This document shows positions 1 through 64,000 of a stretch of 64,000 bases of DNA, in pieces; position 1 is the stretch's first letter, and each line of letters opens with the position of its first letter. The translations under genes were made by a program, and so were the position numbers. The notes beneath the pieces were generated by a model. It was not told where the DNA came from. It saw only the letters and a list, made by a program, of their open reading frames with translations, and ran no database searches. This stretch comes from Cristatella mucedo (taxonomy: Eukaryota > Bryozoa > Phylactolaemata > Cristatellidae). The stretch spans positions 1,324,501 through 1,388,500 of the forward strand of contig WPIO01000066.1 in NCBI GenBank assembly GCA_009760855.2. The letters run 5' to 3'.

Positions 1-1654
1 CCGCAGGTTCATCCAAGTTAAATTGAATGGATAAAGTTAATCTAGATGCTGAGTATTTGTTCTGGTTACAGTCAAAACTAATGCATTTATACAATTCCCG
101 CAGACTCTAAATAGACCATTTTCAAGGAAAATCACCCTAATTTTGAGTTAAGGGAGATTAATTTTAGCCACAAAGCAAAAATTGTATGGGTATAGCTGAT
201 AAGCAGATGCAGCACGACAATCTATCCAATAAAACTTCGAACAGATGTGTCCTGTTCGGGTTATACTCCAATTAATATTAACTTCAGGTGTTATTACTTG
301 TACTGAAATAGAGAAGCACAAGTGAACCTTGTTACTTACAAGCAATGGTAAATTTTTTGTAATTAATTGGTTCTTATTAATATAACACGTATGCAGAGGG
401 CTTAGTTTGTGCTGCTGATGTCTTATGATCATTGCTACATAGAACGGTAAGAGCTTTAAATTGCCGTGAGAACCGTTTTTTGGTAAATCCGATGTATAGA
501 TATATAGAAAATGGTTTGAAAGCCTGACAATCCACAATCTATATTGTGACAATCCAACTGGCGCTGAATACTAGAATACATTCGATAATTATTTGTTTTA
601 TGCGAGGAATGGTTGGGTGAGATCTAGATTCTTTATATTTGTTCTGAAAATATTTTAAGCACGATTTTTGGGTTTTTGATTTCTTGCCGATGGGCGTTTG
701 ATAAAGTAGCATTATTGAAAACGTGTCATTTAATATTATAATAAAGTGGTTAGGATAGCCAAATTACTCGAGGGTATGACACTGCCTGTCATTTTAACAG
801 TTGCTGCTATACAGCGACTAAGTCAAAGATAATAACGGCAAGTGATAGATAATTTTTGCCTAGCAAATTTGAGAAAGAACAAGGGAACATAAAAAGCTCT
901 AGCGAACGCAATGTTATTGCTGGAGCTTAGGTAAACATTTGCTCAGCAGATCAGGAACAAATTGGGACACAAATGTCGCACCATCAGAGCGACGGATAAG
1001 GTCACCTAATTGAAGCTCAAGCTTTCAGAGCCCATTCGGGAAATTCCGAGTAGCTCTTACAGATTTCACAAGTGTGCTGCTAATAAGGATAATATAGGAG
1101 TGCACTAGACAAAGCTGGAAGGTCCCTAAGTAAGCCGCCGTAATTGAAGGACATGTAGCAGTTGGTAATTGCAATTATTGCTCAGGTTATAGTGACCTTA
1201 TAATCACATTAAAAGCTGGAATAAAATAAGGTTATCAATGGACATGGAAATTTGCATGCATTCTGGATTTTTGAAGATGAGCAAATGCTGTTTCAGCAAT
1301 TTAAATTTGATACATCAAGAGGAATTTTCTGATTCGCTCAAAAAAATCAAGAACCACTAATGTATTATTCCTTTGAAAACCTGATTGAATGAGAAGTCTG
1401 AAACTGGCCAAGCATTTTATTTAGTTGGGAAAAGCGAAGCAGCGGCCGGTCATGAGGGTGAGAGTAAGCATTTTACTACTGATTGCTGTCAGAACTGTCA
1501 GCCATACCAGAGCTGTTGTCAAACATCTGGGATGTGGAAATTTGCTTTGCAGTTATTTCCAAAATCCGCTGCAATGACGTAGCCACTTTATTCAGTAGTT
1601 TAGACAGAATGGCATTGCCATAATATAAGCCAGACTGACACGAGGAGCTATCTT
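1..1654. other. No gene recognised
   Basis: AT-rich sequence with scattered short frames. A 134-codon minus frame at 148-552 has no recognisable domain and is not supported as a gene. If gene A has further exons they should lie here or between 3710 and 7617, but none can be shown. Confidence 0.6.
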
Positions 1655-2818
1655 TTACGGTTTATACTCTCCCTCTTGCTGATGTGATTGCCGAGCACAA
1701 TCTAGGCTTTCACTTCTATGCGGATGACACTCAGTTGTACCGTTGCTTTGATCCCTCCCAGCCTTCGAGCACCTCAAATTCTCTCAACTCACTTGCTGCA
1801 TGCATCGATGACATCCGCACATGGATGGCAGCAAATTTTCTAAAACTAACTAAATGATGATAAAACTAACTTACTAGTTATGGGCAAACCCAGTGTGATC
1901 CAGAGATTGGAAAGGCTGACTCTCAAAAATGGCACTGCCAGCATATCTCCTGTCAAATCAGCTCGAAATCTAGGTGACATATTCCAAACCGACCTGTCGT
2001 TAGACGACCATATCAGCTCCACGGTCATAACTGCCTATTTTCAGCTTCATAACATTGCTAAAATTCGGGCTTGTTTAGATAGGGATACCTCGTCCAAGTT
2101 GGTCCATGCATTCGTGACATCCCGTCTTGACGGCTGCAACTCACTGCTTACTGGACTACCAGCATGTGCGATCAGGCGATTGCAGCTGGTGCAAAACTCT
2201 GCAGCTAGGCTTGTCTGTTGTGAGCGTAGCACTTGCCACATTACTCAACTTCTCGCCGACCTGCACTGGCTACCAGTCAAGCAACGGATTGATTTCAAGG
2301 ATTTGTCGCTCATTTTTAGGTCCCTTCATTCCATGGCTCCAGCCTATCTCTCCGATATACTCCCCCATCATGCCAAGCATCGTACCACCTGGTTTTTGGA
2401 ATCCAGCAGTCTACAAATACCTCGTACAAACCTTAAATCCTTTGGAGACCATGCATTTAGTTCGTATGCTCCCAAAACCTAGAACTCTCTCCCGACCTGC
2501 GTCCGAACATCCCCTGACTTGACCACATTTAAAAGGAACGTAAAAACACATCTATTTAGGACAGCATTTAGTGGGTCCCTGTGATTCGTTCTTGATGTGC
2601 TTATGTGTGCTGACACTGTGCATGCTGCCACTAACCACCTTTGCATGCTGACCCCCTGCATGTCACCCCTAACCATATTATTCATTTCGTTTGTTTTTCA
2701 AGCATGATTTTACTTACCAGTTGATTGCATTTTAGTTTGCAGCAAATGTAAAGCGCCTAGAAAGAGATCAAGTTCTCTGAGGGCACTTTATCAAGTGTAT
2801 TATTATTATTATTATTAC
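1655..2818 (+). mobile_element. LINE A fragment (RT C-terminus to 3' tail)
   Basis: A 5'-truncated copy starts within the RT at FHFYADDTQLY. It continues through LVHAFVTSRLDGCNSLLTGL and LHWLPVKQRIDFK to the 3' end AAAGCGCCTAGAAAGAGATC and an (ATT)n tail at 2798-2817. Stops at about 1855 and frameshifts near 2400 break it. Confidence 0.9.
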
Positions 2819-3149
2819 TAATCTTTTGCAAGCCAACTCGTTTGACATTTTCTAATTTAATTAATTTCTGACGACGTGATGAATAGATGACGAGGCAGTC
2901 TTCTTAACAAACTTTAAAAATTGAGGCAGCTGTCGAAGAGGACACCTAAATTCAAAGCATATGTGATAGTCACACGAAAGGACCATCCCATTAAAGAGCA
3001 AAGTTTCAGATTCCAGCAACACGTTTATGATATCATACAATTGCGTTTGTGATGAAGTATCAGGGTAGTTACCAACATTCAGGATCAATTTTTTGAAAGG
3101 AAACCACTCTATTGTTACGATAACGGTTTGCACAGATTTCGATCATAAA

Positions 3150-3260
3150 ATGTATACACAGAAAATACACTTGGGTATCATCGAAATTTAAGGTATAGCC
3201 GATACCAGTTACTAGTGCTTGAAATTTAAAGGAGTAAAAGTTGCAGACTTTTCGTGATAC
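3150..3260 (-). mobile_element. Tiny antisense RT-like fragment
   Basis: The minus frame reads GIGYTLNFDDTQVYFLC, resembling the LINE A active-site segment GLHFYADDTQLYLC. It sits between two plus-strand LINE A pieces. It is very short and decayed. Confidence 0.25.
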
Positions 3261-3261
3261 G

Positions 3262-3710
3262 GCCATGCCAAGCATCGTACCCACAGCTTTTCGGAATCTA
3301 AAAGTCTACGTATACCACGTACAAACATCAAATCCTTTGGAGACCATGCATTTAGTTATTATGCTCTCAAAGCCTGGAACTCATTCTCGATTTGTGTCAG
3401 AACATCCCTTGAATCTACCACATTTAAAAAGAACTTGAAAACACACCTATTTAGGACAGCATTTAGTGGGTCCCTATTATTCGTCCTTCATGTGCTTATG
3501 GGTGCTGACACTGTGCATGCTCATTCGCATGCTGACCCTGTGTATATCAGCCCTAACCAGGTTTATCATGTTGTTTATTTATCCAGCATGAAATTACTAA
3601 CCATTAAATCTAGCCTCCCTTTGCAACAAATGTAAAACGCATAGGAAGAGATTGAGTTCTTTGAGGGCACTTTATCAACAGCATTATTATTATTGTTATT
3701 ATAATTCATG
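3262..3710 (+). mobile_element. LINE A 3' fragment
   Basis: It begins at the region coding AKHRT (GCCAAGCATCGTACC) and runs through the conserved 3' UTR (GTGGGTCCCTATTATTCGTC) to a decayed ATT-repeat tail. It is severely 5' truncated. Confidence 0.85.
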
Positions 3711-4184
3711 TTTTTCTCCCGGAAATAAAAAACAAGCGTTGGCAAGGAATGAAATTATCCTGTCAATTGCAATAATGCAAAGATTCAACAATATCCGTGC
3801 TGCAGCTTTTTGTGAAAAGTTCGTCAAATAACTTCTTAGGATTTTCAATATAATTTGCCAACAATAGTATCAAGGTTATACGATTTTTGAGGATTCAAAA
3901 TGCTATGCAATTTTAGCAAAGCTCTTAACCCGAGGTAAAACCAGGTGCTCATATGTTCAAGCGTTTTACGTATGTCAATAGTTGTAAAATAATGCAAAGA
4001 GACCTTTTGCAGTAATGTTCTCAATCCCTAAGGTACAGTTTCACTGACCTCGTTTTTATTGATTGGGTGTGATTGCTGGAATGCTGTGATTAAAAACCTA
4101 TCATCTAATCAGAATTCATGGGAACGTCTGTGAAGTCAAGTGGCGATTCAAATGATAGCCGTCTGTTGCTTTTGCCTCGTGATT

Positions 4185-4305
4185 AAAGTTATCCTCCACC
4201 AAGGTCTGCCCGTGAGGTCGTGGGCCCACTAGAGCCCACGTCATACTTGATGCACCTGAAAGGCGATTATGTTCTCCTGCGTCACTATGCAAATAAACTG
4301 AATTT
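4185..4305 (+). mobile_element. SINE family 2, decayed, with hairpin in head
   Basis: CCACCAAGGTCTGCCCGTGA and GGTCGTGGGCCC match the family 2 head, and GATTATGTTCTCCTGCGTCA matches its tail. A small insertion creates the perfect hairpin CGTGGGC/GCCCACG around 4215-4240. Confidence 0.5.
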
Positions 4306-4741
4306 TTTTATTTGTCGTCGGGGCATGTCGGCTTTCTTAGGTTCGATGATACCTTGTGCCCCAATCATACCAGTGGTTATCACATTTTTTCACTAAGCTA
4401 GCGATAGCTATCGTCCTAAAGGTATATCTGTCCTAAAGGTATATGCTATACAAGTTTACTCTCAGCTAGTGTGAATTGCTTCCTCTCACAAAAGTATTTG
4501 TTACGTGATAGTTACATAGCTCCGTAAAACCGCTGCGTATAGGATCATTTTAAGAAAGAATTAAATAACAGACGTGTGTAGCCTATATATTCAGGACGTT
4601 GCATGGCTACCAACTAATTACATATCATAATATGATGAATTTATTTAGGCCAAGGGCCATAGACGCCACGGACTCGAGCGACCTTATTCGATTAGTGATG
4701 ACTACACATTTGGCTGAGCGGTCAACGTATATTGAAGGTCA

Positions 4742-5290
4742 TGAGTAATGTAATGTATCTCCGTCTGTAACTCCACCAAGTCATAAATACCATGTGGGTG
4801 TTACGCAGGAGAGTTTTGTATAGCTCACTCACAGCCTAAGTGGCTTTCGGTACGCATTCGGCAGCCAACAGACTTCGTCTCACGCAACAAAGAGAAATTG
4901 GGAACCATAGCAGAGTCAGGATAGCAGTTGAGGTAGTGAGTAGCATAGAAGTAGCAGCTTAGGACCGCTGAAAAAGATGTGCCATAGTCGGCAGTTGGAG
5001 AGTAGATGTCGTTGCGCAAGAATTGTGGAAGTGAGTTCCACAGTCTAGGACCTGCAGAGCTAAAGCTTCTGTCGCCAACTGTCTTTAAGCGGAGGAATGG
5101 GATAGCTAATTTATTGTCTACACAGGATCTCAGGGCACGAACAGGCTGAAACTGATGCAGCAGTTCAGCTAGGTACGAAGGAGCTAAGCCGTGGCGGGCC
5201 TACTGGGTCAGCGTAAGAATGAGTACTGATACATTAGGATTTTCTGAAATTCTTCGAACGTTGTGTAAGCGTAAGATAGTATTTCAAAAT
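4742..5290 (-). mobile_element. LINE B (L2/CR1-like) 3' fragment
   Basis: The minus frame contains SFSAVLSCYFYATHYLNCY and LRETKSVGCRMRTESHLG, a C-terminus also found in six other places here. The 3' end is ACTTGGTGGAGTTACAGACG followed by an ACATT-type tail at about 4745. The upstream part encodes the WNSLPQFL-type and HQFQPVRALRS-type region. It is distinct from LINE A in its last ~60 residues and its tail. Confidence 0.82.
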
Positions 5291-5424
5291 CGGACTCTTC
5301 TCCAACTGTTGTGAGTACAGTTACTTTTTATTTAGAAATAGGTAACTAACCTAAAGTTAATTAGAAGGACTTTCCGGGAAATGAGCCACACGAGTATTGA
5401 CTACATACCTTTATTATGGTCACG

Positions 5425-5550
5425 AAATAGCTCAGAAGGTAAAGAGCTCGCTCTTCACGACCGATGGATTGAATACGGCAGAGGACGATACTCCAGTGAT
5501 TAATGCAGACGCTGGTGGTAGCCGTTAAGGCTATTCTGCCGCTTTAAAAA
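5425..5550 (+). mobile_element. SINE family 1, divergent copy
   Basis: A tRNA-like head (ATAGCTCAGAAGGTAAAGAG) has a decayed B box (GGATTGAATAC). The body is GGTGGTAGCCGTTAAGGCTA, similar to the family 1 body, and an A-rich end follows. Confidence 0.55.
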
Positions 5551-6485
5551 AAATAGTTTTAATAATTCTTTTTATTGAAACAAGTTCATAAAGTGACTTC
5601 GAGACACCCTAGTCAATTATAATGTGCACTTAACCATGAAGCTGAAGATGCAATATGCTTTCATTCCCATTCTTTAAAGTAGAACTACACATACGCAATA
5701 TCTCCTTTGTGGCTGATATACCTGAATAGGCAAACCTTGAACTGGACACCAATTTCCAAAGGTTGTTTAAACTGGGTTAAGTACCAGCTTCGGTGTACTC
5801 AACACTTATTGGGACACAACGTCACCTCATCTAACATTTGAATGTAAATTGTTAAACCTCAAATTGGCAACTGTCTACCTCGGTTACTGAGGATAGCTTT
5901 CGTAATGGGCTATTTATAATCGAGTCTCTTAATTGAGGTTCACTTGCTTTAAACAATTGACTAAATATATATTATTCTGCTGCTTTCTTTTTACACTTAT
6001 CAAAATTTACTAGCACCGTCCTAGTTTATTCAAATGTAATAGCCTGCTTCTTAAATGACAAGGTAAGTCGGTAAATAAATGCAATACTACTTTTACACTT
6101 GGAATTTTACATCGCTCATTTGCAATCGTTACAGTGCAAGGTGTTTTACATATTTCATTACTATTAAAATAGTATGGAAGTCCCCTTAGCATGTAAAAAA
6201 AATTGGAAATAAAAGAAATGATTTACAATCGCGTGGTTAAAAGCAGATTGGGTGAGCTAACATAGTTGCTGGGTTCATTAAGACCTGATGATATTCTCTC
6301 AATGAAAAGTGGTACCACTATATACAAACTGTTAACTTAATGATGTCACATTATATACAATAGGAAAATGTCCAGGATCACTAATAGAAAACTCAACGAA
6401 GAACATGCCTGTCTTGTGGAGATTGTAATAAAGCCAGATCAAGACCTGAGACTCTATCGAGAAAATAATTTTCACACTGTGGGTT
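5551..6485. other. No gene recognised
   Basis: AT-rich, non-repetitive to the eye; nothing supported on either strand. Confidence 0.6.
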
Positions 6486-7088
6486 AATAATTATAATAAT
6501 AAGAATAATGAACTCGATAAAGCACCCCAAGAAAACTCAATCTCTTTCTAGGCAATTTGCATTTGCTGCAAAGGGAAACCCGAATGAATGGTGAGTAATA
6601 TCCTGCTTTATGAACAGCTTGAATAACATGTTTAGTGGAGACATGTATAGGGTCAGCATGCAGGTGTGGTTAGTGGCGGCATGCACAGTGTCAGAACGCA
6701 TAAGCAAATGCAGGACGTTTCTTAGGAACACACTAAATGTTGTGGATAATAGGTGCGTTTTGAGTTCTTTTTAAATGTGGTCAAGTCAGGGGATGTTCTA
6801 ACACAAGTCGGGAGGGAGTTCCAGGCATTCGGAGCATACAAACTAAATGCATTGTCTCCAAAGGATTTGAGGTTTGCACGAGGTTTTAGTAAACTGTGGG
6901 ATTCCGAACAGCGGATGGTACGATGCTTGGCCTTGTGGGAGTGTGGATCTGAGAGATAGGCTGCAGCCAAAGAATGAAGTAACCTAAATTTGAGTGATAG
7001 AAACCTTGAAGTCGACCCGTTGCTTGACTGGGAGCCAGTGCTGGTCGGCAAGAATTGGCATGACGTGGCAAATGCAAAGCTCACGACA
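6486..7088 (-). mobile_element. LINE A 3' fragment
   Basis: A minus-strand copy has the ATT-type tail at 6486-6515, the GCGCTTTATC-type 3' UTR, and the C-terminal coding part (AKHRT, FGDNAFSLYAPNAWNSLPT). It is truncated at the sequence for LLPTSTGSQ. Confidence 0.88.
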
Positions 7089-7617
7089 GAATGCTCATAT
7101 AAAAGGTAGGCATAATAAACTAAATGCTAAACTTTAAATAGAGCTCAATGTATTCGTGTTACCCTAAGAGAGCTTATTTGAAATCTGGGCCCTTCCAATA
7201 TGTCACTCATGCTGGAGCTGGTGAATGCTGTCGTAAAATACATTCACTTCGACCGTTGTAAGGAGAAGCAACTTGACCGCCGGCCAACACTTTTATTTAT
7301 CGAAGCCAACCTTGAGAGGACAGCGTGCGGATCAGCAATGCCTGTCAAATCACTGGAAGAGCCACAGGCTAAAAATAGCCATCTATTTTATAAGGTTGTT
7401 CTTAAGGTCAGAGTATTATCTAGCTTTATTACCACTTTCTGAGTGACATAAAATGACTAGACACTGTGTGTGAGTTTTACTTTAATCTGTCGTAAACTGA
7501 GTTTATCTTGACATAATTACTACATAGGACAGCAAGCAGGGCCGTGTTTTTATGATCAAGGAATAATCAGGTTTTAGAGCTACATTCAATGTTGCCGTGT
7601 TACGTCACTTTTTATAG

Positions 7618-8435
7618 GGATCAGGGAGACACCAGAGACCTACGACTCAATGGATTATACGTTCTTGGCAATCGCGGCCATAGCATTACTGATGGCCAGT
7701 GCATTGATGCTTGTCGGCTTGTTGTATGGTGGCTCAATTTACAACATCTCTATCTTAAGTATATCGGCAAACCAATCACTCTCCAGTGGCTTCAGCATAA
7801 CTGCATCTATGCATTCAGCAGCGACGTCCCCGGCCGGCACTGTGAGCCTGGCTCCCTCATCCACCATGAATACATGGACTGTAGGCATACCTTCTTCCTC
7901 GACGACTCAGGGAGCTTCTACTCGAGAAAGTTTACCAGCACAAAATACCGATACTGCTGCTACGATTTCCTCAAAGTCTAGCGGGCTTACTGGAATATTG
8001 TCGTCTACCACTAAAGGAGCACCGTCCCAAAGATCTTCAGCTTTGCCAGCTGTCACTGATGTGGTTGGCAAAGAAAAGAATAATGGCAAAAATAATAACT
8101 GCTGGATACTGGTCGATATATCCACACCTAAACAGCAACCTCTAGGTGGAGACAAATGTGTTGAACCCTTATTAGCTTCGTCAAACAGCGAGATACCTGC
8201 AAAGCTAGATATCATGTTTGCTGAATCATTTCAAATCGTTACTCGAGACAAGGTAGAAAACGAAAGCATTTTATCTAAAAATGAAGCAACTTTCAGCCCT
8301 ACTGTATTTGTCGCAGCAGGCTTGAAGCTTACATCTGAAAAAGTCGAGAATGAAAAAGTCAACGATGTAACAACACAAAGCCTTCACATAGTAAAAATAA
8401 ACGAGGCACGTGAAGAGGGTTTTCTCCCACAATGA
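7618..8435 (+). CDS. Gene A: terminal-type exon with transmembrane helix and Ser/Thr-rich tail
   Basis: An open frame of 261 codons runs from ATG at 7650 to TGA at 8433. It also stays open upstream to an acceptor, CACTTTTTATAG|GG, where the exon would enter in phase 1 like every gene B exon. The protein starts IRETPETYDSMDY, then a helix (FLAIAAIALLMASALMLVG) and a long Ser/Thr-rich region (for example TTQGASTRES), ending in a charged region. Acidic stalk, helix and Ser/Thr-rich tail in one last exon mirrors gene B's terminal exon. It could be the 3' end of an upstream IgSF relative whose Ig exons lie outside or unrecognised. It lacks the basic stop-transfer block, so a single-exon type II or signal-anchored mucin-like protein starting at 7650 is the alternative. 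Confidence 0.5.
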
Positions 8436-8566
8436 AATGCAGATACGAAACTGATATGGTTAGCTGATTACTTGTGTTGAAATTAGGAAATACAGCCCTT
8501 AACCTCTGAAAATGAGAACAATTTGCTAAAAAAGGTTATCAATTTTCACTTAAATGTCATAACCTA

Positions 8567-8572
8567 AATAAA
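8567..8572 (+). promoter_or_regulatory. Poly(A) signal of gene A exon
   Basis: AATAAA lies 132 nt after the stop at 8435, within an AT-rich stretch (CCTAAATAAAACAAAAAG). The close spacing supports the exon being a real 3'-terminal exon. Confidence 0.5.
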
Positions 8573-8867
8573 ACAAAAAGTCCTCAGCTAGAGCCGCCGA
8601 TTTTCCAACTCGGGCAACCCAGAATAAAAAAAATTACCCAAAATGAAGCACAAAGGAATGAAGTTGACAATCAAACCGATCAATTTGGTTTTTCACAAAG
8701 TCTTTGTTAGCTGGGAATGGAAAATATAAAAAAAGCCAAACTAGAGAGTTAGGATTGGCGAGCTATGACAAAGATCCACTTAAATAGTCTAGCAAAGCTC
8801 TTGAAATAAAGAACACAATTTTCTGAGTCATTCTGAGATATTCTTGGTCGCCTTTAATTTTTAAAGT

Positions 8868-11800
8868 AATAATAATATTAATAATTCACTTGATAAAGCG
8901 CCCTCAGAGAACTTTATCTCTCTCTAGGCGCTTTACATTTGCTGTAAGGTGAAATTCAATTGAATGGTAAGTAAAATCATGCTTGAAAAACAAACGAAAT
9001 GAATAATATAGTTAGGGTGACATGCACAGGGTCAGCATGCAAATGTGGTTAGTGGCAGCATACACAGTGTCAGCACATATAAGCACATCAAGGACGAATC
9101 AAAGGGACCCACTAAATGCTGTCGTAAATAGGTGTGTTTTTAGGTTCCTTTTAAATGTGGTCAAGTCAGGGGATGTTTTGACACAGGTTGAGAGGGAGTT
9201 CCAGGCTTTGGGAGCATATGAACTAAATACACGGTCTCCAAAGTATTTAAGGTTTGTATGAGGTATTTCTAGACTGTTGGATTCTGAAAAGCAGGTGGTA
9301 CGATGCTTGGCCTGATGGGGTAGTATATCTGACAGATAGGCTGGAGCCATAGAATGAAGGGACCTAAAAGTGAGCGACAAAACCTTGAAATCAATCCGTT
9401 GCTTGACTGGTAGCCAGTGCAGGTCGTTGAAAAGTGGAGTAATGTGGTAACTGCCAAGCTCACGACAGACAAGCCTAGCTGCAGAGTTTTGCACCAGCTG
9501 CAATCGCCTGATCGCACATGCTGGTAGGCCAGTAAGAAGTGAGTTGCAGAAGTCGAGACGAGATGTCACGAATGCATGAACTAACTTGGACGTGGTATCT
9601 TTATCTAAACAAGCCCGAATTTTAGCAATTTTATGAAGCTGAAAATAGGCGGATTTGACTGTGGAGCTGATATGGTCGTCTAACGAGAGGTCGCTTTGGA
9701 ATATGACACCTAGGTTCCGAGCTGATTCAACAGGAGATATGCTGGCAGAGCCAATTTTGAGAGTCAGCCTTTCCAATCTCTGGATCACACTGGGTTTGCC
9801 CATAACTAGTAAGTTAGTTTTATCATCGTTAAGTTTTAGAAAATTTGCTGCCGTCCATGTGCGGATGCCATAAATGCATGCAGCTAGTAAGCTGAGAGAA
9901 TTTGAGGTGCTCGAAGGCTGGGAGGGATCAAAGCAAAGGTACAACTGAGTGTCATCCGCATAGAAGTGTAAGCCTAGATTGTGCTTGGAAATCACGTCAG
10001 CAAGAGGCAGAGTATAAACCGCGAAAAGAACCGGACCTAGCACTGAGCCCTGAGGTACTCAATATTTCAGAGGTACTTCAGATGATCTTCGTCGATTCAC
10101 GTCAATACTCTGGAGTCTCCCACTGAGATAGGACCTGAACCACTGCAGCACAGTGCCAGTGATGCCCAGGCGAGGTGAGAGGCGCTCTAGAAGAGCTTGG
10201 GGATCGATGGTATCAAAAGCTGCCGAAAGATCAAGCAAAACAAGGAGACACTCTACCCATCTCTGCATTCCTAAGTAGGTCGTTGTATACCCTAAGCAAT
10301 GCTGACTCTGTGGAGTGATTAGCTCTAATGCAAGACTGGAACTTACTAGCAAGGTGTGAGGTTTCGATATACGAGTTCAGCTGGTCCGCCACGACCCGTT
10401 CCAGTGTCTTTGATAGGAATGGTAGAAGGGAGACTGGGCGGTAGTTGCTCAAGTTCTCTTGGTCAAGTGTAGTTTTCTTAAGAAGTGGCCTGAGCACAGC
10501 TTTTTTGAAAGGTGCTGGGACATGACCTGAGGCTAATGACAAATTAATTGTGTTAGTTATGCATGGCAGCAGCAGATCAATGCAACGTAGGAGCAGGACA
10601 GTGGGAATAGGGTCCAGAGGACTTGTTGTCTTCTTTGATTGAGATACGAACTTTAGGACTAGATCACTAGTGACCTGCCTAAATGCAGACATTGAGGTGC
10701 AGCCAGGAACCGAGGAACAGCATTCTAGTGGGGAGGTTGTCATCGCAGGGATGGATTCCCTTATCTTGTCTATCTTGTGCACAAAGAATCGAGAGAAGCG
10801 ATCGGCTAGATCATCATTAGGATCATCAGGTAAGGAGCGGTTGAGGAGATGGTTTATTGTCGCCATCAGCATTCTTGGATTGTCCATCTGTGATTCAACA
10901 GTGTTTTTATAAAAACTAGACTTAGCCTTTGCTAGGATCGATTGGTACAACTTACAGTAGTCTGCATATGCCTGTCGATGGACAGTTAGTACGTATCTTT
11001 AGTATGGTTTTTCAAGCTTTCGTTTAGTAGACTTGGCTAGTTTAATGTTTGTGGTAAACTATAGGCCGTCTGGGCGGGGGCGCATGGGGCGCTTTGTCAG
11101 AGGTGCAATCTCGTCGAGCGTGTCAGCTAGTGTCGTGTTGTAGCTATCTACCAATGATGACAGATCGGAGGGAGGATTGAGCAGCAGAGGTGAAGCAGAT
11201 ATTCTCGAACGGACAGCATCCATGTCAAGGGTCTTGAGGTTTCGCGATTCACAGGTTATTTTAGAGGAGGATTTGGGCACACACTGTAGATTGAATGAGA
11301 TCTGCATGTGGTCAGATAAGCAGGATTTGGTAATAATTGGTGATGAAAAAGTGCAGTTATATGAGAAAATCTGGTCGAGTGTGTGACCCTTGATGTGGGT
11401 AGGGCCATGCACATGAGCCACAAGAGACAATGACTCAGTCAATGCACAAAATTCGGTGCTGAAAGCGTCAGATAAGTTATCAAAGTGAGCATTGAAATCA
11501 CCCATTACGAGGAAGGATCGATTTCTTGCACACAGATTCGAAATGAGATCTAAGAAATCTGAGATAAAGGAGGATTTGGTTCCTGGTGGGCAATAGACTA
11601 CTGCCACTATAGGTAGCTTGTTTTTGGGTGAGACCAAGACAATTGATTCAAAAGACTGCTTCGAGGGTACGGCAAATGGCTTGAAGTTGAATTTCGAGTG
11701 CACGACAATAGCAACTCCACCTCCAGTTTTGATTGATCTAGGGGTGGGAAAGAACGAGAAACCAGATGGAGTTGCGTCTTTAATTGTCGGACAGTTTATC

Positions 11801-12260
11801 GATTTCAGCCAAGTTTCAGTTAGGGCGAGCAGGTCGATACCATTTTCAGAAATAAGGTCACTTATTACTAGAGGTTTATTGCACACTGAGCGAGGATTCC
11901 AAAGGCAAGCATTAAGTCTGGCCGATGGGGTACAACAGGCTTGATGACCACGAAGTTTGAGGAATTTACACTGACGCATGTGGGGGATGGTGCTGAGCGG
12001 TTCGAGACAATGCTAGGAATACCGAACGAGCTGGTACTCAGCTTGCAGGTTCCGCCCAACGAGCAGCGTCTGAGCTGGCGTTACCAGCCACAGCTGCAGC
12101 TACGGCTACGGGTGCTTTTCTTTTGTTAATGCATAGTTCATGAATCTTAGCAACAACATTAATATCTAGGAATGCATTTGATATGCGATGACTAAGCGAT
12201 AACAGCTGCTGACGATCGTAACTAACAAGCAGGTTACTAGCCGCCGGCAAAGCTAAGGCA
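8868..12260 (-). mobile_element. LINE A (L2/CR1-like), longest copy, nearly full length, broken
   Basis: Reading the minus strand, the element starts near 12260 with a short Ala-rich leader. An APE-type endonuclease follows (11979-11059) with CLWNPRSVCNK, LTETWL, GDFNAH and the catalytic SDH. The reverse transcriptase (10950-9099) has SPLDPIPT, NYRPVSLLP, LLDLSAAFDT, then FYADDTQLYL with the catalytic YADD. The C-terminal thumb-like region reads HAFVTSRLDFCNSLLTGLP, LHWLPVKQRIDFK and KAWNSL. The 3' UTR ends in GGCGCTTTATCAAGTG and an ATT-repeat tail at 8868-8890. Frameshifts near 11050, 10300 and 10050 make it non-autonomous. It is the reference for the fragments listed below. Confidence 0.92.
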
Positions 12261-13114
12261 GCAGCCAGTGTGGGAGACCCAGCAGCCCAAAGCGATAAGC
12301 GTTTAGATGTCCATAGGCACGTAATTTCTTACGCGCTACGGTCAAATAACAATCAGAATAACTTTAAACAGGTCTTAGCTGTATCGTTTCCGTATACGAT
12401 GTTCGCAAGAACTTTGGTTTTCAGAAGAATTCTGCAACGAACAAGAATGCACGTTAGAGAGCTCTATGTCAGGAGGCGAGAAAGTGAGTTGGCAACTGAG
12501 TGGTGAAGTAGCAAATAAACCACCTGGTGATAAGGAGCATTCCACTGCTTTCACTTATTAAAATGAGCAGGCCAACTTCAGCTTACCCTAAGAGATGAAA
12601 ACTTGTTGATCAGTTCGTTGATGGCTTCATCTTTCAAAAATACTGCTTTGAATTGTTTTGTAACCATCTCAATAATGTGACTACTATTAATAAAGTAAAC
12701 TAATTCAGATCAGTGTATCCAATGAAAAATGATCCCATCACGTCACTTTATTTATAAGACCCTTTTGAGGCTGATCTTAGGCATGCCCGACTGTGTGATC
12801 CATTCAAAGCGAAGCTTTGTAGGACACTGTACTTACAGGAGGTAATGGCTGAGCTTTGCCAAAATAAGCAGCCAACCTATCGCAGTACGAATAAGCAGTA
12901 TAATTCAGTAAAATTGCATCCGCAAAAAAGACAATAGTAATTTGGGAAACATCTCGACTAGTTCAATAAGGAAGACGAGCTAAGAACTAATTAAGGCTTT
13001 GTCCGTGATCTGAGAATCAGCTCCTTTGGAGTTTTAGCATTTTGTGGAACCTCTCTTCATGTTCTCTCTCAGGCTTCGTTTTGTATCAGTCAAGCTTAGT
13101 TATTTCCTGGCCAT
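12261..13114. other. No gene recognised; possible LINE A 5' leader
   Basis: The part next to 12260 could still be LINE A 5' leader, as the 5' end is not defined by sequence. The remainder is unremarkable AT-rich DNA. Confidence 0.45.
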
Positions 13115-13290
13115 TTCTAACTCTAGGGCCCAATTTAAAGCTTGTCTTTGGAGTCCTCGCTCAATTTGCAATGAATTGCTAAACAAGAGTGACCTTGTAT
13201 TGCAGAAAGGCCTCAAACGGCTAGCCTTGAATGATTCCTGCGATAGGAGAACTAGGATATTGCATTGGAACTTATTACAATGAAATAGTT
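13115..13290 (+). mobile_element. LINE A endonuclease 5' fragment
   Basis: The plus frame reads AQFKACLWSPRSICNELLNK then SDLVLQKG, matching the N-terminus of the LINE A endonuclease (NACLWNPRSVCNK). It is an isolated 5' piece, unusual because most copies are 5' truncated. Confidence 0.6.
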
Positions 13291-13294
13291 TAGC

Positions 13295-13420
13295 TTCCTA
13301 AGAAAGAACTTATTCTTCATTCAGGCACTTAGCATATGCTTCTGGGTTTGAGCCTGACTTCTGCCTTGACCTTGGTCGGGCCAGCAGCTTAACCACTGGG
13401 CCAACCAACGGCACCCTTTG
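13295..13420 (-). mobile_element. SINE family 2, decayed
   Basis: An antisense copy has CTTGACCTTGGTCGGGCCAG and AGCTTAACCACTGGGCCAAC for the tRNA-like head, plus a tail remnant CATTCAGGCACTTAGCATAT. It directly follows a LINE A endonuclease scrap. Confidence 0.65.
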
Positions 13421-14825
13421 CTATTGCAAGATCCTAAACATGAGCAAACTATTTGAGTCGAACAAACACAGTTTTGGACTAGCCAAATATTTCATGATGG
13501 TCGATACATTATTTAATCTTATAGCAGCTGTAGTCTGTCAATGCGAATTTCCGTCAGATGAAATCAATATAGATCTGTCAAACGTGAATTTTTCATTGAA
13601 GAGCTCAAAAAATACAACCATTGGCAATTAAGGCAAGCAAAGGAGATTCGGAGGATCGCAACCTTGAAACGATCGAAACCTTGAAAAGCATTGTCCTCAA
13701 AGCAATTATAGGATAGCTGCTGATTTAAACGACAGCCCATGCCAGTAACTGCTGGAGCTATAGTCAAGCCAGGACTACAGCAATGACAGCAACCCAGCAC
13801 ACAACTCAGTTAGAACCGCTTGGTATGAAATAATCATTACCTGTGCAGGGTGATTCATGAATATTTTTAACCACTTTAGTCTCATCCGTGTTATTTTAAG
13901 CAGAAAGGGTTCGAGTATTTCCTGGAAAACGTGGCCATTGAAAAGTCGCTGCAGGGTTATTTGTGAGCCGACATTTAATAGACGGAATTCAATACTCTGT
14001 TAGTTGCTGATTAAATGAATGCTGGGAATGAAGAATAAGTTTAGCTTTTCCAGCCCGACTGCAACCAAGCTGGGCTGCTATATTTTTTTAATACAGACAG
14101 GTTCTGGCCCTTGCCAGTCAGACAGCACCACACGTAGTAATCGATTTTGACCTGTGCACTGACCACTGGCATCATTTCACGTTTCTTGGTCACAGTGAGC
14201 TGGCTGAGCTCAGCGAATGCTGTGCTGCAGTGCATTGGCCATAGCATATTTAGGGCAGCGATCAACCCCTCAAACTCCTTCAGATTAATTTTTTGGAGGG
14301 AATTGAATTGCTAGTTAGCAACGAAATAATTTGACGGTAAAATTCTGCAGGGAAAAGTACTCATAATTATCCCTAACTTTTTTACATATTTTTCTGAATA
14401 TAATCGTCATCTTTGAAATTTTTACCAGGCTACCGACGTTCTCATATACAGCCACGCGTAAACGGTGCATTTACAGCTGGCTTAATGCCTATAAGGAGAT
14501 TTCGGGATAGGTGAAGCCGATTAAAAAGCTGACCTGCTAACCTGCTTGTACCCGAGGCGACGATCATCTAGGGGTCTGGAATACAATTTTCACTTTACAC
14601 TGAGGCACAGCAAGCAAGCTATTATGCGAATGGCGGAAAAACAGTACCCGATTTTTATTGTTCGTTACGTGATGGTTGAGTGCTAATTAAACGAACGGAA
14701 GAAACAGGGTGATTCTCAGTAACCCACCGAAGAAAACTCACCTGTAGGCATGGAAACGTCACACCTTGCGATCAGCTGCCCTGTTTGAGGAAGCCATTCC
14801 CAGTACAGCTTTTTAAAATGTAACA
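13421..14825. other. No gene recognised
   Basis: Unique-looking AT-rich DNA with only short chance frames; no splice-bounded exon was found. Confidence 0.55.
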
Positions 14826-14848
14826 TATATATATATATATATATATAG
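14826..14848. repeat. (TA)n microsatellite
   Basis: About 11 TA units next to the shorter R2-type LINE 3' end; a similar tract borders the other copy. Confidence 0.95.
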
Positions 14849-14851
14849 CTA

Positions 14852-14976
14852 TTGCATTAGCATTACATTTGGTTTTACATTAGCCCGGAGGAGCCCTGCC
14901 CTGTGGGGTCGCAGGGGGTTCTAGTGATTCTCGGCTCATAAGCATGGACCACGTGGCTTCCGACCCGGATAAATTA
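14852..14976 (-). mobile_element. R2/NeSL-type LINE, 3' end only
   Basis: About 125 bp matches the 3' end of the element at 15590 (shared GAGGAGCCCTGCCCTGTGG and ATAAGCATGGACCA landmarks). It is preceded by a (TA)n stretch just like the other copy. LINE B follows without a gap at 14977. Confidence 0.75.
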
Positions 14977-15345
14977 GCTGTCCCATTCCTCCGCTTAAAG
15001 ACAATTGGCGACAGAGGCTTTAGCTCTGCAGGTCCTAGACTGTGGAACTCTCTTCCACAATTCTTACGCAACCACAACTACTCTCTAACTGCTGACTATG
15101 GCACATCTTTTTCAGCGGTCCTGAACTGCTACTTCTATGCTACTCACTACCTCAACTGCTCTCCTGACTGTACTATGCTTCCCAATTTCTCTTTGTTGCG
15201 TGCAACGAAGTCTCAGGGCTACCGAATGCGTACCGAAAGCCGCTTAGGCTGTGAGTGTGCTATACAAAACTCTCCTGCGTAACACCCACGTAGTCTTTAT
15301 GACTTTGTGGAGATACAGGCTGAGATACATTACATTACATAACAA
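14977..15345 (+). mobile_element. LINE B 3' fragment
   Basis: It reads LAVPFLRLKTIGDRGFSSAG, WNSLPQFLRN, then SFSAVLNCYFYATHYLNC. The 3' UTR (CTTTATGACTTTGTGGAG) and the tail ACATTACATTACAT follow. It is fused directly to a 3' fragment of the R2-type element at about 14976. Confidence 0.88.
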
Positions 15346-15527
15346 AACGTGGACAATTAGATTACCTCTATTGGTCATTTTGGTTTGGATACTGTAAAAT
15401 CACGGGTGTGCACTGCTGTGTTAGCGTTACAGCCTACAGGTTGATGTAAAGCAGTGAAAAAAAACAAAAGCTCAATTTGCATATAGACCTACAGACCTAC
15501 CGCGGCATCACATAAGCACTTAATGAG

Positions 15528-15550
15528 GCATATATATATATATATATATA

Positions 15551-15590
<40 letters not shown>
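15528..15590. repeat. (TA)n microsatellite
   Basis: About 30 TA units with one interruption, directly beside the R2-type LINE 3' end. Confidence 0.95.
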
Positions 15591-15591
<1 letters not shown>

Positions 15592-16330
15592 AATTAGCAT
15601 TACATTTGGCATTACATTAGCCCGGAGGAGCCCTGCCCTGTGGTGTGGCAGGGGCTACTCGCGATTTCCGGCTCATAAGCATGGACCAAGTGGCTTCCGA
15701 CCCTGATAAGGTGACCGAGATGCACAGTTGCCACCATGCCGTCCAACATGAACGCGCCAGGCAGGCATCATTATCTCGCAAGCATCCACGCACGGCACAT
15801 ACCACGAAGGGCTTCACCACTACCGTCTGGTAGCCAGCAGTCAGAAAAAACTGACATATGGCCTCATACTTATCGACCTTTCCTGGGCCGCCACCACCAG
15901 CGCGTCCTCGCTGCCATCAAACATCACTGTTACGTCGACTATTGCCTTGTCTGTGCCATTTTCGACGAACAGGGCCGGCTTGAGAGCCGGACCCCGATTC
16001 GCGGAAAGGCGCGACCTGCCGAGAGGCACGAGAGTGCGGTGGCCGGAAAAGCCCGGATTCGGCGACCCAGAACCCGGTTGTGGCAAGTCGCTATTGCATG
16101 CAGCATCGGCCGGCAGTAGCTTAGGACTCGGGAGATGGTCTCGGCCCCAATGCGGCAAAGGTGGCAGTTCATGGCTGCTCCATGGGGGGGTTGCAGTATG
16201 ACAGTGGCTCCGGAGGTGGCTCTTCCAGTGGGAGTCTCACGGAGACGCAGTGGGCAGGCGCACTTGAGCAATACACGTGACACTCCTTTATTGCTCTCAA
16301 CGGGCACATGCACGTGAGCCAAGGCGTTTC
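15590..16330 (-). mobile_element. R2/NeSL-type LINE, 3' part with restriction-like endonuclease
   Basis: This stretch is much richer in GC than its surroundings. The minus strand encodes CHLCRIGAETISRVLSYC, a degenerate CCHC knuckle with His changed to Arg. HNRVLGRRI follows and, after a frameshift, KAIVDVTVMFDG. This order (zinc knuckle, RHN-like, then (I/V)VDVT-(V) nuclease strand) is that of the C-terminus of site-specific LINEs with a PD-(D/E)XK-like nuclease. The 3' UTR ends CAGGGCAGGGCTCCTCCGGG then a decayed CATTACATT-like stretch. It is a dead fragment. Confidence 0.72.
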
Positions 16331-17101
16331 AGCAGCTTAACTATTGGCCACAGGAGATGCATGTTTAGTGTCAGGCGCTTCGCTAATTACAACAGCAGAA
16401 GCTGCAGGTGCACACTACATAAGTCAAGAGTGAGCAGGTGTACAGTGGCTAAGCTCCCACATTAAAAGACCGATTAAGGTAAGCTTAACTGCTATTCTAC
16501 GACAATGCAGAAGTCGTTTCTGGCCTCTTGTCAAGTGTCTAAAAGAGAATACCATAAAATAATTAGAAGACAATTTTGTAAGCTGTGATAACCACAGCTT
16601 GAACCTGAGAAGAGTTCATTCTGAAAGCCAAGATTACTTTGTCCCTAACTCTTTCTGGAAGAATAGAGTGCAGCTACTTATTCATTTTTAAGATCAAATC
16701 TGAGGTGGGAAGACCTAAAAAAAAAGTCTTAGACATCACTGTCAAACGTGATTCTGCAACAAAGTAGAGTGCAGGAGTAAAAGCTGCTAAAGGTATCAAT
16801 GATGGAATGACTTGCATGTTAGGTATTTTGGAGCAACAGTCCAAGGACACAATCGGAAAACTTGAAACGAGAATGGTGAATCTTCAAGTCTTCTACGTTG
16901 TATTTTGAACTTCAAACTTTGGACTGTGCTTCCATTTCATTAGATATCTTACGGAAGATTGATCGCTCGCAGAAAATACTTTAGCATCTGAAGATGAACT
17001 TCAAAGATGCCCCTCGTGACCTCCAGTCTCCTGAGATTGAGTTGTTAAAACTTTTAAAAGACCCGTGACACAAATTATTAATAGGTGAAGACGTGGATGA
17101 A

Positions 17102-17455
17102 ACAAAGCCTGGAACTCCCTCCCGACCTGCGTCGGAACATCCCCTGACCTGACCACATTTAAAAGGAACTTAAAAACACACCTATTTAGGACAGCATTTA
17201 GTGGGTCCCTGTGATTCGTCCTTAATAATATTGTCCTTCACGTGCTTATGCATGCTGGCACTGTGCATGCTGCCACTAACCACATTTGCATGCTGACCCT
17301 GTGCATGTTACCCCTAACCATGTTATCATTTTGTTTAGTTTTCAAGTATGATTTTACTTACCATTCAATTGCATTTCCCTTTGCAGCAAATGTAAAGCGC
17401 TTAGAAAGAGATTAGGTTCTCTGAGGGCGCTTTATCAAGTACATTATTATCATTA
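17102..17455 (+). mobile_element. LINE A 3' fragment
   Basis: It starts at the codons for AWNSLPT, followed by the conserved 3' UTR and the ending GGGCGCTTTATCAAGTAC with an ATT tail. It is among the least decayed tails in the window. Confidence 0.88.
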
Positions 17456-17728
17456 TTAAACAGAGCTATACTAGGGAATTCGAGACAGCAAAATGCTTTT
17501 AGCCAAAGTTCCCGCTTTGGCACTAAAGTAAACACTAGAACTTGCATAACTTGTTGTCTGTTATGGCTATGATGGGTTTTCTAATTTGAAGTGTTGCCTC
17601 GTAAGTTAATAATACCCATAGCTATATCAGTCGCACCGTTGTGAACGTTCTTTTAACCTGCTGAAGCTGATCTTATGTTATCTGAGAGCATCAATGCTGT
17701 AAGATTGGTTCTTGGAATGGGCGTGGTA

Positions 17729-17857
17729 AAGCATAGAGAACGAAATACTAGAAAATATTGAATTTGTTTGCTAAAGCATAGAGAACAAAATACTAGAAAA
17801 CTTTGTATTGTCTGTTGAAGAATATAGAACGAAATACTAGAAAATATTGATTTTCAA
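17729..17857. repeat. ~44-bp tandem repeat, three copies
   Basis: Three units share the core AGAACGAAATACTAGAAAAT (or close variants), at about 17738, 17782 and 17827. No coding frame is present. Confidence 0.85.
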
Positions 17858-18469
17858 ACCATAGCAGACACGTTTGCCACGTTCAAGGCAACAACAATTT
17901 ACCTGTGTTAGGGCTTTGTTACCTGCCTTGTATCTATTCTACAGCTAATAACACTTATTTGAATCGATTTGCCTTCTAGCGTGTTTTTTAGCATCTCTTC
18001 TGTGATGGAGCTATTTTTCAGCCATTTCTTACTAGAGGAGGGGGAGCCGTTTTTGTAGCAGTATCCACTTGCGCCGAAAGTTCACACTATGTCTCTGGTT
18101 AGCTACGGCACAGCTTAACTAAAAAACCAGCGAGAAAGTTGAATATATCAAATTTTCTTACTGCTTGCCCATATGCTTAGTAGAACGGTGCTACCAGTAC
18201 AAAAGCAACGTCATAGACTCGAGTCCAATTGCAGGAGACTCTACTTTGTTGGCACATCGATCTTTATAAATATTAACACAGAAATTATGGTTACTCTAGA
18301 AAAAAGCTGGTTTTTAATAGCTGATCGATTGTTTCAAAAGTCATTATAATGGAGAGTGTACCAATAGTAATATTATTAATAGTTAGTTTTAGTAGCACTG
18401 ATGGAAAGATTAATTGCTCCTTAGGCACTTTAAGAATAAATGCTAGAAGATCATTGATATAAATAAATT

Positions 18470-18655
18470 AACAGATAGCTGATTTAGCAGCCTCTTTTTT
18501 GTATAGCGACAGAAGAGCCTTGACGGCTATCACCACCGCTTGCAGCGTCGATAAAGGATCGCCCACCACAGGATTCGAACGCACGACTTCGGCGCCCAGA
18601 TCGTTAAAAGCAACTTACTTACCCAGTGAGCCATTATGGATCACCGATCGATTTC
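18470..18655 (-). mobile_element. SINE family 1
   Basis: An antisense copy keeps tail (TAGCTGATTTAGCAGCCTC), body, B box (GGATTCGAACGC on the plus strand) and A-box region near 18640. Near full length. Confidence 0.8.
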
Positions 18656-20091
18656 TTAACACTCAATGCATCATGATTACAATAAAATGCTCGGCAATCC
18701 AAAATCGGTCACTCTTCGCGTTCGAAAACATACTAATGCACACTAGAAGCTCCTTAGGGCTCATGGTGTGTAGGATTTTGTCTTGAACTGATTTGAGCAG
18801 TCGATATTCATGCTATAAGTCAAATATCTATTGTCATTACACAGCAAAAGTAACAAGTTCAGAATATAATTAAGTTTTACTGGGCCTATAGTTCTTAGCA
18901 AGTTACCTTTTATTTACTTTTTGGATTTAGTTTTCATAAATTCCTACTCTACTCTAGATTATGTCGTGCCTGCTGTGCCTTGTCGGTTCGTGCTTACTGA
19001 AGCGTTTTGAATGTGTAAATAATGCAGTCATCAACGTACGTACAGAGATTGTCATGCAATATATTCTGAAAAGAAATAATTTATGTTTCTACGCTGCAGT
19101 CGTATATGCAGCAAGGGAAACTACAGGAGTGAACGAGTGAAGCAAGCTGTGTGATTGAAATTCTTACTTCCACTGGCTGTCTGCCTAATGACTGGCCCCC
19201 CAATTCCGGTGCTGGCAAATGAGTTAAGCTTGAAGTAATAGTTTTAGGACTGAGCCATAAAAAACAATGTATTGATACTTGCTCTTTTTCAGAATCTTTC
19301 AACATAGACATTGCTTCGACTTAGGGAATTTAGTAGCACTACTAATGTTGCAAGTGGTATTCTTTTTACGTTCTCGCACCAGCATTGCTTGTTAAATTTA
19401 ACCATAGGCACATCACAGACAAATTAAAGATCAATCATTATTAGAAACAAACGCTACGAGAGACCGAACTATTTGAACGAGAGTACATGGATACATACTA
19501 CACTTATAGCCAACTAGCTGCTGAAAAATATTTTGATTTTGTAGTCAATGTATTCTACGTATTTAGCTGTTTGGTTAAAGCAAAGCAATTGAAAAAAATA
19601 TAGAAAAGCTCTTCAAAGAAACACGTAACTATCTTTTGGGACAGTGCAATCGGTAGTTTTGTATTAAGCCTCACGATAACACTCGACGACAATAGATTTG
19701 GATATCTTCGTTACGTTTTCTCTAGATTCATCTGCTGATGCAAGGGGTATGGATGATCTTAATGACTTATATCTTACGATGGTCGCAATCTGAAGGTAAA
19801 TTTTTTTAAAAGGCAATGGATGTTACGGAGAGACTGTATTTATTTAGAATTACCTTATAGCAAGCATAGTAGGTCGTGTGCATGCTTTAAGCACACAAAA
19901 TATAGCAAGCACAGTGTTCCGCCATCAGATTGAAGCAATATGAAACAGTAGAATAGGGCTTTCATCAATGTCTATGGTTTTCCACATGCTCTGTGCTTAA
20001 TGTTTCTCTGCAAAGAATGATGTTCTTCACTTGGTACGCTTTTTAACCTAAACTGATTCATAGTAGCAAAGCCGTGGTCGACACAGACTAT

Positions 20092-20195
20092 TATCCACAT
20101 ATATCCATATCCACATATATCCATATCCACATATATCCATATCCACATATATCCATATCCACAGATATCCATATCCACATATCCACAGACCTTAT
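20092..20195. repeat. 16-bp minisatellite
   Basis: About six tandem copies of CCACATATATCCATAT, the last ones variant (CCACAGATATCCATAT). Because 16 is not a multiple of three, it reads as a 16-residue repeat and gives a spurious minus frame. Confidence 0.92.
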
Positions 20196-20344
20196 CGGAG
20201 TGCTTGAACAAATGCACTAAAATCCTTGACCCACTGAGATCCACTAATTACACGCTTATTCCTGCAATGTAAATTGTTTTGGCAACACAGTAGCAAGATA
20301 TATATGTCTTTCATTCAGTCACTTAACAAAATCTAATTACAATA

Positions 20345-21215
20345 CTGCCTAATTTGTCGCTCACTTTTGGGTCACTTCATTTTTTGGCTCCAGCCTATCT
20401 CACAGATCTACTCCCCAAGGCCAAGCATCTTAACACCCACTTTTCGGAATCCAACCGTTTACCTATACCTAGCACAAACTTCAAATCCTTTGGAGACCGT
20501 GCATTTAGCTTGCATGCGTGTCATGATTGTAGGTGTCATGATTCAAAATGATCTTTCATTGGACAACCACAGCAGCTTCGCAGACAAGTCTGCATAATTT
20601 CAGCCACATAACATTGAAGAAATTCGGGCTAGTTTAGACACGGATAAAAAATCTAAGTTGGTCTATGCATTTGTGACATCTTGACCTGACTTCCGTAAAC
20701 CACCACTTGCTGGCATACCGGCCTGTTCACTAAAGCGCATACAGCTATTACATAACACTCCAACTAGCTTTGTCTGTCTTAAAAATCGCAGTTGCCACAA
20801 TGCACCACTTCAATCAAACCTGCGCTGGCTCCCAGTGAAGCAGAGCATTGACTTTAAGTTTCGTCATGTATTTTAATGTCCTTTAATTTTTGGCTCCATC
20901 CTACCTATCAGATCTACTCTCCCACTAGGCAAAGCATCGTAACCTCAGTCTTTATGAATCTAAGTGTTTACCCCTACCTCGAGCAAATCTTAGATATTTT
21001 TTAGACCGTGCCTTCCGTTCGTACTCTCTCAAAGCCTGGAACTCACTCAGGACTTGATCACGACATCTCCTGACTTGACCACATTTAGAATAACACAAGC
21101 ACATCTATTTATCAAAGAATTTAGTAGGCCCCCGTGAATCGTCCTTCATGTGTATGTAAAGGCTGACACTGTGCATCCTGCACTAACCAAACTTGGATGC
21201 TGGTCCTAGATGAAA
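20345..21215 (+). mobile_element. LINE A, two rearranged decayed fragments
   Basis: The first piece (20345-20515) encodes the FLAPAYLTDLLP region. At about 20520 the sequence jumps back upstream (IQNDLSLDNHSSF, then the HAFVTS region) and repeats the same part to about 21210. This back-jump is a partial duplication or two separate insertions. Many stops. Confidence 0.75.
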
Positions 21216-21989
21216 GGCATTGTTACCATCACTATGATTAAGGGATTGGAACTACAGATGCGGTTGGTACAATTATTAGCCTTGTTTGGAGTAGTTCAGA
21301 AAGGTAGCCGAAGCAAGACAATACAGGGACCGTAAACATAGAGAAAGAACCTGGTAGTCAATATGCTGCTTGATTATAAGATGCTTTAGGACTTAGGGAA
21401 GTTGTCGTGATTGCTCATGTTTATTCTCAAGGAAGCAGCGAGTTACATAAGTGCTGGGTTTGCGCTAGCGTTTAAAAGTGCTTGCTCTATTGATAGGCAG
21501 TACATAATAAGATGATAAATTATTATTAAAGCTTTAGATACAACTATACTGGTCAATGTGACATTTCTTGAATCAATTGAATCATTTGAATGTACCTATA
21601 GTTAGTTTGAATGAATAAACCTTAATTTTGATTTAATCTGTTGCAGAAATTTGCTATACCGTCGACATAGAATAGCAGCCACCTTAACAAGTGATGGTTG
21701 CACTGATAGGTCGATTTTAAAATTTACTCGCTCCGTCATTCAAACGGCAATTAAAGTAAATTCTAAACTAAACCACTGGTTCTATTGTAGGGGTTGACCA
21801 AGTGCCTAGTGATTTTGTTGCACTATTATGAGATCCTCACTCTTGTTATGGACAAATAATATACTCGACTTTTGTGGGTCGTTAGAAACAGTGCATTCAT
21901 TGGCAATGTTATTTCGCGAACTAAATATTCAAAAAAGCCCTCGTGCATTTTGAGCGCCTAGCTCTTTTTGATGACATAAGTGCTAGGAA

Positions 21990-23605
21990 ACTATCCAAAA
22001 TCACTTCATAACCATAAAATCTCAAGACGTTTGCCAGCGATTCTGTCCGTGGATGAATATCTACTTAGCCTCTCCTGTTTAATCCTGCTTCTGACCTGTA
22101 ATCATTAGCAGATTGCTACAATATGACATTAACTGACTTATGGACGAATTTGCACCTCTAACTAAACCAGCTTTAAGCATTCGCCCGAACGGCATATGGT
22201 TTACCACAGACGATAAACTAGATAGGTCTCTATAGCTCAAGCTTGAAAAAGCATGCACAAGATTAAGACTGGCTGCTTATCGACACACCTACTAATACTG
22301 TAAATTGTAACGATTGGCCTTACTAAAGGGCACCTAGTCTACCTTTTAAAAAATATTGTTGAAAAACAGGTTAGCGATTCGAAGATGCTACGTTGTGATG
22401 ATATTTAAGACCAATCATTTCATTAAGCACCCCACGTTAGCTCCTTACCTAATGATCCAGGCGACGATCTACATGATCGCTTCTCTAGCTTCCTTTTCCA
22501 CAAGATAGACAAGATCATGAAGTCCATCCCTTTGATAGCACCACCCCCCTGTAATGCTGTCCCTCAATTCCTTGCAGTACCTCTATGTCTAATAGTAATA
22601 ATAATGCACTTGATAAAGCGCCCTCAGAGAACTTAATCTCTTCCTAGGCGCTTTACATTTGCTGCAATGGGAAAATTCAAGGAGGTCACTATTGACCTTG
22701 TCTTGAAGTATGTGTCACAGTTAAAGAAGACAAATAGTCATTCGGACCCCATTCGTACTGTCCCGCATTAATCTCCATGCATGAAAAACATCACAAATAT
22801 GTCATTAAACTTATTTCATAAGCATGCATCTCTCGGAAAGGCTGTAGTCATGCCACTACTCAGAAAAGCCGGACTAGACCATAAAAGCTTAAGCAAATAA
22901 GGCCCTGTCTCCCTTCTACCGTATCTATCAAAGATACTGGAATGAGTCGTGGCAGACCAGCTGAACTCAATTATTGAAACTTCAAATCTTGCTAGTAAGT
23001 TCCGTCTGGTTTTAGAGCTAACGTCTCCACAGAATCAGCATTGCTTAGGGGACACAGCAAATTACTCAGGAATGCAGGCGTGGGTCGAGTATCTCTGCTT
23101 GTTTTGATCAATCGTTCCGTAGCTTTTGACACTTTAAATCACCGAGTTCTTTTAGAGTGCCTCTCATCTCGCCTGAGCATTACAGGTGCTCTACTGCAGT
23201 GGTTCAGGTCCTATTTCAGTGGAGACTGCTGAGTATTAACGTGAATGAACAAAGATCATTAGAGGCACCTCTGGAATATGGGGTACCTCATGGCTGTGTG
23301 CTTTGTCCTGTTCTTTTCATGGTTTATACTCTCCCCCTTGTCGAAGTGATTGCTAAGTACAGCCTAGGCTTTCACTTCTATGCGCATGACACTCAGTTGT
23401 GCCTGTGCATATATCCCTCCCAGCAACAGAGCTCTTTGAATTGTCTATACTCCCTCTAGCTAAACATATCGATGACAACCACAATTGAGCACAAATAATT
23501 TTCTTTAATTGAATGATGATAAAAAATACAACAAATTTAAAGAACTTAGAAAGAGATTACGTTCTTTGAGGGCACTTTATCCAGTGTGTTATTATTGCTA
23601 CTATT
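21990..23605 (+). mobile_element. LINE A, long decayed copy with internal deletion
   Basis: It starts in the linker after the endonuclease (MDEFAPLTKP near 22140) and runs through the RT N-terminus (DDLHDRFSSF region at 22460). The palm follows (RSVAFDTLNHR at 23120), then FHFYAHDTQLCLCI with the active-site YADD changed to YAHD. It then jumps to the 3' UTR tail (23535-23605). The C-terminal coding part is deleted, and a separate antisense tail is nested at 22592-22672. Confidence 0.85.
22592..22672 (-). mobile_element. LINE A tail nested in an opposite-strand LINE A copy
   Basis: About 80 bp of LINE A 3' end (CACTTGATAAAGCGCCCTCA) with its ATT-type tail interrupts the plus-strand copy, which resumes directly afterwards. 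The nested piece must therefore be younger than its host. Confidence 0.8.
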
Positions 23606-23607
23606 GC

Positions 23608-23776
23608 CAATTGAATACAGTTTGAAACAATATCTTAGGGAGTTGTAATTGTCCTTTGATGCAGTTACAAGTAATAACATACTTATCAGTCCATCCGCCG
23701 TACTTGCATTTTCGAAAATAATCTTCGCATAGTCTCCCATTCGATTTCCTGTAATGTGGTTACCAGGCATGGTCAT
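23608..23776 (-). pseudogene. Possible antisense Ig-like fragment next to a LINE A tail
   Basis: The minus frame reads LISMLLLVTASKDNYNSLRY then CFKLYS, which resembles an Ig E-F stretch (compare TILTMTATSKSVSDSGNYSF in gene B domain 2). It then runs straight into the tail of a plus-strand LINE A copy, so it would be truncated by that insertion. Evidence is limited to one short motif. Confidence 0.18.
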
Positions 23777-24081
23777 TGAAGGAAGTTATCTAAATAGCCA
23801 GCGTCCTATGAAAGCTAGGGCATGACACCTACATGGCCGGCCGTTTTCCGATTTTCCCGAGTCTTCAATTAGGCTTTTCATTTTCTCTTTGCTGCTCCCT
23901 TAGCTTCAATCTGTGACTTAATAAATAGGCAATTGCTCGATGGCTTGTTGATATGTACAAATCTACCAGCATTTTACACATTTGCGGTTTTACGGATTTG
24001 AATAGTGATTTACGACAATATGTATTTATAATTGATGATTCTCCTGTTATTGCTTAAAAATAATTGGGAATTTCGTTGACC

Positions 24082-24147
24082 ATGAAGTACCAGCTATTAC
24101 ATTCTTCTTTATTTTGGGGATTGGTTTTAAGTGTCGTTTACCTGTTG
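24082..24147 (+). CDS. Candidate signal-peptide exon of gene B
   Basis: An ATG opens 22 codons reading MKYQLLHSSLFWGLVLSVVY then LL, a classic signal peptide with a basic start and long hydrophobic core. It ends at TTG|GTAAAT. It lies 4.6 kb upstream of the mini-exon on the same strand. The problem is phase: this donor ends in phase 0, while the mini-exon needs phase 1. A poorer donor (A|GTGTCG at 24131) would fit the phase. An unseen intermediate exon is another possibility. Confidence 0.3.
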
Positions 24148-25904
24148 GTAAATATAATGTTGAGATCTAGCCTTTGACATAACTGCTAACCTTTTACCAG
24201 GCAGACATGAGCCAGTTCCACGAGAATTGGTCCACGTCTTGAATAAGACTCCTGAGTGCCTTCTTAAGCTCTGACATTCACTTGATGATTGACATTGGTA
24301 ATCACTTTTGAGCTCTAGTCAAGCTTTTTTAGCTCGGGCCCGTTCCCCCGACAGTAAGCAGTGGGATAGTTTTAACTGCTGCGATTGCCTAGGCTTAGCC
24401 TGGTTAGGCCCATCTCTATGTCGGCAATGTTTTTGTAAAGCGGCTTACTCCCTTACCTCTAACTTTTTCTCAACGATACCTGAAAGGATATTAACTATTG
24501 GCCATAATAACTACATACAGTAACTCGAGGAGAAATTCACGAACTGAATTGCATGAGTTATTAGGATTGCGATTTGTATTGCTAATGCCATGTGCCGTCT
24601 AGGCAATCAGATGATGTGTAAATTTGATCAGATGGGGCTGTTTAAAAAATACTTAAGCTAGAATTATGCCAATTTCTTAGCACACGGAGATGGTGTAAGA
24701 GATTCAGAAAATAAGTCATGCCTCCGAGATCTTCAACATGCCACTGACTCAGAATCAATCTTAGTATCCTATTTAAAAGACTGAAAACTTGGCTACTTAA
24801 TAATTTTCTCAGTGAATCGAATTCCACTCGTCCAAAATTTTACGATTCATTTTGCTGGTGTTACTTCTCATTCATCCATTCCACATACCAGTAAGGAGAC
24901 AAACTCAACGAAAGTAACTTTGATTTTCCTGGTTGCTCTTCATTTACAACGACCTTCATGCCTAGCCTTAAACTTGCCACTTCCCACGAGCTTAAATTAT
25001 ATGAATTCATGTTATCTGCTATCACTTTAAGGCTGAATATACGAGCCTTTATTAGCTACTTAAACCGCCTGACTCCCATAAAGCTACTAATAAAACTAAT
25101 CTATCGTTATGGACATGTAGTCAAGTGTCTTTTATTTGCCTTTAGACGATAACAATTCAAGTGTGAGAATAAGCATAGACACATTGCTCTTCTGATTGGC
25201 TGGTATATGGAGGGCATCAAATTAAGCTGCCGGCAACCTGCATGTATGCCCAACGATGAAAATAACGTTAGTTTTCCTTCGAGTACTTTATGGCTCGGGA
25301 AGGCTGCCGCTCCAGATGCAGTCCGGCTGCAATTATTGGGCCCAGGCAGGCTGCCGTCATCGTTCATTAGTGAGAAATCCACCCTGCTTAGGTGCATGCC
25401 TACAGAATGGGAGCTATCTTGCATCCTATAGCAGAAGAGTTCCACGGGTAATTAATGAGAACGTTTAAACTATATTTTCAACCATTGTCATCACTTTTAG
25501 TGTCATTATGTGAGAGGTTATAAGGTAGAACAGTAAGCCATTTACATTAAGCTACCGAAGAAAACCAAGTCGATTATAATACTGACTTGCATTTCTACCG
25601 TTTGCTGTGCATGAGAAACAATCACCCCCGTGTATCATGGCCATCTGCAGACACTAGCACATCATATCCCACAATCTTTGTTTTTATAGCAACGGCTTTC
25701 GTAAAGGTCTTAGTAAGCAGAACTTTCTTGCCGTGGAGAAGAGGAGGTTTTCGGACAATGTTCCTCCGTCTGTAACTCAAAAAAACCACATTGACCACTT
25801 GGTTGAGCCGTTGAGGCTCGCTCGGCTAGTTTTTACTCGACACATCATAGGTACTCTAATTGACGTGCATTAGCTTTGACGTTGAATTCATTCATCGAAC
25901 ATTA

Positions 25905-26097
25905 CTATCACGCTTATTTTGGAAGCACTCTGAAAATAGGATTAGGCATGGGCACCACGTACGGTATTCACAAAATGTCAATGAAATGTGTAAAAGTCAC
26001 AGCTAATCCATGGTAATTCGAGTACCGATAATTTTTATACTACAAACTATCTATTAATAATCCTGATTTCAAGGTCGATCCAAAATAAGCGTGATAG
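25905..26097. mobile_element. MITE with ~45-bp terminal inverted repeats and TA target duplication
   Basis: The ends CTATCACGCTTATTTTGGA and TCCAAAATAAGCGTGATAG are exact inverted copies. The inverted similarity continues inward imperfectly to about 45 bp (AAATAGGATT against AATCCTGATTT). TA lies directly outside both ends (25903-25904 and 26098-26099), the target duplication of Tc1/mariner-type transposons. At 193 bp it has no coding capacity. Confidence 0.75.
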
Positions 26098-26709
26098 TAC
26101 TGTTTGATTGATATTGTAGTCGGCAGCCGTTGCTCTTTTTTATAGAAAGTACGGAAGATGTGATAAAATGAACGAGAAGAATTTTTAAAAACCATGTCAT
26201 TTTAAATCATAAATATTCGTAGCTGAAAGACCAATATCACCCAAAACAAGGTTAATTTAAAAGAAACTGTCACCATGTATATCGTGAAGTAACTGTAACA
26301 TTTAAACCTCATAAAAGGTGGCATCGTTATAATTAATGCACACGTGTTCAAGTACAGCTGATCTTTAATAAGCAAAATATATCCTTCCCGACGTGCCAAA
26401 TCAAACACAATGCACCATAAATCAACTTATGGTACGCAAAGTTAATAAATAATATGAAATTACAAAAAACTATCATCATACCAACAATGTAATCAACAGG
26501 TAGATTTCACATTATCATATCAAATGAAATTAAGGTGGTTCTAATTTTTCATTTTGCTTTCTGAATGAATAGCTTTGCTCGCCAAAAAAAGTGGACTTCT
26601 TTAGAGACTAATTAATAAATTGCGGGATGTATTAGATTTCTCTAGCACCCTATGAGGTTTTATTCACTATCCCGGGAATATGTTAGGCCCATAACTGCAG
26701 GAAACTACC

Positions 26710-26946
26710 TTAATGAACAAAGGATCGGTCATTATTCCTTTGCCTAACTACTTCATCAGTAGGAAGCAGTCGATCATGTATGTTCGTTCTGATTTGAAAT
26801 GTGGAAGTTATAGTAAGACTGCCAGTAGATAATATCTTAAAACAGTTGTCTTCATTATTGTCTAGATATGCTAAACAAACATGAAAATCATTGCTGACTC
26901 GGTTACTAGACCCAACCTTGGAGAGTCTGACAAGGAAATACCCCAT
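26710..26946 (-). pseudogene. Possible antisense Ig-like fragment
   Basis: A 78-codon minus frame includes GYFLVRLSKVG, then SNDFHVCLAYLDN and SLTITSTFQI. These could be Ig strands E, F (with a canonical-type Cys) and G. The D-x-G-x-Y motif is absent, no donor follows, and an in-frame stop lies just upstream. This is weak; chance is a serious alternative. Confidence 0.18.
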
Positions 26947-27544
26947 TACAGTGAAATTATCAAATCAAGGAAATGCATCCAGTCATTGGTCTAGGCAAAC
27001 ACTAATGCATTAAACATTAATTGATATTTGGTGCTGTGCAAATCTATTTCCAAATTAAACTTTTGTAGATGGTACTGGATGGATAGTATGATTACCTTTT
27101 AACTCTTTCCAAAGCAAAGATGTGTAGCTACAGTGTCTGAGAAAAGATTTACGAACATGGCTGTTGTGACTAAATGCTCGTCGCTCCGGCTGTAAAAGAT
27201 TTTCAAACGGCTGGAGACCGTGCCTTTTACACTAGCATAGCCGAAAAAATCAGCTTATTCACACAGCCGTCATGCACTGTAATCCATTTCAAATGATATG
27301 ACACTAAAAAGTTAACTTGAAATTACCAGAAATATATTCGATATATTTAGTTTAGCGAAGTTCTGATTGATTTGAGTGGTTCCAAATTCAGCCATCATTT
27401 TAACATGGCTTAAGTATTTAACCACTTTAGCCTTTCCAAAACTGATATTTTAACTTTGGGTTAATTCTCAAATCTTTATGTTGTTTTTAGATGCATATAT
27501 ATTAAGTGTTTCTAATTCTGATAAAATAAATATTATAATATTAT

Positions 27545-28205
27545 CCTGATTGCTGGCATACCGACGTGTTCAATCAGGTGCTTATATCCAATGCTAACTC
27601 TTCAGCTAACCGTGTCTGTCATGAGCTTCACAGTTGTCACATCATACCACTTCTCACCAACCTCCAATGGCTACCAGTTAAGCACCGCACCGACTTCAAG
27701 GTTTTGTCATTCACTTTTAGGTCCAGTCATGATTTTGCTCCGGCGTACCTACAGGATCTACTGTCGCAACAGTCCAAGTATCGAACCATCCACTCTTCGT
27801 AAACTAACTTTTCACCTATATCTCATACAAACCACAAATCCTTTGGTGACCATGGATTTAGTTCGTATGCTCCCGAAGCATGAAACTCATTCCTCAGTTC
27901 CTTCACGGCATCTCCTGACTTGAATGCATTAAAAAGAAAGTCAAAACGTACTTATTTATGAGAAGATTTAGTTTATCCCTGTGATTCGTCCTTATGTACT
28001 AATGTGTGCTAACACTGTGCGTGCTGCCACAAACCACACTTGCATGCTGACCCTGTGTATTTCACCCCTAACTATGTTCGTCATGTTGTTTATCAAGCAC
28101 GACAACACTTACCACTCAGATGTATTTTCAACGCAGCAAATGCAATGCGCCGTTAAAATAGATTGAGTTATTTTAGGGCGCTTTATAGTGTGTATTGTAA
28201 CTATT
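27545..28205 (+). mobile_element. LINE A 3' fragment (decayed)
   Basis: It covers the thumb-to-C-terminus coding region (LQWLPVKHRTDFKVLSFTF, APAYLQDLL) and the 3' UTR with a weak tail (GGGCGCTTTATAGTGTGTA). It lies about 500 bp upstream of the gene B mini-exon. Confidence 0.82.
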
Positions 28206-28725
28206 TTATTATCCTTTTACTATCCCAATTTTGCCACTCTTTACTAGTTGAAAATTGCCCAAAAAATTGACTTCAATACTTTAAAATTGGCATCCAGGCA
28301 TTCGATAAATCTATCCCTGCTACTGATTCAGATGGATTGAAACCATATAGACCTCAGTTAAGTTAGCATAATAGTAAAAGAATATTCCCCGTTGTTTGCA
28401 ATTCTTCAAACAGTAATTTTGTAATCAGTAAAACAAATAGGTTTCTCAAACTGGAGATAGAATACTTGTTGTGCACCATCACCTTCTGATTTAAATTTTA
28501 TAGGTAACATAAGATAAAAGTCTGTTTATTTTGATTTATTCAATATTTTCCTGATCAAAAGTTACTGAATCCTACGTACCAATGGGTTAACTTAAATAAT
28601 AATATAATTTTCAGTATAAAATATAATCGTAGTCAAAACTTGCATAGACAGTCGAGCCAGCAAAAGGCGATACCTGAACAATATTCCTCCTCATTCTGAC
28701 TACGTACTTTTCTCTTTTTTTTTAG

Positions 28726-28773
28726 CTTGCTCTACTAGGAACGAAGAAGCAAGAGTTGCCCCAGATATATCAG
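28726..28773 (+). CDS. Gene B mini-exon (16 codons, phase 1-1)
   Basis: The exon follows a strong polypyrimidine tract ending in TTTTTTTTTAG and closes at CAG|GTAGGT. Read in phase 1 it gives x-CSTRNEEARVAPDIS, a charged spacer that joins in frame to the next exon through a G|AT (Asp) codon. It starts with Cys at codon 2, as does the mini-exon at 61547. It probably encodes the mature N-terminus just after the signal peptide. A second, stronger-looking donor (GTAAGT) lies 4 nt downstream at 28778; using it would shift the frame and meet a stop in the next exon. Confidence 0.6.
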
Positions 28774-31700
28774 GTAGGTAAGTTATTCTGGAGGACAAAA
28801 TGCTCAATTTATCTTGAGGTTATCATTTGCATGGCTTTTGTTCTGATTATTTCGCATCTCACTAAAGTTTTATTTTATGCATCGGAATGGCGATAAGCAC
28901 AGCCTTAAAAGTGACCATTTATTCTAAATGGTTATGGAATTCAGGCAATATATCCATAATATTTTTAAATGTTCTTAAACAATCATAATATAAGTAAATA
29001 TAGTAATAATGCTTTGGAAATATTGCTGTCGTAGAACGCTTTCCCTATAGAGGCCCTTTAAATTTGCTAAAACGGAAGAGTGACCGAATGGCTAGTGGTG
29101 GGCCACTTTATAAAAAACAATGATAACAGCTAGGGTTGACATGCACAGGTCCGCATGCCGATTTATTTAGCGGCAGGAAGCAAAGTATCAGCGGTCATAA
29201 GCTGATAAATGACGATTCCCAGGGGCCAAATAGATGAGTTTTTAGTTTTTTTGTTAATGTGGACAAGCAAGGATGTCGTGACGCATGTCAGTAGTGACTT
29301 CCTGACATTAGGAGAATAGGAATTACAGGCACAGTTTTAAAAGGATTTGAGATTTGCAATAGGTATGGTTAAAATAGTATGTTCCGAAAAGAGGGTGGTA
29401 CGATGCTTGGTCTGGTGGAGGAGAAGATAAGGCAATAAGCTGCAGCCAAAGGAGGAGGGTACCTAACTGTGACAGAGAATACCTTAAAGTCGAAGCTCTG
29501 CTTCTCTCTGAGTCAGTTAAGGTCGACGAGAAGTGGTATCACGTGGCAGCAGATAGGCTGTCAGCAGGAAAGCCCAGCTGTAGAGTTATGCGTCAACTGT
29601 AAGCACCTGAGTGCACTAGGCCGTTGACAAGCGAGCATCTAGTTACAGAAGTCAAGAAGGGATGTGACACATGCATGGACCAATGTGAATGTGGTATCAC
29701 TTTTTAAAGAAAATGCCCAATTTTAACATTTTTAGGTAGCTGAAAGTAGTAAGACTTGACTGTAGAACCAGACACTGAAAGTCCGATTTACTGAATAAAT
29801 TAGGCTTGTAGAAACCCTACAGGTCGTTTCTGTTCTAACTGTTAGTCCCGTCTTCCTACCTTCATCGCCCTCTTCATATTCACTATTCCTTTTTATGGCA
29901 GCCTAAATATTTTAAAGTTCATTTGATAAGAATACAGTCGCAGCTAGTCTTTCCTCTCGGATGCTCACTACCTCGACTGCTCTCTTGACTGCTATGATTC
30001 CACTTTCACACCATTGAGTCAGATGAAGTTAGTTGGCTACCAAATGAGTACCGAAAGATGCTTAGGCTGCGAGTGCTCTATACACAACTCTCCATTGTAA
30101 CAACCACATAGTCTCTGTTGCTTTGTGGAGTCGCAGACGGAGATGCATCGGATACACATAGAGTACTGGAGATGAGTATCCGATCTTTATCAAGTGAATT
30201 ATTATTATTATTATTAATATTATCTAGTACTCGATTTATCGGATGCACATTGAGTACTAGAAATGATCTACACCAGTGGCTTGCAATGATTTTACTTGCA
30301 CTCTATTTTTGGTCTCGGCCAGATGACAGCAATTTTTTTTATAGCTGAGCTTCCAAAAAAAGGAGCCTTCGCCGCATGCTGGGAAAATTCGGAGCCTGGA
30401 AAAGAGACGTGCTTGCAAATAGCAGCAGGTCAACCGCATGCCATCTTTCTGTAATAGTTATCATAGTCTGGAAGGATAAAGAGGAGCTTTCCTATTCAGA
30501 CTCACAATGCCAGAAACGTTATGGCCACATACTTATGGTGTCAGTTTTATCCTCATTTTTTTATCCTCATCATTCCCTTGGGTCATCGATGGGCCAAATT
30601 AACTGTCCATCCCTATGCTCAAAAACATTTTGCTACAAAAGCTGCTTTCTGCTCGTCGCAGACTGTGGAGCCGAGACCCCTCAGCTTCAATTGAAAATAG
30701 CAAAGTTTTCCTTTCGCTGACTGCCGCTAATTCTTATCAGCTGCCGTGAGCTGCTTTTACCCATCTAAGACTTTGTGCGTTTACCCATCTTAAGGCTTTG
30801 TGCGAAGAACACAAATGGTCTTGCTTATTTGCGAAAAGAGCCAAACTGAAAGGCCGTCTCTCAGTTTTTTATATTTTTCATATTTTCGTATACTTCAAAA
30901 ATGCGGTAATGCATGGGGTAAGTCGAGGCAAAGTTATTGGAAAATACACCGAATGCTGGTCAAACTGAGTCTAACACCAAATCAAAAGCTGGTTAGAATG
31001 AAGTTTACTGCAGGGTAAATCTGACTTATGTTTATTATTGTAAGGCGTTACCCAAACTAATATTCACGAATACAGCATTCGTGATCATTTATACAAGCCT
31101 TTGATCGTAGGAAAGACAAGAGCCAGCTCACGATGGAATAGTTCTATTTTATTGTCTTGTGAGAAGGCATCAACGAGACAGCTTTACACCGTTTCCAAAT
31201 GGAAATCCAATCTTTATCCTTTAACTCGTGAAATCAGTCCAAAAAGAAGCTCCGTGACTTGAAACCAATCGTATATGTCAGCAGGTAGCCTCGTTTTGCA
31301 TGAGGCGGTCGTTGATGATAGGGTAGCTGCCATTTTTCGCCACTTCTGCCCATAGATATATGTGGGCTAGCTGGGACGCAAGTCGCTTGACTCGATTACA
31401 CTCGCTTGCTGATTACAAATAAGTGCTATTCTGTTGCAGCCTCCTACCGTTCACAAAAACGATGGTTGCTATTTTTCAGTTTCAAGAGATTAATTGACGT
31501 GCTTAGGTAATGAAGCGTTCAGTTTTTTTAGCACCGAAAGTTGTGGACTACACTTTCTGACTTGCACACCTTTGCATCAGTTAAGTTTTGCCAAAAATTT
31601 GCCAAATTACCAGCCGATTTAACTTTCAGCCAGCTGAACTCATGTTTTTTTTACCGTGTGCTTACCATTCCCACCTACGCATTATTTTTTATAGGTTAGT

Positions 31701-34700
31701 AGGCAGAAATAGGCATTCCCCCTGAGCAGATAAAACTCGTCCATTGAATGGAAAAACGGAGTGTGCATAGTCGCCTCAATGTGATAAAAACATATCAATA
31801 AAGGACGTTTAATTACATTTTCAATAACTTTAACAATACCTGGGTAGAGATTTCGCATGGTAAGGGCTCCAAATAGCTGCTTATGATTACTATTTGTAAA
31901 TACAAAGGCACAAAAATATTTTTACCTTCATGATAAAATCTTTTCACTAATCAGTGAAGGAGGATGTACAATAACTAATTTTAGTCAAGCATTCAGCTGC
32001 GGCTTTAGGATAAACAGATATATAGTTTATAGACTTTGTACCGTACAATCACGTCTGTTTATACATCTTATGGAACTGCAACTATAAATTGCACAAAAAC
32101 CATAGAGACTAGCAGATATAATAATTTGCAAGTTCTTATAAATGTGCCTATATATATATATATATATATATTCATCGATATTTGTGTCTGTGAGTGTTTG
32201 TGTGTTTATGTATTTATCCTTTTCCCTAAATAGGTGAGCCCCTTTCCTGCAGTGATACTTTGATTAAAGCATTTAATTGCATACTTTTCAAAATCAAAAA
32301 AACGTAATAGGTTATCGCTTACAAATTTGTTCAATTGTGCTTTTTTAATCTGAAATCTGTTAAACCAAACTGTTAAAATCTCGGCATAGGTACAACGTTA
32401 AACATTGATGCCGTTGTTTCTCAAAGCTCATTGACGACCATTGTGAGTTGCTCATTTTGGGGCTTTTGAATGCCAAAATGATTACTATAAAATAAATGCC
32501 ACTGCTTTCCAAGTTTATATTGCCAGCCAATGGTTATCATTATTATTATTATTATTAGCTTTATTATATTACAGGTATTGTATTATAACATATTTCCTTT
32601 AATAGGGTGCTGGCATTATAATTAGTGACTGTGTTACCGAGTCTAAGGTGGTCCTTGTATTTGTGACGTCGCATCTTGATGTCTGTAACTTACTGCTTGC
32701 TCTGCTTTGCCTCTGCAATCAGGCGCTTAAAGCTGGTGCAAAACTTTACAGCTGGGCTTGTCTGTCGCGAGCTTCACAGTTGCCACATCACACCACTTCT
32801 CGCCGACCTGTACTGGCTAATAGAAAAGCGACACATCGACTTCAAGGTTTTGTGGCCCACTTTAAGGTCCCTTCATTCTTAGCTCTAGCTTAGCTACCAT
32901 CTCTAATGCTCCAACAGGCTGAGCATCGGACCACCCACCTTTTGGAGCCTGCATACTTACCTGTACCTCGTTATCACTTCTAATCTTGTTTAGACCGTAC
33001 TTGCAGTTCTTATGCTCCCAAAGCCTGGTACTCACTCCCGACTTTCGTCACGACATCATCTAACGTGACCACGTTCAAAAAGATACTAAAAACGCACCTT
33101 TCCATTACAGTATTTAGTGGATCCCCGGGATTCGACCTGTATGAGCTTATGCTTTCTGACCCTGTGCCGGCTGCTACTGACCGAAGTTGCATGCTGACAA
33201 TGCCCTTGTCACACCTAACCTCTTATTCTTGCTGTATATTGAGCAAGCTCCCAATAACAATTTGAGAGCCTTTCGTTTGCAAATGTAAAGCGCCTAGAAA
33301 TAGATTGAGCTGACTGAGGGTGATTCATCAAGTAGTTAGTATTATTACTAATGTAATTGGTATAATTGGGTTGTATACATATTTGATTCTTTTAGATGGA
33401 AATTCATTGACAGTAGTGCCTGGAAACAGAGCCAGCATACTTAGGAACTTCAAGGGCTTATCTCTACCATCTAAACTGACAGTTGTCCACATAACTGACG
33501 GAGTTGAAAAAACTATTGGGAAAACAGTTTCCGTTGGAGTGTCCATTAATTCTCCAAGTTGTCACTTTGACGGTACTGTTGACCAGGAAGGACAGTGGTT
33601 TTTTCGGCAACTAGTCGTATGTATTAAACGAGCTAATGAAAGATATGACATCAACATCATATTTATCACTAGAAAAATTACGACCAGAAATCAAGGATCG
33701 TTGCACTTTAAAATGTTACCAGCTGCATCGGGTAGTGTCGAGATCAAACAAATTGTAGTCTTGAAAGTGTCAGGTAAGCAGTGTGATGGGTCTCCGAAAG
33801 CTACTTGGATTGCTATAATCATGGCATTCTTCAATATATTCCATACAAAGCAGATTCAGCTAACATGTATTTGATACATACCTAGTATAATATTATTGAA
33901 ATGTCTTGCTTTTGAAAGCTTTGATCTCATATGTCCCTTTCAAATAAGGACATTAATAGAGCATACACATTAGCTAAACAATTTAGAGCTATAACATAAT
34001 CCTCAGAGGTGGTTATATCAATCCAGCTCTCCTTCCTTTGTTTGGCGATTTAGACATCAGATCACCAGTCCTGGTATCTCATACCTTGACTAACTGCCTT
34101 TACTGAAATTGCAGTTTAATAATTGACTTTACAGACATTGTAAGCTCATTTATGGTTAAATAAAAATTCTAATATCATCTTTCTAATACTCATTTAGTTA
34201 ATGTGGGTGTTTCGTTTGAAAATTCAGATACATAGGATTGACTGAATGAGTTTGCTCGTCCGATTTAATATTAGTTAACTGATGAGAAACCATATGATTT
34301 AGTGAAAAAATCTGCAATAAACTTGTAAAACTTCCACGCATACATAGGGAAAGAGCGATTACAAAATGTTTTCATTCTTTGAAAGGAATGTCAAAATGAA
34401 TAAAACCTGAGGAATGGTTGAACATAAATCACACTGGAGGACTTTGTAGGCTGTTATTGACCTGTACCAAGAGATTGAGGAAGCATCTACCTCAGATGAA
34501 TTAAACAGAAACTAAGTTTTATGGGTTGGCGTGGGAAGAAAGAAACTTCGAATGAAGCGTTGTGATGTAGTTGCTGAAAAATCGATATCTGACCCAACGA
34601 GCTGCCGAGGTTCGGACAAGTTAGCATTCAAAAAGTTTTATTTATAGGAATATTGATTTCTAACAAGCTAGAGGTCTGTGTACTAGTCTCTTATTTGCTA

Positions 34701-37700
34701 ACTATAGTTGGGCGTAAATGATAATTCAGTTCTCGTTCATTATAAACCACATGGTGAACTAAATCACTTAAAAATTACCGAGTAGTGCGAACAACAACAC
34801 TAAAATGCGACAGTAAAAGGAGATTCAGTATTTCACAGCAAGCATGGCAAGCTCTTCAAGGACTTGTGACAGCACAGTATAACATCTGTCTTCTGAAAAT
34901 TGTTATGGAAAATGGCAAACAACATGCGTCCTTCTTCAGGATGCTACGTGTCGCCGAATGATTTATTGTTTAACTCTACCTTGGTATAAGAAATATCTTG
35001 CCTTCGATATCTTTCAGGTGGAAAGACGTTGTAAGTCAGAGTGAGTTATTATATAATTTTTTGTATAGCGCCCTAACTGAACTTAATCTCTATTCATGCG
35101 CTTCACATATGCCTTGTATATAATATATAATTCATTTATATAGCGCCCCAAGAGAACCTAATCTCTATTCAGGCGCTTCACATATGCCTCGGGGCTTGAG
35201 CCCACGACCTTAGTAAGACCTTGGTCGGGGCGAGCACCTTAACCGCTAGACCAAACCAGCTCGGTGTTAAGGCTCGAGCCCACGACCTCAGGCAGACTTT
35301 GGTCGGAGCTAGCACTTTAACCGGTTGATCAAAGTACACGAATATTTGAACATCATTATGCCCAATAGCGTCAACCATATCCCACATGGTCCGCCATTTC
35401 GAAGTCTTTGGACGCTCTCAGCGTTCATTATGGCAAAGGATTTAATTATCAATTTTCGTCTGCAATTGACTTGCAGGGCATCTTCAAGTTAAATGTATGC
35501 ATCATTGGTTTTCAAGTTTTTTTTGTATCAAGACTGACCCCAATATTTGGGGTACTTTGCAATTAAGCTTTTCATTATAGGTTCCGAATGAGTAATTTGG
35601 CCATAACACCGTGATAACACAAGTTGGTTCAAATGTGTAAAAGTGGTTGGTAGAATGGCCAATGAGTGGGAGTTATGCCCCCAAAAATCTACAAGGTTTA
35701 TCTCCCTCAACTGCACAGGCACTAAGGACTTATGGAACTATGTGCATTCAAATCGGTACAAGCAGCAAGATCAACGCAACCTATCTTTTTTTATAACCAT
35801 GGCGGTCAGATTAAATTTCTGCAAACCTCTTACAATCAAGGTCGGGTTTTGCTCTTGATCTCAGCAAAACATGGCTGGATTATCACTTCACTGGATTCAA
35901 CACCGGTCACTGCAAAACATAGTAAATCACTGAAAAGATGAATGCCGGAACGTCGGTAGTGCTAGTTTCGCATTGTTCGAATCACAAATTGCTTACATGA
36001 TACATTTGCAGGACGTTTAGGGCAAACAAAACACCACGAATTAGTGTGAAAAACCATCCGTTTCTTGAATGAAATCAGCCTATTCACTCAAGGTCAATAT
36101 TAGAGAGAGAGCTGGCTGGAATGGTGTGCAATCTACGAATTAGATCTGCACCCCATCAGGCCTGGCTTCGTACAGATTTTTTCTAAAATCCAATAAATAA
36201 ATAAACACTAGTTGATTTCACTGCCTCTTTGGTATAGCAACAGAAGACCTTCTATGGCTATCACCACAGCTTGCAGTTGCAACGAAGCGTTCCCTAACCC
36301 AGTATTCGAACCCATGACATCGGAAGCCGTGTTCGTGGAAACAAACCACCTTAATTAGCAGAACATCAAATCAATTGTAAAACTATACCAGATTCAAACC
36401 TCAAATCTTTTAGAGACTGTGACTTTCGTTTCTATGTACAAATCCTGGAACTTAATCCTGATTGATGTCACGGCATTTCCAGGCCAAAGACATAGAAAAA
36501 TCTAAAATCATCGCAAATCTTAAAAACATAATTTAGTTTGTCTATGTGATTAGAGCTTGCCACCATGAATCGCATTTGGTTGTTCACAAGTCCATTGACC
36601 TCAAATCAAGATATTTTTTTACATTCAGCATACTACCAAAAACCATTCTGGCAGGCTTCATGTATGGTATAAGCGGAGTAATAATAATAATAAAAATGAT
36701 GATATAATAATTATTTTTATAAAGCCCTGAGAGAACTCAATCTCATTCTTTGCACTTTAAAACACTCATTAACGAAGCTTGATTGGGTGACTAGTGTTAG
36801 TATGCTCAATGAACACCAAGCTCAGTATTGTAAGAGCTGACACGTATAGGGTCAGCATGCAAACATGGTTAGTAGCAGTGTGCATTGTGCCAGAACCTAT
36901 AAGCACACAAAGGACAAATCAGAGGACCCACTAAATGCTCTCAGGTTGCACGAAAAGAGATTATGTTCTCCGAGTATGCTATACAAAGGCAACATGGTTA
37001 TTATTATAAACCTCACTTGAGTCGACAAATGTTATGGCAGCACATGAAGTGTGTTTTCTTGCAAAGTTCAAACTAATCAGGGGTCCTTAGATCCTTTCTT
37101 ATATTTTTTGTACTATAAACATTCACGATTGCGATAAGTTGAAACACACTCACCCTCAACTGCTGGCTTTCAATGAAAGATAAACCCTTGTGATCAAATG
37201 CTAATTGCATTAAGCATAGTAGCATATATTAGTTTAATTGCTACATCTCGTTCATCTACGTAGGATATTCAATACTTGATGAAACTTAAAACGTTCAATG
37301 GAAGAGAAAGAAAGAGAGAGAGAGAGAGTTTTAATGAGCTCATAAATGATTATTTACCAAGCATGTGTGACTATGTTATTAAGCCAACTAGATTTCCAAT
37401 GCATTGCTGTATTCCGTTAATAAAAGATGCTATAATAGGAGCTATCAGTACGGGAAAGGCTATTAAAAAGAGTATTATTGACACCCTATGTCACTAGATA
37501 CAATGTTGGAATTATTGGAATGAAAGCGAAATTATTAACACAGTTTTATACTTTAAAAGGAATAAATGAACCAATAATATTTACATATTTATTGTAAGTT
37601 TCTATTATGTTTACACTCGAGGTCGCGTTATTCGAATAACCGATCTTTTAATTAGTTATGCCTCCTTTGTTTATTGACTCAGTACGATGCAATTAATATC

Positions 37701-38060
37701 GATGACATTATCTATACTCATAACTAAGGTTAAATGCTTTACCAGCTAATTCAAAGTTAATAATGCTTCACTGCTAAATTAAAACTCATCAATAATTTGG
37801 TAAACATAATTTGAAAATGTATCACTTCCCCATGCATATGCACTTATCTTTGCAGACTTCCAAATTTTCGAAGGAAACGGAACAGAATACATCCAGAACA
37901 TCATGTCAAGTATGGATGTTTAAACTACACTACATGATCGGCATTATACAACTTATTCTGCTACATAGTAGAGGCCAATTACCTTAATTGTAACGATTCT
38001 TTTGAAACTTTAAAAAAGTAAGATGCTCCAGTTTGGGGAATCTTTACAGAGTCGTATTGA

Positions 38061-38156
<96 letters not shown>

Positions 38157-41100
38157 TATATATATATATATGTATATATATATACATATACATGCATATA
38201 TGTAGATGACTCATATATCTATATCTATTTATATGTAATATATATATATATATATATAAGCTATAAGCTATATAGTTAATTTTGATTATAAGTAGTTATT
38301 TATAAGTAACTATAAAAATAAGAAATTGATGACATGTTTGCAAACCAGAGTGCGAAATTCCATCTTCCAATCAGAACTACATCACTCATTACATGAAGGT
38401 ATTCATCCCCTAATATGATAAAGAATACACTTGGCATGCTTTCTGCAGCAAAGCTCTTCTTTGGTAGACACTTCAAATTTTGACTTCAACTTCTGACTTC
38501 CACTTCAACTTGTGACTCAAGATGAATAGCTGTGCCTCAAAACAGCTTCATGTTAAGTTCCCTTGTACGCTCTACGATGCTATTTTAATTGTTTAACTTT
38601 AACTTCTGTGAGCTCTTGTTATCCATTATCACCGTTACTAGTTTCCCATTTGTTGAAGACTGAGCAGAACAAAGTCGGCCAAGGCAAGACATTGCATTAG
38701 AAGAATCCTTGCAATATGGGAGTTGCAGCAGCGGCTGCTGATTCGCCGGCGTCAATAATGTCAAAGTAACAGCTGACGGTTCTGTTCTTTACCGGGCGTA
38801 CTTAAAAAATTCAAATGCCGGTTCTAGGTTAATGTTCGGTGTAACCGTGGTTAACTAACATTCTGTGTGACATATAACAAAATACTAGCTGATTAAACAG
38901 CCTCTTTTTTGTATCGCGACAGAAGAGCCTTTACGGCTATCACTACCGTTTGCAGTGGCGATAAAGAATCGCCCACCGCAGGAATCGAACCCACACAAAC
39001 GCCTTACCCAGTGTGCCATCACGGCTAACCAACTATTCAATTTCCGCGCGTTATTTTTAACCGACTCTGCTTTGTATCTGCTACTGTAGGCCATTAAAGT
39101 AATGATTTGATCGACCTAAATAGTGGATAATTGCGGCATGCCGAATCCACCTACGCCTCAGAGTAATAGCCTCTTAAATATGGATTCCTATTCGTAATTG
39201 CTGCGTAAACACAACAGGATAGGCGGAAAGTAGTAGAGCATGGCTGCTGTAGAGAATGTTTTCCATTTTTCTTTGAATTAAGAGGAAACATTTTCAAATG
39301 TAATACCGCATGCTGCGTCAGACCATTTTGTTCTAGGACATATCGTGGCAGCTTGCGAGTCAGGCTTCCATGGTCATAAAACACTTTACTGTGCTAATAT
39401 TGAAATGCAAAATTCTTTTTAAAAATTGAGTCAACGTTATTCAATTGTTTTAATGTCTCAGGTATGCAGGAATAGCAAGTCATACCTATTATAGATGTGT
39501 ATGATTTTATAGCATGTATCATAACTGAGCTTTGTTGTATTTACGTCAATAATTTGTAAGCAACATACAAGTTTCTCCATTGAAGCTTAAGTTTTCTAAA
39601 CATTAGTCTTCAGTTAGACTTATATTTCTTGTACATGATTCTAAAATAATAGAAAGATGACCTAAGGTGTTCTGTCAAAGCAGTCTTATTTCCCACAATG
39701 GTTAGTTTTATGTTCCTCTGGTTTTCGGAACATTTTTTGTTCAACGATACGCCAGCAGAATTTGCTGGCACTTCTTGGAATTAAGAGATCTAAATGAGCG
39801 TTAAGCAATTTAGAAAAAAACATTTAAACGAGCATTCATTGAGAATTTCACAGCCAAGATTTGGATACAAGCTTTTCTATCATAGATATATTGTTATCGT
39901 TCAGCAATTTGTCTTAAGCTACGAATTCCTTATAGGAAAATGCAGATACACTATATCCTAGGCAGATGCAACAAAAATATCTGCTCGAACGATATTTCCA
40001 GAAGTTATGCAAATATTATAAGCATTTTTTATTTCATCGTAGAAAAAACTCAAAAAGTAACTGAAATACGTGTGAGTACTCAGACTGGTCATTTTGTTTA
40101 TCACATGTTTGACTGATTATCCTTTGTAAGATTAGATCAATCCGACGCATACACTTGCGTTACAGAAATTTTAATTGAGTTAAATGACAGTATTGTGAGC
40201 CTGGCTGCTCAAGTGGAAAACATCATTTGTGAAAGCAAACAATTTTTTTAAGTTGAGAAGCAAAATTACGTAAACATTTTTTCCTCAGATATGATTTGGC
40301 AGCCAATGGCAAAGCACATCCTTTGACACTCTTTACCTTGCATACTAGTTTTGAATAACCTTTGAAAACTCGTTGGCTATTCTAGACGTTAATTTAAATT
40401 TATAGGTTTTAGACACGTGTTTTTTATTACTACCCGTTGGAAATTCTTCTCTTCTGTCAAGCCTTTAGTGTAAGCACAAATAGCTCTTCTAATTACGCAG
40501 CATGTAGCTACTAAAATTCTCTGTTGTGAATACCTTATGATTGAAGCTCCATTACTTTTAAAATCTTAAAAATATAGATAGCATTATTATTGAAAAGATG
40601 GAGCAAAAAGTTGTTTGTCATTGCTTCTCTTGATGTTTACAATAAACGAAATCATTTGCAGGACTAACCAAACCCTTAGATTTTAATTCTGACTAGTTTT
40701 TAGTTGTGTATTCACGGCAATAAATCAGTAAATACAATTTTAGATTTTCCGTATGAGCTTAAGACCGAACCTCAAGAGGTTTTACTTCGACAAGGCAATG
40801 TTACTCAAATACGTTTGCTCGCCAACTATGTAGAATTACCAGTGTATGTTTACTTCCGACGAACGGATCAAGACACTTATATGGTCAGTGGATTGATTTT
40901 GAAGGGAGAACCATGCATATACTTGGAAGATTTTTCACAAGGCGTAATTTCCATCTCACGAAACGTAAGATGCTCTCTAAATGTACAGTCGGGAACATAT
41001 GATACCATCTTGACGATGACAGCTACTTCTAAGAGCGTATCTGACAGTGGAAATTACTCTTTTGAGTTGTCATACGAGTCTAAAAAGACATACTCTCAAA

Positions 41101-44100
41101 AGAGCGATGAAATCTTTGCTGTGACTAACATGAGCATTACAATCTTTTCATGTAAGTGTATAACTGTGACAGATTGTTTGGCTTAGTCAGTTTTATGATT
41201 TGAAGTGGATGCTTACAAGTTGTCTCAGCTCGCTTTTCAAAAGTATCTAAAATTATGTAAAAACTCTTAAATCGGTTTGAATAAGCTGGTAATATAATAT
41301 AATAACATTACTAAAATTGATAAAGCCCAAACAGAGAAATAAGTTACGATCTTAGCGCTGCAGTGCAACCATGAATGAATGGTCAGTGTTATCATGCTGA
41401 ATAAGCGACAAGAAAAATACGGTTAGGGTACACGTGCACTGGGCCAAATTTCAAGTATGGTTAGTTGCAGCATGCCCAGTGTCAGCCGACATAAGCACAT
41501 AAAACGGAACGCGTGGACCCACTAAATTCTGGGATAAAGTGGTGACTCTCTAGTTTATTTATATGAATGGTAAATTCGGGTGTCGTGATGCAAGTCGAGA
41601 GTGAGTTCCAGGATTTAGAAGTATAAGAACTAAATGCATGATCTTCAAGCGATCTGCGGTTTGGACAAGGTGAGTGTAAAAAATGAGATTCCAAAAAGTG
41701 TGCATTACAATGCATAGCCTGGTGGGGCAGTAGATCAGAAAAAATAGGCTGGAGCTGAAACAATGAATTGACATAAAAGTATGTGAGAAAAACTTTAAGC
41801 ATTTGTACTACTTGACTGGTAGAAATTGCAATACGTTGAGAAGTGATGTGACAATACAACTGGGACGCTTGCGATAGAAAAGCCTTACTGAAGAATTGTG
41901 CACCAGCTGTGAGCACCTGATTGCACAGGCCTGTAGAACTACAACGAATGAGTGACCGAAGTCATGAAAGGATGTCATGAATGCCTGGACCAATTTGGAT
42001 GTGATATCCTTACCTAATCGAGCCCAAATTGTAACAAGTTTATGTAGTCAAAAGAAGGCAGACTTGATGGTGGAGCTGGTGTGGTCATCTAATGAAAGGT
42101 CACGTTGGAATGTGGCGCCTAAATTTTGTGCAGATTCAACAGAAGAGATACTGGCAGAGCCGATTTTGAGTGTCATCCTTTCCAATATCTGAATTACACT
42201 GGGTTTGCTGATGACTAGTAAGTCGGTTTTATCGTCATTCAAACTAAGCAAAACATACCGTCATTAATTGTGGGGCTGTAATAAAGACAGCTAGTAAAGA
42301 AGTTGAGAGAATCTGACTTGCTCGAGGGCTGAAAGTGTTCACAGTAAAGGTACAACTGAATTTCATCAGCACAACAGTTAAAGCCTACACTGTGCATGGC
42401 AATGCCATCGGTAAAAGGAGGAGTATAAACAGTCACAGGAGTAGGAATAAGCATGGAGTCCTAACGTACCCAATATTCTAGGGATTCCTCGGATTATCTT
42501 TGTCCATTCGCATCAATACTTTGGAGTCTCCCACTGACATTGGAGTGAAGCAACGCAATGCAGTTCCAGTAATTCCCATTAAAGATTAGAAGATTTCAAT
42601 GGTCTTTCTTTGGTGATGGAGAGTATCAAAATTTCTTGGTGATGGATAGGATCAAAAGCGGCCGAAAGATCAAGCAAAACAAGAAATACGGGCACCTGGT
42701 AATTGTTACGAGTACTTGTCGATATTCCAGTAAAGTCATAAAGCCCTTTAAGCATGCTAGATTTCTTCGAAAATAAATAAATGTACACCTAAAAAAAGCC
42801 CATAGAGCAGGTTCTGAGGAATTATTATTATAAAATCTTGTATTCAAGTCAGGCTTTCCGTTTTTATAATGATTTGTATTTTTGATTAGAAACATTGCCC
42901 ATTAGATATCGTTTCTCGTTAAACTGATTTTATGAAACCATAACATAAAGCTAAAATAATTTATAAGGGTAGAGAAGATGCTTTTGTTGTGACAACATGC
43001 GTACAGGGACTGGATGAGTGAATTGTCTTGTTATTTCTTGCACCCACCAACTTAATTATGCATTTTACTAGTCTACTGCCTCAAGCGAATATTATTACAA
43101 GCTGAAGATCTTTCATAGGCAAACAAATCTAGGAATAAGCTAGCTCCTACATAAGTATGATGATATTATTATGCCCAAGCATACATGGGAACCTGAATTT
43201 CTAACCAGATGATGATTGCTTACTAATAAAGACATTAATCAATCCACCATAATTTAAAACTTTTCTAAGACTAATGCCTGAGAAGAGGCAGACGGCAGTG
43301 ACAAACTCCCACTGCCAAGCATATTGCCCTACACTTTGAGATTCACGCGGACAAGAAGCCGTGTTGGAAGAGCAATTAATAGATGGTCATTCTTTATTAC
43401 GCTTAATAATTGTTATTATAATGCGCTTGATAAAGCGCCCTCGGAGAACTCAATCTCTTTCTAGGTGCTTTACTATTGCTGCAAGGGGAAACACAATTGA
43501 ATGGTGAGTAAAATCATGCTTGACAAACAAACAACATGAATAACATGGATATGGGTGACATGCACAGGGTCAGCATGCAAACGTGGTTAGTGGCAGCATG
43601 CACAGTGTCAGCACACATAAGCCCATGGAGGACGAATGACATGCACCCACTAAATGCTTTCCTAAATAGGTGTGTTTTAAAGTTCCTTCAAATTTGGTCA
43701 AGTCAGGGGGATGTTCTGACACAGGTCGGGAGGGAGTTCCAAGCTTTGGGAGCATATGAACTAAATGCATGGTCTCCAAAGGATTTGAGGTTTGAATGAG
43801 GTATTGGTAATCTGTTTAATTCCGAAAAGTAGGTGGTACGGAATCCAAAAGTCTATCAATACCTCGTATGTTTGGTGGCTCCTAGATCTCCACCATATAA
43901 TGTGTTCCGATCACCTCCTGCCAGTTCGGGCTCTGTGCAGGAAGCTTGCCTAGCTGTGCGAGTGAAGCAGCCCCAATAGTGGTAGCAGCAGGACTGGTGA
44001 TAGCATTTGTTCGTCATTAACCAATGCAAAAGCAGACCTATACGTTAGTAGAATTCAGCTCTTTTTGGTGCAGCTTAACAGCGGTATGAGTTATAATCAT

Positions 44101-47100
44101 TTTCATTCCATAATATTTGTTTACCCAATATCAAGAAATGCTGTTAGTTAGGGGGCTTCGAACAATAGTAAAGTTTTTAAGGTTCTGTATTGAGAGTTTT
44201 CCAAAACGGAATTTCTTATGGAATGTACCTAATAAATTAAGGAAGATGAAACAATTTAGTGAGATGGCTGTTGCCAAATTTGCTCGTGCTATTAATTACT
44301 ATGTCCATTTCTATTTTATTTGTCATAAGATCTACCATGTCGTCTACATGTGAATACATCTGCTTACTTGCTCATGCCTTCTGCTTGGCTAGCCTGCCAC
44401 TTGCATATGTTACCGACAATTATTTATTAATCCTGTATATTTAGCATCTGTAAAGTGCCTAGAGATTAATTCAGTTCAAAGACAGTGGTAAACCTATGTA
44501 TTATTAATATTATTAATAATATTATCATTGACATTTGAACACCATTGTTTAGGTCATTGTTTAGGTCAAGCCTGATATAATTACATCTATGTCAATGGGC
44601 AACAATCATTCCGGGATTTTCAAGTGCTGACAACTTTGAAATTTCTAGAAAAAATAAAAGAATAAAACTGAGCGATTAATTATATTTTAATGTCATATTG
44701 CCTCTACTAGAAGCAGGCCTGTATCTGATGAGCGACTAAATATTGCATCTATTACGCAGATAAGTGATTTTGATGTCATCACCTAATTACAGGTCTGATT
44801 TCTATCAGTCAGTCACCTGATGCTTCAAGTATAGATGGTAGAGCCTATTTTGGTCTTGGGGAATAATTATATCAACCATTTTTTCAGATTCTGTAGAACT
44901 AGTAGGAAGTATCACAATATTTCATCCCAGAAAGAGTTTTTGAAAAACACAGTGCTTTATTCTGCAACAATTGCAGCTAATCTTTTACTTATATTTTTTT
45001 AAGAGCGCTAGGTACCATGAAAATTTAGAGGTGGCCTCTTTGTGCATAACAATTCAGTGAATAACGAATAAACATCGCTAGCCATTTCAAAAAATTCTCC
45101 CAAAGAACCCACGTTCTTTTTATGGAATGCACACATGCTGCAAGGAAAATGTGTCAATACGGTTAGTGACGGCACGACACTTTCAGCACTTCTATGCATT
45201 CAGAGGGCTATTTTAATGTCTCCTTTAACACTAATTCATCTCATAAATGATTAGCGAAGTAATTTATATATTTAAAGATATAGGGATTACTTTAATAATT
45301 ATCATAGTGTGAAGCAAATGCTATGATATTATACATTTTCATCCCTGCTTATATGAGGTGAAAAAATAAGGCAGTCACGAAGTTTTATTTTTGAGTGAGA
45401 GGGACTCAAGTCAATGAATATGCAGTGATAGCAAGACATCCCCAGCAAGTACACTCTTCTAGTTTGAACTCTAGTGAATACGTAGTAAATGGAGGAATTC
45501 GCCACTAAACCTCTTTTACGGATCCAAGTTGGCTAATTATAAAACTATGATTTCCATGAAAGTACCCCCAGTAATTATGCCTTAACTTTATATTTTAAGG
45601 AACTGCAAATCAAAGATCGCTAACATTATTTGTTACTGAGACTTTTTTTTATTGGTTATACAACAAAGGTACTTAATACAGTGAACATATGCTTTCTGCT
45701 CCAAACTTCACAAAGCTAGAAAAGTTTGACCAATTTACATTGTTAAGTTTTTTGACACAAATTTCTAGGAATATAAGTATTGAAATCTCTATTTTGCAAT
45801 GCCTCCTTCTCGTCCACGTGATATGCACTTTGTCTGTTTAAGGCCCGGAAGACGTGCTCGGTATGAAAAGTTAATAGAATTTAGTATTTTAGCTTATCTG
45901 AATTACCGAAGAGAATAAATGGTTCTCCTTATAATGCCTATCTATTTTGAAGCCTATAAAGTCTTTATATTTTGTCTAGCATGCTTTATTGACGGCGGAC
46001 TGTTTACATAAAACTAAAAGATTCGAACAGCATGCATGGACGTGCAGAAACGGTAGTACAATTTAAAAAATCAAAGACAACTCAAGACACTCTTTCACTG
46101 ATATAGCTAGTAATTCACACGCTGTATTGCTTAAATGGATATCCAAATTTTACAAAATCTTTCCCAGTGAAGATAAGAGATCTCGAGAATTACAGCACTG
46201 ACAGCTACTTATCCACAGGTTTCGCACTGGCAGGCTTTAAAGGTTGTCGAAATAAAGGATATACTTTAGTTCCACATTCGCACAATTAAGGTTATATTTT
46301 AGTAACGCATTCCCTTTAGTTAATAAAGGATGGCTAGTTCATATTCTTTATCGTGTCGATTGGAAGAGTTGAACTTTGAATGCCTTAAAGAATTGTCGAA
46401 CGCGATCGACGGGGCGCCGTTAGTTATTTTCAATTGTACGAAGTCTAGATCTCTGCTAGCTTTCATAGCCGTTAAAGCACTTTTTTCGCTCCTCGCATTT
46501 ACCATGACATGCATGAATCGGGCGATGTATAGTGAATACCGACCACTGTCTTTTTCATCGAAGTGTGTTGCCGCCCAGCTTAAGATGACCATTATTTTTT
46601 GAAATTTGCCTCAGGTCGAATGATCATTCAAAGCTGGATTAGAAAGCTTACTCAATCTCAAAAAACATAACTAGATCTTAAATTAATTTATTGAATTCTC
46701 GTTCTAGACAACTGTTATGCAAATAGCAAGACCTCCGATGTTACGACCTACATCACTAGCATTGGAGAAAAGATATTTGTTCATTGCAACGTATTTTGCT
46801 ATGTAAGCAACCCGGATTTTTCTGTTGGCTTCAAGTTGGTTGGAAGCAAGAACTCTGATCCGCTCATTGTAAGCTGCTCATCCGGAAAATTCAGTCGAGA
46901 TCTAAACTACCAGCTACCTGCCGCAGTGACCTCAAACTGTCAGACCACGAGAGGCAATTTTCCAAGCAGAAGCAACATTGTTGCATCATTCGGTTTTGAG
47001 AATGTTACGATTCGTCTGGAAGGGGACTACAAGTGCTATACACTGGCCTACGGGGAAAGGACAGATTATTCTTTTAGAATATTCGTGCAGAGTAAGTTTA

Positions 47101-50100
47101 TTACGCTTAGTGAATATCGTTCACATTCAAAAAAACTTAGATGCAAGTTTTTTTCAGCAAGTGGTCGCACGTTTTCATTTGTGTGCACATTTAAAAAAAA
47201 CACTCACTGTAGACGCGATTTTCTAAGAATTTCAGCTACCTTTCACCGCAGTTTCTTAATAATCGCCTGCTCTTTAGGACCACCTAAACTCGCAATAAGT
47301 GGCAATGTGGCTGGAGATTTCGAAAACTCCCAACAATACCTCAATTTCACATGCTTGGCTACCGATGGAAGACCTCCAGCGAGGCTGATATGGCTTATAG
47401 ATGGAGATCGTACTTTTATGAACTCTTACCAACCGATGTCAGAATTTGACGATGCTTCGTCTTCTCGGAGTTCAGCAAGTACTATTTTAGTACCAAAAGA
47501 TCGCACGTTTGATGGCAAAAACCTAACTTGCAAGACAGACCAGAGTGGATTGCTACCAGTGGTTACCTCACAACCGGTAACAATTCGGGTATACTGTGAG
47601 TCTATTTATTAGAAACACGTGTGCTTACATGTATAAACGTAACAAAAGGATTATCTCACTATTAGGAACTTCAAAACTGTTAAATAAAAATATTCCATGT
47701 GCGCACCTGGGAGTTGAAAAAAATCTTTTTAGTCTATCTGCCGGCGGTACTACAGATTAAGTACTTGCTATTTCAAGTGTATTTAATGTATTTTATTTCC
47801 GTCTGTAACTCCACAAAATCCAAATAGTATTTGGGTGTTCCGCAGGAGAGTTTCGTATAGCTCAATCACTGTATAGAGTACTCACAACCTAAGCGGCTTT
47901 TGGTACGCATTAGGTAGCCAACAGACTTTGTCTCAGAAAACAAAGAGAAAGTGGGAACCATAGCAGAGTTAAGATAGCAGTTGAGGTAGTGAGTTGCATA
48001 GAAGTAGCAGTTCAGGACCGCTGAAAAAGATGTGCCATAGTCGGCAGTTGGAGAATAGATGTCGTTGCGTAAGAACTGTGGAAGCGAGTTCCACAGTCTA
48101 GGACCTGCAGAGCTAAAGCTTCTGTCGCTAAAGATGGAATGGAACAGCTAATTTATTGTAATATTAATAATAACAATAATGCACTTGATAAAGTGCCCTC
48201 GGAGAGCTCAATCTATCTCTATGGGCTTTACATTTGCTGCAAAGAGAATTGTACACACAGGACCGGAGGGCACGAAGAGGCAGAAACTGGTGTAGCAGTT
48301 CAGCCTCGGTATGAAGGAGTCAAGCCGTGGCGGGCCTTGTGGGTCTTATGTGTCTGGTGCAGCGGAATGTAGTTTGGATAGTGCTCAATAGTCAGGTAAA
48401 TGTTTCGCTTTCAGATATTAACAATCACGTGGTTCATCATCCGTGTTTCCATAGTTACAGAGCTATTAGGTCCACATTCAGTATTGTCTATTTATATTAA
48501 TCCAAAAAATCTAAGAATTCTCAATTGACCATGCAATGGGTTAGCATCTTTCCGAATGCCTTATGCAGAACTCTCCTGCATACAGTCAATGCAGTCTTAG
48601 CGGCATCCTGAAGTTACGGACGGATGTAAATTACATTACATTGCACATTCTTTTTAGAAAACATGGTATATTAATCATTGGTAGCAAACCAATGTCAGCA
48701 AGCGTTACATGGTTGGTAGTGCCAACGTGTGAAATGTTATCAGCGGTAACATATGCAGTGTTAGCACACATAATCACACAAATGAACAATTATCAGGATA
48801 AAAAAATGCTGTAATACATCGTTCCATTTCAACTTTTTCCAAAGTTCTGAAAAGTCCGGCTTTTTTAAATCCGCTTGAGTCAGTTTTAAGGTCTACGAAC
48901 CAGAAATTGAAATGCTATTCTAAGCGAAGGACGAAACATCGTAGTATGCATGCCGGTTAATTGAGAGCCAGCGCCAGTTTGGGAGAATGGAGTGATTTGA
49001 CACTGCCGGCATTAAGCAAGAGATGCCTTCCCGGAGAGATTTCCGCTAACTACAAGGGCCTGCCAGCACAAGCTGGTGGAGCAGCAAGCTCGGCAACGTA
49101 AGTCAGAAGGAGATGCAAAACATGTTTAGACTGGTTAGAAATTAGTATCCTGATCTGAATAAGTCTTAATTTAAGCAAGTTGATTCAGCTAAAATTAGGC
49201 CGACAAGACTCTGGCACTGTAGTAATCATTTAGTGTAAACTTACTTTTTTTTTTACAAACATCTAGATGTGGTGCAGTAGCAACAAGGCATCGTGCAGGC
49301 TGTGCCAAATTTGTGCATTATGTTATCCAATGGTTCAAAAGCTTGTTTTTTTTCTCATAACCAGTAAGATGTTTTTATCTTCATTCAATTTGAGAAGGTG
49401 AGCTGCTTTCCGTGGATACATCTCATAAGTACATATAGCAAGTTAGTAGAGACAGATTGACGTGTTGGTGGAAAAGGAAAGAACCGTTTAATAGTGCAAC
49501 ATAGAGAGCCGTCAGAGATAAAGGTATAGCTGAGACTGTGCTACCGATCACATCAGCAAGAGGGCAAATATAAACCGTAAAAACATACTGAACAAGCATA
49601 AAAACCCGAAATGAAATAGTTCATCCTATTACTTTTGTGTATTCCTATCGATAGTCTGTAGTGTCACACTAAGATAGGATGTGAACCATTGCAGTGCAAT
49701 GGCATTGATGCCCGGGCAATTTGAGTCGCCTCAACAAGAATTAGGTCATACTTAGCATCAACCGCTGACAACAGATTGAGTAAAACAAGCAGAGAAATTT
49801 TACCGTTCTGTAATCTCGATAATTCCGCTATTCACCTGAAGAAACGCTGAGCCTGTAGAGTGAGTACCTATTACACTATCGTGGAACTTATTCCATAGGA
49901 TTACATTTTTAGTACTGTAATTCAGCTAATTTATCACAATATGTTTCAGCGTTCCTGGTAGGAATTCTAGAAGAGAGACTGCACGGAAGCTTTTAAATTT
50001 ATCTTGGCCTAGTGTCGATTTCTCTATTAGAACCTTAAGTGCTGCCTTTTTAAAGGGCATACAGACTCGATGAGAAGCTCAAGAAATAATTATTGCATCA

Positions 50101-50238
50101 GTTATTCTTGGCTTTAGCTGTTCCATTTCTCATGGAATTTATACGGCGGGATTAGTCTAAATGATTAATAGTCTTCTTTGATTGGGAGAAAAAATACCAG
50201 AATGAGTTCGCTCACATATTTCTCACTCTCTCTCTCTT

Positions 50239-50288
<50 letters not shown>

Positions 50289-53227
50289 AACTGACGGTAA
50301 AATGTAGGCGCAAATATATGTAAACGTATATATAATATATATATGTATATATATATGTGATTAGTCGTAAAATAATTTGAAGATTATGCATATTTTCGAA
50401 ACCCCGATGATGTAGCCCAATTTAAAAAAGATTAAACTGACGTTTTTAAGGACACATGAGAAGTGCCTAATAAAATAATTAATACCAAAATATTGGCAGA
50501 ATTACAATTTTAAAATAAATTAAGTAAAATGCGAGATTTACCTTTATTTCATAAAGTTAAAATGTTGTTTATCTGTTATTAAATGCATACCGACTAATAT
50601 TTAAATTTACTACTTTTTTGAACAGTCGTTCCGTCTGATGTCAACGACTTATTCATGTCATCGACTCAGCCTCTTAAAGTTAGTTGCAATATGTTCAGAA
50701 GTAATCCTCCAATTCATGCGGATGAATGTGAATTCTTAGTTTTTGACCTGAAGGACAAAACTGTCTACAGGACTTCACAAGAGAAAGAATATATTGTCAA
50801 GGGTTCTGCAAGCATGAAATTCCGCTGCCGCTGTATCTATCGGCACATGGATATCAAGAAAGAGGTGACTGCGTTTGTATACGTAAACTGGAAAGGTTGG
50901 TTAATTAACTGAATAAAAATTTTCTCTTCTAAGGAGAAATTTGTCCGCGATTTAACTGATCGAATTTGTTGTGAAACATTGCAAAATTTCCCTAATATGC
51001 AGGCAACAAAAGGCCGCTAAACGGCTACTCAATTTCAATGAAAAAATATAGTTTATAATTCAAAATATATACAATTAAGCTGTAAGCTTTAGATAATTGT
51101 TACTTAAAATTAGGAGACTCGCTAGTTTTGAAAGTACTAGCTAACATACGACGGTCTTTATCCCAACTAATACAAAATGCTGTTACAATTTTACCCATAC
51201 GATTTCATGCGATTGGGTTTGTGAGTTTTCGTGATATTGCCTCATCTGGCAAGGTCAGCGTTCCTATTCACAGAATTTCACTTATGGATTCACAGTCAAA
51301 ATGTCGTGCAATTAAGCATCCCTTTTCAAATGCATTTAATTTCCCTGCGACATTATCTCCAACGGACTGGACCATGCAGCCTCAATAGGTTAAACAAGTG
51401 GGTTAGAGCTGTTTTTTCAAAATATGCGTTAGACAACCGAGGTGTAATTTATTGTCATAGAAAACCGTGTTTCGAATTTACCAATCGAATTTCACGATAT
51501 ATCCCGTGACATTTATCATGCAATTGCTGTGTTACTATATTTCGTAATGTCACTACAGCGACAATTCTAGTAATAGGCTCTGTCAACCTGCAGTTTTGAT
51601 AGTTCAGCGTGTAAAACGGCATCATGAATTTACCCATCAAATTTTATATGGTTGAGCAAATGCCTTATATTGATATGACCTCTGATAGCTCATGCAAATA
51701 GAGGCCGTAGATTTAGAAAACGCCTGTGTATAGTAATGCAATTTAGTGGTTAAACGGACAAACCTTTCTTTGTTGTGTAGCATCAAAACAGCAGCTTTGA
51801 AATCTTAGTATAAAACCTTGTGCAACCCGATGCGGATACTGTGATTGAGTATTGCCGCGTACCACCCTTGTATTGGTCACTCCAGCCATTTGCGATAGCC
51901 ATGCAGTCTCTTTGACCTAAATATGAATGATGCTTTTAATAAGATTTGTTCATAATTGGTCTTCTCATTTTGTCATCAATCCAAAATCTATGGAACTAAT
52001 AAGTAGTAGACCAATCACATTGTAAGAATAAAACCAGCTCACCCTGCCATTGGGCTGTGTCATTAAAAGATGGAGCAAATATGCAAAAAGTTTATTTTAT
52101 TTAAAAGGGGAAGCTTCACTTTCATTTTAAGAGCATAACATGAATCGTTGCAATAACACGTCTGTATAGCAACCTCTGAGAGAGTAATCTCTTTATTCAT
52201 AATCACAGGAAAGACAAATTAAAAAGGGCAACTAGATGCTGCAATGCAAAGGTGCGCATAAAGTTCTCTTTTAAATGTCGTAATGTTAGGAGGCGTTGTG
52301 CAAATGGTTGGTAGTGAGTTCCGAGCTTTGGGATCATACAGTGGTACTCATTCAGGGCTTTGTCTCGACCAATTAGCTGCCTTCTTAGGCACGCTCTCCT
52401 ACAGTTACCCTAGATCCAGATCAAACTGGTTGCCAACTTCAAGCTACCGTAAATCAATTTCAGATTTCCTCACTTTGGCATACAAATGCAATATACCTCA
52501 AAATCAGAGTTGAAATCGTTCTACCGGCTTATTAGAAGCGAGTGCTTTTTTTTAGCTTGGATTATGTTCACGACCCCAAAGACCTGACTGACGGCAATTC
52601 CAACTGGCATGTCTATTGATGTGATTGGATGTTCACGAGATTTTTAACGAATCTGAAAACCACCGCTTTCTAACTGATAGACGTAACGCGCGAAATGCCC
52701 TTTGCTTGCTTAACAAGTTTATTGTCACTAACGCGTGCATACTGTGTAATAATCACTAAAAGAGGTAAAAATACGTACGATTAGCTTAATAGGGTGTACA
52801 TTATTATAATCCCGGTTCCGTAAAATACAAGTGCGAATATCTCAGCAACAACTTTACATTGAATCAAAATTCCGATTTATTTCACAGTAACGAATTCGAG
52901 CCTTTTCTTTTCGTTGCAGATCAGGCAGAAGGTTTCTTTGATGAACCTGTCGCCTTCGTGACAACATCTTTGTGCGCCGTTTTTATTCTAGTTATTACCG
53001 TAATCTGTGTGCTGCGGGTAATTAGAAGACGAAAAAATGGTGGATTTGTGCTGGCTTCAACTATTTCGACAAACATATCAACTACGGCGAGTAACGTCAC
53101 TTCAGCTGCATCCGAGAGTTTAGCACCGCCTCAACCACCTCAACCTCCGCCTCAGCTCAAATCAACCTCACCTCAACCACCTCAACCCGCAAAACAGACT
53201 GGAAAAAAGCTAAAAAGGCTGATTTGA
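28726..53227 (+). CDS. Gene B: multi-exon transmembrane immunoglobulin-superfamily receptor (5' end missing)
   Basis: Seven exons joined by consensus GT/AG sites give about 703 residues without the signal peptide: 28726-28773, 33396-33773, 40744-41151, 46708-47091, 47278-47595, 50626-50895, 52920-53227. Every junction is phase 1, so each domain exon is a symmetric 1-1 module, a hallmark of IgSF genes. The order is mini-exon, three V-like Ig domains, a C2/I-like domain, a short C2-like domain, then one membrane helix with a Pro/Ser/Thr-rich tail. Several N-glycosylation sequons sit in the ectodomain. The protein should be a single-pass cell-surface receptor or adhesion molecule. I do not recognise a named orthologue. 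The layout recalls invertebrate allorecognition IgSF receptors, but this is inference. Introns of 2-7 kb (one of 186 nt) are full of LINE debris. Confidence 0.8.
28985..29780 (-). mobile_element. LINE A 3' fragment, old
   Basis: A minus-strand copy lies in gene B intron 1. It is recognisable by the 3' UTR order (GACATGCACAGGTCCGCATG, then the antisense AKHRT region at 29400) and the HAFVTS-region antisense near 29670. Heavily mutated. Confidence 0.7.
29935..30160 (+). mobile_element. LINE B 3' fragment, decayed
   Basis: The region coding YHLNCSPD-type and GCECAIQNSP-type peptides is recognisable (GTACCGAAAGATGCTTAGGC). It is followed by CTTTGTGGAGTCGCAGACGG. In gene B intron 1. Confidence 0.7.
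30186..30225 (+). mobile_element. LINE A tail scrap between short direct repeats
   Basis: TTTATCAAGTGAATTATTAT with an ATT repeat is present without the rest of LINE A. It is flanked by imperfect copies of a GAGTACTGGAGATGA-type sequence (about 30160 and 30252), possibly target-site duplications or a duplicated LINE B end. Confidence 0.45.
32145..32171. repeat. (TA)n microsatellite
   Basis: About 13 TA units followed by a TG-rich stretch in gene B intron 1. Confidence 0.93.
32537..32560. repeat. (ATT)n microsatellite
   Basis: Seven to eight ATT units, probably the relic tail of a LINE A copy, although no 3' UTR is recognisable before it. Confidence 0.85.
32640..33345 (+). mobile_element. 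LINE A 3' fragment abutting gene B Ig exon 1
   Basis: It covers the VLVFVTSHLDVCN region through HITPLLADLYWL to the 3' UTR and a short (ATT) tail near 33335-33345. Only about 50 bp separate its tail from the acceptor of the Ig exon at 33396. Confidence 0.82.
33396..33773 (+). CDS. Gene B, V-like Ig domain 1 (126 codons)
   Basis: The acceptor is ATTCTTTTAG|AT and the donor CAG|GTAAGC; the exon is phase 1-1. The domain has the strand pattern of an Ig V domain but no B-strand or F-strand cysteine. Around residues 105-110 the usual D-x-G-x-Y-x-C motif is replaced by NQGSLHF, and the G strand ends IVVLKVSG. It has only two cysteines, C56 (in PSCHF) and C76 (in VVCIK). The same spacing recurs in the next two domains. 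The exon lies only about 50 nt downstream of a LINE A tail, so its branch point must be very close to that insertion. Ig assignment rests on layout, phase and position beside clearer Ig exons. Confidence 0.65.
35045..35340 (-). mobile_element. SINE family 2, tandem pair with LINE A-type tail
   Basis: Read on the minus strand, the tRNA-like head carries an A box (TGGTCTAGCGGTTAAGGTGC) and B box (GTCGTGGGCTCAAGCCC). The tail GAAGCGCCTGAATAGAGATT then GGTTCTCTTGGGGCGCTA closely follows the LINE A 3' end. The head occurs twice (35262-35335 and 35195-35260) and the tail twice (35058-35115 and 35135-35190), so two copies are fused. Confidence 0.78.
36203..36365 (-). mobile_element. SINE family 1
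   Basis: An antisense copy in gene B intron 2 has the tail TAGTTGATTTCACTGCCTC, body TATGGCTATCACCACAGCTT and B box AGTATTCGAACCC. The A-box end is decayed. Confidence 0.75.
36385..36675 (+). mobile_element. LINE A fragment, decayed
   Basis: The NLKSFGD-AWNSL coding region (CTTTTAGAGACTGTGACTTT) and traces of the 3' UTR are visible up to a short ATA-rich tail at 36680. Heavily mutated; in gene B intron 2. Confidence 0.5.
36680..36950 (-). mobile_element. LINE A 3' fragment
   Basis: An ATA/ATT-repeat tail is followed by the antisense 3' UTR (AAGCCCTGAGAGAACTCAAT, GGGTCAGCATGCAAACATGG). It ends at the ACCCACTAAATGCT landmark and is placed tail-to-tail with the plus-strand fragment before it. 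Confidence 0.78.
37304..37328. repeat. Short (GA)n microsatellite
   Basis: About ten GA units with an initial GAAA interruption, in gene B intron 2. Confidence 0.9.
38066..38154. repeat. (GA)n microsatellite followed by (TA)n
   Basis: About 44 uninterrupted GA units, followed by TA-rich repeats to about 38265. It lies in gene B intron 2. Confidence 0.97.
38880..39035 (-). mobile_element. SINE family 1, head deleted in part
   Basis: An antisense copy has the intact tail (TACTAGCTGATTAAACAGCC), body and B box (GGAATCGAACCC). About 25 bp between the B and A boxes are missing. Confidence 0.78.
40744..41151 (+). CDS. Gene B, V-like Ig domain 2 (136 codons), lacks canonical disulfide
   Basis: The acceptor is ACAATTTTAG|AT and the donor TCAT|GTAAGT, phase 1-1. 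An upstream AG at 40703 would give phase 0, so 40744 was preferred. The domain carries a textbook Ig F-strand motif, SDSGNYSF (residues 100-107), with Phe107 where Cys is expected. No B-strand Cys is present. The two cysteines are C58 (GEPC) and C77 (NVRC), matching the non-canonical pair in domains 1 and 3. N-glycosylation sequons are NVT (19), NYS (104) and NMS near the end. V-like Ig fold is well supported by the E-F motif. Confidence 0.78.
41300..42830 (-). mobile_element. LINE A, 1.5-kb decayed copy
   Basis: A minus-strand copy in gene B intron 3 reaches from the palm (LLDLSAAFDPIHHQ near 42680) through a decayed active-site region and LVISKPSVIQILERMTLKIG to the 3' UTR. The tail near 41300 has almost lost its ATT repeats. 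Multiple stops. Confidence 0.82.
43395..43860 (-). mobile_element. LINE A 3' fragment
   Basis: It has the conserved antisense 3' end (GATAAAGCGCCCTCGGAGAA) with tail, full 3' UTR and the end of the coding region. The 5' end is at about 43860, where unrelated sequence begins. Confidence 0.85.
44440..44530 (+). mobile_element. LINE A-like tail
   Basis: Only the terminal motif (GTAAAGTGCCTAGAGATTAA) and an ATT-repeat tail (44500-44525) can be recognised. The flanking 100 bp may be old 3' UTR. Confidence 0.5.
45000..45210 (-). mobile_element. Very old LINE A 3' UTR trace
   Basis: Antisense landmarks such as ACATGCTGCAAGG, ATACGGTTAGTGACGGCA and TCAGCACTTCTATGCAT appear in the LINE A order. No tail repeat survives. 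Confidence 0.35.
46320..46592 (-). pseudogene. Antisense Ig-like half-domain remnant inside gene B intron 3
   Basis: A 90-codon minus-strand frame begins MVILSWAATHFDEKDSGRYS and continues LYIARF. This is an E strand followed by the Ig motif D-S-G-x-Y with Leu, not Cys, two residues on, as in gene B domain 2 (DSGNYSF). A G-strand-like LDFVQLKI follows. The A-D strands are missing: an in-frame stop lies about eight codons upstream and the sequence beyond is AT-rich. No convincing donor follows. It is probably a broken, inverted copy of a V-like exon. The plus strand is also open here, which lowers confidence. Confidence 0.4.
46708..47091 (+). CDS. Gene B, V-like Ig domain 3 (128 codons), canonical plus extra disulfide
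   Basis: The acceptor is TTCTCGTTCTAG|AC and the donor CAGA|GTAAGT, phase 1-1. The domain has a B-strand cysteine C27 (IFVHCNVF) and an F-strand cysteine C110 in EGDYKCYTL, the canonical Ig pair. It also has C57 (IVSC) and C78 (TSNC), aligned with the unusual pair of domains 1 and 2, plus C3 and C31. An NVT sequon lies at 99. This domain links the other two to a normal Ig fold: it kept both disulfides while they kept only the extra one. Confidence 0.85.
47092..47277 (+). other. Gene B intron 4: 186-nt, frame-preserving, stop-free
   Basis: It begins GTAAGT and ends CTGCTCTTTAG. Its length is 62 x 3 and it has no stop in the gene's frame, so retention would insert 62 residues between Ig domains 3 and 4. 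Every other gene B intron is at least 2 kb. Confidence 0.7.
47278..47595 (+). CDS. Gene B, Ig domain 4 (C2/I-set type, 106 codons)
   Basis: The acceptor is GCTCTTTAG|GA and the donor TACT|GTGAGT, phase 1-1. Standard Ig landmarks are present: C26 in LNFTCLATDG, then RPPARLIW with Trp39 on strand C, and C85 in GKNLTCK. The C-A-T-D-G-R-P-P-A-x-x-x-W pattern is typical of membrane-proximal C2/I-set domains in nectin/CAM-like receptors. Sequons are NFT (23) and NLT (82). The preceding intron is only 186 nt and free of stops in frame. Confidence 0.88.
47795..48375 (-). mobile_element. LINE B 3' fragment interrupted by LINE A
   Basis: The 3' UTR (GTCTGTAACTCCACAAAATC) and C-terminal coding region are complete up to 48155. 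A LINE A tail sits at 48157-48252. The LINE B coding region (CCGTGGCGGGCCTTGTGGGT) then resumes to about 48375. In gene B intron 5. Confidence 0.85.
48157..48252 (-). mobile_element. LINE A tail nested in LINE B
   Basis: About 95 bp of LINE A 3' end with ATT-type tail (ATAATGCACTTGATAAAGTG) interrupts a minus-strand LINE B copy. The LINE B sequence resumes right after it. This dates the LINE A insertion after the LINE B one. Confidence 0.85.
48558..48645 (+). mobile_element. LINE B tail
   Basis: About 90 bp of the 3' end (CAGAACTCTCCTGCATAC, then GGATGTAAATTACATTACAT) remains. It is oriented opposite to the LINE B copy just before it. Confidence 0.6.
48670..50190 (-). mobile_element. LINE A, long decayed copy in gene B intron 5
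   Basis: Landmarks in order on the minus strand are 3' UTR (CAGTGTTAGCACACATAATC), AKHRT/LHWLPVKQ region remnants (48960), palm remnants near 49700, and RT N-terminal region remnants near 50090. Heavily mutated, with no usable frame. Confidence 0.68.
50222..50360. repeat. (CT)n and (TA)n microsatellites
   Basis: A CT tract (about 50232-50268) runs into TA repeats, with more TA repeats at 50325-50356. It lies in gene B intron 5, some 270 bp before Ig exon 5. Confidence 0.93.
50626..50895 (+). CDS. Gene B, Ig domain 5 (short C2-like, 90 codons)
   Basis: The acceptor is CTTTTTTGAACAG|TC and the donor GGAAAG|GTTGGT, phase 1-1. The donor is weaker than the others but is the only one that keeps the phase. 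Cysteines C21 (KVSCNM) and C68 (KFRCRC) make the likely Ig pair, with C35 and C70 as a possible second pair. No strand-C Trp is obvious. It is membrane-proximal, directly before the transmembrane exon. A fibronectin-like fold is the alternative. Confidence 0.68.
50896..52919 (+). other. Gene B intron 6
   Basis: Bounded by GTTGGT and TTGCAG. It contains a decayed LINE A 3' UTR. The 51120-51400 plus frame has no recognisable domain and is not splice-bounded. Confidence 0.6.
52165..52400 (-). mobile_element. LINE A 3' UTR fragment, decayed
   Basis: Antisense landmarks ACTAGATGCTGCAATGCA, CTTTTAAATGTCGTAATG and GAGTTCCGAGCTTTGGGATC match the 3' coding end and UTR of LINE A. It lies in gene B intron 6. 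Confidence 0.6.
52920..53227 (+). CDS. Gene B, terminal exon: transmembrane helix and cytoplasmic tail
   Basis: The acceptor is CTTTTCGTTGCAG|AT, phase 1 entry. A short acidic stalk (QAEGFFDEP) is followed by a helix at about residues 11-35 (TSLCAVFILVITVICVL) and a stop-transfer RVIRRRK, giving type I topology. The tail is Ser/Thr-rich, then proline-rich (PPQPPQPPPQ), suggesting SH3-type binding, then basic. It has no tyrosine, so no ITIM or ITAM. The frame stops at 53225-53227, just after an A6 run at 53203-53208. Another frame stays open to 53415 (see that entry). Confidence 0.8.
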
Positions 53228-53415
53228 TGGATAAGGACGCCAAAGCAGCCCCAGTCAGGGATTTGTCAGCAAACGCTTCAAAGGTGGATTTCACAAATCC
53301 GAGCACTTCATCGGCCATTCAGGAGAGCTCGGATACGAAGCGGCGTAGACCTTCCACAAAGAGCACTAAAGACAAAGGAATCAAACCCGGAAAAGAAAAG
53401 ACGGAATTGGATTAA
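53209..53415 (+). CDS. Possible frameshifted extension of gene B cytoplasmic tail
   Basis: One extra A in the A6 run at 53203-53208 would carry the tail into this frame. It would add about 68 residues of the same low-complexity, Lys/Ser/Thr/Asp-rich character (MDKDAKAAPVRDLSANAS, then TKRRRPSTKSTKDKG) before TAA at 53413. Matching composition on both sides of a homopolymer suggests either an assembly error or a real allelic frameshift. It has no splice site of its own. Confidence 0.45.
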   Translation, partial: AKKADLMDKDAKAAPVRDLSANASKVDFTNPSTSSAIQESSDTKRRRPSTKSTKDKGIKPGKEKTELD

Positions 53416-54035
53416 AAAGAAGTTGCAATTGAAAAAAAGACGATGTAAAAGATAAAATGTGCGACGCCGCTAGTGCTAATACTATTCGTCGTGCTTCGAT
53501 TAAAGGCAAATGAGTGTTTATAATACCAGTTTTGGGCACGTACTTACGATGTTGAGAATCTAAAAATGCTTCACTTATTTGACAGTGGAACACTGTTTTA
53601 ATTTGTAAATCCCAGTTGGTCTTAAACAGATTCTGGAAAAAATAATTCTGAAATAGTTTATATCGGCAGAGGTGTACTACGAATGACATTCTGAAATAGT
53701 ATAGAAAACCCAACAGACTATAACTCCTCGACATAAGCCCTGAATTGCCTATTTTAGCACCTTGCTTACAAGTGTCAGATAACTAGGTGTGCAGAAGCTG
53801 GTTCAAGCATATAAAAAAAAGCCTCGGTGTACGAGAACCTGCCTGACACTGAGTAATTATTACGTCAGCGAGGATGGTATTTTACCACCGCTATCAACCG
53901 TTGGTAGTTGTTGTAGTGAACTTTCAGTTTTACATCCACTGGTCAAGATTAACTTAATTTAAGAAGCTACCTCATTCTTATCGTATGCGTGAAGTTTACT
54001 TTAGATTGAAATCGCAACTGGCAAATGAGTTGAGA

Positions 54036-54041
54036 AATAAA
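54036..54041 (+). promoter_or_regulatory. Candidate poly(A) signal of gene B
   Basis: This is the first clear AATAAA downstream of the gene B stop, about 0.6-0.8 kb away. It would make the 3' UTR roughly 650-820 nt. In AT-rich DNA such hexamers occur often, so this is only a candidate. Confidence 0.3.
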
Positions 54042-54839
54042 CAAGCATGGAGTTATGTAATTCACGTCCGGCTAAAATATTGTTTATTAAATATTCTAAG
54101 CAGTTGAGTATCATATAAAAAGATTCACCTCCTGAAGTTTATCAACTGCAAGCTTTAACGCAGCTAATAGAAGTCCGGGTCTCATGGTTATCTATCCAAT
54201 TACAAGGATAATCCACGTATTGCAGCTGAGAAACCATGAGAACTTTTTTCACCAGAAATGCTTACATTTTACCAAAGTGACTGTACGCGTAATTATGAGA
54301 TAGTGAGCGGTTTGCTCATCCTGTTAGAAACTATCTCTTGCATCATAATGTACCGGCTTGGTGGTCCAGTTTTTAACCGTATTTAATTGAATAAATTCCA
54401 CTTCTATGGCCTCCGTAAAGCCTCCTGCGACTAAGAGGAATAGAAGAAAAATTATCAAAATTTGAAAGTTTTTGAAAAATTTATTTTTTGAGAGGCGATG
54501 TAATAGCAAATTCAAAACCAGGACTCCATGGTTGAGTGATGACAGATAAGGGTCAACAAAGTTATTTTTCTACAAACTATTTTTACGGGAAGAATCATAA
54601 AATATCCATTGTATCATTATCTCGAGCCACATTCTAGGTTTTAGTATGCATGTTGTGGCAAACTTTTTTAAGAAAAAGCTGCTAAGCCCTAAATGAACGC
54701 GGAGACCATGGCTTGAAATTCTTGAGAAAACTTAGAATCACCAGTTAAAATTCCTAAGATAACGCTAAATTAAAAAATAATGACACACAATCGTGGTTAA
54801 TCGTCCGATCAATAACGTTAAAAATCACGCATTTGTTAT

Positions 54840-55220
54840 TGCAACCTCAGATTATTCGATCACTTTCTCAGCACTTTGCATTTGCTTTAGTGCTTAAGAG
54901 ATCTAATAATTAGCCTAAGCATACTCGATCGCAAAAAACGTTACATATTTTTAGGTGAGGTGCACATGGTCAGGTTGTGATTGAGGTTAGTAGCAGATGG
55001 CACAGTGTAAGCACATGTTAGCATACAAACATGAAATCGTAAATGAACAACTAAATGCTGCAATATATATTTGCGTTTCTAATTTATTTTTAAACAGATA
55101 ATAATCATTTTTCTTCATGTTAATTTTTTTTCCTAATTATTTATTATATATTTAAAATTCAATCATGTCAGGGGAAATCGTGACGACAGTACAAAGTTAG
55201 TTCCCGGCATTTTGAGCAAG
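54840..55220 (-). mobile_element. LINE A 3' UTR fragment, decayed
   Basis: Antisense landmarks GAGGTGCACATGGTCAGG, GCACAGTGTAAGCACATG and GAACAACTAAATGCTGCA occur in LINE A order, followed by TCATGTCAGGGGAAATCGTG. No tail repeat is left. Confidence 0.55.
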
Positions 55221-55529
55221 CAAACCAAAGCCCGGCGTTCAAGAATAATTACATTTGTGTGTGAAGTATATTGCAACTCATTGTCAATATTAAGATGTAA
55301 CTGTTCTATGAAACACTTTCTCACATATTTACATCTCACAAATGCGATGCGTAGAGAGCGGTGCAACCAGTGTAAAAGCAAAAATAGTTAACATATTTTG
55401 TAGCATGCAAGTGAATAACTTTCATCATCTCGCTGGGCACTTTCCCATCCATTCAACTCAATGTTCATTCAACACAACTTCAGGCACCCGTCTAGACCCA
55501 TTACATTAGCGGCTGTGGCTGCAGCTATA

Positions 55530-56190
55530 GTTATGTAATGTATCTCCGTCTGTAACTCCACAAAGTCATAAAGACCATGTGGGTGTTACGCAGGAGAGTT
55601 TGGTATAGCACACTCACAGCCTAAGCGGCTTTCGGTAGGCATTCGGTAGCCAACAGACTTCGTCTCACACAACAAAGAGAAAGTGGGAAGCATAGCAGAG
55701 CCAGGAGAGCAGTTGAGGTAGTAAGTAGCATAGAAGTAGCAGTTCAGGACCGCTGAAAAAGATGTGCCATAGTCGGCAGTAGGAGAGTTGATGTCGTTGC
55801 GTAAGAATTGTGGAAGCGAGTTCCAGAGTCTAGAACCTGCAGAGCTAAAGGTTGCATCGCCAACTGTCTTTAAGCGGATGAATGGGACAGCTATTTTAAT
55901 GTCCTCACAGGACCTGAGGGCGCGAACAGGCTGAAGCTGATGCAGCAGTTCAGCTCGGTACGAAGGAGCCAAGCCGTGGCGGGCCTTGTGGGTCAGCGTA
56001 AGAACTTTGCTCTGTATCCTTTGCTCAACCGGAAACCATCCTAGCTCTTTCAGCAGAGGTGACACGTGCTCAAACCGCTGTGACTTGAAGACCAGCCTTG
56101 CAGCCATATTCATAGTCCGCTTTAGTGGCATAATAGCTTTCTTTGGTACCAGCCAAAAGAGAATTACAATAATCAAGCCGAGACAGAACT
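55530..56190 (-). mobile_element. LINE B, longest copy here
   Basis: The minus strand has a continuous 196-codon frame: AIMPLKRTMNMAARLVFKSQ, FEHVSPLLKELGWFPVEQRI, APSYRAELLHQ, VGDATFSSAGSRLWNSLPQF and the typical C-terminus. This matches the RT C-terminal region of L2/CR1 LINEs. The 3' UTR and ATGTAATGTATC tail lie at 55530-55560. It is 5' truncated. Confidence 0.9.
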
Positions 56191-56194
56191 AAAG

Positions 56195-59100
56195 ATTAAT
56201 CTAGATCCCACCTGACATTGAGTTACCAAGAATCCACCCAAGTTAAAAGAACGTATAGATACGTAGCGTATTTGGCGCTGGCATACTTGAGTTTTCATGT
56301 ACACGTTCAGTTATTTGAACTAATCAGTACTGTAAGAAACCAACTATTTGCACCTTCATCCTTGTATTGCCAAATAATTATAACAAGTTGTGTCCATAAT
56401 ACCGCACAAACGAAGATAAAGAGTTTTAATTTTTTTTAGATTCGAAATATATGGCTAAAAGATTCTGGTGCTCAAAATATTGAACTTCTTTTATTATTTA
56501 TAATAGTTTCGTTAGTAGCCCATTCTCCATACGTGTCAAAATTAAAATCTCATATAAATGGCCGACTAATTACAAAATTGCCTATATTTGTCTTAAATAT
56601 TAGTAAAGGCACAGAAAGAAAGTCATTATACATATTTCTGTTATATACGCAACAATCTGCCGTTAAGCTCATGACGGTACGGCTTCATGATTCCTTTCTT
56701 AATATTTCTTACCACTTCTAATGCAGGCAGTATGGGTGATCTCTTTGATTCAAACGACCTCCATTTTACTAGCTGAAGGTAAACCTATTAAAGCTTACTT
56801 GCAGCAACGCTTAGCCAGACTAAGATATTAACTTTGACAGGTTCAATCTATCAGTAATATACTTTGACTGGTTCAACCTACGAGCAATATTTGGCAGTCA
56901 TAATTTTTTTATCCTAACTTTATGATTGAGAACGACGATCGGTCCGAAGCACAAGTAACTTACTGCCGGTATTTCAACAGTACTTTTAACTGCAAAATTA
57001 GAGCAATATTTTACTTAAATAGGGACCTATAATACGCTACCAATAGGAATAACCGAGGTGAATGCAATTAGTGTAAATGACAGTTTGGGCAGAGACTGAC
57101 GAGGTGAATTAAACAAACCCATTTTGCTGCATTTTATTAGACGTTGAGATCCTTATGGCGTGTTCCTATTGTTTAGAGATGCTGTTAATGATGTACCTGA
57201 TAAATCCCTTTGTTTAGATTTCAAATGCTGATACATCTGTCGCTAGGAAACTGTTGGCAGAGGTGCACCTCCGCCCGTCTCTTAGCCGAGCAGATGCGAG
57301 TTAGTAGAAATGCAGCATTAAAAATATAGACGCACTGCTCACCCAGAATATAAAATGGTGGCTGGTGCCTATACTTTACTCACATATTTCTCCTTGAGAA
57401 GAAAAAAACTGCCAAGCGTCATCAGCCTGGAGGGCTGTCAATGAAGTAGAATGGAAGTAGCGGCACATTATGGAAACAACAAAGATGCCTCACTTAGCAG
57501 CAAGAGAAAGAATGTCGCAGCCTAGGGCGTATGACTTGTATTTCACCGCCTACGACCTGCAAAGCAAGTCTTCGTTTCAAGTAGTAAAGTAAGAAATGCA
57601 ATTGCAAATTAGTTACTTATATATGCGATTAAGATACAAAAGTCTGTAACTAATAGTGCGGTTCAACTAGCCCTATCACTAGTAATAGGGATCAATTTGT
57701 ATAACTCCACGGATAACCTTAATAAGTTTCAGGCAATTTTTACATCTGTTTTAAAGGAAGTATAGACGTAAGGTCTGTGGTCATGTCCACAGTTTCGAAA
57801 TGCATGAGGTGGATAGAAATTTAATTTAGTTTCGAAATGCATAATTTAGCTAGGTTAGAGGTAACATGCAAAATATCAGCAGAATTTTCTTTTTACAAGG
57901 ACCTAAAAATGCCATCGATAACCGGCGCATTGTCAAATAATTTCTTACAGTAATTTCCAAATACGACACTATTCTAGTTTACAGTGCACATATAATGCCA
58001 TCTCCAAAATGTTATTACGATATTCCACTCCTCCAGTTCCAGAAGTAATATCTGGGCATTTTAAGCTGAGGTATGTCTTTATATTGCATGCTAAAATTCT
58101 CTAAAGTGGATATTCCAAATTTACTGTGCGAGATTGAAATGACCGGTTTTCAAATGTTAACGTTGGGAAGTAAATAAGTGCAAATTTCAATCTAAAGATT
58201 ATAGGCAATCAGTAAATACCAAGTATCCTTATATATATTTGTACTGGCATGACTCAAATGATATCAAGATAAGCATTGGTAAGATTAAAAAGCCTCGACT
58301 AAAATCAGTCTGGTCAATTGAAAGGTAAAGCATGCGTTATATGCTAATTAAATGGCGATTTAAATTTAGTTCTGGTTTAAAAACTTGTTTTATTAGTAGT
58401 GTTTACATTAGCACCCATGTAGGCCAGTAGTGGGAGTTATCCCCCAAAAATGGCCACTAATAGTGGGAGTTGTCCCGCCAAAGCACAATTATTAATATCG
58501 TACAGACCAATAAAATTAATGGCATGAAAATTGGCACAAAGAACACTGTTAGCATTAGCTATCGTTTGGGGCGAAATAGCTGCAGTGTTGACCTGATGAC
58601 CTGTAAAAGTCCATGGTCAGGTATAGTACTGCAGCTCAGTCATACACGGCTTTACCACCAAATTTCCCAGATTTACTACCAGTCATTGTAAAAAATATGG
58701 CAAGCCGCTCAAAAGATGCAAGACATTCGACTACACGGTCCCCACACAAACAATATAAAAATCGACATCTCAAACTGTTGACTGTCATCACGACCAAAGC
58801 CCAGGGACATTTTGTGACAGGTACATTATATGCATGCATACCCATCATGCCTGGATGCACATGGGGAACGTGGAGACAGGTGAGCCCCATCCATATTCCC
58901 AAATTCACACAGATTGGCCCAGTATTGACCAAGTTGTTCAATTAATGAGGTACCAAGTACTACTGCTAGGACAACACTCGGAGAAGCCAACTTAAGCTGC
59001 CAAAGCATGTAGGTGACGAAAACATGATTGTTACTATATTTGTCGCTATAAAACATGGAAACACATACTTACGAGCATTTATTTCGAATTTCACATCGAT

Positions 59101-61546
59101 TGGGTCACTATTAGCCTGCCTGTGACATTGTTACGACATGTGAGTGAAAGGATGACAAAGGCTAAGCATGACAAGCACAGCCAGTTTCGACCAAAACAAG
59201 TCTATCAACAGAGGTCCAATGTGCATTCTAGAAGACGGGAATGATTATGTAACTACAATCAATCATATATTCCAAAGTTTTAAGGTGATCGGATCATTTT
59301 TTTAGGAGATATGACATAAATGATAGCAGGCATTGGACTGTCGTTTGCAGATAAACTTGAGAACTTCAAGCTATAACCAAGAGGCAGCACTAGGAAACGC
59401 TATCATCGCATGAACAATTCAATAAATAGATAAATATGGATCTTAGGAATAGCTCAATCTAACAAGATCCTTATGCAGCCTAAGCAGAACATATCCCCGA
59501 TAGGTCTCATACCACACGCAGTCAATCCAGGCCACAGCCGGGCTGTTCACCAGCATTCGCCAATACAAATATCTAACTATTAACGACATAAATGAGAACT
59601 TGAAATCACCCAAATTTCCGTGAATATAAATGAATCAACATTTTCAGACTGGATTCCAGTAAACGACGCGCTAGTTCCATCCAAGTCACCAGGCTGACCG
59701 GCCGCCATACAAAGGACCACTCTGGGCCATCGCCTCATGCTTAATGGCGGCTACAGGAACTGAATCAGCTGTCTCTGGATTCATGCAGTGCCTTGATTAT
59801 GGATTCCCTAGTTACGGCGGCCCCAGCAGCAGTAAATTCTCAATACCATATCCCTAATGCTCGTCTGCTGGCCGAACGAGAGTCACTTCTGGTTTGTGAT
59901 CCGATGTAAGCATACCAATGTAAACATGTTGCTGCCAAGTAAATAAGGAGTGGGCCTTGGAATGCCGTTTACCACCGGTTGCTATGGGCGGGGCATGGAA
60001 GCATAGACAGGACTAAGCACCCTGCAGATAGGGGGTTTACTCTTTTATGACCTTGTTATACTACTTGTTGGACGTGTAATCTCAAGGGCGTGTCATTCCT
60101 GGGAAAGTTATGCGTTTTATCATTTTCCAAAGTTATTTTTGAGGGTCCGTTTAGGGCTGAGTAGCTTATATTCGCAGAGTTCACCAGAAAACCACAGTTC
60201 CGGCTTAGTTATTTTTCAAAGAAAAGTATTTTGTTGAGCGTGATGTACTACTTCCGGTTTAGATGGTTCTTACATAAAATTGTATTGACCATTTCCCAGT
60301 CATCTGACAACCACCAAAATTTGAGCTTGCAATTATATATAGTTTATCTTTATTACGCGAATTTAAAAAAAATTAACAATTCTTAAGAATTTTCATTGGC
60401 TACCCCTTTAACAAAAATAGTACTTCATCAATCAAGTTTAACCTTAATTGTGATGCAAAACTCTCACCCACCAATCAAATCGCTTGTAGAGTCCTGCAAC
60501 TGGCCATTATAATAAATCTGCTGCATCTGATAAAGCAACGTTTTGGCTGGCAATATTTTAGAAATTTTGGTGGAAATAAGTAATGAAGCAACCCCTATCT
60601 TTCGGAAGAATTTGGCATGTTTGCATTTGAGATAGAGGATGCATTTGACAACTAATAGCTACACACTTTTATTTCTATGGCTGGTCGAATTTTGAAATTT
60701 TGACTAAGAATGGACCATCAAAGCTATTTATCACTTCTGATTCTCATCAGTAATCGCAGAATTTCGAAAGCGAAAATCTAGAAACAATACAGCTAGCTCC
60801 ATTGTATGGCATGGTTGAGGCGATTAGAATTATTCTCTAGCTGGCTAACAAAAAGCCTTTGGGCAGTGCTGAAGTTGATGAATTTATTTTCATGCAAACG
60901 GAACACATTTCAGAGCTCGCTGCTGTTGAAGTCACAGTCTGTACTGGTTGATGTACTGATACACAGTAAAGTTGTAATGCTGACCTGAGACGCCAGCCAT
61001 GGCTTGATAATATCATGTCCAGCAGAGCTGATCTACGGTTTTCAACCTAATTTTGTCGTCACATGCTCGTTGGGCTACACGTGAGCTATTCCTTTACATA
61101 GCAATAAGATAATTGGTAACACATAATCTAGCTTGGCAGGTGCGAGACTGTGAAATTCACGTACACAGTATTAATAAACCACATTTTCTTATCCTCGAGA
61201 GGCCGATCGTGGCTGATCTTTAGTAGCATTGGCGAGCTGCTTATTCCATGCTTGCTTCCCAGAATTCCCGGAATTACCCTTCTGACTGACTAATGCGGAT
61301 CAGGTTTTGCTGTTGGAACACATGAAGACCATAGGTGACTACAAATCCTCGTAGATATGCTAAAGTTTTAAGTGTGCATTAGATAACTCATATTCATAAT
61401 ACAAACTAAATAAACGTGGCTTTTTGAAAATATGCTATATGACATAGAATAGTCCTTTAAATAAAAATAAGCACCTCAGACTTACTATGTCTGCATGGGA
61501 TAGCTGCCTCTTATCAGTCAGCAGAGCTGCAATTTTATCGTTTCAG
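56195..61546. other. Intergenic between gene B and putative gene C; nothing supported
   Basis: No exon, known repeat or RNA gene can be supported apart from a short tandem duplication at 56838. The 58400-60050 part is somewhat richer in GC with overlapping short frames on both strands and could be an unrecognised repeat. A weak signal-like MIPFLIFLTTSNAG occurs near 56688 without a good donor. Confidence 0.45.
56838..56895. repeat. ~30-bp tandem duplication
   Basis: Two imperfect copies of ACTTTGACAGGTTCAATCTA followed by a variable GTAATAT-type end. Confidence 0.75.
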
Positions 61547-61603
61547 CATGCCAACGAAAGGAAATGGCGACAGAAGACCCAGAGCCAGACAAAGGTGTTT
61601 CTG
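61547..61603 (+). CDS. Gene C: candidate mini-exon homologous in layout to gene B's
   Basis: The acceptor is ATCGTTTCAG|CA and the donor TCTG|GTACGT; length 57 nt, phase 1-1. It reads x-CQRKEMATEDPEPDKGVS, with Cys at codon 2, a charged middle and Ser before the split Gly/Asp codon. Gene B's mini-exon reads x-CSTRNEEARVAPDIS with the same features. Placement 8 kb downstream of gene B, on the same strand, fits an early exon of a further paralogue continuing beyond the window. With so few residues, homology is suggestive only. Confidence 0.45.
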
Positions 61604-61935
61604 GTACGTCAATATCTCAGATTTCCTATTTAGAATTACCCGTGGCTCAGAACTTTGTTACAATTGGCACCCTCATAAAAAGGAAAAAACGAATGTTGTT
61701 TTTATCAAATCTGTGCAAATCGGCTAATTAGAGCACAAGCTCGAAGCGATCAGTTTGCGATAAGAGTTAGAAATAGTGTTTTAAGATTTTCTCTGTTTGA
61801 TAAAATCGAAGCAATTCATTTCTCATACCTTTAAACATACCTGAAATACAAATATGCAACATATTATTATAAATATGAATCTGCACGTGTAACTAAACAA
61901 AGCCATGCCGACTACTTGGGTGCTATGCAATAGAG

Positions 61936-62108
61936 GTGAGCCGTGATGGCTCACTAGGTTAGGGGGTTGCTTTTCACGACGTCGGTCCCGATGTCGTGGG
62001 TTCTAATCCTGCAGTGGGTGATCCTTTATCCCCGTTGCAAGCGGTGATAATAGCCTTAAAGGCTCTTCTGTCTCTATACAAAAGAGGCTGTCAAATCAGC
62101 TAGTATTT
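61936..62108 (+). mobile_element. SINE family 1, best copy
   Basis: A tRNA-like head has an A box (TGGCTCACTAGGTTAGGGGG) and B box (GGGTTCTAATCC) spaced as in a tRNA promoter. A body with CGGTGATAATAGCCTTAAAG follows, and the conserved end is GAGGCTGTCAAATCAGCTAG. Six copies are seen in the window. Confidence 0.82.
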
Positions 62109-62124
62109 ATTTCTATTTAAGAGT

Positions 62125-62420
62125 TCTTTTTTATAGCCCGCTTAAAGCCTGAGCAATTTCCGTGTTCATTTGGCTGGCTGAAAAAATTAATCTTAAGCAG
62201 CCAAGGGCTAGTCGGAAGTATAGCTAAGCCACGATACAAGTTAAGGTAGTGACTAGCTAGAAAGCAGAGGCTAAGAATGGCCGGACAGGGTATTGGCAGC
62301 AGGAACGGATTTTTCACTGCATAGGCATTGTGGAAATGAGTTCCACACTCTAGGACCTGCTGAGCAAAGGTTTCCGTCGCCAACCGTCCGTAATCAAAAG
62401 AATCGAACAGCTTGATCATT
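62125..62420 (-). mobile_element. LINE B fragment, divergent
   Basis: The minus strand shows FDYGRLATET (LKTVGDR-type) and VECGTHF-type remnants, then SHYLNLYRGLAILPTSPWLL, corresponding to THYLNCSPDSAMLPNFSLL. Frames are broken and the tail is lost. Confidence 0.6.
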
Positions 62421-62436
62421 ATCCATATATAACCTC

Positions 62437-62465
62437 ATATCGAAGTATGGAATGTGTGCATCATC

Positions 62466-62512
<47 letters not shown>

Positions 62513-62657
62513 AGGTATCTTGGATGGCTGCCAGTTTGATCGAACTGGTGCCCCAATTCAGCTAGATGAGAATGATCAAAACTGTGGCCAGCCTGGTTGA
62601 TCATCCCGTGAACTTTGCTTAAAACCTGTCGATCAAATGTCTGCCATACAAGCTCTC

Positions 62658-62743
<86 letters not shown>

Positions 62744-62815
62744 TCTCTCTCTCTCTCTCTCCTTCTCTCTCTCTCTCTCTCAGCAGAAGATGCACACATT
62801 CTACACTTCGATAGT
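62437..62815. mobile_element. Fold-back element with (GA)n and (CT)n in opposite arms
   Basis: The left arm CGAAGTATGGAATGTGTGCA plus TCATCTGCTGAGAGAG and the right arm CTCTCAGCAGAAGATGCACA plus CATTCTACACTTCG are inverted copies. A (GA)n tract (62471-62511) in one arm faces a longer (CT)n tract (62665-62781) in the other. The inner parts (CTTGGATGGCTGCCAGTTTG against CAAATGTCTGCCATACAAG) are also inverted, and the centre at about 62587 is a near-palindrome around TGGCCA. Confidence 0.7.
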
Positions 62816-63107
62816 TATGAACTAGCCTCCCAGCCACTTTAATTGACTTGGTAGCCCAGCCGAAAGGTCACTGCATTATAGCCAAGACATAGCAAAGGAG
62901 ATATTTAAATTGTTTGCTGTTCACCCTTTAAGACATTTCTTAGTCTTGCACAGGGATTGGGCGTAACAAATCGGTATTAAAGCAGAGCCTAACTTGCTAT
63001 ATTATGATAGCTGTAAGAGACAAAACCTAAACTTCGAGGGCAAGGCGACAGTTGACTGGGACATCACCTTGTTAGAAGAGCCACGCCTTCTAGTCCAGCT
63101 AAACAAA

Positions 63108-63280
63108 TCCTAGCTGATTAAACAGCCTCTTATTGCATAGCGACAGAAGACTCTTACGGCTATCAGTTCCACTGGATATGGTGATAAAGTATTGCCCACC
63201 TTAGGAATTCGACCCCAAGCCCTCGGGGCCGAGGTCGTGAAAAGGAACCACCTTACCTTGTGAGCCATAAAGGCTCACCG
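63108..63280 (-). mobile_element. SINE family 1
   Basis: An antisense copy runs from CCTAGCTGATTAAACAGCC to TGTGAGCCATAAAGGCTCAC, with a slightly mutated B box (GGAATTCGACCCC). Confidence 0.8.
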
Positions 63281-63359
63281 CTTGCTACACGCTTAGGGTG
63301 TCCTATGGGCATCAGTTCCGGTTTGTCTTAGTTTAGCTTACGAAACCTGAGGGTGTAAA

Positions 63360-64000
63360 ACGACATACTTTAGAGTTTTTCTGCTTGTTTTGCTTGATCT
63401 TTCGGCAGCTTTTAATACTATCGACCGCTAAGTCCTTTTTGAGTGCCTCTCATCTCGCTGGGGCATCGCTGGCACTGCCCTGCAATAGTTCAGGACCTAT
63501 CTTAGTGGGAGACTCCTGAGAATGGATATAAATGTAAACAGATCAGCCAAGATGCTTCTGAAATATGGGGTACCTCAGACTCCATGCCATGTCCGGTTCT
63601 TTTCATGGTGTAAACTCTCCCTCTTGCCGATGTGACGGCCGAGCACAGTCTAGGCTTTCACTTCTATGTGGATGACAGCCAGCTGTACCTTTTTCCTAAT
63701 CTCTCCCGGCCTTCAATTATTTCGAATACTCTCAATTCCCTTGCTGCATGTATTGGTTACATCCACATATGCATGGCAGGGAATTTTCTTAAATTGAGTG
63801 AGAATAAAACTAACTTACTAGTTATTAGTAAAAAATGTGCAATTCAAAAATTAAATGCTGGCTCAAAATCGACTCTCCCAGCATATTTCCAGTAGAATCT
63901 GCACGAATTCTAGGTGTCGTGTTCCAAACTGACTTTTAGTAAGAACACCACAGCAGCTTTACCATGTATTCTGCCTACTTTCAGCTAAATAGCATTGCTA
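63360..64000 (+). mobile_element. LINE A RT fragment running off the window
   Basis: It begins in the palm (LLVLLDLSAAF-type frame near 63380) and covers the VPQ region and FHFYVDDSQLYLF, with the active site YADD changed to YVDD. It continues through NLLVISKKCAIQKL to the window end. Stops at 63430 and 63612 show it is dead. Confidence 0.85.

What the first reader, a model, noticed from the sequence alone, without database searches (positions are those of the whole stretch)
7618..61603. Tandem array of IgSF receptor genes, possibly a recognition complex
Gene B is a clear multi-Ig membrane receptor. A phase-1 membrane/tail exon lies 20 kb upstream (7618-8435). A mini-exon with the same phase, first Cys and charged layout as gene B's lies 8 kb downstream (61547-61603). 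All are on the plus strand. Together with antisense Ig debris this is what a young, duplicating IgSF cluster looks like. In known invertebrates such clusters (for example the Alr genes of Hydractinia) serve allorecognition. Function here is inferred.
Basis: partly seen in the sequence, partly recalled or inferred. Interest (0 to 1): 0.85.

Follow-up and report, generated by a model that had tools for sequence, protein, structure and literature searches.

The report
Tandem array of Ig-type receptor genes
The window sits inside a long row of related cell-surface receptor genes in an invertebrate genome; such rows often serve recognition of self, partners or microbes, but what these receptors recognise is unknown.

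Summary
Gene B (window 19738-53227) has eight coding exons joined in one phase: signal peptide, mini-exon, three V-like domains (D1-D3), a nectin/SYG-2-like C2 domain, a membrane-proximal domain (Mp), and a membrane/tail exon. The window's own 572-Mb assembly is held, so neighbours could be read. The 7618-8435 exon most likely closes gene A, whose domain exons lie just upstream. The 61547-61603 mini-exon belongs to gene C, whose signal exon is at 56721 and whose domains follow beyond the window. The C2 exon recurs 14 times over 725 kb of this contig; at nine of these places two or more further domains match in the same order. The Ig fold is firm for C2, fair for D3, weak for D2, unshown for D1 and Mp. 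Surface recognition or adhesion is the best reading; allorecognition is possible but untested, as no transcript or polymorphism data exist here.

The parts
7618..8435 (+). Gene A, probable last coding exon: phase-1 acceptor, membrane segment, long Ser/Thr-rich tail, stop (assembly 1332118-1332935)
   Evidence: lies 9.7 kb after gene A's Mp exon, as gene C's membrane exon lies 10.4 kb after its Mp exon. Alternative: an ATG at 7650 could start a separate single-exon gene
19738..19795 (+).
   Evidence: best and reciprocal match in the window is 56721-56778 (42 of 71 nt; 33 of 58 within the exon). A stricter first scan listed no candidate; the relaxed one listed 4 on + and 1 on -
28726..28773 (+). 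Gene B mini-exon, phase 1-1 (reads A-CSTRNEEARVAPDIS after the join)
   Evidence: the join reads ..SEAC.. as gene C's reads ..AEAC..
33396..33773 (+). Gene B D1, phase 1-1, 378 nt; V-like by relation to D2 only
   Evidence: 8 genome matches including itself, all on this contig; D1-D2 profile match E 3.7e-4, probability 36%
40744..41151 (+). Gene B D2, phase 1-1, 408 nt; V-like without the canonical B/F cysteines, with a conserved extra Cys pair
   Evidence: 10 genome matches including itself, 9 on this contig
46708..47091 (+). Gene B D3, phase 1-1, 384 nt; V-type, six cysteines invariant in 9 aligned copies
   Evidence: profile reaches PirB/LILR receptors (E 1.2e-6)
47278..47595 (+). Gene B C2 domain, phase 1-1, 318 nt
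   Evidence: Pfam C2-set_2 E 4e-9; profile best match SYG-2 E 1.2e-13; 22 genome matches including itself
50626..50895 (+). Gene B membrane-proximal domain (Mp), phase 1-1, 270 nt; four cysteines invariant in 4 copies, fold not shown
   Evidence: no significant PDB match
52920..53227 (+). Gene B membrane segment and 67-aa Pro/Ser/Thr-rich tail without Tyr, stop
56721..56778 (+). Gene C signal-peptide exon (MQAVWVISLIQTTSILLAE), ends in phase 1
61547..61603 (+). Gene C mini-exon, phase 1-1; gene C goes on beyond the window (D1 at window 66306, membrane exon at 96731)

Best explanation
A tandem array over about 725 kb with 14 copies of the C2 exon, taken as at least 14 related genes, of which the window shows the 3' end of gene A, all of gene B and the 5' end of gene C. 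B and C, read in full, each encode a single-pass cell-surface protein: signal peptide, mini-exon linker, three membrane-distal V-like domains (D1-D3), one nectin/SYG-2-like C2 domain, a membrane-proximal domain, a membrane segment and a short tail rich in Ser, Thr or Pro that differs from gene to gene. Shown: exon order, common phase, membrane segments, paralogy, old divergence and overall purifying selection in the one pair measurable. Inferred: the distal domains bind ligands on other cells or microbes, each gene giving its own specificity, with the C2 and Mp domains as a stalk; the tails, in which no ITIM/ITAM was found in A-D, would signal through SH3-type or Ser/Thr-dependent partners or serve adhesion only. 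I put about 0.95 on the array and surface location, about 0.5 on an immune or self/non-self recognition role as against a neural or developmental adhesion code.
For: Exon scan with controls; full-length frame; neighbours A, C, D with the same exon order and near-equal exon lengths; collinear D1-D2-D3-C2 matches for further genes; in the 200 kb read, profiles find each domain once per gene on +, next best hits E 0.12 or worse (gene A's D1 lies outside that stretch); C2-set_2 in 13 of the 14 C2 copies aligned, of 22 in the genome, SYG-2, Kirrel1, JAM and CADM4 in PDB; D3 to PirB/LILR; dN/dS about 0.2 in D3 and C2 of the closest pair tested, D against E; D2 diverges more than C2 among genes A-D (mean identity 31% against 42%).
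Against: No transcript was seen. D1 and Mp have no significant match to any Ig model; D1-D2 kinship has only 36% hhalign probability, and neither D2-D3 nor C2-Mp profiles align. The single-sequence models of D2 and D1 are poor (pLDDT 49 and 36) and fold searches with the D2 model were inconclusive. The D2-C2 difference in rate is modest and could be weaker constraint, not diversifying selection; no sign of positive selection was found. Five of the 14 places on the contig were not shown to have D1 or D2. Antibody constant domains are among the weaker C2 matches. No polymorphism, ligand or expression data.
Confidence: 0.62

Rival explanations
1. A neural or developmental adhesion family: clustered paralogues whose combination of extracellular specificities labels cell types for wiring or tissue assembly, as the Beat/Side, Dpr/DIP, SYG-2/Kirrel or nectin families do (those comparisons partly recalled).
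For: C2 profile's best solved relative is SYG-2, with Kirrel1, JAM and CADM4 further down; no ITIM/ITAM in four tails; purifying selection and old divergence.
Against: Large physically clustered arrays of this size are more typical of recognition families (recalled); faster divergence of distal D2 than of C2 (small effect).
Confidence: 0.33
2. Pathogen receptors of the innate system, like the polymorphic transmembrane clusters of Biomphalaria snails (PMC10875847, passages): each paralogue covers another microbial ligand.
For: Clustered single-pass membrane genes with Ig-type ectodomains; tails differ among paralogues; D3 profile reaches PirB, LILR and KIR, though only over the F-strand motif.
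Against: No expression, infection or diversity data; no positive selection seen.
Confidence: 0.3
3. A histocompatibility-type complex: homophilic, polymorphic allodeterminants like Alr1/Alr2 of Hydractinia.
For: Same layout: clustered single-pass membrane proteins with unusual N-terminal V-like domains.
Against: Not a cnidarian (codes recalled); whether the animal is colonial or fuses is unknown; no polymorphism data; no near-identical second haplotype copy of gene B's C2 exon in the assembly (next best match 53%).
Confidence: 0.12
4. Gene A's piece at 7618-8435 is a separate small gene (ATG at 7650, signal anchor, Ser/Thr-rich secreted chain) and not gene A's last exon.
For: An in-frame ATG stands at the start of the membrane segment; the segment is not followed by Arg/Lys as those of B, C and D are; searches with the membrane exons of B and C found each other and D but did not list this exon among their six best rows.
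Against: Phase-1 acceptor in frame, a membrane segment 16 residues in, a tail ending in the same exon, and the right position after gene A's Mp exon; the same searches listed nothing else between 1322384 and 1332118.
Confidence: 0.2

Closest known systems
Hydractinia Alr genes / allorecognition complex (Huene et al. 2022, paper not held; passages of PMC11067881, PMC11876637, PMC13119343 read)
   Same: Clusters of single-pass membrane proteins with divergent Ig-type ectodomains and low identity between members; at least 41 loci, more than half in three clusters (PMC11067881), or 40 genes with two clusters holding Alr1 and Alr2 (PMC11876637)
   Different: Animal is not a cnidarian by its mitochondrial code; here three V-like domains plus a nectin-like C2 and an Mp domain; no ITIM/ITAM in four tails; polymorphism and homophilic binding untested here; no Alr sequence was available to compare
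Nectin / SYG-2 / Kirrel / JAM / CADM adhesion receptors (C2-set_2 domain)
   Same: C2 domain, directly after a V-type domain (D3)
   Different: Two further V-like domains and an Mp domain that these lack (recalled); large tandem array; tails do not end in an obvious PDZ motif (motif recalled)
Biomphalaria polymorphic transmembrane clusters PTC1/PTC2 and other clusters of membrane genes with Ig, CTL or FN3 domains (PMC10875847, passages)
   Same: Physically clustered single-pass membrane receptor genes of a protostome
   Different: No fibronectin, C-type lectin or TMEM154 match in gene B's domain and membrane exons; diversity not testable here
FREP / VIgL proteins of molluscs (passages of PMC11999971, PMC10875847)
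   Same: N-terminal Ig-type domains, a gene family
   Different: FREPs carry a C-terminal fibrinogen domain and a secretion signal; gene B has no fibrinogen match and ends in a membrane segment
LILR / PirB / KIR receptor clusters of mammals
   Same: Clustered Ig-type receptors with differing tails (recalled); D3 profile touches their F-strand motif
   Different: No homology shown beyond that stretch; no ITIM/ITAM in the tails of A-D

Membership tests
Immunoglobulin superfamily | At least one domain recognised by curated Ig models | tested here: met
   C2-set_2 at E 0.01 or better in 13 of the 14 C2 copies aligned, of 22 in the genome; gene B's copy E 4e-9, over its cut-off
Immunoglobulin superfamily | All extracellular domains Ig-type | tested here: inconclusive
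   D3 PDB profile E 1.2e-6; D2 best 0.093 and Pfam V-set 0.076 in 1 of 4; D1 nothing and Mp nothing significant; fold search of the poor D2 model inconclusive
Clustered IgSF membrane receptors (general kind) | Several paralogous genes in tandem with the same domain order | tested here: met
   14 C2 copies on one contig; collinear exons in A-D and exon matches in order at E, F, G, H and I
Hydractinia Alr / ARC | Cnidarian (hydrozoan) genome | tested here: not met
   COX1 read from the assembly's mitochondrial contig: AGR stands at conserved Ser places, ATA at Met, AAA at Lys; a nuclear contig holds 96-97% identical copies, so the contig is the host's. The conserved places, and that cnidarians read AGR as Arg, are recalled
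Hydractinia Alr / ARC | Sequence homology to Alr1/Alr2 | not tested
   no Alr sequence was at hand
Hydractinia Alr / ARC | High allelic polymorphism controlling fusion | not testable with these tools
   one assembly, no reads or second individual
Nectin / SYG-2-like adhesion receptors | V domain followed by a C2-set_2 domain | tested here: met
   D3 then C2 in genes A-D; C2 profile to SYG-2 E 1.2e-13; that D3 is V-type is fair, not firm
Nectin / SYG-2-like adhesion receptors | Orthology to a named adhesion gene | not tested
   no animal protein set at hand
FREP / VIgL | C-terminal fibrinogen or lectin domain, secreted | tested here: not met
   no such match in gene B's domain and membrane exons; membrane segment at residue 638
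Dscam | Many I-set Ig domains with fibronectin III repeats | tested here: not met
   no FN3 match in gene B's domain and membrane exons
Biomphalaria PTC clusters | High diversity between individuals | not testable with these tools
   one assembly, no reads or second individual

The most novel reading that the evidence does not exclude
A histocompatibility-type complex in a protostome: an old tandem array whose unusual V-like domains (no canonical disulphide in D2, a conserved extra Cys pair instead) set self/non-self identity, arisen apart from Hydractinia's Alr and Botryllus' fuhc.
Probability: 0.1. Interest if true: 0.9.

Novelty: new variant of a known kind. Interest (0 to 1): 0.52.

Why it matters
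It turns a guess from one window into a defined gene family with exon-level models: 14 clustered copies of anciently diverged surface receptors with a fixed domain order, in which gene B's D1, D2 and Mp have no Pfam match. If population data show high diversity in D1-D3, it would be a recognition complex in a protostome, where such loci are little known (recalled); if not, it is a large clustered adhesion family, useful for asking how clusters of this size persist without recent duplication.
Full report
What was checked. I tested the pieces in the window and then in the assembly that holds it.

Gene B in the window. The domain exons begin and end in phase 1 with ordinary splice signals. A scan of the whole window for such exons of 230-480 nt (splice matrices from recalled general frequencies) gave 9 candidates on +, which collapse to five gene-B exons and one retroelement-like piece; the - strand gave 2, other phases 3 in all, and ten third-order Markov shuffles (one strand, phase 1) 2 in all, none of 300 nt or more. 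D2's acceptor at 40744 fell below the scan's cut; it was chosen because the D2 exons of A, C and D start at the same residue. Pfam recognises only the C2 exon 47278-47595 (C2-set_2, E 4e-9). Joined, the eight exons give one frame of 723 residues with a membrane segment at residue 638 and a 67-residue tail rich in Pro, Ser and Thr without any Tyr. The predicted signal peptide is only moderately hydrophobic.

The neighbours. The window is contig C624:1324501-1388500 of a 572-Mb assembly, and 1310001-1510000 was fetched. Gene D: D1 near 1430523 (borders not fixed), D2 1451888, D3 1453935, C2 1454419, Mp 1459776, membrane near 1463447; its signal and mini exons were not identified. Exon lengths agree: D2 408, 408, 408 and 399 nt; D3 384, 384, 384 and 378; C2 318 in all four. 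Profiles of the five domains, run against all 4887 ORFs of 25 residues or more on both strands of the 200 kb, found each domain exactly once per gene on + (D1 in B, C and D; gene A's lies outside); the next best hits were E 0.12 on + and 0.15 on -. The profiles include these same copies, so their strong hits are by construction; the telling result is the lack of others. The antisense remnant is therefore not supported.

The whole array. The C2 exon of gene B has 22 matches in the assembly including itself: 14 on C624 between 969.8 and 1694.4 kb (7 on each strand), five on C652, one each on C99, C199 and, weakly, C659; a second, divergent C2 query gave 21 matches, all of them among those 22. 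D1 has 8 matches, all on C624; D2 10, nine on C624; D3 11, eight on C624. All the C624 matches fall into genes in the same order. By start of match, D1, D2, D3, C2: E (1547691, 1571224, 1573234, 1573702), F (1606694, 1616936, 1618945, 1619425), and on the - strand G (1673240, 1654491, 1650586, 1649970), H (no D1 match; 1705931, 1694727, 1694144) and I (1002257, 980291, no D3 match, 969790). The other five C2 places on C624 gave no D1, D2 or D3 match in these searches; at three of them a D3-like open exon, whole or partial, was read beside C2 (L016, L022, L023). One C652 copy carries a stop in its C2 frame. Six + genes stand in the middle, - genes mostly on either side.

Age. Between genes A-D protein identity per domain is 26-53%, and synonymous differences are saturated (pS 0.67-0.91). 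The closest pair tested, D against E (the other pair, a - strand C2 pair, was saturated too), has dS about 1.27 with dN/dS 0.22 in D3 and 0.19 in C2. These are old genes under overall constraint, not a young burst. Mean identity over the six A-D pairs rises from D2 (31%) through D3 (36%) and Mp (39%) to C2 (42%): membrane-distal domains diverge somewhat more, a small effect from few, non-independent pairs; D1, comparable only between B and C, is at 37% there, against 41% (D2), 43% (D3, Mp) and 53% (C2).

What the domains are. C2: C2-set_2 in 13 of the 14 copies aligned, of 22 in the genome; best solved relative SYG-2 (E 1.2e-13), then Kirrel1, JAM and others among antibody constant domains. 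D3: six cysteines invariant in nine copies; profile reaches PirB and LILR (E 1.2e-6) but only across the F-strand stretch. D2: an invariant Cys pair (positions 57 and 76) but no canonical B and F cysteines, and a D-S-x-x-Y stretch; only weak V-type matches (PDB 0.093; Pfam V-set 0.076 in one of four). D1: nothing in PDB, but its profile aligns with D2 over 97 columns (E 3.7e-4, probability 36%), while D2 and D3 profiles do not align. Mp: four invariant cysteines, no significant match (best 0.075), and no alignment with C2. Single-sequence AlphaFold models of D2 and D1 were poor, and the fold searches with D2 inconclusive. So 'clear multi-Ig receptor' is too strong: one domain is certain, one fair, three inferred.

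The animal. COX1 on the 21-kb contig C688 has TGA as Trp, AGR at conserved Ser places, ATA at Met and AAA at Lys, the invertebrate code of protostomes (code tables and conserved places recalled). A nuclear contig holds copies 96-97% identical, so the contig belongs to the host. Cnidarians, tunicates and echinoderms are thereby excluded as far as recalled codes go; the phylum stays open. Whether it is colonial is unknown.

Mechanism and rivals. The shown parts are the exon order, the membrane segments, the paralogy and the old divergence. The rest is inference: distal V-like domains as the binding end, C2 and Mp as stalk, tails that differ between genes and in which no ITIM or ITAM was found in A-D, so any signal must run by other means. 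Adhesion or wiring, pathogen recognition and allorecognition all fit this anatomy; I rank general surface recognition first, and allorecognition as a minor branch because nothing on fusion or polymorphism is known. Against known systems it shares layout with Hydractinia's Alr clusters (passages of PMC11067881, PMC11876637, PMC13119343) and with snail polymorphic transmembrane clusters (PMC10875847, passages), but membership in neither is shown, and for Alr the host test is not met.

Noticed in passing
53095-53415 (+): A second frame, open and rich in charged, Ser, Thr and Pro residues, overlaps and runs past gene B's stop at 53227; alternative tail, an indel in the short Pro-codon repeat or an assembly error are all possible.
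   Followed up: partly
9099-12012 (-), with look-alike pieces at 1850-2482, 41482-42460, 55586-56188 and elsewhere: LINE-type retroelement with endonuclease and reverse transcriptase matches and many fragments that look related by eye.
   Followed up: no
assembly contigs C111 (10.71-10.82 Mb, - strand), C332 (14.1-14.7 Mb), C77 (0.35-0.38 Mb): Other dense groups of Ig_3 exon matches in the same genome, none of them matched by this family's exon searches; C332 shows many single-Ig frames and may be another cluster.
   Followed up: no
assembly contig C652, 483-1552 kb (- strand): Five C2 relatives (27-32% identical to gene B's), three of them with D3 matches beside them: a second, divergent group of the same family.
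   Followed up: partly
L047 (C688:14115-18455): Mitochondrial gene order cox3-atp6-cox1-nad3 on one strand, and large mitochondrial copies in nuclear contig C166.
   Followed up: partly
46323-46610 (-): Antisense frame with a DSGRYSLY stretch that looks like an Ig F-strand; no Pfam match and no family-profile hit, so probably chance.
   Followed up: yes
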